Source: Sphaerolaimus hirsutus
Taxonomy: Eukaryota > Nematoda > Chromadorea > Monhysterida > Sphaerolaimidae
NCBI GenBank assembly: GCA_964036195.1
Contig: OZ038454.1
Location: 26,646,315-26,710,314, forward strand
Reading direction: 5' to 3'
DNA: 64,000 nucleotides
Part shown: piece by piece, positions 1 to 64,000 of the stretch
How the letters are laid out: every line of letters starts with the position of its first letter
How positions within the stretch are numbered: position 1 is the first letter of the stretch
Made by a program: the position numbers and the translations under genes
Notes under the pieces: generated by a model
Seen by the model: the letters and a program-made list of their open reading frames with translations, nothing else
The model's database searches: none
Told to the model about the DNA's origin: nothing

Positions 1-300
1 TAAACGTCAAGTGATAAATTTCAAGTGAACTGTCAAGTTTAATGTCAAGTGATAAATGTCAAGTCAAATGTCAAGTCAAATGTCAAGTTGTTAATGTCAA
101 GTCTAAAGTCAAGTCAAGTCAAATGTCGAGTGATAGATGTCAAGTGATAAATGTCAAGTGATAAATTTCAAGTGAAATGTCAAGTTAAATGTCAAGTGAT
201 GAATGTCAAGACAAATGTCAATTGATAAATGTCAATTGATAAATGTCAAGTGATAAATATCAAGTGATACATGTCAAGTGATAGATTGCAACAAAAATCG
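1..300. repeat. Degenerate tandem repeat of ATGTCAAGT-type units
   Basis: Short units of the form AAATGTCAAGT, AAGTGATAAATGTCAAGT and similar follow one another with frequent small changes across this stretch. A related short patch lies at 14995-15060. No coding sequence is visible. It is probably intronic or upstream of the proteasome gene whose exons follow. Confidence 0.8.
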
Positions 301-554
301 TCAAAAGTCAAATGAGAAGTGAAATGGCAAAAAAATCGACAAAAGTCAAATGAGAAGTGAAATGGCAAGTAAAAAATTAAATTGAAAAACTTTGATAAAT
401 GGATACTGAACTGTGATCCATATTTCTAGTTAATTTTTTTTGTGAACAATCACTTGGCCCTCATCCAAGTTATGGGTTGCATATTTTTGATCAAAATATA
501 GTGCTGTTTGATGTGATACTGCCACTATATGGGTCTTCAAGGGTTATGATTTCA

Positions 555-760
555 AATTGTGCAATTTTATGGAGTGGTGCCATCTACTCCAAAACGGTGC
601 CATTTTCATGAAGTGGCGCCAACTACTCCAAAACGGCATCATTTTCATGGAGTGGTGCCATCTACTCCAAAATGGCAGTGCCATCTACTCCAAAATGGCA
701 GTGCCATCTACTCCAAAATGGCACCATTTTTGTGGAGTGGCACCATCTACTCGCCAGCAT
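555..760. repeat. Minisatellite, CCATCTACTCCAAAATGG-type units
   Basis: About seven variants of a 20-35-bp unit (GGAGTGGTGCCATCTACTCCAAAAYGG) follow in tandem. Several overlapping open frames run through it only because the repeat lacks stop codons; none resembles a protein. Confidence 0.8.
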
Positions 761-838
761 ATATATATTGTTCAGCAAGACACCTACTGGGTGTCATTCG
801 GGGAAGCCTGGGCCACTGGCCACACAAAAGAAGTATAT

Positions 839-1454
839 CAGTAAAAAAATGGCTAAAGCCAAACAAAAAGTGGACGCTGCCTCCACAGCAAATAGACATG
901 AAGTGTGTCTCTCAAATGGACATGAAGTGCGTCCCTCAAATGGACATTAATATATATTGGATGCACAAAAGAAATGTATCATTGCTTAAAAAATGGCATA
1001 CACTTCACTGATAACACACTTTACTGTGGTTACATATCCCACCTGAATAAAGAAACTATTTTTATTACATCACAAGATTTACATGTATTGACTGTTAAAT
1101 GCACAAAAGCAATATATCATTACATCTGCATTGTGAGAAATGTCTCACATGGAACCCAGACTTTTATTTATTCAATAGTTTTCCAGGCAGATTACAGTGT
1201 TAGACGTACACATCCATGTAAAAAAAGTTTCACACCCTTCAACTATCTGAGACAAAAAGGAAAAAAATTCACTCAAGTTTATCATAGCAGCGTGAGCTTT
1301 TTGGTTTTGAACACACACATAGCACAGCTCACGCAGCTGTGATAAACTTGAGTGAATTCATGTCTTCATGTCTATTTGCTGAAGACACACTTCATGTCTA
1401 TTTGCTGTGGAGGCAGCGTCCACTTTTTGTTTGGCTTTAGCCATTTTTTTACTG
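839..1454. mobile_element. Inverted-repeat (MITE-like) element with nested hairpin
   Basis: A roughly 73-bp sequence starting CAGTAAAAAAATGGC at 839-911 is repeated in reverse complement at 1382-1454 (ends ACTG). Inside, a second inverted pair (about 1267-1303 and 1326-1357, CTCAAGTTTATCA type) makes a nested hairpin. There is no transposase. Target duplications are not clear, so this is a foldback element of unassigned superfamily. The sequence from 1455 to 1692 shows nothing else recognisable apart from degenerate TTCAGTTGACA repeats. Confidence 0.65.
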
Positions 1455-1692
1455 ATCAGATAGATGAGTTGAAATCACTTAATTCACTAAAATTTAGTTG
1501 ACACGATTTCAGTTAACACAGCGTGTGTGGAGCCTCTAAGAACATCATCCATCAAATATGATTATTTATTGTATCTATTAGGGATGGCTGGTGTTGAAAT
1601 CACAGTATCACTCAAATTCAGTTGACATTTAGTTGACACGAATTCAGTTGACATCCAGTGTGTGGGGGCCCAATGCCGCAATTTACCTTCAG

Positions 1693-3514
1693 GTGGGCGG
1701 CTACATGCACGCGTACACTTTGTCCGTGCACCGGCCCTTCGGCTGTTGCGGTCTGTTCGCCACCTACGACCGCCCCACTGGCGGACACCTGTACATGGTG
1801 CGTTTGTCACCTTGAGTCGTTTCCACTGGTTTGATGTGGCCAAAAATGTTTCGATTTTCAACCATTTTTGGGGATTAAAATAAAATGACGAAAAACATGT
1901 TTGTAACTCTTCATGTTTAAACCGAAATGTTCAATAGTCGTGCTCACCGACTATTATAAAGTTCAAAATGTTCATTATAAGTTGTCAAATTTTCTTCCTT
2001 AGTTTACCCTCTTGAAATGTGACACTTTAAAAAGGGGCGAATGACATTGAAGGTTTTTTCCGGTAATTCCAAGTAATTCAGTAAGTAGTTTCAGTGCTAA
2101 ACCCAATTTTCGAAATCATGGATTTATCGACTTTTTAAGTTGACGTCTCATTTGTCACTTTACCCCCCCCCCCTCCAGGTGGAGCCATCCGGCCTATGGC
2201 ACGAATATTTCGCCTGGTCAGTAGGCAAACACAGACAGGGCAGCAAAGCTGAACTAGAGAAGTTGAACCTGACAGAAACCAGCGCAGAGCAAATGGTCAA
2301 AGAATTGGCCAGGATTTTGATTTTGGTCAGGGAGGAGGGCAAGGATTATAGGCTGGAATTTGGCTGGGCCACTGAGGCCAGTGGTGGCAAGTTTAGGTTG
2401 GTAACATTTTGAGATTTGGTGAATGTGAATTGCGATAGTGCACAGTAGCTATGGAAAAAGTTTTAAAAAACAATCCGGTTTTAAAAACAACGTTAAAAAG
2501 GTTTTTTAAACAACCTCTTATTCAAAAGCTTCCGGATATGGTTAGATTTTTTTAAACATCGTTGTTTGAAAAACGACTCCCCCCGGCTATCGCTAGTGTA
2601 CAGGGTATTTGATTCGGCGGATAACCGGAGCGTCCGTCAAACACCCCTGGCGGCTGTCCCGCACCCTGTTATGTGATGTGTCATACAATTTTGTCAAATG
2701 TCTTGCAAAGTGTCAAAAGTTTATTTTAAAATATTTTATTTTTACTTTGCATTATGATTGGACATGAAAAAGTCAATTTCTCGCAATTGATTTGTGGACT
2801 TATCTAGGGTTCAAACGGGATTGACTTTTCGGGATCGGGATTCACTTTTTGAGATTTCGGGATCGGGATCGGGATTGGGGTTTCGGGATCGGGATCGGGA
2901 TTGGTTTTTTGAGATTTCGGGATCGGGATCGGGATTGGCCGGGATTGGGGTCACGGGATCGGGATCGGGATTGGGATAGGCATTTTTCCGGGATCGGGAT
3001 TGGGTTCTAGGGATAGAGATTTTGGCCATTTTTCTGGCATTCACAGTTGTTCATAAAGGTCTCAAAACACTGTTGGATGCCAGAAAAGTGGCATAAAATT
3101 GACGCTGGGGGTTTGCATCCACTTTTTTGCATGCAAAAACGTCATTATTTCACTTTTTATAATTTCCATAAATTTTTCCGGGATCGGGATCCCGGACTTG
3201 GGAGTTTCTCGGGATCGGGATCGGGATTTGAAAACTTTCGGGATCGGGATCGGGATTGGTATTTTTGAGATTTCGGGATCGGGATCGGGATCGGGATTGG
3301 GGTTTCGGGATCGGGATCGGGACTGGTAAATCCCGGAAGTTCACTGGATCCGGGATCGGGATCCCGTTTGAACCCTAGACTTATCGACGTTGAGAAGTGA
3401 CCCCTCAATACCATGTTTTTATTTCATTTTAGACCAGTTCCCGACGATGTGGTCCAAGCGGCGAAAGAATGGGCCAAAGCGAAAATCGACGAAGAGGAGG
3501 ACGATGATGATTGA
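1693..3514 (+). CDS. PSMA3: Proteasome subunit alpha type-3 (last three exons)
   Basis: This is a structural alpha-ring subunit of the 20S proteasome core. Three exons are visible: 1693-1797 (after TTCAG, before GTGCGT), 2179-2396 (after CTCCAG) and 3433-3514, ending in TGA. Phases agree (0, then 2). The first encodes YMHAYTLSVHRPFGCCG and GGHLYM, matching the alpha-3 strand region YVHAYTL-VRPFGC known in the family. The second carries VEPSGLWHEYFAWSVGKHRQ followed by the EKLNL-type helix. The last gives the characteristic acidic C-terminus (KAKIDEEEDDDD). Upstream exons lie outside the window. The last intron holds a hAT-like MITE (2805-3377). Base composition of the exons is much more GC-rich than the introns. 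The match rests on remembered family motifs, not a search. Confidence 0.9.
2805..3377. mobile_element. hAT-like MITE with GGGATC iterations, 8-bp TSD
   Basis: Inverted ends TAGGGTTCAAACGGGAT and ATCCCGTTTGAACCCTA are flanked by an exact 8-bp direct duplication, GACTTATC (2797-2804 and 3378-3385). The 8-bp duplication and the TAGGGTT end fit the hAT superfamily. The interior consists of iterated GGGATCGGGATT hexamers around an about 150-bp central unique part. It sits in the last intron of the proteasome gene. Confidence 0.9.
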
Positions 3515-3697
3515 GTTTTGCGTGATCTGGATTTGTTTTTAATTGGAAATTTAACGGGCTACGCGGGCAGTTGACGCCTTATGTCAACTGGTTTCCATGT
3601 AGAATTAGCTATTAGTTGACTTGTGGTCGAATGGTGTTCAAGTGCGCATGTTTATCTTCATCATTGCGGCATGTGCATAGTACTGCGACCAGTCAAC

Positions 3698-4154
3698 TAG
3701 GGTTCAAACGGGATTGACTTTTCGGGATCGGGATCGGGATTGTTTTTTTGAGATTTCGAGATCGGGATTGGGATCGGGATTGACCGGGATTGGGGTCACG
3801 GGATCGGGATCGGGATCGCGATTGGCATTTTTTCGGGATCGGGATTGGGGTCTTGGGATAGAGATTTTGGCCAATGTTTTGGCATCCACAGTTGTTCATA
3901 AAGGTCTAAAACACTGTTGGATGCCAGAAACGTGGCATAAAATGAACGCTGGGGGTTTGCGTTCACATTTTTGAATGCAAAAACGTCGTTTTTTCACTTT
4001 TGATCATTTCCACTAATTTTTCCGGGATCGGGATCCCGGACTTTGGAGTTTCTCGGGATCGGGATCGGGATTTGAAAAGTTTCGGGATCGGGATCGGGAC
4101 TGCTAAATCCCGGAATTTCACGGGATCCGGGATCGGGATCCCGTTTGAACCCTA
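3698..4154. mobile_element. hAT-like MITE, same family, 8-bp TSD
   Basis: Ends match the 2805-3377 copy, and an exact duplication CAGTCAAC flanks it (3690-3697 and 4155-4162). The central part (GTTCATAAAGGTCT..., about 3890-3990) is homologous to the centre of the first copy, so the two are members of one family inserted independently. Confidence 0.9.
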
Positions 4155-4820
4155 CAGTCAACTGAAATTGAATTGACCTTGAAACCAGTTGACACTGCTT
4201 CATCTACTGTGCGAAGCTTTTTTTGAATGCCCTTTCCGGTGTCCTTTGTTATTTTGTCTTTACTTTTGGAAATCGGGTTGGTGAATAACTGTGGAGTTAT
4301 TGACGATTCAGTAAACTTATGTCATCTCTCAATTTGTTCTGATTGTATTTTTTGTTGCTCCGCGTTGCTTAGTTCCGAAATACATCACCAGCAGGCGAGC
4401 GTGATAAAATTAATTATTTTGAGTTGATCTGAGTTGTTGTTTTTGTGGCTCGTCCTTGGTGTCCATTCGTCACTCAAAGATATATTTTCTTTAATTTTTT
4501 TCCACTTTAATCTGAGCTGAAATTTGGCGCGTCAGCGAGCACCAGAACACATCCAAAAAACATAAGAAAAAACTGTTTTATTTGAAAATAATTTTTCTCA
4601 AGAAACCTGGATCACATCTAAAATTAGATTTTAGCAATCTAACGTAAATCTCTCTATATCATATTTACTGGTTGATCCGGATCAAACATTCTATCCGGTC
4701 CATTACATTAAATAAACATGAGAGGAAAAACCGCCAACTAGGCGTGTATTTATTTCCTCTACACACTAGGTGGCTAATAATTTAAATGGAATTTTGAAAA
4801 CTCACAAATTAGCTTAGAAT
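4155..4820. other. Intergenic stretch, no gene seen
   Basis: AT-rich sequence between the proteasome gene and the next MITE. Only short accidental open frames are present and no element with recognisable ends was found. Confidence 0.6.
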
Positions 4821-6338
4821 TAGGGTGTCAAAAAAATTTATACGGAAAACGGAAACGGAAAAAAAATTCAGCGACCGGAAAACGGAACGGAAAATTTTTT
4901 GCACTTGCCGGAAAACAAAATTGGAAACGGAAAAAATTTCAATGGCCGGAAACCGGAAACGGAAAAATGAAATTTTCACAGAAATGGAAAAAACCTGCTG
5001 AAATTTTGCCAGAAAACAGGAAAAAAATGGCAAATTACACTTTCCGTCCCGTTTGGCACATCGCCAGCTTGCGCTTGGGAAGGTTCTTTCGGCATTGACC
5101 CCGCCTTGATGATGAACTCAGGTCGGGGTCGGCGGCGGAATGGATCAAAGGGTGAATGCCATGGGATTAAGTTTGCACTTTGTCAGGATTATATAGCAGT
5201 TTCGGATCTGTCTGGCTCACATGTGTGTGACGAACTAATTACTGTGTAAAAATAATAATCTGCCATTATGCTGGTGTCGGCATGCCTTTAACTTTGCTGA
5301 CATTACTTTGAGCTGCCAGCATAGTCAAAGGGATTAGAAATTATTTGATGATTGAATTTAGTTCAACACGGATGTGTTATCTAGAATTGGTGTTTCATAT
5401 TTCCAATTAAGTTAAATTTCATTTTTTTAATTTCAAAAATTGCGTGAAACACGGAAACGGTATTCAAAATTTGCTTCAGAATATATTTATTTATAAATTA
5501 TACTTTTAAATTTGGAGATACATAAAAATTTGAGCTGTGCGGAAAAATGCTACTCAACAAAAATTCTTTGAAATTAATTTAGTTTATCTTGCCCTTGTGT
5601 TCTTGAAACTAAACTTTCAATTCGTTTTTACCAGAATAATTTGTTTACAACTTGAACGCGTTTAATTGGAGTCATTACTAAGAAACGTGGCCATAAAATC
5701 TCCGTCGATGGGTGGTTAATCCCCATCGCATTCAACCTTTGATCCATTCCGATGCCAAATTGGTGCCGTGAACAACGTGAATTCATTCAGCGCAATTAAT
5801 CTATGTGCAATGTGGGGGTCGTGTAATCGAGCAGAAATCGACCACACGCACGCAAGTTAGCCAGCGTAATGGAAACCAATATTTGACCCTTCCCGAGCGC
5901 AACCCAAGCCGAGCAACAGACGGGACGGAAACTATAGTCAACCAAAAAAATCGCTGAATATGCTGGAAATGGTAAAAATTGCTGAAATTTTGATGGAAAA
6001 TGGGAATCATTAACATAAACAGTTGTAAACCTCCATGCATGTTTACCAGTTTGGCTGAAACAGAAAACAGACCGCAACTGTTGCGCCAGGAAAAGGGAAT
6101 ATGAGGTGGAAAAACATAAAATTGAGCTGGAAGATGGAAAAAAGGGTAGAAAAACAGAAAATTGAGCTGTAAAATTGAAAAAAGCCGGAAAAACTGAAAA
6201 TTGAGCCGGAAAACGGAAACGGTACAAAATTTAGTGGCCGGAAAACAGGACGGAAAATGAAAAACAAATTCGGCGGCTGGAAAACGGAAAAATTTGTCTT
6301 CGGAAAACGGAAACCGAAAATGGAAATTCGACACCCTA
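4821..6338. mobile_element. hAT-like non-autonomous element with CGGAAA iterations
   Basis: It starts TAGGGTGTCAAA and ends TTCGACACCCTA, related in layout to the TAGGGTTCAAAC elements nearby. About 200 bp at each end are iterated GGAAAACGGAAACGG motifs, in the same base orientation on both sides. The middle (about 5040-5990) is non-repetitive and without a recognisable transposase. The flanks are CTTAGAAT and CTTAAATAGAAT, a possible 8-bp duplication disturbed by a 4-bp change. Confidence 0.7.
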
Positions 6339-6600
6339 CTTAAATAGAATGCATTTGAGTTTTCTGGAATGATATGTCCATCAACTACGATTGATGGGAT
6401 ATCAAAAACTCATTCCAGAAACTCAAGTGCGTCCAAGGATCATTTACAGTTTACAAAATTTTGGTTGACAACTAAATACGGTAGCAATTATGTGTAGGCA
6501 ACTATGCACATTTTCATCACATGTCTAGCGGGATTTTCTCAACCTACATTTGTCACTTTTCACTTGTCAATCACAGCGACCCCCCGTTACGCCCTACAAA
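6339..6600. repeat. Upstream region with a GCATTTGAGTT-type hairpin
   Basis: About 6350-6432 is an imperfect inverted repeat (GCATTTGAGTTTTCTGGAATGA paired with TCATTCCAGAAACTCAAGTGC). Related hairpins occur at about 6893-6990, 13264-13375, and inside both arms of the large element (22657-22776 and 50841-50960). The family is therefore shared between host introns and the element. Confidence 0.6.
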
Positions 6601-13693
<7,093 letters not shown>

Positions 13694-13789
13694 GTTTGTT
13701 TCTTTTCCGTATTATTTGAAACTCTTCTGCGGATGATTTTTGGTCAGGTGTTCTTTGATTGGGGAGTTATTCGAGGGAATAGTGTAAAT

Positions 13790-14602
13790 TAGGGTTCAAA
13801 CGATATGACTTTTCGATATCGATATTCGATATTCGATATTTTTTTCTGAAACTCGATATCGATATTCGATATTCGATATTTTTTTCTGAAACTCGATATT
13901 CGATATCGATACGGTATGGAACCTCGATATCGATATTCGATATTCGATATTAAAAAATGGTCGATATTCGATATTCGATATTTCGATATTTTCGATATTC
14001 GATACTGCGATTTGCTTTTGGTATAGCAAGGCATATTTCAAGTGACATATTGTATTTTCATGTGGTTGCACACATGGTTAATCATCTCTTTACTGAAATG
14101 TGAATGGTACAAGTAATTTTAACAAGGTTTACATCACTCAAAAGTAGAACATGTAGAAAAAAACATGATGAATCAATGTGTATCAGACAAATAACAATTG
14201 GTAGATATTACAGTTCATACTGATAACCTGATTGCTAATGGCATGTTGCAAAAAATAGAATATCAGCATTTTCTGGCTTCAAATTTAGCACTCCAACAAA
14301 AATGACATTATAAGTACTGTACTTTTACTCATCTAATACAATTCTCAGATCAGATCAAGCACATCAGATCAATCATAAATATCTCAAAATGAAAATGATA
14401 ACTTTTTTAGGGACACAATATAGGTTCGATATATCGAAAAATGGTCGATATTCGATATCGATATTCGATATTTTTTCAAAATTTTCGATATCGATATTCG
14501 ATATTTTTTCAAAATTTTCGATATCGATATTTGATATTCGATATTAAAAAATGGTCGATATCCGATATTCGATATTCGATACGATATATCGTTTGAACCC
14601 TA
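13790..14602. mobile_element. hAT-like MITE with TCGATAT iterations, 8-bp TSD
   Basis: Ends TAGGGTTCAAACGATAT and ATATCGTTTGAACCCTA are flanked by an exact duplication GTGTAAAT (13782-13789 and 14603-14610). The outer 12 bp equal those of the GGGATC family, but the iterated motif is TCGATATCGATATTCG instead. The centre (about 14020-14400) is unique and non-coding. Confidence 0.9.
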
Positions 14603-14740
14603 GTGTAAATTCTCACGCGACTTTCAGGTCAAATGTCAGTCACAATGTTCAGTATCCGGTAAAATGCGAAAGAATATTTTACCGGGCACGGGCAGTTTAC
14701 AAATTTGCGTGGCATTTTACATTTACCTACATCACATTTT

Positions 14741-14850
14741 CTACATTTTCTTATGCGGCCTACATTTTCTTATGCGGCCTACATTTTCTTATGCGGCGCG
14801 GGACTGGCACCTAGGTTCAAACGGGATCCCGATCCCGTTTGAACACTAAT
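14741..14850. repeat. 20-bp tandem repeat and a 37-bp palindromic MITE remnant
   Basis: TACATTTTCTTATGCGGCC occurs three times in tandem (about 14741-14800). Directly after it, 14814-14850 reads TAGGTTCAAACGGGATC followed at once by CCGATCCCGTTTGAACACTA, i.e. the two ends of the GGGATC hAT family with nothing between them. No target duplication is visible around this minimal copy. Confidence 0.6.
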
Positions 14851-15551
14851 TTTGGTGAGATTTACAAAAGTTATTCAAGTTTGCTTGTTTTGTGTAAAAT
14901 GCGCACACATGCCTGAAGTACTGCTTGATGTGATATTGAGCATGTGACCTTGGAGTCAGTGATTACTTTTCAGTCATAAAGTTGTAGTCGTTAATGTCAA
15001 GTCGAATGTCAAGTGAAAATTCGAGTCAAATGTCAAGTTGTCTGTCAACTCATAAATAACAAGCGGTAATACAAAGTCAGAAATGGCGATTGAGGCGCCT
15101 ATTTCGTTCCGAATTGAGGCATCTAGCTCTAGCATCTATTTTTTCAAATTTGTTCAATTTTTTAAATTTTTTATTGAATTAAAAAAAAAATTTTTTTTTA
15201 TTTTAAAAATGACATTTTTTAAATTAAAATTTTTTTAAGTTTTTAAAAGTTTTTTTAAATTTATTTATTCATTTTTTTATATTTTTATTTTGTTACAAAT
15301 AAAAAAAAATTGATTAATTTTTTTTTTAAGTTTAAAAAAAATTGAGGCAATTGAGGCACCTGTAAAATAATACGGAACTTGTTGAAGTGACTTGTGAACC
15401 AGCTTCCTATTCCTAACCGAGGAAGAGGACAACATGTGAAAGTGAAAGTTGACGTGAAGCGTCGTCTCTAGTTGACGTTCCGTTATTTTATCAAATGTGA
15501 TTAGTTGAGTTGAAGTGAATTGACGTGAGTTAGTGTGAAGCAAATTAAGAC
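14851..15551. other. Gene-free stretch with A/T-rich low complexity
   Basis: Contains a short ATGTCAAGT repeat (14995-15060) and a strongly AT-rich tract of poly-A/poly-T blocks (15130-15345). No coding exon is supported. Confidence 0.6.
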
Positions 15552-16449
15552 TGTTTACCAAAGGTTTTGACGAACGTTTTTATTTAGACAATTAAATACA
15601 AAGAAATAAATGTAAATAAAATATATATAAAAATTTACGTAAACAAAGGAATTAATTTACAACTAAATTAATTACTTAAATAAAACGTAAAAGAAGCTCT
15701 AATTACCGGAGAAATAAGGCAATTTAAAGAAGGCACTTAATTACGACAAAAGGCGACAATTAAGTGGCGCGGTTGTGAATAAAGCACCTCTAACAGCGCA
15801 GGTGTGAAATAAAGCACTGAGGTGACTTAAAGCACCAAGCGTAAAACTTAGCACCAAAAACAAGCGACTTAATAAAGTGACTACGGCGCTTATTTAGATC
15901 CTAGGAAGAGATTCGTGTGAAGTTGACGAGGTTGCAAACACTGCCGATTCTAGCTGTGAAATCGGCTTTTAAGGGCCAGACCGATGGCGATTGGTTTGGC
16001 GCCAATCGGTCGGTTCTAATCTCCGATTTTTACCCAACATTTCCAATTGTGAAAGTTCAATCCTTGCCCGCTCGCTTCTCCGATGAAAAGCAAGCTAAAC
16101 TGGCAAGATAGTGAAAATGTGAGACAAGCTAGACGGCATTTGAAATGGCGCGCGGGCCCGGCCCCCCACTCGGGGCGGGCCCGCCGCTTAACATAAACAT
16201 GACGGCGTATTTGCGTACTGCTTGTCAAGGAAATGTGGCGGAATGTGAGCAATGACTAAGATCTAAATATGTGAGCCATCGCTTGTAAACAACATCGCTT
16301 GAGATATTAAATGGTGAATGTGAAGATGTTAAAATTGGAATGTAAATATGAATGGAATCGTAATAAATTGAATTAATTAAATATAAAAGCGAACATAAAA
16401 ACGTCAACTTAAATATTAAAGGTTTTACATTTTACGATAATGTTACACA
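15552..16449 (-). mobile_element. BEL/Pao 3' LTR (minus orientation)
   Basis: On the minus strand the repeat would begin TGTGTAACATTATCG right after a short purine tract (CGGGAG, about 16450-16456) that follows the element's stop codon, and end GGTAAACA, giving TG...CA ends. It holds an AATAAA signal near its end. The second LTR is absent because the element is truncated, so the boundaries are inferred from ends and position only. Confidence 0.55.
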
Positions 16450-16532
16450 CTCCCGAAACTAGAATAAAAATTAAATTTAATTTAATTTTATCTCAGCCAA
16501 TCTCGGCAAATTGATGTGAAACAAAATCAAAA

Positions 16533-19500
16533 TCAAACGCCTGTGATACTCTCATCACTCCTGTGGTAGCAGATCGTCGGCGTCTTCGACGCCGGCATTT
16601 TCCCGGCCCTCCTCATGATGCTCGTCCATGGGTTCGACGGCATCCTCCTCAGGCTGGCGGCCTTCCCCGTGTCCGGGCGCCTGGTCTTCCGGGGCCCCCG
16701 CTGGTCTTCCCGGCCAGTTGGGGAGTTTCTCAGATTCCTCGGCGAGCCTCTCAAAGGCTTGTCGGAGCGCGTCGGTCTCGTCAACGATCGTCGTCGACGA
16801 CTCGGTGGGCTGCCATTGCTCCGATGCTGCAAGCGGTTGGCTTGATAGCAAGGGGACATGGGAGGTTGTGAATGAGGTCGTACACTGTGAAGTGATTGAG
16901 TTGAATTGGTCAAATGGTACGGAGGGGGATCTAGATCTTGATTGTGACTTTCTTCCATCTCTCCGATTTCTATGTCGGACTGTGAAGGTGTTTGTTTGAG
17001 GGAGGTCACAGATCTTTTTAGATCGTTTAACTTTTGATTTGACCAGTTTTTTATTGATGTTATTGAATTTGTGAAAAGTTTGGGGTACAAAGGAAAATGT
17101 TTGGTGTGACGATTTCTGCTCACCTGGGAGCCCTGCGACTCCAGCGAATCTCTTGAGTCGCTTTTGCAAGGGCTCGCGGTCAGGGATCGCGTCTTCCATT
17201 GTGACTTCCGTTGTGACAGGCTCGGTGACTGTGAGTCTGGCGTTTGGTGACGAGCTCTGCGGTTGGGACTCGCAGGAGGGTGCAGGTTTTGTGACCCGGC
17301 GCGCACCCGTCTCCATTTCGATTTCTTCGGCGCGTTCGGTACTATAACCGACCGGGGGATCCGATCTAGGCTGTACCGAGCGTCCTGAAAGCCGTTTGAA
17401 TGGAGATACTCGTTTGAGGGGTGTGACAAACTTTGAAGGTAACTGTGACGAACTTGACGACTGTGTGACGGTTTGATTTGACAAAGCGGGTTTGTTGAAG
17501 CCGCTTGTCTGTTTCTTCTGGCGGTTACGTCGCCGTCGCTTACCGATTTTTCCTTGCTGAACGGACGGGGTTCCCATTTGTTTGGGTTTCTGTCCCTTCT
17601 GCCCTTTCTTCGGAAAAAGCCCTTGATGTCTGGCAGCATACCCCTGCCGGTTACGAGCCGCCACTGCATGTAAACATAACCAATATACCCAATACAAGCA
17701 ATTGTGATAATAATGAGTATGATGTTCACAGCTGTTTGAAGTGGCCCAGTAAGTAACGTGTCCAATGCAGACGCACCACCTGTGACACTACCGTGAATGA
17801 TGTGACCCAACTCTTTTCCTACACCTTCAAAATATGCACCAATCCCTTGGCCAATGCCAGCAATATATGCTTGCACTGCTTTAGGATCGTTGGATTTTGT
17901 TGCAATATAATCGACTGAACGTGTGACTTGTTGTTCGAGTCGTTGCAAATTTTGAAAGTGATGATGTGCAGCCATGATACTGAATGCAATATCAGTCATG
18001 CTTACACCTGGTGACCCGGAAACATTTAGTGTGAATGGTTTCCACGAGCCAGCCCAAATTAATTTGATTGGGAGTTTTGTGACGTGCAAATTCGTTGGTC
18101 CGTTTTCGTTGGCCCATGAATTATCATTTAATTGATAATATTTGTGATCTTTCATGAGACAATGATCTATTGGTGAATGTGTGATCAGATCATTGGTGCC
18201 AGGAGCAACGAACATAATATGTGGGTGATTTGTGACTTTGACCGGCAGAAATTTATAACAAGTATTGTTATATTCGTGTTGAAAATAAATAATTTCTGCT
18301 GTGACTGGTTTACAATCCCAGAACATTAATATATCTCCATGCCATTCAGCATAGAGATTTTGACGTCCTAGCAATGCTCGCAAGCCAAGTGTGGGATTGA
18401 ATGTGACAATTGCATGAATTATATCTAGTTGGGTCTGACGGATGTGACATAATTGTTGCCAGATCGATCCAAATTGTTTTTGTTCTAGATGTGCAATTTT
18501 GTCAACTTCGTATTGTTGACGGGCTGTGAGCAAGTGAAATACACCGACATCAAGATTTGGTGCGAGTTTGAAATGAAGAGGAGCTTTTTCGGTTTCAGGC
18601 TTTTTCAATTTCTTAAGTTGATATCGAAGAAATTGAATGAATGCCGAGCCCTGGTCAATATATTTTGCGTCTTTTGGCACGCATTCTGCATTATTTGGGA
18701 ATTGTTGTGATCTCCATGTGACAGAAAATGCAGCTTGCAATTTTTCTACTATGTAATGATTTTGTGAATATTGCGCATCAAATTGACCAATCTCTTGGAA
18801 TGCACACTGCTTGTTAAAGGCAGTAGCATTCCATAAAGAGACGCCATTGTCACTGTCATAACAATAGCCGGCCTGTGGGTTGCAATGTGACAGATCTTGA
18901 ATTTCGGAAACTATTTTCTTTCCGTCAAGACTTGCGACCACACCTTCCTCTATGTGAAAGTTCATTACTGTGTTACTCAGATTGTGACAAAAGTAACAAT
19001 AATCGATGTGAAGTGATTTGTTAGTACTCCACAATGCATGACCAATTTTTATTAAGGGTTCGCCTTTCCAAGTTTTATTTTGGTAGGCGATCATGCAATC
19101 GTAGGTTGTGACTCTGTGATTTTTAATGATTTCTGGTGGCAGCATAGCTTTTCTGCCCACCAGACTCATATACGTGACTATAGTATGCTCTTGTTGAAAG
19201 CATCTATAAATTGGTGTCGTTTGCGGCTGAACACGCAACGTCCATATGGATACCACAATATCCTCTATGGCTGTGACTTGAGGAAAGTGACATGTTACTT
19301 TTTCTGGAAGTTGTATTGCGTGCCCAGTGCGTGTTTTATGGCACAGATTAAAAGTTTTGTGATATTGATCTGTCCATGTGAGCGCGTTGGCTAATTTTGA
19401 TTGTATTAGCAACGTGAGCGCCATTAAATGCGACACGTTTCCCCAGAACGAATATGTGCCAGTGTAGCGACATGTTCGACGTGGGTTTGCGTGTCTTGCA

Positions 19501-21454
19501 TCTTGCTGTGAAGATTGTGATTGTTGATGTGATTGATCAGTTTGTGAATCATCACCCTTATCAGGTGAAGGTTGTGAATTATCATCATCTTTTACCTCAG
19601 TGTTGATTTTATATTCAACACCGTCCTCTGTGTCGATTTCAAGAGGCACTAGGTTAGATGGAGATCTACATGTGCGACGGCCGTTACTTGACAATACTGT
19701 GACTGCACGTATTTTGCCATCGCTTGACACGTGTATTTCGTGAACGCGGCCCATTTGCCACATGCCGCGTGGCTGTTTAATATCTGTGATTAACACCACT
19801 TGGCCACGTTTGGGAGCTTCGTTGATTGTGCCTTTTTTCAAGCGTTGATTTTTAGCTCGATCTTTGAGTAGGTCAATGTATTGACGTGACCACTCATACC
19901 AAAGCACTTCACGATTGTGACGAATTTGGTCCCAAAGTAATGTGATGTCATCTCTGTCCTTTTCAGGCACAGAGTTGAGTGCAATTTCGTCAATGCAGTT
20001 GACGTCATTGACACGTGGGGGTGTGAGTGTGTAGGTTTTTTCGATTTGTGAGGGTGTGAGGTTGAAAGATCCATCCGTCATTCTTTCCCATTCCTCTTTT
20101 GGAATTTTTCGCATGGGTTCAATCGTGGTGGAATCGAGTTCCAACTCACGTTTTTCATCCATGTAACATGGTGGTGGGGTGGCCCAAAGAAAATGTATTG
20201 GGCGCAGTATCGCTGCACCAATGTCTGTGTTTGACAAGTATGACAATGGTCGCGTATTGACGGAGAATTCGACGTCAAGCATGACTGTGAGAAATTCATG
20301 CCATGTGAGACAACGTCGTCCGCATGCTTTTTTGAGCAAGCGTTTGACTAAGCCTACCATGTGTTCGTACACGCCTCCCTGCCAAGGACTATTGGCTGTG
20401 ATAAAATGCCATTTTACGTCCGGTAGCATTTTAACACAATTTTTGAATGCTGGGGCGTTGTCGGACCAAATTGTGTCCGGCATGCCTCGACGTGAAATAA
20501 AACGATTTATAGCCATAATTGTGTCGGCTGTCGAGACACTATTGGTTGACTCTAAATGAATGGCGCGTGTGCTGAAGCATGTTAGCAACAAAATGTGTTG
20601 ACTGTGACGGGTTCCGTTCTGTGAATAAACTAACGGTCCCATATAATCAATGCCAATATGTTGAAATGGCTTGATTTGTGATTGAGTTCGAGTGACAGGT
20701 AATGTGTGAAAATCAGGTAATGTGAATGGACCTCCTTCCGCTTTGCGGCATGTGACACATTTCCGCAAAATTTTTGCAACTACCTGTTTGGCACTTGACA
20801 ACCAGCAGTGTTCGCGTAAATCTGCTAAAGTGTGAAGCATGCCACTGTGACCAGCAAGCTCATGAAAATGAGTAACCACTAGCGTTGTTAACCACCCGGT
20901 CTTTGGCAGGTAGTAAAACAACGAAGGGTTTCGGTGTTCTTTGTGAGACACACGCGTGACACAATATAATAAATTATTCCACGCGTCCCATTTGAGCATG
21001 TGGTGTTTGCCAAGTTGCGCTTGTGAAATGCAACTGGTACATTCCTCTGCTTGTGAAATGCGCAATACATGTCTAAATGCTTCGTTTAAATCAGCTTGTG
21101 TGATGGGTTTTGATAAATATTCGCTTTCGCACTTTGCAGCTTTATGCATAGAGCGATTTAGCCAATATGTTTTGACACGAAACAGATATACGACAGTACG
21201 CAACAATTTTGACAGTGTAGAAAATCGTCGAATGTCGATTTCGAATGGATTTGAAGGGATGTGACGTTGTCGACTTTCGACAAACGGATTTTGAGGAGTG
21301 ACATTTTGTGACAAATTGGGGTCCAAGTTGATAGGTACTTGCTGTGCAAGAGCATTAGCTGGTTGTGAATCAGGCTGTGAAACAGGCTGTGAAGTTACTG
21401 CTCCAGCATATAAAGGTCGACTGATGTGAGTGTCGCCTTTCGCAAGTTCTTCAG
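16533..21454 (-). CDS. BEL/Pao polyprotein fragment: integrase plus env-like region, 5'-truncated
   Basis: One open frame of 1663 codons runs to 21524, but the first 23 codons belong to the arm of the neighbouring element; the retroelement part starts at about residue 24. Residues 90-260 contain the region typical just before BEL integrase, then an HHCC zinc module (H221/H225...C256/C259). The catalytic core follows with D293 (IGIDYMGP), D355 (WSDNAPAF) and E387 (GGVYEHM). The C-terminal integrase module has VVLITDIKQPRGMWQMGRV. From about residue 680 the frame continues into an envelope-like protein. It has a hydrophobic N-terminal segment, many cysteines, a Gly-rich stretch before a membrane span at about 1255-1285, and a long basic, Ser/Arg-rich tail. 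The env resembles the class seen in arthropod BEL elements, perhaps of chuvirus glycoprotein origin (low confidence). Gag, protease, RT and RNase H are absent. The remaining frame is intact, which suggests recent activity before truncation. Confidence 0.88.
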
Positions 21455-21464
21455 AGTAGTAAGA

Positions 21465-21720
21465 GTAAGTATACATACATGGATAATATTTTCCAACTCT
21501 ATAGCACGTTTTTCTGTTTATCAAAAATTCTGGCGTAAAATCGCATTTTTATGTAAATATTTTTCTGTATGCACTTCGCTTTTTCAGCCGTCGTACCTCC
21601 GGCTGGCTTCGTGCATACAGAAAAATATTTACATAAAAATGCGATTTTACGCCAAAATTTTTGATAAACAGAAAAACGTGCTATAGAGTTGGAAAATATT
21701 ATCCATGTATGTATACTTAC
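21465..21720. repeat. Terminal hairpin of left arm
   Basis: Two 110-bp arms, 21465-21574 and 21611-21720, are reverse complements with one mismatch seen. The 36-base loop contains a smaller stem (AGCCG...CGGCT). This puts a palindrome of about 260 bp within about 10 bp of the outer boundary of the element. The layout looks like a T-shaped viral terminal repeat, though a foldback MITE inserted there would give the same pattern. Confidence 0.85.
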
Positions 21721-22570
21721 TACGCAACGCTCTACCTGTTTGTTTGCATTTCCTACGCGCGCTAAATTCCGAACAGAAAAGTTTTGTAGGGGGGCCCACT
21801 CTATCATTCCCGAACTTTTCCAAGTGTTTATCAGTATCGTGTTTGCATAGACTACACGCGCAGTTTTGTGTTCACTGCATTATTCATTTCACCTGGTAAA
21901 TTGCGAGAGAAATGTTTTTATGTGGGGGACGGCCTTTTCAATCCAGTGTTTGAGCGAGAAAATAGTTTTCACCTAGATAGCATCGCTCAAATGTTTGTTT
22001 GCATTTACTGTGCATGTAATTTTTGCTGCTTATTTACAGTTTTCTACCAGGAAAATTTTGCAGAAAAATTTCAAAGTAGTGAATATTCCAACTTTTATCA
22101 AAAGTGCCGTTGAGTTTGGTTCCTTTTTAGTGCGTGTGTAGTTCTTCCATTATTTAGCCTATTTTAAGTGAGCAGTGGGTTGAAAAATATCTGGGGGAGC
22201 AAGCATTCAAAAGCGCTTTTCGAACAGAGAATTTTGTGCTGGTTGTATAGCAAAAATGTTTTTTTGATGCGGTGAAAAGTTTATCAGCTTTTCCAGGCAA
22301 AGCGAATGTTTGTATTCCTAAAACACATTAGCTTCATTTCTGTCATTTAATTTGTCGTTTGCTCGCATGTTAGGTAATTGTCGTTAGAAAATTGATGCGT
22401 ACTAGATTTATATGTATTTTTTGATTTTGCTCTCGTTTCTAATAGAGTGACTATACATTCCATTTATCACATTGTTAAGCTCTCAAGATGTCATTTAAAT
22501 TACAGCCAAAAATTATTTAAATACAAGAATGCGTTTTATACAGAGATGAAAGTGCTTATGAAAACAATTA

Positions 22571-22906
22571 CCGTATTTTCCTCAAAATACCCCCTCGAAC
22601 TGCTCCTCTAAATGAACTTTTATAAATGAACACACACTAGTTTTCACACGAAATTTCTAAGCTCATAAATCCGCTTAGAACTCATTTGAGTTTTTTCCAC
22701 AATGAGTCATTTTAAATCTCCGTCAATTCTAGTTGTCAACTAGCCCATTGTAGAGAACTCAAATGCGTTCTAAGCGGATTTATGAGCTATCAAATTTTCA
22801 TGTGAAAATTATTGTGAGTAGGCAGATTTTTTCATTTTTCACTTTTTTTCTCAAAATTTCATTCTGAAAAGATAATTCCGCGCTCGGGTAATTCGAGGAA
22901 ATACGC
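22571..22906. mobile_element. MITE with CCGTATTTTCCTC ends (left arm; mirror at 50711-51046)
   Basis: Starts CCGTATTTTCCTCAAAATACCCCC and ends GGGTAATTCGAGGAAATACG. Elements with the same ends lie at about 31359-31577, 38972-39155, and as single ends in the satellite (55573-55592). Similar CCGTATTT ends are known from ISL2EU/PIF-like DNA transposons in animals; assignment is tentative. A GCATTTGAGTT-type hairpin (22657-22776) is nested in it. Confidence 0.6.
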
Positions 22907-23234
22907 TAAGTGCTAATTGTATTTGTCAACAAAATCACAAAATCCCAAAAAATGCCAATTCCCATTGTATCATTGCTTTGTATACCACCAATAATCTCGC
23001 ATTGTCAATGTGTAAAGTGCCAAAATCAGTATCCTGCCAAATAATGCCACAGAAAATCTCCCAGTGTCAAAAAATCATAGTCCCAAAAGTATCGAGACGG
23101 TCAGTGAAAATCTAGTAAAATGGGGAATTTTTTACGTTTTGTTCTGAGATTGAAGTGACTTTCAAGTGAGAATAAGTCCAGGTTTTTTACCACATTAGTG
23201 AATCATTTGAGTGCGATTCAGGTGCATCTGAAGA

Positions 23235-23412
23235 CAGTCCCAAGCTCTGTAAAGTGTAAAGTAAAGTGTTAAATGTAAAGACAAATGCAAAGACAATCAT
23301 AACAAAAAAAGAAAAGATCTTATTATTGAACTTTTCATTTGAATCGATACTTTACTTTGCATTTGATTTTACATTTTACACTTTACTTTAGACTTTATAG
23401 GGCTTGGGATTG
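23235..23412. mobile_element. MITE at 3' end of arm gene, left copy
   Basis: Mirror of 50205-50382. Same relation to the arm-gene stop codon. Confidence 0.75.
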
Positions 23413-26400
23413 GCACCTGACGTATCGATGCAGGATTGATAAGTATGCAATTTTTCTTGTTCCACAGCAACATTCACATCAAATTTTTCCACAATCAGTT
23501 TTGTATGCTGCAGATTAGCTCTGGGGACCCTCACACGGGATCCAAAATTACACTCAGCACAAATTAGTACCGGATAATCCAAAACCTTAGCAACATAAAA
23601 ATCAAATATCAAAATCGAAATAATTTATTTGTCATTATGTGTTGTCATTTAATTTGAGACTTGATGTATATTTTATAAAGCTTTTGGATTATCACCAGTT
23701 TGTGTTCGCGGATGCTTTCTTGGCAGACACCATGGCACCTAAAAAATTGAGTAAAAATAAGTATTTTTTGATTTTTTTTACCTCAGAAAATTAATAAAAA
23801 TGTATTTACCTCATGTTTATAGCTGTACCATCTGTGGATGGGTATTCTGTCATGAAAGCTTGCTGAAAAACTGTTGTGGTGCACTGTTCACCATTTTCCA
23901 GACAAGTTTCACGATTTGGTAAACACGCATGCATGTGTGATTTTCGTCCATTTGGGGCATCATCTGAGTTGTGTGAAAAAAATCTTTTTCTAGTTCTATA
24001 TTATGAAAACAAAAATATTGCACAAAAAAATGAATTATCAAACCATGCATGATGATTTCATCTTGAAATTTTTTGAATGTTTCTTTAACAGCGCACACAT
24101 CCCCGACTACAAGTTCCCGGTTTCGGGTTTGCCCCAGCGCAGTTTCCGAATGTGACTAAAAAAATGTTTTAAAATTACACAACATAATTTGTTATAATTT
24201 TAAAACCATGAAAAAAATGTTTTTTACCACAACTCTTGCTTGCCAGCATTTTTCCGCATTTGCCTCCCCATGTAAATTGCAGTGGGAACAAAAGTGGTTC
24301 TTTGTAACGCCAGGTATGCCCAGCTCGCGGTGTAATGTTTGTTTCAGATGTTTGTGTGTTCTTGCAATATAGGGCTCCACTGTTTTTTGTATTGTTTTCG
24401 CATTCACTTTCTTTGAACGTTTCGTCAGATTTTCATCATTCCCATGTGTTTTCGCCAAAATAATTGGAGGGTTTACGAACTCCGCATCTACAAGGAATAC
24501 AAAAAAACATTTTGTTGGGAGTGCACTTAGAGGAAACTTTGATTACTGTATTCCCGGGAAATACACCTTGAATTATAACAGCCCCACAAAAAACTACAAA
24601 AACTTTTTCAAAAAACACCCCCCAAAAAAAGGAAGCTGTGTATTTCAAGGAAATACAGTAATTTCAAAAATTACGAGCTGTCATTTCCCTATCATCTCGG
24701 CAGGCTGCATCGCTTTCACAAAATGGATTTTGCGCCAGATCCATTTCACCACGTGCAGTTTTATGAAAGCGACAATTTTTCACTTTGCAGGTTTTGTGCC
24801 CTTTCACTGTAAGCCCAGGGGCCGCTGTAAGTGCCGGCGTAATTTGCCTGAGGATTTTCATTCCATACTCTCCAGCCAGAGAATCTAGAAATTTGTGGAA
24901 TTTTTTTGTTTTTTATATCAGAAAAGTTCAAAATATTTTGATCTTACATGTTACATTTGGACTAAGTGACTCATTCAACAGTGGGTAAATTTCAGGCAAA
25001 TTGCGTATAGCAGCAGCTGGGGGTCCAAATGGTTGTGATGAAGTTATTGGTGCTCCACACAAATCTGACCCCAAAGCTATGGTTTTTTTTGGGTCCACAG
25101 ATTTGCTGGGACTTTCAACAGATTTGTCAGAATTTCCAGGGTTGGTAGAGATGTCAGAGTTTTGGGGGGTATCAATATGGGGTGTGGGGTTGACTGTTGT
25201 TGTTTTCGAGGGTGTTGGGTGTTCTCCAGTTGAAGATGCCACAGTGACCTGAAAAATATAGGGGAAATATTTTTTTTATTAATATCGTATAGTACAAAAA
25301 ACATTCCTTTGCATTGCTTGATGATGCTGTACCCCCAGACTTGTCTTGTGCTAAAGACTTCAGATAAAGTGCGCGCGTTAAAGCAGGGGACAGTTCAGAA
25401 CTTTCAATCTGAAAAATAATTATTTATGTGATTCTCGTATTTTGTATTCATTAAAAAAGTGTAACACCTCATAATCCTCAGAAGTGTCCCCATTCTGAAT
25501 GTTAAAATCGGCTAGAGTGAACCGCTGAACAGTCCCATCGTCATTTCGCTTACTGAAAAATGATTTGTTTTGGAGTTAAGGTGGTTATTTTAGGGTAAAT
25601 TATATTAGATTACCGTAAATGGTAATCGGACCTCAGTGAAGGTGACCTTGAAGTGCCAGATTTTGTGCCAGAAGTGGTAGATTTCCGAGATTTTGAGCCA
25701 GAAGTCCTAGAGTTCTGAGATTTTTTGGATCCTGAGCGGCTTTTTCTTTGCCTTTTTTTGGCAGTTTTCAAAACTTTTGATGGTGGCAAAGAGGTCACAG
25801 TAACATTTTTATCAGTCTCAATGATGTGTCTGAACCCATGTCGCTCGGAAGAACTTGAACTTAACGCATTATTCTGTTCTTCCACCCATTCAGACGTCCG
25901 TGATTGTATTTCAGTGGGGGTTGGTCCTGTTGAATGACTCCGTTTTTCAGCTTGCCCTACAGTCACAACGGTTTCATCTTGCCCTACAAATATAAGATAG
26001 CACAAGGATACATTTTCTAATTAAAATTATTTTTTGCAGTACAGACCTGGCGTTTGCACAGATTTTCTCGCTTTATAAATTGGTGTTCCCCGTCCAACAC
26101 CTCCAAGTAGATGGGGTAAAGTGCCCCGCCCTACATTTGTACGAAACGGGTAGCTCGAAACATTTATCCGTTGCCAAACTGTTGGGGAATCAGGCCGTGG
26201 TGCATTTGATTTTTGAAGAGAGCGCACAGGTTGATTTGGAATTTTGAACACATTGAAGGGAGCTGTGTGAGAATATTTGAAAATTGCAGAGAAATGCGAA
26301 ATTGTTTGAATGTAAGCTCTCAGAGTGATGCAAAAGTCATCATGAACATATGACCATCAGTATTAGTTTATCATCATTGAGCTTATATATTCTTACATAT

Positions 26401-26586
26401 CCTAACTTATAATGTACGTACCCGCATCAGGTTTCTTTCCGGGATTGTTTGAATCACTTTCGAGAGTCAATTTTTCCTCCTTTATTTCTGTATAAAGAGG
26501 ATATACTTATTTTCGTGTTTAAACATTTTTCAAAAATGCCCCCCTGTAAATTCACCTGTGTCAGTGTTGGTGACATTGTCAGCCAT
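23388..26586 (-). CDS. Arm gene, left copy: basic Ser-rich, Cys/His-containing protein
   Basis: Left-arm mirror of the gene at 47031-50229, with the same exon structure on the minus strand (position = 73617 minus the right-arm coordinate). The encoded frames are identical. See the right-arm entry for domains. Because the promoter region is inside the arm too, both copies could be expressed. They are oriented with start codons toward the core and 3' ends toward the termini. Confidence 0.7.
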
Positions 26587-27540
26587 TGTTACAAACAGTC
26601 ATGTAGGGACCCAATTTCATTATTCATTATTTACCATGTAAAAAGAGAAATGCCATGTACAATGTTGTTGATCACTTAATATGGAACAAATACCCGCAAT
26701 GGTTGTGAGCTCTCAGTACACTCTGATATTCTGCTCTCCACCACCCACTAGCCAGAATTTTTTTACAGAGATGATACTGTAGGCACACAACAATTAGGAG
26801 TAATGTGCTCCATATTAAGTAGTTCATACAACATTGTACATGACTTTTCCTTTCTACATGGTAAATAATGAAGAATGAAATTGGCCTGCGAGGCGCCCTG
26901 CATTTAAAAATTGCTCAAATATATTACATATGAACATTTTAAACTTCAGAATTTTTTATGCATGATTGCCTTCAGATCCCACCAACTATCTTCACATTTG
27001 AAAAATCCTACCTACTTAATCAATCTTAACATCAGATTGAAGTACTTGGACATAGGCATCTCATCATTAGGCAATGTTGAATTGAAACTAGATACTCCTG
27101 TCTTCAGTGAATGCGTTCTAGTCACAACAATGCAACTAACCAAACACAGTTCAGACACAGGATTTTTTTAGTCATCATTAGACAGAAATATTTTTTTACT
27201 CAGTAAAAATCCCCACCCTGGAAAAAACTGGCCTGAAAATATCACTCTCACAGAAAAACCAGCGCGAGTTACCAATCTGTTCACCAACGGCCAATGGGGG
27301 GGGGGGGCGTCGGTGCTGTGTGGGGTTAGGAGAGTTTGTTAATTACATTGCTTTTGTAGCGTAGTTTATGATAGTTAATTTTGGGTCTACATTTAGCCTT
27401 CAGAGGTACACCAGACCTTAATTTTGTCACCACACGCAATGGTAAGACACCATTTGGGAATTTAGACATCATTAGGCAACTTAATGTTTTGATACAAAAC
27501 CCCAAAACCAGAGAAGTTGCCCACACTGTAAAATCTGACC

Positions 27541-28760
27541 TGAAAAAAATCACACTCTGGTAGACAAGCTGGCGCCAGCTGGGCCGGTTTGTTTGCACAA
27601 GTCTCGGAGGAAGGGTCGTCTGGCACCGCTGGCACAAAGCGAACAGGTCTTGGTGTGGGGGTGGGGGTACTTTGTAAAATATATTTAGTGAATTGTAAGA
27701 AAGGACACCACAAATCATTTTTTTCTACATTTAGCCTTCAGAGGTACACCAGACCTTATTTTTGTCACCACACGCAATGGTAAGATTGCTGACGTATTTT
27801 TAGACATCATTAGGCTATTTTTCCTATCTTCAGTGAATGTGTTTTCGTCATAACAATGCAACTAACCAAAAACACAGTTCAAATATCTGAAACAACTTTT
27901 TAGGCATCATTAGACAGGAATAGTTTTTTACCTAGTGAAATGTATATTTTCAGCATGTTTTTTTAGGAAATATTCCCACTGTGAAAAGTTCCCATAAAAA
28001 CCAACCCAAAAAAAGTTGCCACACTGTAAAAAAACTGACCCGCAAGAAATTACACCCTGCTAGACAGAGCTGCACCAGCTGGGCGGGTTTGTTTGCAAAC
28101 TTCACAACGGGACTCGTTTGTTCTTCCGCGGACAATGCGTCCTGATTACAGCTACCGTCTTCGCGAAGTGCCTGGTGGAAATGGGGGGGGGGTAAAATTA
28201 AGATAAAAATTTATGTGTCTTACGTTATGAAATTTTCTTATTTTTTCCCGTCTTCAGGAGATTTTTTTAGTCACCACAGTCACCAACCAAAACATGTTAA
28301 GAGTCGCGAAATTTTAGGCATCATTAGACGGGAACAATTTTATTTTTTTACCGAGTGAAATGTATATTTTCAGCACAATTTTTTCTAGGAAATATTTCCA
28401 TTTTGAAAAGTTCCCATAAAAACCAAAACCCAGAAAAGTTGCCCACACTGTAAAAACTGACCCGTAAGAAATCACACCCTGCCAGACAGAGCGGCGCCAC
28501 CTTTTCGGGTGTGTTTGCACACGTGCTGATGCTCCACCCGCCGTAGAACCAAGGGCAGCACGCCAAGTGTCTGGACGTTTCAGACCCACTGCCGTCTTTG
28601 CGTAGCGCCGCGTACGTCCACGTGCCCTGCCCGGTAACCAAACAAGCAGCTGCGCCAGAAATAGTGTGAGCGGTAGAAATATCGTTTCAGGGACCGGGTG
28701 GTCTTGGTTCCCAGCGTTTGACGGTGGAGCTTGTTTGCTCTTTGTGTTTATGGGCTCCAC
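27541..28760 (-). CDS. Cysteine-repeat protein with tandemly duplicated exons
   Basis: Not a recognised family. Three homologous exons on the minus strand, 28461-28626, 28040-28171 and 27541-~27640, each end in a C-D/N-F-X-R/Q group followed by GTCAGT/GTCAGA. Two carry ANTPEKVAPLCLAGCDFLR-like or NKPAQLVQLCLAGCNFLR-like segments; the third reads NKPAQLAPACLPECDFFQ. Introns after each are also duplicated (TTTTTACAGTGTGGGCAAC words), so the unit of duplication is exon plus intron, about 430-470 bp. An upstream open stretch to ATG 28760 has a hydrophobic segment (FLPLTLFLAQLLVWLPG) that could be a signal peptide or anchor, but its join to the first repeat is uncertain. The downstream part overlaps the inner end of the left arm, where a fourth, decayed unit lies (about 27060-27300). 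Confidence 0.5.
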
Positions 28761-30071
28761 CGCCAGTTTGCAATAAAAATTGCATGAAAAAGTGAATGAA
28801 AAAGCTCAAATCACTGTTTTTATATGCTCCTCAAATCACAGTTTTGATAACAGGCTGTCACAGGGTGATACAATGGTGTTCTGAACTCTACAGTATTTTT
28901 TTTACCCCGCGGGTGCTTATCTGAGATATTAATCAAATTGTATCAAGCATTTTTTGTTAAGATGTATTTACATTTAATCAAAAAGTACGTATACTCGAGT
29001 ACTGAGTAAATACATTTACGTTTACTTTGAAAAAGTTCGGTACTTTTAACAGTTTTGGTACCACATGAGTTCTACCAAGCATTTTTCGCGAAGATGTATT
29101 TACATTTAATCCAAAAGTACGTATACTCGAGTACTGAGTAAATACATTTAGCTATACTTTGGAAAAATTTTCACTACTTCTAACTTTTTTTAGTACCACA
29201 GACTAGTTGACACATATGTGAAGAAGAAATCCGACTTGAAAAAAAACTATTTAAGTGTTTTCTTCATAAATTTGGGGGGTTCTATTTAAAGATGGGAGTA
29301 AAATACAGTAATTAGTCTTTTCTGGGGGTGCAAATAAGCTTAAAAGTCCAATGATAACAGTTTTAGAATAAAGTTTTAGCGAGAGAACACCCCAGAACAC
29401 CCGGGAACTGTCCGTCAATCTGGCGCCAGAAAGTCAACAGTTCTGATTACTGTTCAAATATAAAATTTTCTGCAAAGTTAAGGTTCATTTTGATTAGAAC
29501 ATAGCGTCTTTCAAACCCACTAAGTCAACAAATTGGAGCCTATGAAGGGCAGTTTCAGTTTAAAATATTGTCAAAAATTTAGCTAAGTTTTATATTAGAG
29601 ACCTAGACTTGGTTCCTATTCTGTCAAGTAGCAAAACTTAACACACTTCAACATAAAAACACTCCATAGTTTATTTGTTCAGCTTTTTGCTATGGAGTGT
29701 TTTTTATGTTGAAATGTGTTAAGTATTGTAACTTGACAGAATAGGAACTGTCTCCAGGGCTAAAGTTTACCGCACAGCCACTGCTCTGTAAACTCTGTAA
29801 ACAAAAAGTTTTCCCTGCTCACATGACAATCTTTCAAGATGATAAGGCCCGAGTCTAGTGTTTTCCGTGTCCATGGTTTGGATGGTTCATTTGTTTTCTG
29901 AAGCACCCTAGTACTATTTTATTATTTAATTACCGGACATGTTTTTTACCTATTTTTTACCTAGAATTTGCTATTATCATCGCGTTTTTAAGTGATTTTT
30001 TTGACATTTTTCATAGTGAAAGACATTTTCTTTAGGCACAATATTGTCTACCCCCCCAATCAAATTCTACC
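28761..30071. other. Gene-free region with repeats
   Basis: Two copies of an about 100-bp unit with ACTCGAGTACTGAGTAAATACATTTA (28960-29060 and 29090-29185) and a hairpin of about 57-bp arms (29612-29668 paired with 29691-29748, ends CCTATTCTGTCAAG/CTTGACAGAATAGG). No exon supported. Confidence 0.6.
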
Positions 30072-31715
30072 ATGCTATTTATTATTCCATTTATTTTTGC
30101 CTGCCCGCAAATTGCAGAAACTTGTGAAAAATTTGCGAAATATTGCTGTTTAGAGATGTCTACAGGTAATTTGGGGTAATAGACATCATTCCAATTTTCA
30201 TTTCTCTAGAGTTTACTTTTACGTGGAAAATTACCAAGGAACGTTCATAAAACAAAAAAATGCATCTCACAGTCCAATTTTTGATGTTGCTACCCTGCTC
30301 AGTAGTTGACAATTGTGTCTCAAGTCTTCTGTGTCAACTCAATTTTGGGTTCAAACAGTAAACAGATCTGCATCCATATTTTTACATAAAAATATTTCAC
30401 GCAAGTAGATACGGAATTAGAATATTTATGAGTTGACTAAAAATTTACAAGTTGACTGAACATGGTCGGCAACTCGTAAATATTCTGAGATTTCTGTTAT
30501 TGCTTTTGAGATGAATTTCAAAGGGGGAAACTTTACTTTACCAAGTTCAGTCAACTTGTAAATTTTTAGTCAACTCATAAATATTCTAATTCCGTATGTA
30601 CTTGCGTGAAATATTTTTTGTAAAAATATGGATGCAGATCCATTTACTGTTTGAAGCCAAAATTGGGTTGACATACTGTAGATGATATACATGACTGAAG
30701 ACTTTTATCATTGACCTCGTTAACTTTTTCTAGTGGCTGAAGGCTGGTGCGACGAACGTCAAGTGACATTTCCGGATGGCTACACTCCAATCCCCTCACA
30801 TTTGGAAATTGTGGATTTCCATGGGTGTATATCTCTCAATTGCACCCAAATAAATCAAAGATACCCACTGCTTATGCATTTCAATTTTGTGAAAAGTGGC
30901 TGTGAGTGTGTTGCAAAGTGTAATGGAAAGATTGATTTGACCAATAATGTTTTTTGCGGTGTGTGGGGGAAATTCTTAATTCTTGTCAACTTACGCTGTG
31001 AACTCAAAATATCACTTGAACAATATTTTAAGAGTGTATTTACCCTATACGTTGGTATACGTCTTTTTCGAGTAAATGTAAATAGACCTATAACTTGTTC
31101 ATGTTTGTAAAAGTTTTTTACACGAAATTCCTCATTTTCCTCGCATAGAAAGTCCTCCGTCAACTCCGAGTCCAGAAATTAACGGCAGCAATACCGGGTG
31201 GCTAATAATGTTTACTGGTGTTGGGTTTGTGTGTAATTGTCTTGTCAATGGATTCCTGTTTTTGGCATACAAATGGTGGGTTAATTTGTGAAATTTCATG
31301 GCGGATGTGGTTTCTTTATGGAGTTATGCAGTGAAATTTAATCATTTTTCTAGAAGTAGCGTAATTTCCTCGAAATACCCCCTCCCCCACCCCTGAATTT
31401 TTTTTGTAGTCCGGAAAATGTATAACAGACGTTTAAAACACTTACTGTGTTAGGTGTAAACATCGTTTTTACCATTTGCATCCTCATATACTGGAAATTG
31501 TTGCAAATTTCACGTTTTTCTCTCAAAATTTCACTCTGAAAAAATAAACCCCAGGGGTAATTCGAGGAAATACGGTATGTCATATTTATTTTTATAGGTG
31601 GAAAAAACGCGCTGCATCCCAACAATTTGCACCGGAACAAATGCCACCAGATGCAGAAATGAATATTGTTGACAACCCTGAATTTCAGCAAGATTTGGAA
31701 GAAGTAAATTGTTAG
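30072..31715 (+). CDS. Small cysteine-rich type I membrane protein (~180 aa)
   Basis: Four exons with consistent phases: 30072-30165, 30734-30958, 31149-31275, 31598-31715. The first encodes a signal peptide (MLFIIPFIFACPQIA). The second gives a compact ectodomain with eight cysteines, including C-I-S-L-N-C and C-E-C-V-A-K-C groups and an N-linked site (NCT). The third has another site (NGS/NTG region) and a membrane span (WLIMFTGVGFVCNCLVNGFL). The fourth is a short Lys/Arg-led then acidic tail. The topology is that of a viral or cell-surface glycoprotein. No family recognised. It is followed at about 490 bp by the larger membrane-protein gene, and the pair may form the surface proteins of one particle (inference). 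Intron 1 holds a palindrome; intron 3 holds a CCGTATTT-type MITE. Confidence 0.7.
30333..30675. repeat. Large palindrome in intron of small membrane-protein gene
   Basis: Arms of about 120 bp (30333-30460 and 30545-30675) with a loop of about 85 bp. They contain the word AAATTTTTAGTCAACT / AGTTGACTAAAAATTT that recurs in the palindromes at 32461-33097 and 34000-35240. Confidence 0.8.
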
Positions 31716-32200
31716 TTTATAATTCGCTAAATAATATACCCCTCCTACACCGCTTTTTTATATATTTTACGGATGTAAACACTACCAAAACTTGACGTTC
31801 TATTGGAGGTGCTATTTTATTGAATATATGCTGTTTTAAAACAAGAATATGGTACATAAGTTCTAAAAAGTAGAAAAAAATAAACCTTTCACTCAAATAT
31901 AGGTTAACTGCTCGCCGCATAAATGTTATCTCAAATGTAGCCAATATTTCAGAAAGCTCGATGCAATTACTATCCAGTTATTTCAGATAGCTGCAAGTTT
32001 TGGAAAGTAGTGGAAATATTTTCTGTGATTTTTTCTGTTTTTAGAAGTCCGTAGTAACCTCGCTTCCCATAAGCAACTGTCATTTTCTTTCCTTTTTTTG
32101 GCTCTTTTAGTTCCCCCCAGCAATAGAAAAAACACATCATTTGGAAGTTCACAGCAAATTGTGATTTTTGCTCACTCATAGGAAAAACTTTTTTGCAAAG

Positions 32201-35200
32201 ATGTTCGGCGTTTTTCTAATGATTTCGGTGTGCGCACAATTATTTGGGGGTGCAAATGCTTCTGCGTGCCGTTTTTATTACTCCCCGTCCCGAGACGGCG
32301 TGTAAGTTTTTTTTATCTTGTTCTAAAGGCCTTATTTTTTATGCATATTTTTGCGAGATGTCTCATTTGGTGTGTACCCTTTTTTTGCCATGTAAACTGT
32401 TTGGAATGCAGTTAAATGTGCAGGGGTTTTCAAGGCTTTTTTTTAACATTGCGAGGGGTTCATAGATAAGAAAATCCCTTTAACAAGGTCTAGATAGTTA
32501 AAAAATTATTTTCAGGGGGTGGGTCACTTGGTCTTTTTTCTAATAGAAGGGTTACCTATTTTATTTTCTCAACTTTTTTTAGCCGCAAAAGAAATAGAAA
32601 CGGTATCCAATAGAAAATACTAGTTGAATTTAAATAATAAATACGAAAAAAACGGCGCCCCCTCAAACTTAATCGAACATTTAAAGCGGTAGGCTATATT
32701 TTACCAAGTTCAGTTAACTTGTCAATTTTCAGTCAACTCATAAATATTCTGATATTTTTGTCATCGAGTGGCGCCGTTTTTTTCGTATTTATTTTTTTAT
32801 CTCAACTAGTAAATGTTAGCTCGCCTCGTAAATGTTCAGTTAACTGAACTTGGTAAAATATAGCCTACCGCTTTAACTGTTCGATTAAGTTTGAGGAGGC
32901 GCCGTTTTTTTCGTATTTATTATTTAAATTCAACTAGTATTTTCTATTGGATACCGTTTCTATTTCTTTTGCGGCTAAAAAAAGTTGACAAAATAAAATA
33001 GGTGGCCCTTCTATTAGAAAAAAGACCAAGTGACCCACCCCCTGAAAATAATTTTTTAACTATCTAGACCTTGTTGGAGGAATTTTCTTATCTATGAAAT
33101 TTATGGTGTCCTGTAGTGAAATATAATATTTACTCAAAAACTACCCCGAATTTTGTAAAAATCTCTAGCCACATTCAAGTGGTATACTCCGGCTACTTTA
33201 CACCTTGCACGCATGCTTCACGCTGGAAGTGCTCCAATGATGGTTAACGTATGGGAGTTTCATAAAAAGATGACAAAAATGTTGTCGTTATAATGTTATT
33301 CATTAATATATTCACATTGATGAATTTTTCATCTTTTTTACGGAAATTGCATGATTTAATAATCATTGGCGCGGTTCCAACATGAGGCATAAATCAGTGC
33401 GAGGGCAGAGTATCATGTACGCCGAGTATATCATGAAAAATAGCGTGTTTTTTGAGTAAATACGGTTTTTTTTAAATAAATAAACAATAAAAAATGCAAA
33501 AAAGTTCATTTTTATGTAAATTCTGCTATGTTTCACTCACACAAAAGAATTTTTAGACTAATATTAATTAATTTCACCCCTTATTTCCAAAAAATAATGA
33601 AAATATCTAATCCCCTTTTCAGCACTGGGTTCTGCTCTGAACTCCCAACTTCGACGGAAAACCTGAAGCATGACTTGGTTTTTCTTCGCGTGAACAGCGA
33701 TGACTGCATCTTCAAAGAAAATGCTGACCAATTTGTAGCAGACGTTATTGCAATGAACAGAAATTTGGAATTGGAAAACATCAAAATCGGGAAAATCTGC
33801 CAAGAAGTTCAGGCGAGTTAATGTTTCTCATGTCGTGGATTTTTTTTCTGAGCAAGAGAGGGTCTTATTTGAGGATATACACTATCTGGAATGATGATTT
33901 TTTTCCACACCATTTTCCATTATTTTCGCTAATTTACATGGCATTTGAGGTTTTACAGGGTGATATTAAGGATCTATTATTAAGGGTGACAAAAAAATTT
34001 ACAAGTTGATCGAACATTTACAAGCTCCCCAAAATGATTACCAAAGGGCTCGGCTATACTTACCAAGTTCAGTCAACTTGTAAATTTTCAGTCAACTCGT
34101 AAATCTTCTGACATTTCGATCATCGTGTAGCGCCGTTTTTTTTCGTATTTAATATTTTAATTCAACTAGTAAATGTTCGGTTGGCGCGCGTAGCGCCGTT
34201 TTTTTCGTATTTAATATTTTAATTCAACTTGTAAATGTTCGGTTGGCTCGTAATTGTTCAGTCAACTTATAAATTTTCAGGCAACTTGTAAATAGTCTAA
34301 AATTTCGATGAGATGTCTGTAAATTTACGAGAAGTTGACAGGAAAAAGCCAGCACCATTTAATAACCAAATTTTTAGTCTATTTATGAGTTGCCTGAAAA
34401 TTTATAAGTTGACTGAACAATTACGACGCAACCGAACATTTACTAGTTGAATTAAAATATTAAATACGAAAAAAACGGCGCTACGCGCTTGGCTATACTT
34501 ACCAAGTTCAGTCAACTTGTAAATTTTCAGTCAACTCGTAAATATTCTGACATTTCGATAATCGTGTAGCGCCGTTTTTTTCGTATTTAATATTTTAATT
34601 CAACTAGTAAATGTTCGGATGGCTCGTAATTGTTCAGTCAACTTGAAAATTTTCAGGCAAGTCATAAATAGTCTAAAATTTTGGTTATTAAATGGCGCTG
34701 GCTTTTTCCTGTCAAGTCATCATAAATTTACAGTCGTCTCATGAAAAAAGCATTTAATTGAGATCCATGAAAATTTTCAAGTTGACTGAACAATTACGAG
34801 CGATCCGAACATTTACTAGTTGAATTAAAATATTAAATACGAAAAAAACGGCGCTACACGATTATCGAAATGTCAGAATATTTACGAGTTGACTGAAAAT
34901 TTACAAGTTGAGTGAACTTGCTAATGTCATTTCGATCATCGAGCACCCCCCGTTTTTTTCCTATTTAATATTTTAACTCAACTAGTAAATGTTTGGTTGG
35001 CTCGTAATTGTTCAGTCAACTTGAAAATTTTCATGGATCTCAATTAAATGCTTTTTTCATGAGACGACTGTAAATTTATGACGACTTGACAGGAAAAAGC
35101 CAGCGCCATTTAATAACCAAAATTTTAGACTATTTATGAGTTGCCTGAAAATTTTCAAGTTAACTGAACAATTACGAGCCAACCAAGCATTTACTAGTTG

Positions 35201-38200
35201 AGTTAAAATATTAAATACGAAAAAAACGGGGCTGCGTTTGCATGATATTTGACATTTTACAGGGGGTAAAAAACTTGTTTAGATATATTTTTTGGGTAGT
35301 CTACATGAGAGAGAATAAGAGTTCCGAAAATTTCAGTACATTTTCTGCATGTACATTTATCTGCAGGCTGATACTTTGACCAGTCAAGCTGTCAATTTCG
35401 AACCAGTTGCTTTCACGACCCCAGCCCCAGTGACGATGACAAAGCCCACCCAGAAATTTTACAGCGCTGCTAGCGAACAAGCGCCAACTTCACCCATACC
35501 TGAAAAGAAAATCTACACAGTGGTCACTGATTTGCCATTAGAACTCTTGGAGGAGACTGAAAATGGCCTGGTTTGTTTTTAATTTCACTTTTGAGTGTCT
35601 ATATGAGAGTTGTTAAAAATTTGGAACTTTTTCTAAGTATACGTAAACAAAAATGAATTCTTTATCTCGTGTTTTTTTCTCGGACTTTACAGAGGTGCCC
35701 TTTTATCCATTGACATAAAGTAAATACAGTTTAACAACTAAACTGTGACTTGTATGCATCATTCTGTGTTATACAGATTATTCCCAGCATTCGGCATCTG
35801 GTAGCATGTGAGGATATACATTTCCAAAGTTATAATTGTCAGAAATATTATATGACTAATCAAATATATCAAAATTATATTTTTGCAAAGACTGATTTTT
35901 ATGAGTATATTCTTTCATTCAGGCCAAAGCACAAATGAGTGCTGCTTGCGAGAGTTGTCAGAAAAATGTGACTGAGTGCAATAAAAAGTTGTTATTTGCT
36001 AATGAAAATATTTCTTCACTGGTGTATGCAAGGCAGCATGACCAGACAGGTGTGAAGAAATTGAATATGTATAATATATATTTATATTTCGTAGATCATT
36101 GAATAACTCCCCATTCCATCTGGTAAATTATTCATATATTCTAAGGAAAAAATAACTACACATGGGAGGTTATTCAAGGATTCATTGTAAAAAATAATAT
36201 TTTATTTTATTCTATCAGCGCTGAAAAATTGTGTTGCAAATGTGATGAGATTGGAAAAATGTTGCGGTACTTTTGAAAATTTAAAGCAGCAGAATTTGGA
36301 ATTAGAACAGCAAAATAACGAACTCAAAGTGCAAATGTCTGAGTGCAGTGCAATTTACAGTCGTTTAAATACGGACAAGCAATTTTTGGAACAGAAACTG
36401 GCAAATGCCACCATTTTGACTGCGAAATTGCAAAATGGTTAGAATTTTTTAGTGATATTTTTCCAATCTCTGAGCATTTTAGTATTCTTGCTATTGCAAT
36501 TACAGTATCTGACAATTGCCACACTACTGTAGCTATTTGTGAGGCACAGTTGGGGAAGTTACTAGAAAATGGCAGTTTTGTGTCCAAGAAAAATGCGAAG
36601 CTGCAAAATCATATAGAGAGTCTACAAATGAATCTGGGAAAATCTTCTGAAAGTGCACAGCGTCTGAATCATAGCAACCGGATTTTGGCTGGAAAATTGC
36701 AGAATGTAAAGCAGCGTCTTTTGACTGTGACAAATTGTGAGAAAATTTTTTGGTTACTTTGTCAACTGTGCCTAGAATGAGTGAATATTATTTTTCAGTG
36801 TCTGATATCTGTGAAACCCAGCGCATGGGTTTAATTTCAAAATATAATGAGTTAAAAATGTCTACCACTGATTATGATGGCAAAATATCAGTCTTGGAAA
36901 ATGCAAATAAACGGCTCCAAACCATTGTCAATGTTTTGGAAAGTGAAAAAGTCACTCTATTGGCTACATCTACTAAGTTATCTAGTGCAAATTCAGAAAT
37001 GGCTATGAATTTGTCCCAATTTTACCCTCAATTCAAAAATTTGCTGGAAAATGTCACTAACATTGAGTTCGAGTTGAATGTGTGCACTAAAAATCTGAGA
37101 ATGGCTAAAATTGAACTGACTTCTACTAAAACTGAACTGGGCATAATGCATGATCAAAATTTCAATTTGGCTAACTTGAATTCAGAAATAGAGTTCACAT
37201 GTGAATTACAATTGCATGAGTGCATTGCTAATTTAACACAGTGTGCACAAATCTATCAAAATGAATCTGATGGCAAATTTGAGCAGTCCAGGTTGTGATA
37301 TAACCCATAGGATAACAATTAGCCATGTGTATATCTACAGCTACTTTCAAAAAGTACCCAAGTCATTGAGTAACTGTATTTTTTTCGAAATGTAAATATA
37401 TTTTACGCGGTTTACGTGAAAAAAATACCGTTACTCAATGAATTGGGTACTTTTTGAAAGTAGCTCTATATATACACATGGCTAATTGTTATCCTATGGG
37501 TTATATCACCACTAGCAGGACAACCATGTTGCAAATTCTGGTGCAAAATTTGACATTTTCAAATGAAATATTGGAGAAAAAATTGACTGGTGTCACAAAC
37601 AGAATGCATTGCCTACTAGAGCTAAAAAATTATTATGTGAATGTGTCACAATATTGGGAGGCAATGTATCAGGAAAACCACAGTGTTTCCAAGGTAATTA
37701 CTGTCCCAATATTGCTCAATTTTTTGCTCAATTTTTGCATAATTTTTTGGCAATTTTAGCTCAATTTTTTATTAATTTTAGCTCAATTTTTTGCTAATTT
37801 TGCTGAATTTTTTTGCTATTTTTTGGAAGCTTATTATATTTTATTGCTGTTTACTGGTCTTTCTTGCTGTTATTAACACTTGTTTGCACACACTATTCAA
37901 AAATATTAAAAAAAATACAACTTTACAGGTGGAGTGTCATCAATACAATGTGGGTCAAGGCATCAAATCCATTGAAATTTGGGAAATTGCAGGTGAATAT
38001 TTTTATTCTTGGACCCCACCAAAAAATATGCCAAATTACATAACTCAAAAAAAAACCTTGTTCACAGAATTTGCCTGTGAAATCATTGGTGGACTGTGGC
38101 TACTTGGCACACTTGTTTTTGGTCCCATGTGTGGTTTGGCCAGTAAACACATTTCACATACAAGTTTCAATGGCAGTGTGCTCCATTCTGTGGTGTCTTT

Positions 38201-38465
38201 TGGGGAGAAAAGTGTCAGCCAAATGATTCAGAATACTTTGGTAAGTGATAGGACTTTACTGAGTTTGACTAAATGCATTCAAACGTAAATTATCTTTAAT
38301 AATGTTTATTAAGTCACATTTGATACTCAGGTGAGTTTGCTATGCAGTATTGGACATTTTCTCTGCAAATGTTGCCAGAAAAAGCAACCAACTGTGATTG
38401 AATTGGTTGATTTGGAAGCTGGCCAAATAAACCCAGGTGTCATTCACAGACCCTGTAAAGTGTAA
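32201..38465 (+). CDS. Coiled-coil secretory membrane protein, spike-like (~703 aa, 11 exons)
   Basis: All 11 exons keep phase: 32201-32301, 33623-33812, 35367-35570, 35923-36049, 36219-36437, 36506-36736, 36799-37291, 37519-37693, 37929-37992, 38068-38240, 38331-38465. Exon 1 encodes a signal peptide (MFGVFLMISVCAQLFGGANA). Exons 4-8 are rich in Leu/Asn/Gln/Lys with heptad-like spacing, many N-X-S/T sites and regularly placed cysteines, i.e. a long glycosylated coiled coil. Exon 10 carries a Gly-rich hydrophobic stretch (IIGGLWLLGTLVFGPMCGLA). Exon 11 has a second hydrophobic run ending in CKCCQKK, a likely juxtamembrane acylation and stop-transfer site, then a 25-residue tail. The layout resembles an attachment or class-I-like fusion glycoprotein, but no homologue was recognised. 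Intron 2 would use a GC donor (CAG/GCGAGT). Introns 1, 2 and 7 are palindromes. The stop codon lies in a MITE end. Confidence 0.72.
32461..33097. repeat. Large palindrome within intron 1 of spike-like gene
   Basis: Arms of about 260 bp (32461-32720 and 32840-33097). They include AAATACGAAAAAAACGGCGCC / GGCGCCGTTTTTTTCGTATTT and CCAAGTTCAGTTAACTTG words. The central part again contains GTTCAGTTAACTGAAC, a smaller palindrome. Confidence 0.85.
33183..33430. mobile_element. MITE with TATACTCCG ends, shared with the satellite
   Basis: Starts TATACTCCGGCTACTTTACACC and ends GTACGCCGAGTATA. It is homologous over its whole length to a segment present once in each satellite unit (56001-56250, 58633-58882, 61275-61524). 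This copy lies in the first intron of the spike-like gene. Confidence 0.8.
34000..35240. repeat. Nested palindromes filling intron 2 of spike-like gene
   Basis: Several alternating forward and reverse copies of a block of about 110-200 bp with TTTACAAGTTGACTGAA, GTAGCGCCGTTTTTTTCGTATTTAATATTTT and GGCGCTGGCTTTTTCCTGTCAA. The block order flips repeatedly (34060-34320, 34370-34480, 34490-34720, 34770-34910, 34925-35070, 35080-35230), so the stretch could form large cruciforms. Confidence 0.85.
37292..37518. repeat. Intron 7 of spike-like gene is a single hairpin
   Basis: About 75-bp arms (GATATAACCCATAGGATAACAATTAGCCATG at 37298 onward and its reverse complement ending at 37509) leave only the splice-site bases outside the hairpin. 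The intron therefore looks like one foldback element carrying or exploiting splice signals. Confidence 0.8.
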
Positions 38466-38617
38466 AGTAAAGTGTGAAATGTTGTGGTAAAATGTCACAT
38501 AATTTGAAAACATCAATAAAGTGACATGGCAGTTTTCAAATAATGTGATATTCTACCATAATATTTCACAGGTTACTTTACACTTTACAGGGTTTGGGAA
38601 TGCTCAGGTGGTCTACT
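38437..38617. mobile_element. MITE providing the stop codon of the spike-like gene
   Basis: Ends CATTCACAGACCCTGTAAAGTGTAAAG and CTTTACACTTTACAGGGTTTGGGAATG are inverted, with CCAGGTGT/CTCAGGTG-like direct flanks (imperfect 8-9 bp). The left end encodes the last residues (RPCKV) and stop. Confidence 0.75.
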
Positions 38618-39900
38618 TATGGCTGACATTTCCCAGATAACACCAGTGAGGAATAATAATGTCTTTGGCCCCCTGAGCTCTACTCCCAGTCTGTTATATT
38701 TTTTTATGATAAACATTTGAAAAAGCTCCAAAAATTTCAAAAAAAAGTCATTTGTATAAAAAATTGCAGTGGTTCACTTCGCGCGCCAGGAAGCTATGGT
38801 GACATTTCACGCGTCCGAGGAATGATTTTGTTCGAGGGAATTCCTGAGGGATGTTATTTTTTGTATTTTTTATGATTTTGGATGTTAGGAGAGATGATAA
38901 AAATACTGAAGTTTTGAAAAGTATACTAAATTACTTTTTAGCCACAAAATACTTTTTTTCGAAAAAATATATCGTATTTCCTCAAAATACCCCCTCAAAA
39001 ATAGACACCGAGTATTTATAAATCTGTTAAAATACTCCCAAATTTAATGTATTGAGAATGAATCTCATTTTGCATAAATTACAGCCACTGATTTAGTACT
39101 GGGAATTTTTTGAAAAAATTTCAGTGAAAAAAATAAATTCGAGGAAATACGATATATTTTTGGAAAAAAAGTATTTTGTGGCTAAAAAGTAATTTAGTAT
39201 ACTTTTCAAAACTTAAGTATTTTTATTATCTCTGCTACTCACCAGGAAATATCCGAGATAGATTTTTGATGATCATGAGTATTTATGAGTATTTCGATAT
39301 ATATTCAAAATATTTCTTCTGAGTATTTATGAGTTGATGTTCAATTGTGGCATAATAAATATGTTATGATACATTTATGACAAAAAAAGTTGCATGGCTT
39401 TACTGCAAAAGTCTTTACTTTTACTCCAAAATACGTAAAAAACGTGGGACTAAAAAGTATTTACTTTTACTCGAGTATATATTTTTTTCATTTGGTGGAC
39501 TTTTTGCTGGTAAAACCCAGAGTGATTACTAATAATATTTACCCAGAGTAGTGATAAAATCATTGGCACCCTAGGTAGCACCAAACTTTGAACTGTAAAC
39601 ATGAAATTATCACAAGGCAGCACTACAGTGTTCTACAAACATTGCTTAATTAGAAATGTAAATATGATAATGGTAGAAAATGTCACTATGTGGTACAGAT
39701 TTGAAAAAAGCATTGATAACTTAAACAAATGTCACTTCCCCACTGGTACAGTTACATTGCTTTATTAAAAATGTAAATATGATTATGGTAGAAAATGTCA
39801 CTGTGTGGTAGAGATTTGAAAAAAGCATTGATAACTTAAACAAATGTCATTTCCCCACTGGTACAGTTCCTTGTCCTTATCATAACTTTCAAGATATATA
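38618..39900. repeat. Gene-free spacer with palindrome and direct repeats
   Basis: About 38915-39225 is an inverted repeat whose arms (GTATACTAAATTACTTTTTAGCCACAAAATAC type) enclose a CCGTATTT-like MITE. About 39643-39755 and 39757-39868 are direct copies of a 113-bp unit (ATGTAAATATGATAATGGTAGAAAATGTCACT). A TATA-like AAGATATATAAG at about 39890 may belong to the next gene's promoter. Confidence 0.7.
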
Positions 39901-39919
39901 AGTGGATGGTTTCTTGAGA

Positions 39920-40020
39920 CTCCTCACTTCACTGCTCTGCTCACTTCACTGCCCTGGTCTCTTCATTGCTCTGCTCACTTCACCGCTCTGGTCACTTCAC
40001 TGCTCTGCTCACATCACTAT
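39920..40020. repeat. CACTTCACTGCTCTGCT minisatellite
   Basis: About six degenerate copies of CTCACTTCACTGCTCTG lie in the apparent 5' leader directly before the ATG at 40036. Confidence 0.7.
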
Positions 40021-40035
40021 TCTAGAAGTGTCAGA

Positions 40036-41743
40036 ATGGACAAAACTCCAAAGTTTCAAAAGAAAGTTAAACGCCCACTGTTCCCGCTGCATGAGGAGGA
40101 CGAAACTGACCATTCCGATCAACCTGATGAAGAGGATGAGGTCGAACCACCACGCCTGCCCAAGAAACCTGTGAAACCTGTACGGGCTGTTCCGAAAGTC
40201 AAGCGGATGAATGCTGTTCAGTATGAAACTTCACCAGGTAGAGGTTTGAAAGGTTGCTTTNNNNNNNNNNNNNNNNNNNNNNNNNNNNNNNNNNNNNNNN
40301 NNNNNNNNNNNNNNNNNNNNNNNNNNNNNNNNNNNNNNNNNNNNNNNNNNNNNNNNNNNNNNNNNNNNNNNNNNNNNNNNNNNNNNNNNNNNNNNNNNNN
40401 NNNNNNNNNNNNNNNNNNNNNNNNNNNNNNNNNNNNNNNNNNNNNNNNNNNNNNNNNNNNTAGTTACTGTTTGGGGTGAATGATGAACCTTTGCCAAAAA
40501 ACAGAACTTAAAATGTTCCTTGACCAACGGTCACTTTTTTCATCTATTGGTCATTTGTCCGGTGGTCAGTCTGTCTAATGATTACTCCCTATAAATAGCT
40601 AGAAATAGGTTCCAGTTTCTTTACAAACCAGTATAAAGTGCAAGTGACCAGTGTAAAGTGCAAATGCAAGTGTTCACATAAATTTGAAGCTTTTTACATT
40701 CTGTGTGTGTTTTGAACTAGATCACTATAGGACTTAATCGTAACATAATCATTATTTACATATTCTAAGTAGAATACTTTAAAATGTTTGTTGCTGATTG
40801 TAGTATGAGTGACCAATGGTCAAAGATAATAAATAAATAAATAATTAATGCCCTTCCATCTAATCTTTGCAGAATCGGTGGATCAAGAGCTCGTTAAGCA
40901 GGAGACACAGTATGCAGCGGACTTTCAACAAAAGCAAGAACAGAAAAAACGGCAAGCTGTCGACAATGTCATCGGTTCAAAGATCCATTGGATTTCGAAA
41001 AGTTGCCGTTCAGAAGGATTCAGGTATGTGAGGGTTATATTAAGCTTATGGCTAGGTAATTTCATTTCTCCTGTGTGTAAATATGAGTTTGCAAATTTAA
41101 AGAAATTTGCAAGCCAATCTTCCTCAATAAATTTTTTATGGAACTTATGTATCCATAAAAAAGCACTGTAATTTTCACATTACAGAATTCTCTTCAAGGA
41201 CTCAATGCCGTTTTTGCAGGTGACATTCCCAAACTCTGTAAACATGAACTGTTGAATATCATGTTTTTTTTAAAAATTCAAGATTGTGAAATTTACAAAG
41301 TTCGATCCGAGGTATCTCGAATTTTTAGTCATTTGATATTTGATCTTTTCGTATTAACAGAGATGGGAATGTCTGTTTAGATCGGTTCATTTGAATTCTG
41401 TCGAATTTTTTCGATATATAAGCCTGTGAGGAATCAGGGTTGGCAAAATGGACCAAACATGCAATTCAAGTCGGTAGCAGAAATTCCACTTGGAGACAGC
41501 AAAATTTTTGACATTTTTGCTGGTAAATTTCGAGGTGTTTTTGAAGCTGCTATAGCTGAAGCAGAGGTAGGTTGACTTGTGACTTACACTATCACAAAAA
41601 AATTGTTTTTGTGAATGTAAGGCACTTGCCTCCTACAGGAAAAGTTTGCCAATCACACGGCGAGGCTCGTAGAACAACAGGAGAAATATCAACAATCCCG
41701 TTTTGGAGGGAATTATGGTGGAAAGTTCAACAATTATGCTTAA
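40036..41743 (+). CDS. Small basic protein, possible nucleic-acid-binding core component (~225 aa)
   Basis: Five in-phase exons: 40036-40237, 40873-41023, 41186-41219, 41381-41566, 41639-41743. The N-terminus is charged (KKVKRPLF, then EEDETDHSDQPDEEDEVEP, then Pro/Lys-rich). The middle is helical and Gln/Lys-rich. The C-terminus is Gly/aromatic/basic (RFGGNYGGKFNNYA), as in RNA- or DNA-binding tails. No family recognised; a role in packaging or as a polymerase cofactor is conjecture. The 200-base assembly gap lies in its first intron, so an extra small exon there cannot be excluded. Flanks contain five copies of TGACCNNNGGTCA. Confidence 0.62.
40261..40460. other. Assembly gap, exactly 200 N
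   Basis: All bases are N. The round length suggests a placeholder rather than a measured gap, so distances across it are unreliable. Confidence 0.98.
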
Positions 41744-42118
41744 ACACCTCACTCACATTAAAAGTGACCACTGGTCATTAATGTCTAAGATTCTCTTTAT
41801 AAGTATTTATGGTAGTATATATGTATTTATGGGTAAACATTATGTGTTTTTTTAATAGGGGTATGCTCTATTTGTGATTTTCAAGTAACTATACATGATT
41901 ACTATGTACTGAGCATTAGAGAATAAGTGAATAAGGGAGAAATCAAGGTGTAATTCTCAAGGGTTGATTCAATTGCAAAAAAATTTTCATGTGTAGTGAC
42001 CGTCGGTCACTAGTGAATAAGGTAGCATTCATGGGTCCGTTACTTAATATATTCAAGTTGCATTCAAGGGGGGTCATTTATCAATTGTTCAGTAGTAAAT
42101 AAAGGTGACCGTCGGTCA
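40521..42118. promoter_or_regulatory. Five TGACCNNNGGTCA palindromes around the small basic-protein gene
   Basis: Copies at 40521-40533, 40810-40822, 41765-41777, 41997-42009 and 42106-42118, with spacer AAC, AAT, ACT, GTC and GTC. The last two sit in a direct duplication of about 105 bp (41997-42100 and 42106-42220). GGTCA is the nuclear-receptor half-site, here everted with 3-bp spacing. Whether it binds anything is unknown. Confidence 0.5.
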
Positions 42119-42459
42119 CTAGTGAATACGGCTGCATTCAAGAATCCATTAGTCAATATGATTAAGCGGCATTTTCATTCAAGGGGTTCATTTACCGATT
42201 GTTCAGTAGTAAATAAAGCTAATAAGTACTTTTCTGGAAGTGAGGATAATATTTTGTTGTTATACTTATCGCTTAGTAGTTGCAGCTGTTTATAATAATA
42301 TATTTGGAATGATAAAATGATTTATAAATGAAATGATCCATTTTTTATGTCAAGTTGAATGAGTTGAGACTCTATCTCATTGCTATTTGAGATATATCTT
42401 GAAATTATTAATAAATTTTTCAATCATTATTTAAAATGACACTTTCAGAATAAGGTAAT

Positions 42460-45400
42460 ATGGTGAATTATTCTTGCGAAATTTGCGGTGCATCCTTTCT
42501 TACAACATACATGATTGGACGTCATATGGAACAGTCACATCAATTGAAGAAAACCAATATCAGTGTTGATAAATCCGATACCAATAATTGGATTTATAAA
42601 AGTGTTAGTGTGTTGATTTTTTATTGTAAATGTGCAAAAATTTTGTAAAAATTTTGCAAATTTTTTTTGCAGTGTGCAAAAAAATCATATTCAAATGTTC
42701 CATATCTTGACTTCAACATTGTGTCACCCCTTCAGAAACTGAATGACACTATGAATGGGAATAAAGGAAAAGCCGATGTTGTAGCAATGATAGATGAGGT
42801 AGTACAACGACAAGTGAATAGTGAAAATTTGAATGGAGAAATTTTAGAAAAACTCACTGAACTAAGCTTAAGGATGGAGAGAGTCATTCATCAAGTATGT
42901 GAATTATTTTAAGGTTCATATAAGAGCTTTGTTATATATTGGATCATTTTTTAGGTTGATCAACTTTATTCTGCTAGCCCAAATATGCCTGGACCATCTT
43001 CTGAAAATCAAACTGGACATCCGCCTGTTGAAAAACGCTCACGCGCACCAAAACGACCCAAGAAAGCACCTGAACCAGTACAGGAGTTGGATAGTGATGA
43101 AGAACGTATGTTTCCACAATTATCTTCTGAATTAGCCGATAAGTATGGTTTTGGTCACCTTCCACCTCCCATTTTTGCTAAACAGAATGCCGTCATTAAT
43201 TCTGACCCAGAATTAAGCTTTTTTCAACAAATGTATCAATATCAATATAAGCCAAGAATTGTAATATATCAAAAAGGGCGTAAAATTGAATATCGTTTTC
43301 CTATTTTTGGTGTGTACAATGACAATCTCAGGCAATTGCTGATTCAACAGCTAAAGGCGTTTCTTGGTGCATACCCGAAAATATTCCGGCTCAAATGTCA
43401 AATTGGCTTTTTATTAGTCTCGCGTGAAAATCCAGAAATAAATACTCGTTTTTTCCGTCAATCATTCAATACTCAATGTTATGATGGTATAGTAAATGGC
43501 AGTTTATATCTCAAATTTAATAAAAGCATTTCTGAATTATGTAGCGGTAATTGTGAATCATACTGTACCTTTATTAATGATATGTTTTCATCCGGTGCTG
43601 CTTATAAATCACTTCCATTTTCTATTTCCTATATCGGAATTGTTATCTAAATGTTTATCAATACATGTTGATATACTTTTTTTCAGAATCAACATGCTTT
43701 GGTGGAACACGTTCTTATATGAGACGAATTAAAAAAATGAATATAAATACAAAATTTTTGGAATGCACTATTATTCTGGCACTTGCTGAGTTCACAAAGC
43801 AGAATATAAATAAAAATGAATTGTCAGAATTGGTGTCAGAAATTGAATCAGCTACTGCACATGAATCATTGTATAAAGCTACTATGTTATTTAATACACC
43901 CATAAAAGTCTATCATTCATGTTTGAATGAAAAAATCTTTTATGAATCAAATATGTTGCAATCAAAATGGCTAAACCAGACACAAGCACTATTGTTATAT
44001 CAGAAAAACGGTCAAATTCGGCTCATTGTAAATTTGCATTTATTCCGGAAAACATTCCAATGTACTAATTGTAGCTTGATTATTTCTAACCGGCATTCAT
44101 ATTGGAGACATAAAAAATATAATTGTCTAGGAACCGCAATGCGTCAAAAACGGTTTGTCATTCTGAATCATATTTATATGAAATGATTTTCTGATCTAAT
44201 TTAAGTAGACCTTTTGAAAAACATCTCTCAATCTAATTTGTACAGATTGAAAGCAAATCAAAAGGTGATTTCAATGGATGACAATGGGCTCCCTAGGCTA
44301 GTAATTTTGGAATACGAATCTGGTCGCTGGAATGAACAGCCAACCCTAATTGATCGACTAGAGGCACTGTTAGATAAAAAACCACTTTACCATATAGAAA
44401 ATGAACACATTGCTATAAATGATTTGCCAGCTGAATTGATTGGCTTGTTAAACTTAAACACCTTTCTAACATATGACTTAGAAACAACAGCTGTCAAATC
44501 AAATCTTCCAGTTGACACCACAAACTATTCGTTTATTGGTCGCCATGTACCGTTAATTATTACTGTTACTCGCGCAGACACAAATGAAACTAGAATATGG
44601 GAAGCTTCTAGTTTTTCCAATACCCAAATTGTAGAGTCATTTGTGTTATACTGTTTAGAAGTAGCACTGGAATTTACACAGAAAAAGCATGCATATTTAG
44701 CTGAATTTTTCCATTTCATTACAAGTAAGAAGCAATTTACACAGAATGGTTTTGAAATGCAAAAATTGGTGATTTTAGAAAAGAAATTATCTCAGCACAT
44801 AAACACTACACCAATTTTTGGATACAATAGTGCTAGATTTGACCTACCTATATTGTTAAATTCAAAGCTTATTGAATATTTGTATTTGCACGATTTAGAT
44901 AGTCATGGTAAGCAGAAAATGCCTACTGCTATTAAAAAGGGTGAAAAGTATATAGTCTTGAAGTCCCCTCATCTAAATTTTTTAGACGCAATCGTGTTTG
45001 AGGGGGCTAGCCCATCATTAAGTGACTCTTTACAACAAACTTTTCCCAATGATACTTCATTGCATAAAAAATTTTTACCATATCAAGTTTTAAAAAAAGG
45101 TATTGCCTGTTTTTCTTACGGAATTCCGGAATATGAAAGTTTTTTTGATGAAATGGCTTATACGAACACGTTAGATATTGAATACAATGATTATATGAAA
45201 GCGCGACATAAATACAAAATGTCAAAAAATGAAGCGCTAGAATACTTGAACTTGAAAAAAATTCCTCAAGTTGGCAGAGAAAAGCATGCTAAAATAGTAG
45301 AAGCATGGAAAGAAAAAGGATTTACTTGCTTTAGAGACATATTAATTGATTACTGCATTAGTGATGTTAAGCCGCTGATTCGTTTTTTACAAACCCGCAT

Positions 45401-46279
45401 ACTTTCTTATTATATTATTGCACAACAGTATTTACATGGTTTTGTAACAATTTCTAGTTTTGCATTTCATATTACTTATAATAGTATGCAAGAGAATCCA
45501 GCTCAATTATTTTATATTCCCGGTGAGCATTTGACAAACTTGATTCGTGCTAATTTGTTAGGTGGTATGACATTTATTTGTACCAAATTTGTTGAATTAG
45601 GTGTAAGCAAAATTCGTCCATACGACTATGAAAACCCGAATGTAGCAAAGGCAATTTTGGGTTATGATGCTAATAGTCAGGTGCTTTTCTAAAGTTCTTT
45701 CTTATTATACAATTTTTTAAAAAACCTCTGTTAACTTATCTATTATTACTTTTTAGTATCCATCGGTGATGTGTCAGAAACAATTCACTGGTCCGCCAAT
45801 ATATCGGTGTTCAGAGGATAACTTTAAAGCTGATTTCATTCAGAGGCATAAAATTTCACCACTTCAATATGTCGAATATGTGAATCGCACAGAAAATTGT
45901 GAATACATGCATTCACTATGTAATAAGGGAGAAGTTTCAGTATTTTTAGAGAGTATACAGGAAGTATATAGACTAGATGGGTTTGTTCATTAGCAAAATA
46001 TACCTATTGAAAAATATGATACATTTTGGGAAAAATATTCATATTTTTCTTTACAGATATGGCGTCCGCCAGCAAAATGGTCGAAATGTTCCTGTTGCTG
46101 TTGAATTTTTTGAATGTAATGGTTCCCATGGTTTTTGTGGCAAAAACTGCTGTCTGTTCAAAAAACAGGCTAAAAATGATAAACATGTTTGGATAAATGG
46201 TTTATCACACCGTGAAAACAAAAGGCTAAATGTAGACCCAAAATTAACTATCATAAACTACGCTACAAAAGCAATGTAA
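42460..46279 (+). CDS. Family-B DNA polymerase (protein-primed type), truncated after motif A
   Basis: Seven in-phase exons: 42460-42603, 42673-42894, 42955-43594, 43687-44152, 44246-45680, 45757-45980, 46057-46279. Exon 1 encodes a C2H2 finger (CEICGASF..H..H). A second finger-like group, CTNCSLIISNRHSYWRHKKYNC in arrangement, lies near 44060. The 3'-5' exonuclease follows: Exo I YDLETTA (about 44475), Exo II FGYNSARFDLP (about 44818), Exo III YCISDVKPLIRF (about 45353). Polymerase motif A is split by an intron: YDANSQ/YPSVM. Next comes a Cys-rich block with VAVEFFECNGSHGFCG, similar to the EFxGCxWHGC nuclease-like insert of Polinton polymerases, though that insert normally precedes motif A. 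The gene then enters the right inverted arm at 46222 and stops. Motif B (K/NxxYG) and motif C (DTD) are missing, so this copy cannot be a working polymerase as it stands. The N-terminal about 500 residues might include a terminal-protein or primase-like part (unproven). Confidence 0.88.
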
Positions 46280-47030
46280 TTAACAAACTCTCCTAACCCC
46301 ACACAGCACCGACGCCCCCCCATTGGCCGTTGGTGAACAGATTGGTAACTCGCGCTGGTTTTTCTGTGAGAGTGATATTTTCAGGCCAGTTTTTTCCAGG
46401 GTGGGGATTTTTACTGAGTAAAAAAATATTCCTGTCTAATGATGACTAAAAAAATCCTGTGTCTGAACTGTGTTTGGTTAGTTGCATTGTTGTGACTAGA
46501 ACGCATTCACTGAAGACAGGAGTATCTAGTTTCAATTCAACATTGCCTAATGATGAGATGCCTATGTCCAAGTACTTCAATCTGATGTTAAGATTGATTA
46601 AGTAGGTAGGATTTTTCAAATGTGAAGATAGTTGGTGGGATCTGAAGGCAATCATGCATAAAAAATTCTGAAGTTTAAAATGTTCATATGTAATATATTT
46701 GAGCAATTTTTAAATGCAGGGCGCCTCGCAGGCCAATTTCATTCTTCATTATTTACCATGTAGAAAGGAAAAGTCATGTACAATGTTGTATGAACTACTT
46801 AATATGGAGCACATTACTCCTAATTGTTGTGTGCCTACAGTATCATCTCTGTAAAAAAATTCTGGCTAGTGGGTGGTGGAGAGCAGAATATCAGAGTGTA
46901 CTGAGAGCTCACAACCATTGCGGGTATTTGTTCCATATTAAGTGATCAACAACATTGTACATGGCATTTCTCTTTTTACATGGTAAATAATGAATAATGA
47001 AATTGGGTCCCTACATGACTGTTTGTAACA

Positions 47031-50000
47031 ATGGCTGACAATGTCACCAACACTGACACAGGTGAATTTACAGGGGGGCATTTTTGAAAAATGTTTAAAC
47101 ACGAAAATAAGTATATCCTCTTTATACAGAAATAAAGGAGGAAAAATTGACTCTCGAAAGTGATTCAAACAATCCCGGAAAGAAACCTGATGCGGGTACG
47201 TACATTATAAGTTAGGATATGTAAGAATATATAAGCTCAATGATGATAAACTAATACTGATGGTCATATGTTCATGATGACTTTTGCATCACTCTGAGAG
47301 CTTACATTCAAACAATTTCGCATTTCTCTGCAATTTTCAAATATTCTCACACAGCTCCCTTCAATGTGTTCAAAATTCCAAATCAACCTGTGCGCTCTCT
47401 TCAAAAATCAAATGCACCACGGCCTGATTCCCCAACAGTTTGGCAACGGATAAATGTTTCGAGCTACCCGTTTCGTACAAATGTAGGGCGGGGCACTTTA
47501 CCCCATCTACTTGGAGGTGTTGGACGGGGAACACCAATTTATAAAGCGAGAAAATCTGTGCAAACGCCAGGTCTGTACTGCAAAAAATAATTTTAATTAG
47601 AAAATGTATCCTTGTGCTATCTTATATTTGTAGGGCAAGATGAAACCGTTGTGACTGTAGGGCAAGCTGAAAAACGGAGTCATTCAACAGGACCAACCCC
47701 CACTGAAATACAATCACGGACGTCTGAATGGGTGGAAGAACAGAATAATGCGTTAAGTTCAAGTTCTTCCGAGCGACATGGGTTCAGACACATCATTGAG
47801 ACTGATAAAAATGTTACTGTGACCTCTTTGCCACCATCAAAAGTTTTGAAAACTGCCAAAAAAAGGCAAAGAAAAAGCCGCTCAGGATCCAAAAAATCTC
47901 AGAACTCTAGGACTTCTGGCTCAAAATCTCGGAAATCTACCACTTCTGGCACAAAATCTGGCACTTCAAGGTCACCTTCACTGAGGTCCGATTACCATTT
48001 ACGGTAATCTAATATAATTTACCCTAAAATAACCACCTTAACTCCAAAACAAATCATTTTTCAGTAAGCGAAATGACGATGGGACTGTTCAGCGGTTCAC
48101 TCTAGCCGATTTTAACATTCAGAATGGGGACACTTCTGAGGATTATGAGGTGTTACACTTTTTTAATGAATACAAAATACGAGAATCACATAAATAATTA
48201 TTTTTCAGATTGAAAGTTCTGAACTGTCCCCTGCTTTAACGCGCGCACTTTATCTGAAGTCTTTAGCACAAGACAAGTCTGGGGGTACAGCATCATCAAG
48301 CAATGCAAAGGAATGTTTTTTGTACTATACGATATTAATAAAAAAAATATTTCCCCTATATTTTTCAGGTCACTGTGGCATCTTCAACTGGAGAACACCC
48401 AACACCCTCGAAAACAACAACAGTCAACCCCACACCCCATATTGATACCCCCCAAAACTCTGACATCTCTACCAACCCTGGAAATTCTGACAAATCTGTT
48501 GAAAGTCCCAGCAAATCTGTGGACCCAAAAAAAACCATAGCTTTGGGGTCAGATTTGTGTGGAGCACCAATAACTTCATCACAACCATTTGGACCCCCAG
48601 CTGCTGCTATACGCAATTTGCCTGAAATTTACCCACTGTTGAATGAGTCACTTAGTCCAAATGTAACATGTAAGATCAAAATATTTTGAACTTTTCTGAT
48701 ATAAAAAACAAAAAAATTCCACAAATTTCTAGATTCTCTGGCTGGAGAGTATGGAATGAAAATCCTCAGGCAAATTACGCCGGCACTTACAGCGGCCCCT
48801 GGGCTTACAGTGAAAGGGCACAAAACCTGCAAAGTGAAAAATTGTCGCTTTCATAAAACTGCACGTGGTGAAATGGATCTGGCGCAAAATCCATTTTGTG
48901 AAAGCGATGCAGCCTGCCGAGATGATAGGGAAATGACAGCTCGTAATTTTTGAAATTACTGTATTTCCTTGAAATACACAGCTTCCTTTTTTTGGGGGGT
49001 GTTTTTTGAAAAAGTTTTTGTAGTTTTTTGTGGGGCTGTTATAATTCAAGGTGTATTTCCCGGGAATACAGTAATCAAAGTTTCCTCTAAGTGCACTCCC
49101 AACAAAATGTTTTTTTGTATTCCTTGTAGATGCGGAGTTCGTAAACCCTCCAATTATTTTGGCGAAAACACATGGGAATGATGAAAATCTGACGAAACGT
49201 TCAAAGAAAGTGAATGCGAAAACAATACAAAAAACAGTGGAGCCCTATATTGCAAGAACACACAAACATCTGAAACAAACATTACACCGCGAGCTGGGCA
49301 TACCTGGCGTTACAAAGAACCACTTTTGTTCCCACTGCAATTTACATGGGGAGGCAAATGCGGAAAAATGCTGGCAAGCAAGAGTTGTGGTAAAAAACAT
49401 TTTTTTCATGGTTTTAAAATTATAACAAATTATGTTGTGTAATTTTAAAACATTTTTTTAGTCACATTCGGAAACTGCGCTGGGGCAAACCCGAAACCGG
49501 GAACTTGTAGTCGGGGATGTGTGCGCTGTTAAAGAAACATTCAAAAAATTTCAAGATGAAATCATCATGCATGGTTTGATAATTCATTTTTTTGTGCAAT
49601 ATTTTTGTTTTCATAATATAGAACTAGAAAAAGATTTTTTTCACACAACTCAGATGATGCCCCAAATGGACGAAAATCACACATGCATGCGTGTTTACCA
49701 AATCGTGAAACTTGTCTGGAAAATGGTGAACAGTGCACCACAACAGTTTTTCAGCAAGCTTTCATGACAGAATACCCATCCACAGATGGTACAGCTATAA
49801 ACATGAGGTAAATACATTTTTATTAATTTTCTGAGGTAAAAAAAATCAAAAAATACTTATTTTTACTCAATTTTTTAGGTGCCATGGTGTCTGCCAAGAA
49901 AGCATCCGCGAACACAAACTGGTGATAATCCAAAAGCTTTATAAAATATACATCAAGTCTCAAATTAAATGACAACACATAATGACAAATAAATTATTTC

Positions 50001-50229
50001 GATTTTGATATTTGATTTTTATGTTGCTAAGGTTTTGGATTATCCGGTACTAATTTGTGCTGAGTGTAATTTTGGATCCCGTGTGAGGGTCCCCAGAGCT
50101 AATCTGCAGCATACAAAACTGATTGTGGAAAAATTTGATGTGAATGTTGCTGTGGAACAAGAAAAATTGCATACTTATCAATCCTGCATCGATACGTCAG
50201 GTGCCAATCCCAAGCCCTATAAAGTCTAA
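47031..50229 (+). CDS. Arm gene, right copy: basic Ser-rich, Cys/His-containing protein (~715 aa, 13 exons)
   Basis: Exons with matching phases: 47031-47061, 47130-47195, 47355-47570, 47634-48003, 48065-48149, 48209-~48311, 48369-48669, 48733-48942, 49130-49389, 49462-49573, 49654-49807, 49879-49921, 50032-50229. The donor of exon 6 is the one join I could not settle. An alternative end is the stop at about 49971. The N-terminal half is disordered, with a Lys/Ser/Arg-rich block (KKRQRKSRSGSKKSQNSR). The C-terminal half has paired Cys/His groups: CKVKNCRFH, HFCSHCNLH, CHGVC and CAEC. These suggest metal binding and nucleic-acid contact, but no known family was recognised. The stop codon lies within the end of a MITE (50205-50382). 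Function unknown. Confidence 0.7.
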
Positions 50230-50382
50230 AGTAAAGTGTAAAATGTAAAATCAAATGCAAAGTAAAGTATCGATTCAAATGAAAAGTTCAATAATAAGAT
50301 CTTTTCTTTTTTTGTTATGATTGTCTTTGCATTTGTCTTTACATTTAACACTTTACTTTACACTTTACAGAGCTTGGGACTG
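50205..50382. mobile_element. MITE (CAATCCCAAGC ends) at 3' end of arm gene
   Basis: Ends CAATCCCAAGCCCTATAAAG and CTGTAAAG..-type CTTTACAGAGCTTGGGACTG are inverted. The left end encodes the last codons (NPKPYKV) and stop of the arm gene. The mirror copy is at 23235-23412. The same family ends the large membrane-protein gene at 38465. Confidence 0.75.
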
Positions 50383-50710
50383 TCTTCAGATGCACCTGAA
50401 TCGCACTCAAATGATTCACTAATGTGGTAAAAAACCTGGACTTATTCTCACTTGAAAGTCACTTCAATCTCAGAACAAAACGTAAAAAATTCCCCATTTT
50501 ACTAGATTTTCACTGACCGTCTCGATACTTTTGGGACTATGATTTTTTGACACTGGGAGATTTTCTGTGGCATTATTTGGCAGGATACTGATTTTGGCAC
50601 TTTACACATTGACAATGCGAGATTATTGGTGGTATACAAAGCAATGATACAATGGGAATTGGCATTTTTTGGGATTTTGTGATTTTGTTGACAAATACAA
50701 TTAGCACTTA

Positions 50711-51046
50711 GCGTATTTCCTCGAATTACCCGAGCGCGGAATTATCTTTTCAGAATGAAATTTTGAGAAAAAAAGTGAAAAATGAAAAAATCTGCCTACT
50801 CACAATAATTTTCACATGAAAATTTGATAGCTCATAAATCCGCTTAGAACGCATTTGAGTTCTCTACAATGGGCTAGTTGACAACTAGAATTGACGGAGA
50901 TTTAAAATGACTCATTGTGGAAAAAACTCAAATGAGTTCTAAGCGGATTTATGAGCTTAGAAATTTCGTGTGAAAACTAGTGTGTGTTCATTTATAAAAG
51001 TTCATTTAGAGGAGCAGTTCGAGGGGGTATTTTGAGGAAAATACGG
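50711..51046. mobile_element. MITE with CCGTATTTTCCTC ends (right arm)
   Basis: Mirror image of the left-arm copy, including the nested hairpin at 50841-50960. Its presence at the same position in both arms shows that the arms were copied or homogenised after this insertion. Confidence 0.6.
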
Positions 51047-51896
51047 TAATTGTTTTCATAAGCACTTTCATCTCTGTATAAAACGCATTCTTGTATTTAA
51101 ATAATTTTTGGCTGTAATTTAAATGACATCTTGAGAGCTTAACAATGTGATAAATGGAATGTATAGTCACTCTATTAGAAACGAGAGCAAAATCAAAAAA
51201 TACATATAAATCTAGTACGCATCAATTTTCTAACGACAATTACCTAACATGCGAGCAAACGACAAATTAAATGACAGAAATGAAGCTAATGTGTTTTAGG
51301 AATACAAACATTCGCTTTGCCTGGAAAAGCTGATAAACTTTTCACCGCATCAAAAAAACATTTTTGCTATACAACCAGCACAAAATTCTCTGTTCGAAAA
51401 GCGCTTTTGAATGCTTGCTCCCCCAGATATTTTTCAACCCACTGCTCACTTAAAATAGGCTAAATAATGGAAGAACTACACACGCACTAAAAAGGAACCA
51501 AACTCAACGGCACTTTTGATAAAAGTTGGAATATTCACTACTTTGAAATTTTTCTGCAAAATTTTCCTGGTAGAAAACTGTAAATAAGCAGCAAAAATTA
51601 CATGCACAGTAAATGCAAACAAACATTTGAGCGATGCTATCTAGGTGAAAACTATTTTCTCGCTCAAACACTGGATTGAAAAGGCCGTCCCCCACATAAA
51701 AACATTTCTCTCGCAATTTACCAGGTGAAATGAATAATGCAGTGAACACAAAACTGCGCGTGTAGTCTATGCAAACACGATACTGATAAACACTTGGAAA
51801 AGTTCGGGAATGATAGAGTGGGCCCCCCTACAAAACTTTTCTGTTCGGAATTTAGCGCGCGTAGGAAATGCAAACAAACAGGTAGAGCGTTGCGTA

Positions 51897-52152
51897 GTAA
51901 GTATACATACATGGATAATATTTTCCAACTCTATAGCACGTTTTTCTGTTTATCAAAAATTTTGGCGTAAAATCGCATTTTTATGTAAATATTTTTCTGT
52001 ATGCACGAAGCCAGCCGGAGGTACGACGGCTGAAAAAGCGAAGTGCATACAGAAAAATATTTACATAAAAATGCGATTTTACGCCAGAATTTTTGATAAA
52101 CAGAAAAACGTGCTATAGAGTTGGAAAATATTATCCATGTATGTATACTTAC
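51897..52152. repeat. Terminal hairpin of right arm
   Basis: Mirror copy of the left terminal hairpin: arms 51897-52006 and 52043-52152, loop 52007-52042. It ends 10 bp from the outer boundary at 52162. Confidence 0.85.
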
Positions 52153-52162
52153 TCTTACTACT

Positions 52163-53023
52163 GCATGTTCTCGGCGACACCCTAAAAAACGCAATTGACA
52201 GTGTTTTTATAGACCCCCCCTATGTCCGGTCTGGGGGGTCGTAGAAAAAAATCGTTAAAATTGTGCGTAGCCCCAACCTAGAACTATATCATATCCAAAT
52301 TTCAACATTTTTCGCCAAGCGGTTCCCGAGTTATTAGCACGCGCCGGCAGGTGAACCCCCCCCCCCAAAAATGCTAACCCCAAAATCCCCTATGGTCACG
52401 AGTCGAGTCGAGTTCGAGCCCTACCACCCCCACTCGAATCTAATGTTACCAAACAGCCTTGAAAGCAATCCCAAAAAACAAAAACACACTCACTTCACCA
52501 CACCCTCAGACAGCTCCAATATAACGCCGCAGCCAGGTACCCTTTCCACAAAATTGCGTTCGATGAAGACGAGCATGGCGCCTTCGCCTTCGGGGACGCC
52601 CGCCGGATCTTGTGTTTGCTGCACAATCCTAGTGGAATATTCCATTTCCACTATGACCAATCGGCGGTTCCGCACGAAAGAACAACGGGCAACAGGCATC
52701 TGAAAAAGGTCAATAGCCGATTATCAATTGGCACAGTTCCAGAAAATTCTCAACGCGGAAAAGGAAACAGGCCGGAGGTTCAATGGCCAATTAGAGCTCT
52801 AATTTGGCATAAAACAACAACTTACTTTTATCGTTTTTTGTCAGCAATTGTTGTCGGGCTGATGTCGCGGTGAAAAAATCGTCAATTTTGCGCGAACTTT
52901 TATCACTCTTATCGGCAGCCGTTCTTATCAATTCGTTTTTTTTTTCAAAATTATGAGGACTATGGGCGGAGCTTGCGCTTTCCGTGATAGGCTGGATAGG
53001 CTTAATAGGCGGGACTTTAACGT
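52163..53023. other. Right flank of the large element
   Basis: Begins GCATGTTCTCGGCGACACC and has no similarity to the BEL/Pao sequence that forms the left flank. It contains several homopolymer runs and one possible exon (next entry). Otherwise nothing recognisable. Confidence 0.6.
52541..52699 (-). CDS. Possible single exon of an unknown host gene
   Basis: On the minus strand a TTTTTCAG acceptor is followed by a GC-rich open stretch (MPVARCSFVRNRRLVIVEM, later GVPEGEGAMLVFIERNF) of 53 codons, then GTACCT, a possible donor. Base composition resembles the DCAF8 and proteasome exons. No family recognised. The frame could instead continue to a stop at 52490. Confidence 0.4.
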
Positions 53024-54430
53024 CCCGATTGCATAAATTACATATTTTACTTACTTTAAATTATGTAAATTACACCAGTTTGGCGTGTTGCCAGAGCTGC
53101 GCAATTTGCGATTTATGTAAATCACGTTGCGCGAGCTGCGGGATTCGTGCAGTGATTCGCAAATCGCGCAACCACGCAACGCAAACTCCAATGCGTAAAT
53201 GCGCAGATCAGGTGCTAGTGCCGCAAATTGAGGGATGAGAAGTCAAGTGGCAAACACAAAGTGAATTGGGATGAAAATTTGCAAAAGCGAAGTGAAATGG
53301 CATACGTTTTAACTACAATGACCTACAGTACTGTAATTTGTCAGATAACAATTAAATTCCTTGACAATTTTTCATCTTTTTACGCAAATCACATGATTTG
53401 ATAATCATTGGCACGCTTCCAACGCGAGACATAAATCAGTGCGAGGGCAGAGTATCATGTACGCCGAGTATATGTATAATACCTTTGTCTGTTGGGTGAT
53501 CATCATAACTACGTATAGCACTGTAGGTACTTGTCAATGTATTTTCTACATGCCATTCTATTTGAGGTGCCACTCTATTAGAAGAAATATGGTACTTGAT
53601 TTATACTTATCTACAGATGAGAACGCAACAGATGCCTCGAAAAATTGATTTATTTTATAATTAACACACCCCAAAATCTGTGCGGGTTGCACAAAAAGTG
53701 CAAAAACATCAATTTTGATCATTTTGACCTAAGCCTATTGATAGGCTTAGGTGTCAAAGTTGCCCGCAGACGCTTCACTCACACGCAAACACTCACAGCA
53801 CACACTCACATGAACACTGGTCACCAAACGAAGTCACACCAAAAAATGGTGGTTAATTATGAACGGTTACCACCATAATTACCTATATTCAAATAGAGTC
53901 CCCCTTGAAATGAACATTATGTGTGTACTTTTGTCCGGAACTATTCTGACATATTGCATGGAAGCAAGCAAAACGGGACGGGATTCGAACCAGCAAAATG
54001 AAAAGCACACTGCGCTACACTGCACTGCGCATGTCCCGATTGCATAAATTACATATTTTACTTACTTTAAATTACGTAAATTACACCAGTTTGGCGTGTT
54101 GCCAGAGCTGCGCAATTTACGATTTAAGTAAATCACGTTGCGCGAGCTGCGTGATTCGTGCAGTGATTCGCAAATCGCGTCAATATAGAAAAGCGGGCAG
54201 CGAGTGGAAAAATCGTGATTCATACCTATTCAAATTAGGGAAATCTACATAACAGGAAATGCCAATCTACATCGTGGGACTTGTAAGAAAATACGGACGG
54301 CGTCTAGATAAGCCATTGAATATAAACATTCTGGCCTGGGCCTTATACACAGAGAAATACGGTATTTACGTACGACACTGTATTTTGGTACTTTTGTCCA
54401 TTGGGCAATTGTCACTACTTACGACACTAT

Positions 54431-54576
54431 AGAAAGAGTGCAAAATTGCACTTGCCTCAGGCGGGAATCGAACCCGCACCTCTCGTATAGAACACGAGTG
54501 CCCTAACCACTACACTACAGAGGCGGCTGGGCTCTTCACTATTAGGGGCTGACATGCTGCATCGGCAATGCCCTTA
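54431..54576 (-). mobile_element. 146-bp tRNA-bearing insertion with 7-bp TSD
   Basis: Present only in the first satellite unit; other units join directly at ACGACACTATGTATGTACC. ACACTAT flanks the insert at 54424-54430 and 54577-54583. The size and target duplication suggest retroposition of a tRNA-derived (SINE-like) sequence, though no poly-A tail was seen. Confidence 0.75.
54454..54524 (-). tRNA. tRNA-Arg (UCU)-like gene
   Basis: The minus strand folds as a 71-nt cloverleaf. The acceptor is GCCTCTG with CTGAGGC (one mismatch) and the D-arm is GTGTAGTGGTTAGGGCAC. The anticodon stem is CTCGT/ACGAG with loop GTTCTAT, giving anticodon UCU. The T-arm is GCGGG-TTCGATT-CCCGC. A and B boxes look intact. 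It may be a functional tRNA gene or a SINE head. Confidence 0.75.
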
Positions 54577-55084
54577 ACACTATGTATGTACCTTTGTCCG
54601 TTGGGCAATCATAACTACGTATAGCACTGTAGGTACTTGTCAATGTATTTTCTACATGCCGTTCTATTTGAGGTGCCACTCTATTAGAAGAAATATGGCA
54701 CTTGATTTATACTTATCTACAAATGATGAGCACTCAACAGATGTGTCGAAAAATTTATTTCTTTTATAATAAACACACCCCAAAATCTGTGCGGGTTGCA
54801 CAAAAAGTGCAAAAACATCAATTTTGATCGTTTTGACCTAAGCCTATCGATAGGCTTAGGTGTCAAAGTTGCTTGCAGACGCTTCACTCACACGCAAACA
54901 CTCGCAGCACACACTCACACGAACACTGGTCGCCAAACGAAGTCACACCAAAAAATGGTGGTTAATTATGAACGGTTACCACCATAATTACATATATTCA
55001 AATAGAGTCCCCCTTGAAATGAAGATTATGTGTGTACTTTTGTCCGGAAATATTCTGACATATTGCATGGAAGCAAGCAAAACG

Positions 55085-55225
55085 GGACGGGATTCGAACC
55101 AGCAAAAAGAAAAGCACACTGCGCTACACTGCACCAAGCTATTTACCTTGTAACGCGTGGGTAAAAACAGGTTGAAATTTGCTGTGGCGCAGTGTTCTTT
55201 TGATTTCACTGGTTCGAATCCCGCT
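55085..55225. repeat. Inverted pair of tRNA-like segments in satellite
   Basis: A minus-strand TAGCGCAGTGTGC / GGTTCGAATCCC pair (about 55087-55135) faces a plus-strand TGGCGCAGTGTTC / GGTTCGAATCCC pair (about 55182-55222). These look like Pol III A and B boxes with shortened spacing, so they are tRNA-derived relics rather than tRNAs. The pair recurs in later units. Confidence 0.5.
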
Positions 55226-55772
55226 AAGTTAGGGCTTGCCTCAAAACGATCATGATTGCCTTTTTGCATTTTTTTGCCAACCCAAAAACATTCACGTTGA
55301 CAATCAATCTATGCGTGACGACACTTCGTGAATCTTCACCGCACATCACACACACACCCCTACCTAGTGATGGAAAAGCGCCATGACGCTGGCGCTAGCG
55401 CCAAAGGTCAATTTGGTATGTATTTGCGCATGCGGGGGGGGTCAATCCAGCAAAATTTAATACACATCGGAAAACAGATCACTTATGATTAGCGCTAACT
55501 CAAAGCAAAAAGTGCCATGGCGCAAAATTACCCCCCCCCTCAAAATTATCACTCAGAAACAATCACCCGCGTGGTAATTTGAGGAAATACGGTAAGTATT
55601 TATCTGCATATCTCTCAATAGTGACAATCACGTAACTTAGCAGATTTTTAGGGGTCGCACTATTGGACTGGGGTTGCAATAATAGAGTATTTACGGTATG
55701 TACATTTGTCCGTTGGGCAAGTATCACTACGTACGACACTGTATGTACTTTTGTCCATTGGGCAAGTATCAC

Positions 55773-55937
55773 TACCGTATTTCTCCGTGTATAAGGCCCC
55801 CCTGATCATAGTGCCCCGGGCATTATACATTGCCAAAAGTTCCATGCATAGTGCCCGGGCACTGTGCACAGTACTTGGAAAGTGTTCAAATAAAGCCCCC
55901 AAATTTGTATAGTGCCCAGGGCCTTATACGGTATTTA
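55773..55937. mobile_element. MITE CCGTATTTCTCCGTGTATAAGGC inside satellite unit
   Basis: Inverted ends CCGTATTTCTCCGTGTATAAGGCCCC and GGGCCTTATACGGTATTTACGG. Repeated in the following units at about 58405-58569, 61047-61211 and 63679-63843. A half-site (GGCCTTATACACAGAGAAATACGG) occurs elsewhere in each unit, for example 54339-54362. Confidence 0.7.
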
Positions 55938-56000
55938 CGGATGACACTGTATTTAGGTACTTTTGTCCATTGGGCGATTGTCACTACTTACGACACTATG

Positions 56001-56250
56001 TATACTCCGATTACTTTACACCTTGCATGCGTGGTTCCCGCTGGAAGTGTGCCAACGGTGGTTAACGCATGTGAGTTTCATAAAAAGATGACAATTTTGA
56101 TTGTTGTTACAATGTTATTCATTAACATATTCACATCGATGAATTTTTTTCATCTTTTTACGCAAATCACATGATTTGATAATCATTGGCACGCTTCCAA
56201 CGCGAGACATAAATCAGTGCGAGGGCAGAGTATCATGTACGCCGAGTATA
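56001..56250. mobile_element. MITE with TATACTCCG ends inside satellite unit
   Basis: Homologue of 33183-33430. Also at 58633-58882 and 61275-61524; a partial copy closes the preceding unit at about 53372-53471. Confidence 0.75.
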
Positions 56251-59200
56251 TGTATAATACCTTTGTCTGTTGGGTGATCATCATAACTACGTATAGCACT
56301 GTAGGTACTTGTCAATGTATTTTCTACATGCCGTTCTATTTGAGGTGCCACTCTATTAGAAGAAATATGGTACTTGATTTATACTTATCTACAGATGAGA
56401 ACGCAACAGATGCCTCGAAAAATTGATTTATTTTATAATTAACACACCCCAAAATCTGTGCGGGTTGCACAAAAAGTGCAAAAACATCAATTTTGATCAT
56501 TTTGACCTAAGCCTATTGATAGGCTTAGGTGTCAAAGTTGCCCGCAGACGCTTCACTCACACGCAAACACTCGCAGCACACACTCACACGAACACTGGTC
56601 ACCAAACAAAGTCACACCAAAAAATGGTGGTTAATTATGAACGGTTACCACCATAATTACCTATATTCAAATAGAGTCCCCCTTGAAATGAACATTATGT
56701 GTGTACTTTTGTCCGGAACTATTCTGACATATTGCATGGAAGCAAGCAAAACGGGACGGGAGTCGAACCAGCAAAATGAAAAGCACACTGCGCTACACTG
56801 CACTGCACATGTCCCGATTGCATAAATTACATATTTTACTTACTTTAAATTACGTAAATTACACCAGTTTGGCGTGTTGCCAGAGCTGCGCAATTTACGA
56901 TTTAAGTAAATCACGTTGCGCGAGCTGCGTGATTCGTGTAGTGATTCGCAAATCGCGTCAATATAGAAAAGCGGGCAGCGAGTGGAAAAATCGTGATTCA
57001 TACCTATTCAAATTAGGGAAATCTACATAACAGGAAATGCCAATCTACATCGTGGGACTTGTAAGAAAATACGGATGGCGTCTAGATAAGCCATTGAATA
57101 TAAACATTCTGGCCAGGGCCTTATACACAGAGAAATACGGTATTTACGTACGACACTGTATTTTGGTACTTTTGTCCATTGGGCAATTGTCACTACTTAC
57201 GACACTATGTATGTACCTTTGTCCGTTGGGCGATCATAACTACGTATAGCACTGTAGGTACTTGTCAATGTATTTTCTACATGCCGTTCTATTTGAGGTG
57301 CCACTCTATTAGAAGAAATATGGCACTTGATTTATACTTATCTACAAATGATGAGCACTCAACAGATGCGTCGAAAAATTTATTTCTTTTATAATAAACA
57401 CACCCCAAAATCTGTGCGGGTTGCACAAAAAGTGCAAAAACATCAATTTTGATCGTTTTGACCTAAGCCTATCGATAGGCTTAGGTGTCAAAGTTGCCCG
57501 CAGACGCTTCACTCACACGCAAACACTCGCAGCACACACTCACACGAACACTGGTCGCCAAACGAAGTCACACCAAAAAATAGTGGTTAATTATGAACGG
57601 TTACCACCATAATTACATATATTCAAATAGAGTCCCCCTTGAAATGAAGATTATGTGTGTACTTTTGTCCGGAAATATTCTGACATATTGCATGGAAGCA
57701 AGCAAAACGGGACGGGATTCGAACCAGCAAAAAGAAAAGCACACTGCGCTACACTGCACCAAGGTATTTACCTTGTAACGCGTGGGTAAAAACAGGTTGA
57801 AATTTGCTGTGGCGCAGTGTTCTTTTGATTTCACTGGTTCGAATCCCGCTAAGTTAGGGCTTGCCTCAAAACGATCATGATTGTCTTTTTGCATTTTTTT
57901 GCCGACCCAAAAACATTCACGTTGACAATCAATCTATGTGTGATGACACTTCGTGAATCTTCACCGCCCATCACACACACACCCCTACCTAGTGATGGAA
58001 AAGCGCCATGACGCTGGCGCTAGCGCCAAAGGTCAATTTGGTATGTATTTGCGCATGCGGGGGGGGGGGGGTCAATCCAGCAAAATTTAATACACATCGG
58101 AAAACAGATCACTTATGATTAGCGCTAACTCAAATCAAAAAGTGCCATGGCGCAAAATTACCCCCCCCCCCTCAAAATTCTCACTCAGAAACAATCACCC
58201 GCGTGGTAATTTGAGGAAATACGGTAAGTATTTATCTGCATATCTCTCAATAGTGACAATCACGTAACTTAGCAGATTTTTAGGGGTCGCACTATTGGAC
58301 TGGGGTTGCAATAACAGAGTATTTACGGTATGTACTTTTGTCCGTTGGGCAAGTATCACTACGTACGACACTGTATGTACTTTTGTCCATTGGGCAAGTA
58401 TCACTACCGTATTTCTCCGTGTATAAGGCCCCCCTGATCATAGTGCCCCGGGCATTATACATTGCCAAAAGTTCCATGCATAGTGCCCGGGCACTGTGCA
58501 CAGTACTTGGAAAGTGTTCAAATAAAGCCCCCAAATTTGTATAGTGCCCAGGGCCTTATACGGTATTTACGGATGACACTGTATTTAGGTACTTTTGTCC
58601 ATTGGGCGATTGTCACTACTTACGACACTATGTATACTCCGATTACTTTACACCTTGCACGTGTGGTTCCCGCTGGAAGTGTGCCAACGGTGGTTAACGC
58701 ATGTGAGTTTCATAAAAAGATGACAAAATTGATTGTTGTTACAATGTTATTCATTAACATATTCACATCGATGAATTTTTTTCATCTTTTTACGCAAATC
58801 ACATGATTTGATAATCATTGGCACGCTTCCAACGCGAGACATAAATCAGTGCGAGGGCAGAGTATCATGTACGCCGAGTATATGTATAATACCTTTGTCT
58901 GTTGGGTGATCATCGTAACTACGTATAGCACTGTAGGTACTTGTCAATGTATTTTCTACATGCCGTTCTATTTGAGGTGCCACTCTATTAGAAGAAATAT
59001 GGTACTTGATTTATACTTATCTACAGATGAGAACTCAACAGATGCCTCAAAAAATTGATTTATTTTATAATTAACACACCCCAAAATCTGTGCGGGTTGC
59101 ACAAAAAGTGCAAAAACATCAATTTTGATCGTTTTGACCTAAGCCTATCGATAGGCTTAGGTGTCAAAGTTGCCCGCAGACGCTTCACTCACACGCAAAC

Positions 59201-62200
59201 ACTCGCAGCACACACTCACACGAACACTGGTCGCCAAACGAAGTCACACCAAAAAATGGTGGTTAATTATGAACGGTTACCATTACCACCATAATTACCT
59301 ATATTCAAATAGAGTCCCCCTTGAAATGAACATTATGTGTGTACTTTTGTCCGGAACTATTCTGACATATTGCATGGAAGCAAGCAAAACGGGACGGGAT
59401 TCGAACCAGCAAAATGAAATGCACACTGCGCTACACTGCACTGCGCATGTCCCGATTGCATAAATTACATATTTTACTTACTTTAAATTACGTAAATTAC
59501 ACCAGTTTGGCGTGTTGCCAGAGCTGCGCAATTTACGATTTAAGTAAATCACGTTGCGCGAGCTGCGTGATTCGTGCAGTGATTCGCAAATCGCGTCAAT
59601 ATAGAAAAGCGGGCAGCGAGTGGAAAAATCGTGATTCATACCTATTCAAATTAGGGAAATCTACATAACAGGAAATGCCAATCTACATCGTGGGACTTGT
59701 AAGAAAATACGGACGGCGTCTAGATAGCCATTGAATATAAACATTCTGGCCAGGGCCTTATACACAGAGAAATACGGTATTTACGTACGACACTGTATTT
59801 TGGTACTTTTGTCCATTGGGCAATTGTCACTACTTACGACACTATGTATGTACCTTTGTCCGTTGGGCGATCATAACTACGTATAGCACTGTAGGTACTT
59901 GTCAATGTATTTTCTACATGCCGTTCTATTTGAGGTGCCACTCTATTAGAAGAAATATGGCACTTGATTTATACTTATCTACAAATGATGAGCACTCAAC
60001 AGATGCGTCGAAAAATTTATTTCTTTTATAATAAACACACCCCAAAATCTGTGCGGGTTGCACAAAAAGTGCAAAAACATCAATTTTGATCGTTTTGACC
60101 TAAGCCTATCAATAGGCTTAGGTGTCAAAGTTGCCCGCAGACGCTTCACTCACACGCAAACACTCGCAGCACACACTCACACGAACACTGGTCGCCAAAC
60201 GAAGTCACACCAAAAAATGGTGGTTAATTATGAACGGTTACCACCATAATTACATATATTCAAATAGAGTCCCCCTTGAAATGAAGATTATGTGTGTACT
60301 TTTGTCCGGAAATATTCTGACATATTGCATGGAAGCAAGCAAAACGGGACGGGATTCGAACCAGCAAAAAGAAAAGCACACTGCGCTACACTGCACCAAG
60401 GTATTTACCTTGTAACGCGTGGGTAAAAACAGGTTGAAATTTGCTGTGGCGCAGTGTTCTTTTGATTTCACTGGTTCGAATCCCGCTAAGTTAGGGCTTG
60501 CCTCAAAACGATCATGATTGTTTTTTTGCATTTTTTTGCCGACCCAAAAACATTCACGTTGACAATCAATCTAGGTATGTGTGATGACACTTCGTGAATC
60601 TTCACCGCCCATCACACACACACCCCTACCTAGTGATGGAAAAGCGCCATGACGCTGGCGCTAGCGCCAAAGGTCAATTTGGTATGTATTTGCGCATGCG
60701 GGGGGGGGGGTCAATCCAGCAAAATTTAATACACATCGGAAAACAGATCACTTATGATTAGCGCTAACTCAAAGCAAAAAGTGCCATGGCGCAAAATTAC
60801 CCCCCCCCCCCCTCAAAATTCTCACTCAGAAACAATCACCCGCGTGGTAATTTGAGGAAATACGGTAAGTATTTATCTGCATATCTCTCAATAGTGACAA
60901 TCACGTAACTTAGCAGATTTTTAGGGGTCGCACTATTGGACTGGGGTTGCAATAATAGAGTATTTACGGTATGTACTTTTGTCCGTTGGGCAAGTATCAC
61001 TACGTACGACACTGTATGTACTTTTGTCCATTGGGCAAGTATCACTACCGTATTTCTCCGTGTATAAGGCCCCCCCTGATCATAGTGCCCCGGGCATTAT
61101 ACATTGCCAAAAGTTCCATGCATAGTGCCCGGGCACTGTGCACAGTACTTGGAAAGTGTTCAAATAAAGCCCCCAAATTTGTATAGTGCCCAGGGCCTTA
61201 TACGGTATTTACGGATGACACTGTATTTAGGTACTTTTGTCCATTGGGCGATTGTCACTACTTACGACACTATGTATACTCCGATTACTTTACACCTTGC
61301 ACGCGTGGTTCCCGCTGGAAGTGTGCCAACGGTGGTTAACGCATGTGAGTTTCATAAAAAGATGACAAAATTGATTGTTGTTACAATGTTATTCATTAAC
61401 ATATTCACATCGATGAATTTTTTTCATCTTTTTACGCAAATCACATGATTTGATAATCATTGGCACGCTTCCAACGCGAGACATAAATCAGTGCGAGGGC
61501 AGAGTATCATGTACGCCGAGTATATGTATAATACCTTTGTCTGTTGGGTGATCATCATAACTACGTATAGCACTGTAGGTACTTGTCAATGTATTTTCTA
61601 CATGCCATTCTATTTGAGGTGCCACTCTATTAGAAGAAATATGGTACTTGATTTATACTTATCTACAGATGAGAACGCAACAGATGCCTCGAAAAATTGA
61701 TTTATTTTATAATTAACACACCCCAAAATCTGTGCGGGTTGCACAAAAAGTGCAAAAACATCAATTTTGATCATTTTGACCTAAGCCTATTGATAGGCTT
61801 AGGTGTCAAAGTTGCCCGCAGACGCTTCACTCACACGCAAACACTCACAGCACACACTCACACGAACACTGGTCACCAAACGAAGTCACACCAAAAAATG
61901 GTGGTTAATTATGAACGGTTACCACCATAATTACCTATATTCAAATAGAGTCCCCCTTGAAATGAACATTATGTGTGTACTTTTGTCCGGAACTATTCTG
62001 ACATATTGCATGGAAGCAAGCAAAACGGGACGGGATTCGAACCAGCAAAATGAAAAGCACACTGCGTTACACTGCACTGCGCATGTCCCGATTGCATAAA
62101 TTACTCATTTTACTTACTTTAAATTACGTAAATTACACCAGTTTGGCGTGTTGCCAGAGCTGCGCAATTTACGATTTAAGTAAATCACGTTGCGCGAGCT

Positions 62201-64000
62201 GCGTGATTCGTGCAGTGATTCGCAAATCGCGTCAATATAGAAAAGCGGGCAGCGAGTGGAAAAATCGTGATTCATACCTATTCAAATTAGGGAAATCTAC
62301 ATAACAGGAAATGCCAATCTACATCGTGGGACTTGTAAGAAAATACGGACGGCGTCTAGATAAGCCATTGAATATAAACATTCTGGCCTGGGCCTTATAC
62401 ACAGAGAAATACGGTATTTATGTACGACACTGTATTTTGGTACTTTTGTCCATTGGGCAATTGTCACTACTTACGACACTATGTATGTACCTTTGTCCGT
62501 TGGGCGATCATAACTACGTATAGCACTGTAGGTACTTGTCAATGTATTTTCTACATGCCGTTCTATTTGAGGTGCCACTCTATTAGAAGAAATATGGCAC
62601 TTGATTTATACTTATCTACAAATGATGAGCACTCAACAGATGCGTCGAAAAATTTATTTCTTTTATAATAAACACACCCCAAAATCTGTGCGGGTTGCAC
62701 AAAAAGTGCAAAAACATCAATTTTGATCGTTTTGACCTAAGCCTATCGATAGGCTTAGGTGTCAAAGTTGCCCGCAGATGCTTCACTCACACGCAAACAC
62801 TCGCAGCACACACTCACACGAACACTGGTCGCCAAACGAAGTAACACCAAAAAATGGTGGTTAATTATGAACGGTTACCACCATAATTACATATATTCAA
62901 ATAGAGTCCCCCTTGAAATGAAGATTATGTGTGTACTTTTGTCCGGAAATATTCTGACATATTGCATGGAAGCAAGCAAAACGGGACAGGATTCGAACCA
63001 GCAAAAAGAAAAGCACACTGCGCTACACTGCACCAAGGTATTTACCTTGTAACGCGTGGGTAAAAACAGGTTGAAATTTGCTGTGGCGCAGTGTTCTTTT
63101 GATTTCACTGGTTCGAATCCCGCTAAGTTAGGGCTTGCCTCAAAACGATCATGATTGTCTTTTTGCATTTTTTTGCCGACCCAAAAACATTCACGTTGAC
63201 AATCAAACTATGTGTGACGACACTTCGTGAATCTTCACCGCCCATCACACACACACCCCTACCTAGTGATGGAAAAGCGCCATGACGCTGGCGCTAGCGC
63301 CAAAGGTCAATTTGGTATGTATTTGCGCATGCGGGGGGGGGGGGGGGTCAATCCAGCAAAATTTAATACACATCGAAAACAGATCACTTATGATTAGCGC
63401 TAACTCAAAGCAAAAAGTGCCATGGCGCAAAATTACCCCCCCCCCTCAAAATTCTCACTCAGAAACAATCACCCGCGTGGTAATTTGAGGAAATACGGTA
63501 AGTATTTATCTGCATATCTCTCAATAGTGACAATCACGTAACTTAGCAGATTTTTAGGGGTCGCACTATTGGACTGGGGTTGCAATAATAGAGTATTTAC
63601 AGTATGTACTTTTGTCCGTTGGGCAAGTATCACTACGTACGACACTGTATGTACTTTTGTCCATTGGGCAAGTATCACTACCGTATTTCTCCGTGTATAA
63701 GGCCCCCCTGATCATAGTGCCCCGGGCATTATACATTGCCAAAAGTTCCATGCATAGTGCCCGGGCACTGTGCACAGTACTTGGAAAGTGTTCAAATAAA
63801 GCCCCCAAATTTGTATAGTGCCCAGGGCCTTATACGGTATTTACGGATGACACTGTATTTAGGTACTTTTGTCCATTGGGCGATTGTCACTACTTACGAC
63901 ACTATGTATACTCCGATTACTTTACACCTTGCACGCGTGGTTCCCGCTGGAAGTGTGCCAACAGTGGTTAACGCATGTGAGTTTCATAAAAAGATGACAA

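What the first reader, a model, noticed from the sequence alone, without database searches (positions are those of the whole stretch)
21455..52162. A 30.7-kb spliced, virus-like DNA element with a family-B polymerase and two surface-type membrane proteins
Seen: near-identical 5.94-kb inverted arms, Exo I-III and motif A of a family-B polymerase, a small signal-peptide/TM protein, a ~700-residue coiled-coil secretory membrane protein, a basic protein, and a further gene in the arms. Known: Polinton/Maverick elements and adintoviruses combine protein-primed PolB with virion genes, and some nematode Mavericks carry a fusion glycoprotein. Inferred: this could be a divergent enveloped relative of that group that uses many introns. 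The missing integrase, protease, ATPase and capsid make it either a very divergent lineage or a partial copy.
Basis: partly seen in the sequence, partly recalled or inferred. Interest (0 to 1): 0.92.

Follow-up and report, generated by a model that had tools for sequence, protein, structure and literature searches.

The report
Rearranged copy of a divergent Maverick
This stretch is a rearranged, incomplete copy of a strongly diverged virus-like DNA element (a Maverick/Polinton) whose genes are split by introns; other copies in the same genome carry the integrase and the likely capsid-side genes that this stretch lacks, and two membrane-protein genes travel with the family.

Summary
The 5.94-kb inverted arms exist (1 mismatch, one 5-base gap), yet they are not native ends: another copy in the same 348-Mb genome has terminal repeats of about 268 bp. 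The right end of this very insertion lies outside the window (window coordinate about 110,051) and shares the 5-bp target duplication TTCAG. From 46222 on, the native right part is replaced by an inverted second copy of the left arm (rearrangement or assembly join). Other copies supply the rest of the family-B polymerase (Pfam E 1.6e-9), an rve-type integrase and, on weaker evidence, protease, ATPase, penton and capsid genes. I read it as a divergent Polinton/Maverick family with at least 35 polymerase loci, recently copied (1 mismatch in 4,078 bp between two copies). Splicing is supported: an intron splits polymerase motif A in five copies and is absent in a sixth. Both membrane-protein genes recur upstream of the polymerase (23 of 35 loci have one or both) and evolve under purifying selection; a surface or entry role is likely but unproven. 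Profile tests of the capsid-side genes were negative or inconclusive, and it is not established that introns in Mavericks are new.

The parts
16533..21454 (-). retroelement pol ORF into which the element inserted (Integrase_H2C2, DUF5641 and a viral fusion glycoprotein domain by Pfam; the name BEL/Pao is recalled)
   Evidence: flank comparison
21450..21454 (.). left copy of the 5-bp target duplication TTCAG; the right copy follows the right terminus at C6:26756365, outside the window
21455..21722 (.). native left terminal inverted repeat, starts AGTAGT; itself nearly palindromic
21455..27400 (+). left arm of the element, in its native position
23418..24864 (-). multi-exon gene of unknown function in the left arm; five coding blocks conserved in C135, one of them also in C13b, none found in C13a
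30072..31718 (+). gene S: small Cys-rich protein, signal-peptide-like start (by eye), hydrophobic segment near 31223-31282, short tail
32201..38702 (+). gene G: long coiled-coil protein with N-x-S/T sites and a conserved exon with a hydrophobic segment at about 38052-38249; signal-peptide-like start exon and the piece 35319-35582 assigned by eye
37292..37518 (+). intron of gene G that is almost wholly a fold-back (palindromic) sequence
   Evidence: folded as 37292-37516
40036..41701 (+). gene with a basic N-terminal part; blocks 40881-41024 and 41381-41569 conserved; contains the 200-N gap 40261-40460
42454..46222 (+). family-B polymerase region (C2H2-finger-like piece below Pfam cutoff, N-terminal region, exonuclease, motif A), cut off at 46222; that 42454-43650 belongs to the same gene is inferred
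45681..45756 (+). 76-nt GT-AG intron inside polymerase motif A; absent in the copy on C3 (L029)
46222..52162 (-). inverted second copy of the left arm, in place of the native right part of the element

Best explanation
The window holds the left part (about 25 kb) of one copy of a divergent, intron-bearing Polinton/Maverick family, integrated into a BEL/Pao-type retroelement. Shown: ends of about 268 bp beginning AGTAGT, a 5-bp target duplication, a family-B polymerase, an rve-type integrase in sister copies, many copies, introns, purifying selection. Inferred: it replicates by protein priming (jumping back on the AGT repeat), integrates by its DDE integrase, packages DNA with its ATPase into capsids matured by its cysteine protease, and G and S are virion surface or entry glycoproteins. 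The 5.94-kb arms are a later rearrangement of this copy, or an assembly join: an inverted copy of its own left arm joined at 46222, followed by about 54 kb of other DNA before the element's right end resumes outside the window.
For: Ends AGTAGT//ACTACT equal the commonest end motif of vertebrate Mavericks (PMC8097293, section 7). Shared target duplication in 3 of the 3 copies whose two ends were clearly paired (a fourth pairing, on C2, was unclear, and the C6 copy at 16.3 Mb lacks its right end). PolB: Pfam E 1.6e-9 above cutoff, PHROG DNA polymerase 3e-9, two database relatives at 6.7e-8 and 4.4e-7, of which the first is a clear DNA_pol_B_2 protein and the second has no such Pfam hit. Integrase: rve 5.4e-5, below cutoff; IS481 model 1e-8, below its cutoff; retroviral integrase structures 0.0048. 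Converging gene modules. dN/dS about 0.07-0.37 in 15 of 15 comparisons. Polymerase copies from 100 down to about 43% alike. Right end of the insertion with TTCAG.
Against: Penton, ATPase and major-capsid pieces matched nothing convincing in the searches made; the protease profile reached only E 0.013, and IMG/VR held no relative for any of the six queries sent. The terminal-protein part of the polymerase could not be tested: both structure models were poor. 15 of 35 polymerase loci show no S within 30 kb and 19 of 35 no G within 20 kb upstream; the searches score only the best candidates. No transcript data. The window copy's target duplication is 5 bp, where Mavericks are described with 6.
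Confidence: 0.87

Rival explanations
1. The 30.7-kb unit is a true element with 5.94-kb terminal inverted repeats, for example a fold-back form made during protein-primed replication and integrated as such.
For: The identity stops exactly at both AGTAGT termini, and the arms are more alike (1 mismatch) than the left arm is to two other copies (97.1 and 97.8%).
Against: The flanks at 21454 and 52163 share no target duplication; the left flank's TTCAG recurs at the right end at C6:26756365, and the two flanks continue one reading frame, read by eye. The C16 copy has about 268-bp repeats.
Confidence: 0.06
2. The inverted arm and the 54 kb behind it are an assembly error that joins two loci or haplotypes. 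This does not exclude the best explanation; it concerns only the origin of the arms.
For: A 200-N scaffold gap lies 5.8 kb before the join; the C6 copy at 16.3 Mb stops at L012:2868 and this insertion resumes at L012:2869, which fits one break or one misjoin.
Against: At 46222 the two sides share about 1 base, not a long repeat; the arm ends exactly at a terminus with a flank of its own.
Confidence: 0.4
3. Genes S and G are captured host genes with no part in the element's cycle.
For: No relatives identified for the pieces tested in Pfam; they were not sent to the large protein set. Some S and G loci have no polymerase match nearby.
Against: S and/or G lie upstream on the same strand at 23 of 35 polymerase loci, including copies where they are only about 32-40% identical, with purifying selection in the pieces tested.
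Confidence: 0.08
4. A cytoplasmic or mitochondrial linear-plasmid type polymerase element without virion genes.
For: Pfam PF03175 is named for organellar and viral polymerases; no capsid gene was confirmed by profile.
Against: rve-type integrase, target duplications and a conserved module with a protease-like and an ATPase-like protein in the same copies.
Confidence: 0.03

Closest known systems
Polinton/Maverick elements (vertebrate Mavericks as described in PMC8097293)
   Same: AGTAGT//ACTACT ends, terminal repeats of a few hundred bp, short target duplication, family-B polymerase, rve-type integrase, likely protease, ATPase, penton and capsid genes, two converging gene modules with accessory genes at the side
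   Different: about 31.5 kb (C16, with a 2-kb deletion) to 33.9 kb (C302) instead of 12.7-24.6 kb; introns (none in intact vertebrate elements); ATPase-like gene on the strand of the capsid module; so diverged that only one of three searches of 5.8 billion proteins gave relatives (two of the three queries were polymerase pieces, and that tool's length rule limits pieces)
Nematode Mavericks with a putative fusogen (Widen et al., seen only through one passage of the meeting report PMC10680173)
   Same: likely nematode host (TTAGGC repeats), Maverick core, a candidate surface membrane protein
   Different: homology of G to that fusogen could not be tested; whether those elements have introns is unknown to me, because the papers are not held
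Mid-size animal viruses with predicted coiled-coil capsid-surface proteins (PMC11071296, passages)
   Same: a coiled-coil protein as possible surface protein in small DNA viruses
   Different: G has a signal-peptide-like start and a conserved hydrophobic exon, and its gene has introns

Membership tests
Polinton/Maverick | family-B DNA polymerase | tested here: met
   DNA_pol_B_2 E 1.6e-9, above cutoff, in L013; 5.1e-5, below cutoff, in the window piece; PHROG 3e-9
Polinton/Maverick | protein-primed type (terminal-protein and vOTU domains before the exonuclease, PMC11071308) | tested here: inconclusive
   single-sequence models of mean pLDDT 38.1 and 34.6 only; AGTAGT ends fit but do not prove it
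Polinton/Maverick | retroviral-type (rve) integrase | tested here: met
   in L012, not in the window: rve 5.4e-5, IS481 model 1e-8, both below their cutoffs; retroviral integrase chains 0.0048. Two Asp motifs in L012 and a candidate Glu exon in L020 read by eye. Met on combined, individually weak evidence
Polinton/Maverick | adenovirus/Ulp1-type cysteine protease | tested here: inconclusive
   His, Asp, Gln, Cys invariant in 5 of 5 copies (their role is recalled); best profile E 0.013 to the deubiquitinase Dub2, 0.35 to ULP1; no Pfam, PHROG or NCBIfam hit
Polinton/Maverick | packaging ATPase | tested here: inconclusive
   P-loop-like GGSSSxKTT invariant in 5 of 5 copies apart from x (role recalled); no hit
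Polinton/Maverick | major capsid protein, double jelly roll | tested here: inconclusive
   multi-exon gene in the expected place; no convincing hit; the assignment rests on position and recalled resemblance
Polinton/Maverick | minor capsid (penton) protein | tested here: inconclusive
   conserved 318-residue protein beside the integrase, 41-85% identical to the first of 5 copies; no convincing hit
Polinton/Maverick | terminal inverted repeats of tens to about 1,500 bp | tested here: met
   about 268 bp in C16 and between the window's left end and L030
Polinton/Maverick | 6-bp target duplication | tested here: inconclusive
   5 bp shared in 3 of 3 clearly paired copies, 6 bp possible in 2 of them (C16, C302), not in the window copy
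Polinton/Maverick | end motif such as (AGT)2//(ACT)2 | tested here: met
   motif described in PMC8097293
Nematode Maverick with fusogen | fusogen homologous to the described one | not testable with these tools
   no reference sequence at hand; a nematode polinton paper was not held; no Pfam hit above cutoff for the G pieces tested

The most novel reading that the evidence does not exclude
A lineage of enveloped animal Mavericks whose genes, polymerase and capsid-side genes included, can only be expressed through the spliceosome, which gains and loses introns (some made of fold-back repeats), and which carries a two-protein surface module (S plus the coiled-coil glycoprotein G) unrelated in sequence to known fusion proteins, with copies young enough that transmission or transposition may still go on.
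Probability: 0.3. Interest if true: 0.78.

Novelty: new variant of a known kind. Interest (0 to 1): 0.55.

Why it matters
Intact vertebrate Mavericks are described as intronless (PMC8097293, section 14), so a recently copied family with introns in polymerase, integrase and capsid-side genes bears on whether such elements express their genes as host-nuclear genes and how they gain introns. The conserved S and G genes give a testable candidate for how animal Mavericks move between cells or hosts. It also shows how a long inverted arm in one copy can be mistaken for a native terminus.

Tried and rejected
Rejected: native 5.94-kb terminal repeats (no target duplication, about 268-bp repeats in another copy); 'missing' integrase and capsid-side genes as a lineage trait (they are in other copies, the capsid-side ones on weaker evidence); S and G as host genes, as far as this one genome can tell.

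Led nowhere: three searches of the 5.8-billion-protein set (none; two distant polymerases); six IMG/VR scans none; PHROGs for seven window pieces nothing usable; single-sequence structure models too poor for a fold search, so none was run; SL1 RNA search, no match here and none in the control genomes, so uninformative. The N-x-S/T conservation test was significant against C13b (6 of 7 vs 7 of 27, p 0.007) but not against C135 (7 of 11 vs 17 of 34, p 0.33). Never answered: the search for uninterrupted copies of the flanking retroelement and for genome copies of the fold-back intron, so the empty site rests on the two flanks alone.

Literature: nine searches of the held library (titles and abstract starts only) listed no paper on introns in Maverick genes, but a main nematode paper and the adintovirus paper are not held and Widen et al. 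was seen only in a report, so novelty of the introns is not established.
Full report
What was claimed.

Arms and ends. The arms are 21455-27400 and 46222-52162. Over the first 5,940 bp they differ by 1 mismatch and one 5-base gap, while the left arm is 97.1% and 97.8% like the two other copies compared (the C16 comparison covers the first 5,036 bp). In the copy on C16 only about 268 bp are repeated at both ends. A genome search with the outer 600 bp found a 268-bp right-end repeat at C6:26756098-26756365, window coordinate about 110,051. That end (L030) is followed by TTCAG, and TTCAG precedes the left terminus at 21455; read by eye on the minus strand, the two flanks continue one frame of the retroelement's pol. 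So this is one insertion, and the 30.7-kb unit has no target duplication of its own. Two more paired copies share 5 bp, 6 if one base is counted with the flank (C16, C302); a pairing on C2 was unclear.

What replaced the right side. At 46222 the sequence leaves that of the C6 copy at 16.3 Mb and continues as the inverted left arm, with about 1 base in common at the join. The native right part resumes about 54 kb after the arm, at L030:5777, exactly where the C6 copy at 16.3 Mb stops (L012:2868/2869). Rearrangement and misassembly both fit. The 200-N gap at 40261 has no missing bases relative to two other copies.

Gene content. In the window, plus strand: S (about 30072-31718), G (about 32201-38702), a gene with a basic start (about 40036-41701), the polymerase region (42454-46222, cut off). 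Minus strand: a gene in the left arm (23418-24864). In other copies the right part holds, converging on the polymerase: integrase, a 318-residue protein taken as penton, the multi-exon gene taken as major capsid protein, a 145-residue protease-like protein, a 275-residue ATPase-like protein and a protein of unknown function of roughly 165-185 residues. The polymerase is supported by profiles, the integrase by several individually weak ones; the protease by four invariant residues and a marginal profile; the ATPase by a P-loop-like motif; penton and capsid by position and recalled resemblance only. The right end of this insertion (L030:5777-9365) is 99.9% identical to L012:2869-6456, the part with the integrase, penton and part of the capsid gene.

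Splicing. Motif A is split by a GT-AG intron of 76 nt (45681-45756) in the window and by introns of other sequence at the same site in C135, C13a and C13b; C16 is identical to the window there; the copy on C3 has no intron there. The C3 copy also reads through a capsid-gene site that is split in L025 and L012. One intron of G (37292-37518) is nearly all fold-back (folding z -32.7); an S intron (z -23.8) and another G stretch (z -8.6) are also self-complementary, while three short polymerase stretches are not strongly so (z 1.0, 1.6, -2.9); the bounds folded were set by eye and one polymerase stretch is uncertain. At the same G site C135 has a different sequence that also folds back by eye.

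Activity and selection. The polymerase piece has 35 loci in the genome by my count, a lower bound because only best candidates are scored. Window and C16 differ at 1 of 4,078 positions in 42055-46132, so their common source is recent. The 27-40 kb part is uneven, 67-99% alike to C16 by 400-bp piece and largely absent from the C6 copy between about 29.7 and 36.6 kb. Nei-Gojobori dN/dS between diverged copies is about 0.07-0.22 for core genes and 0.16-0.37 for S and G pieces, 15 of 15 comparisons, with synonymous sites near saturation.

Surface genes. The hydrophobic G exon has 33 matches and the S piece 34 in the genome, which I reduced to 26 and 32 loci. Of 35 polymerase loci, 16 have G within 20 kb and 20 have S within 30 kb upstream on the same strand, 13 both, so 23 have either; 12 have neither. 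I read the G exon in 16 of the 26 loci, some of them near-duplicates: an N-x-S site with a changing middle residue is kept in all 15 readable ones, and L036 has a broken frame. The conservation test of such sites over the G blocks was significant against only one of two copies, and cysteines are kept in 16 of 18 and 11 of 12. The site follows the hydrophobic segment, which would fit a fusion-peptide-like segment in the ectodomain better than a membrane anchor, but this is inference.

Host. The four-fold TTAGGC repeat occurs 17,386 times (overlapping matches) and its reversed control 0 times. From general knowledge this points to a nematode; the SL1 search was uninformative.

Comparison with what is known. 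The end motif, repeat length and converging modules match vertebrate Mavericks (PMC8097293: passages, section 7, part 1 of 2 of section 14). The gene list that defines the family is taken from PMC11071308 and PMC4028283 (passages), general size from PMC6431247 (passages), the nematode fusogen from PMC10680173 (one passage). PMC11071296 and PMC12220804 were read in passages; the term search in PMC10328495 found nothing. Against membership: several core genes remain unconfirmed by profile, the target duplication of the window copy is 5 bp, and the terminal-protein part of the polymerase is untested.

Verdict. A divergent, intron-bearing member of the Polinton/Maverick kind; the window shows a rearranged part of one copy.

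Noticed in passing
window 16533-21548: Retroelement pol ORF (minus strand, BEL/Pao by recall) that also carries a Monjiviricetes viral fusion glycoprotein domain (Pfam E 3.8e-11, above cutoff): a retroelement with a negative-strand-virus-like glycoprotein.
   Followed up: partly
window 37292-37518 and 30166-30734; L023:1225-1440: Introns of S and G that are largely fold-back repeats; at one G site two copies have different fold-back sequences. Possible intron gain from inverted-repeat elements.
   Followed up: partly
L013:4181 and L030:5777: The C6 copy at 16.3 Mb ends at the very base where the window insertion's right part resumes 10 Mb away on the same contig: a shared break or misjoin.
   Followed up: partly
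window 52163-64000: Repeated units of about 2.6 kb (three copies of a 120-residue frame, recurring CACTCACACGCAAA arrays) with one tRNA-Arg at 54453-54524.
   Followed up: no
window 21464-21721: The terminal repeat is itself about 90% self-complementary.
   Followed up: no
G000 C14, C15:2.9 Mb, C9:25.9 Mb, C16:16.0 Mb, C740: Loci with S and G matches but no polymerase match nearby: more distant relatives or decayed copies.
   Followed up: no
G000 C2:31598440-31684962: Two ends, a G exon and a polymerase that may be one copy, with G and polymerase about 55 kb apart, so it may also be interrupted by a large insert.
   Followed up: no
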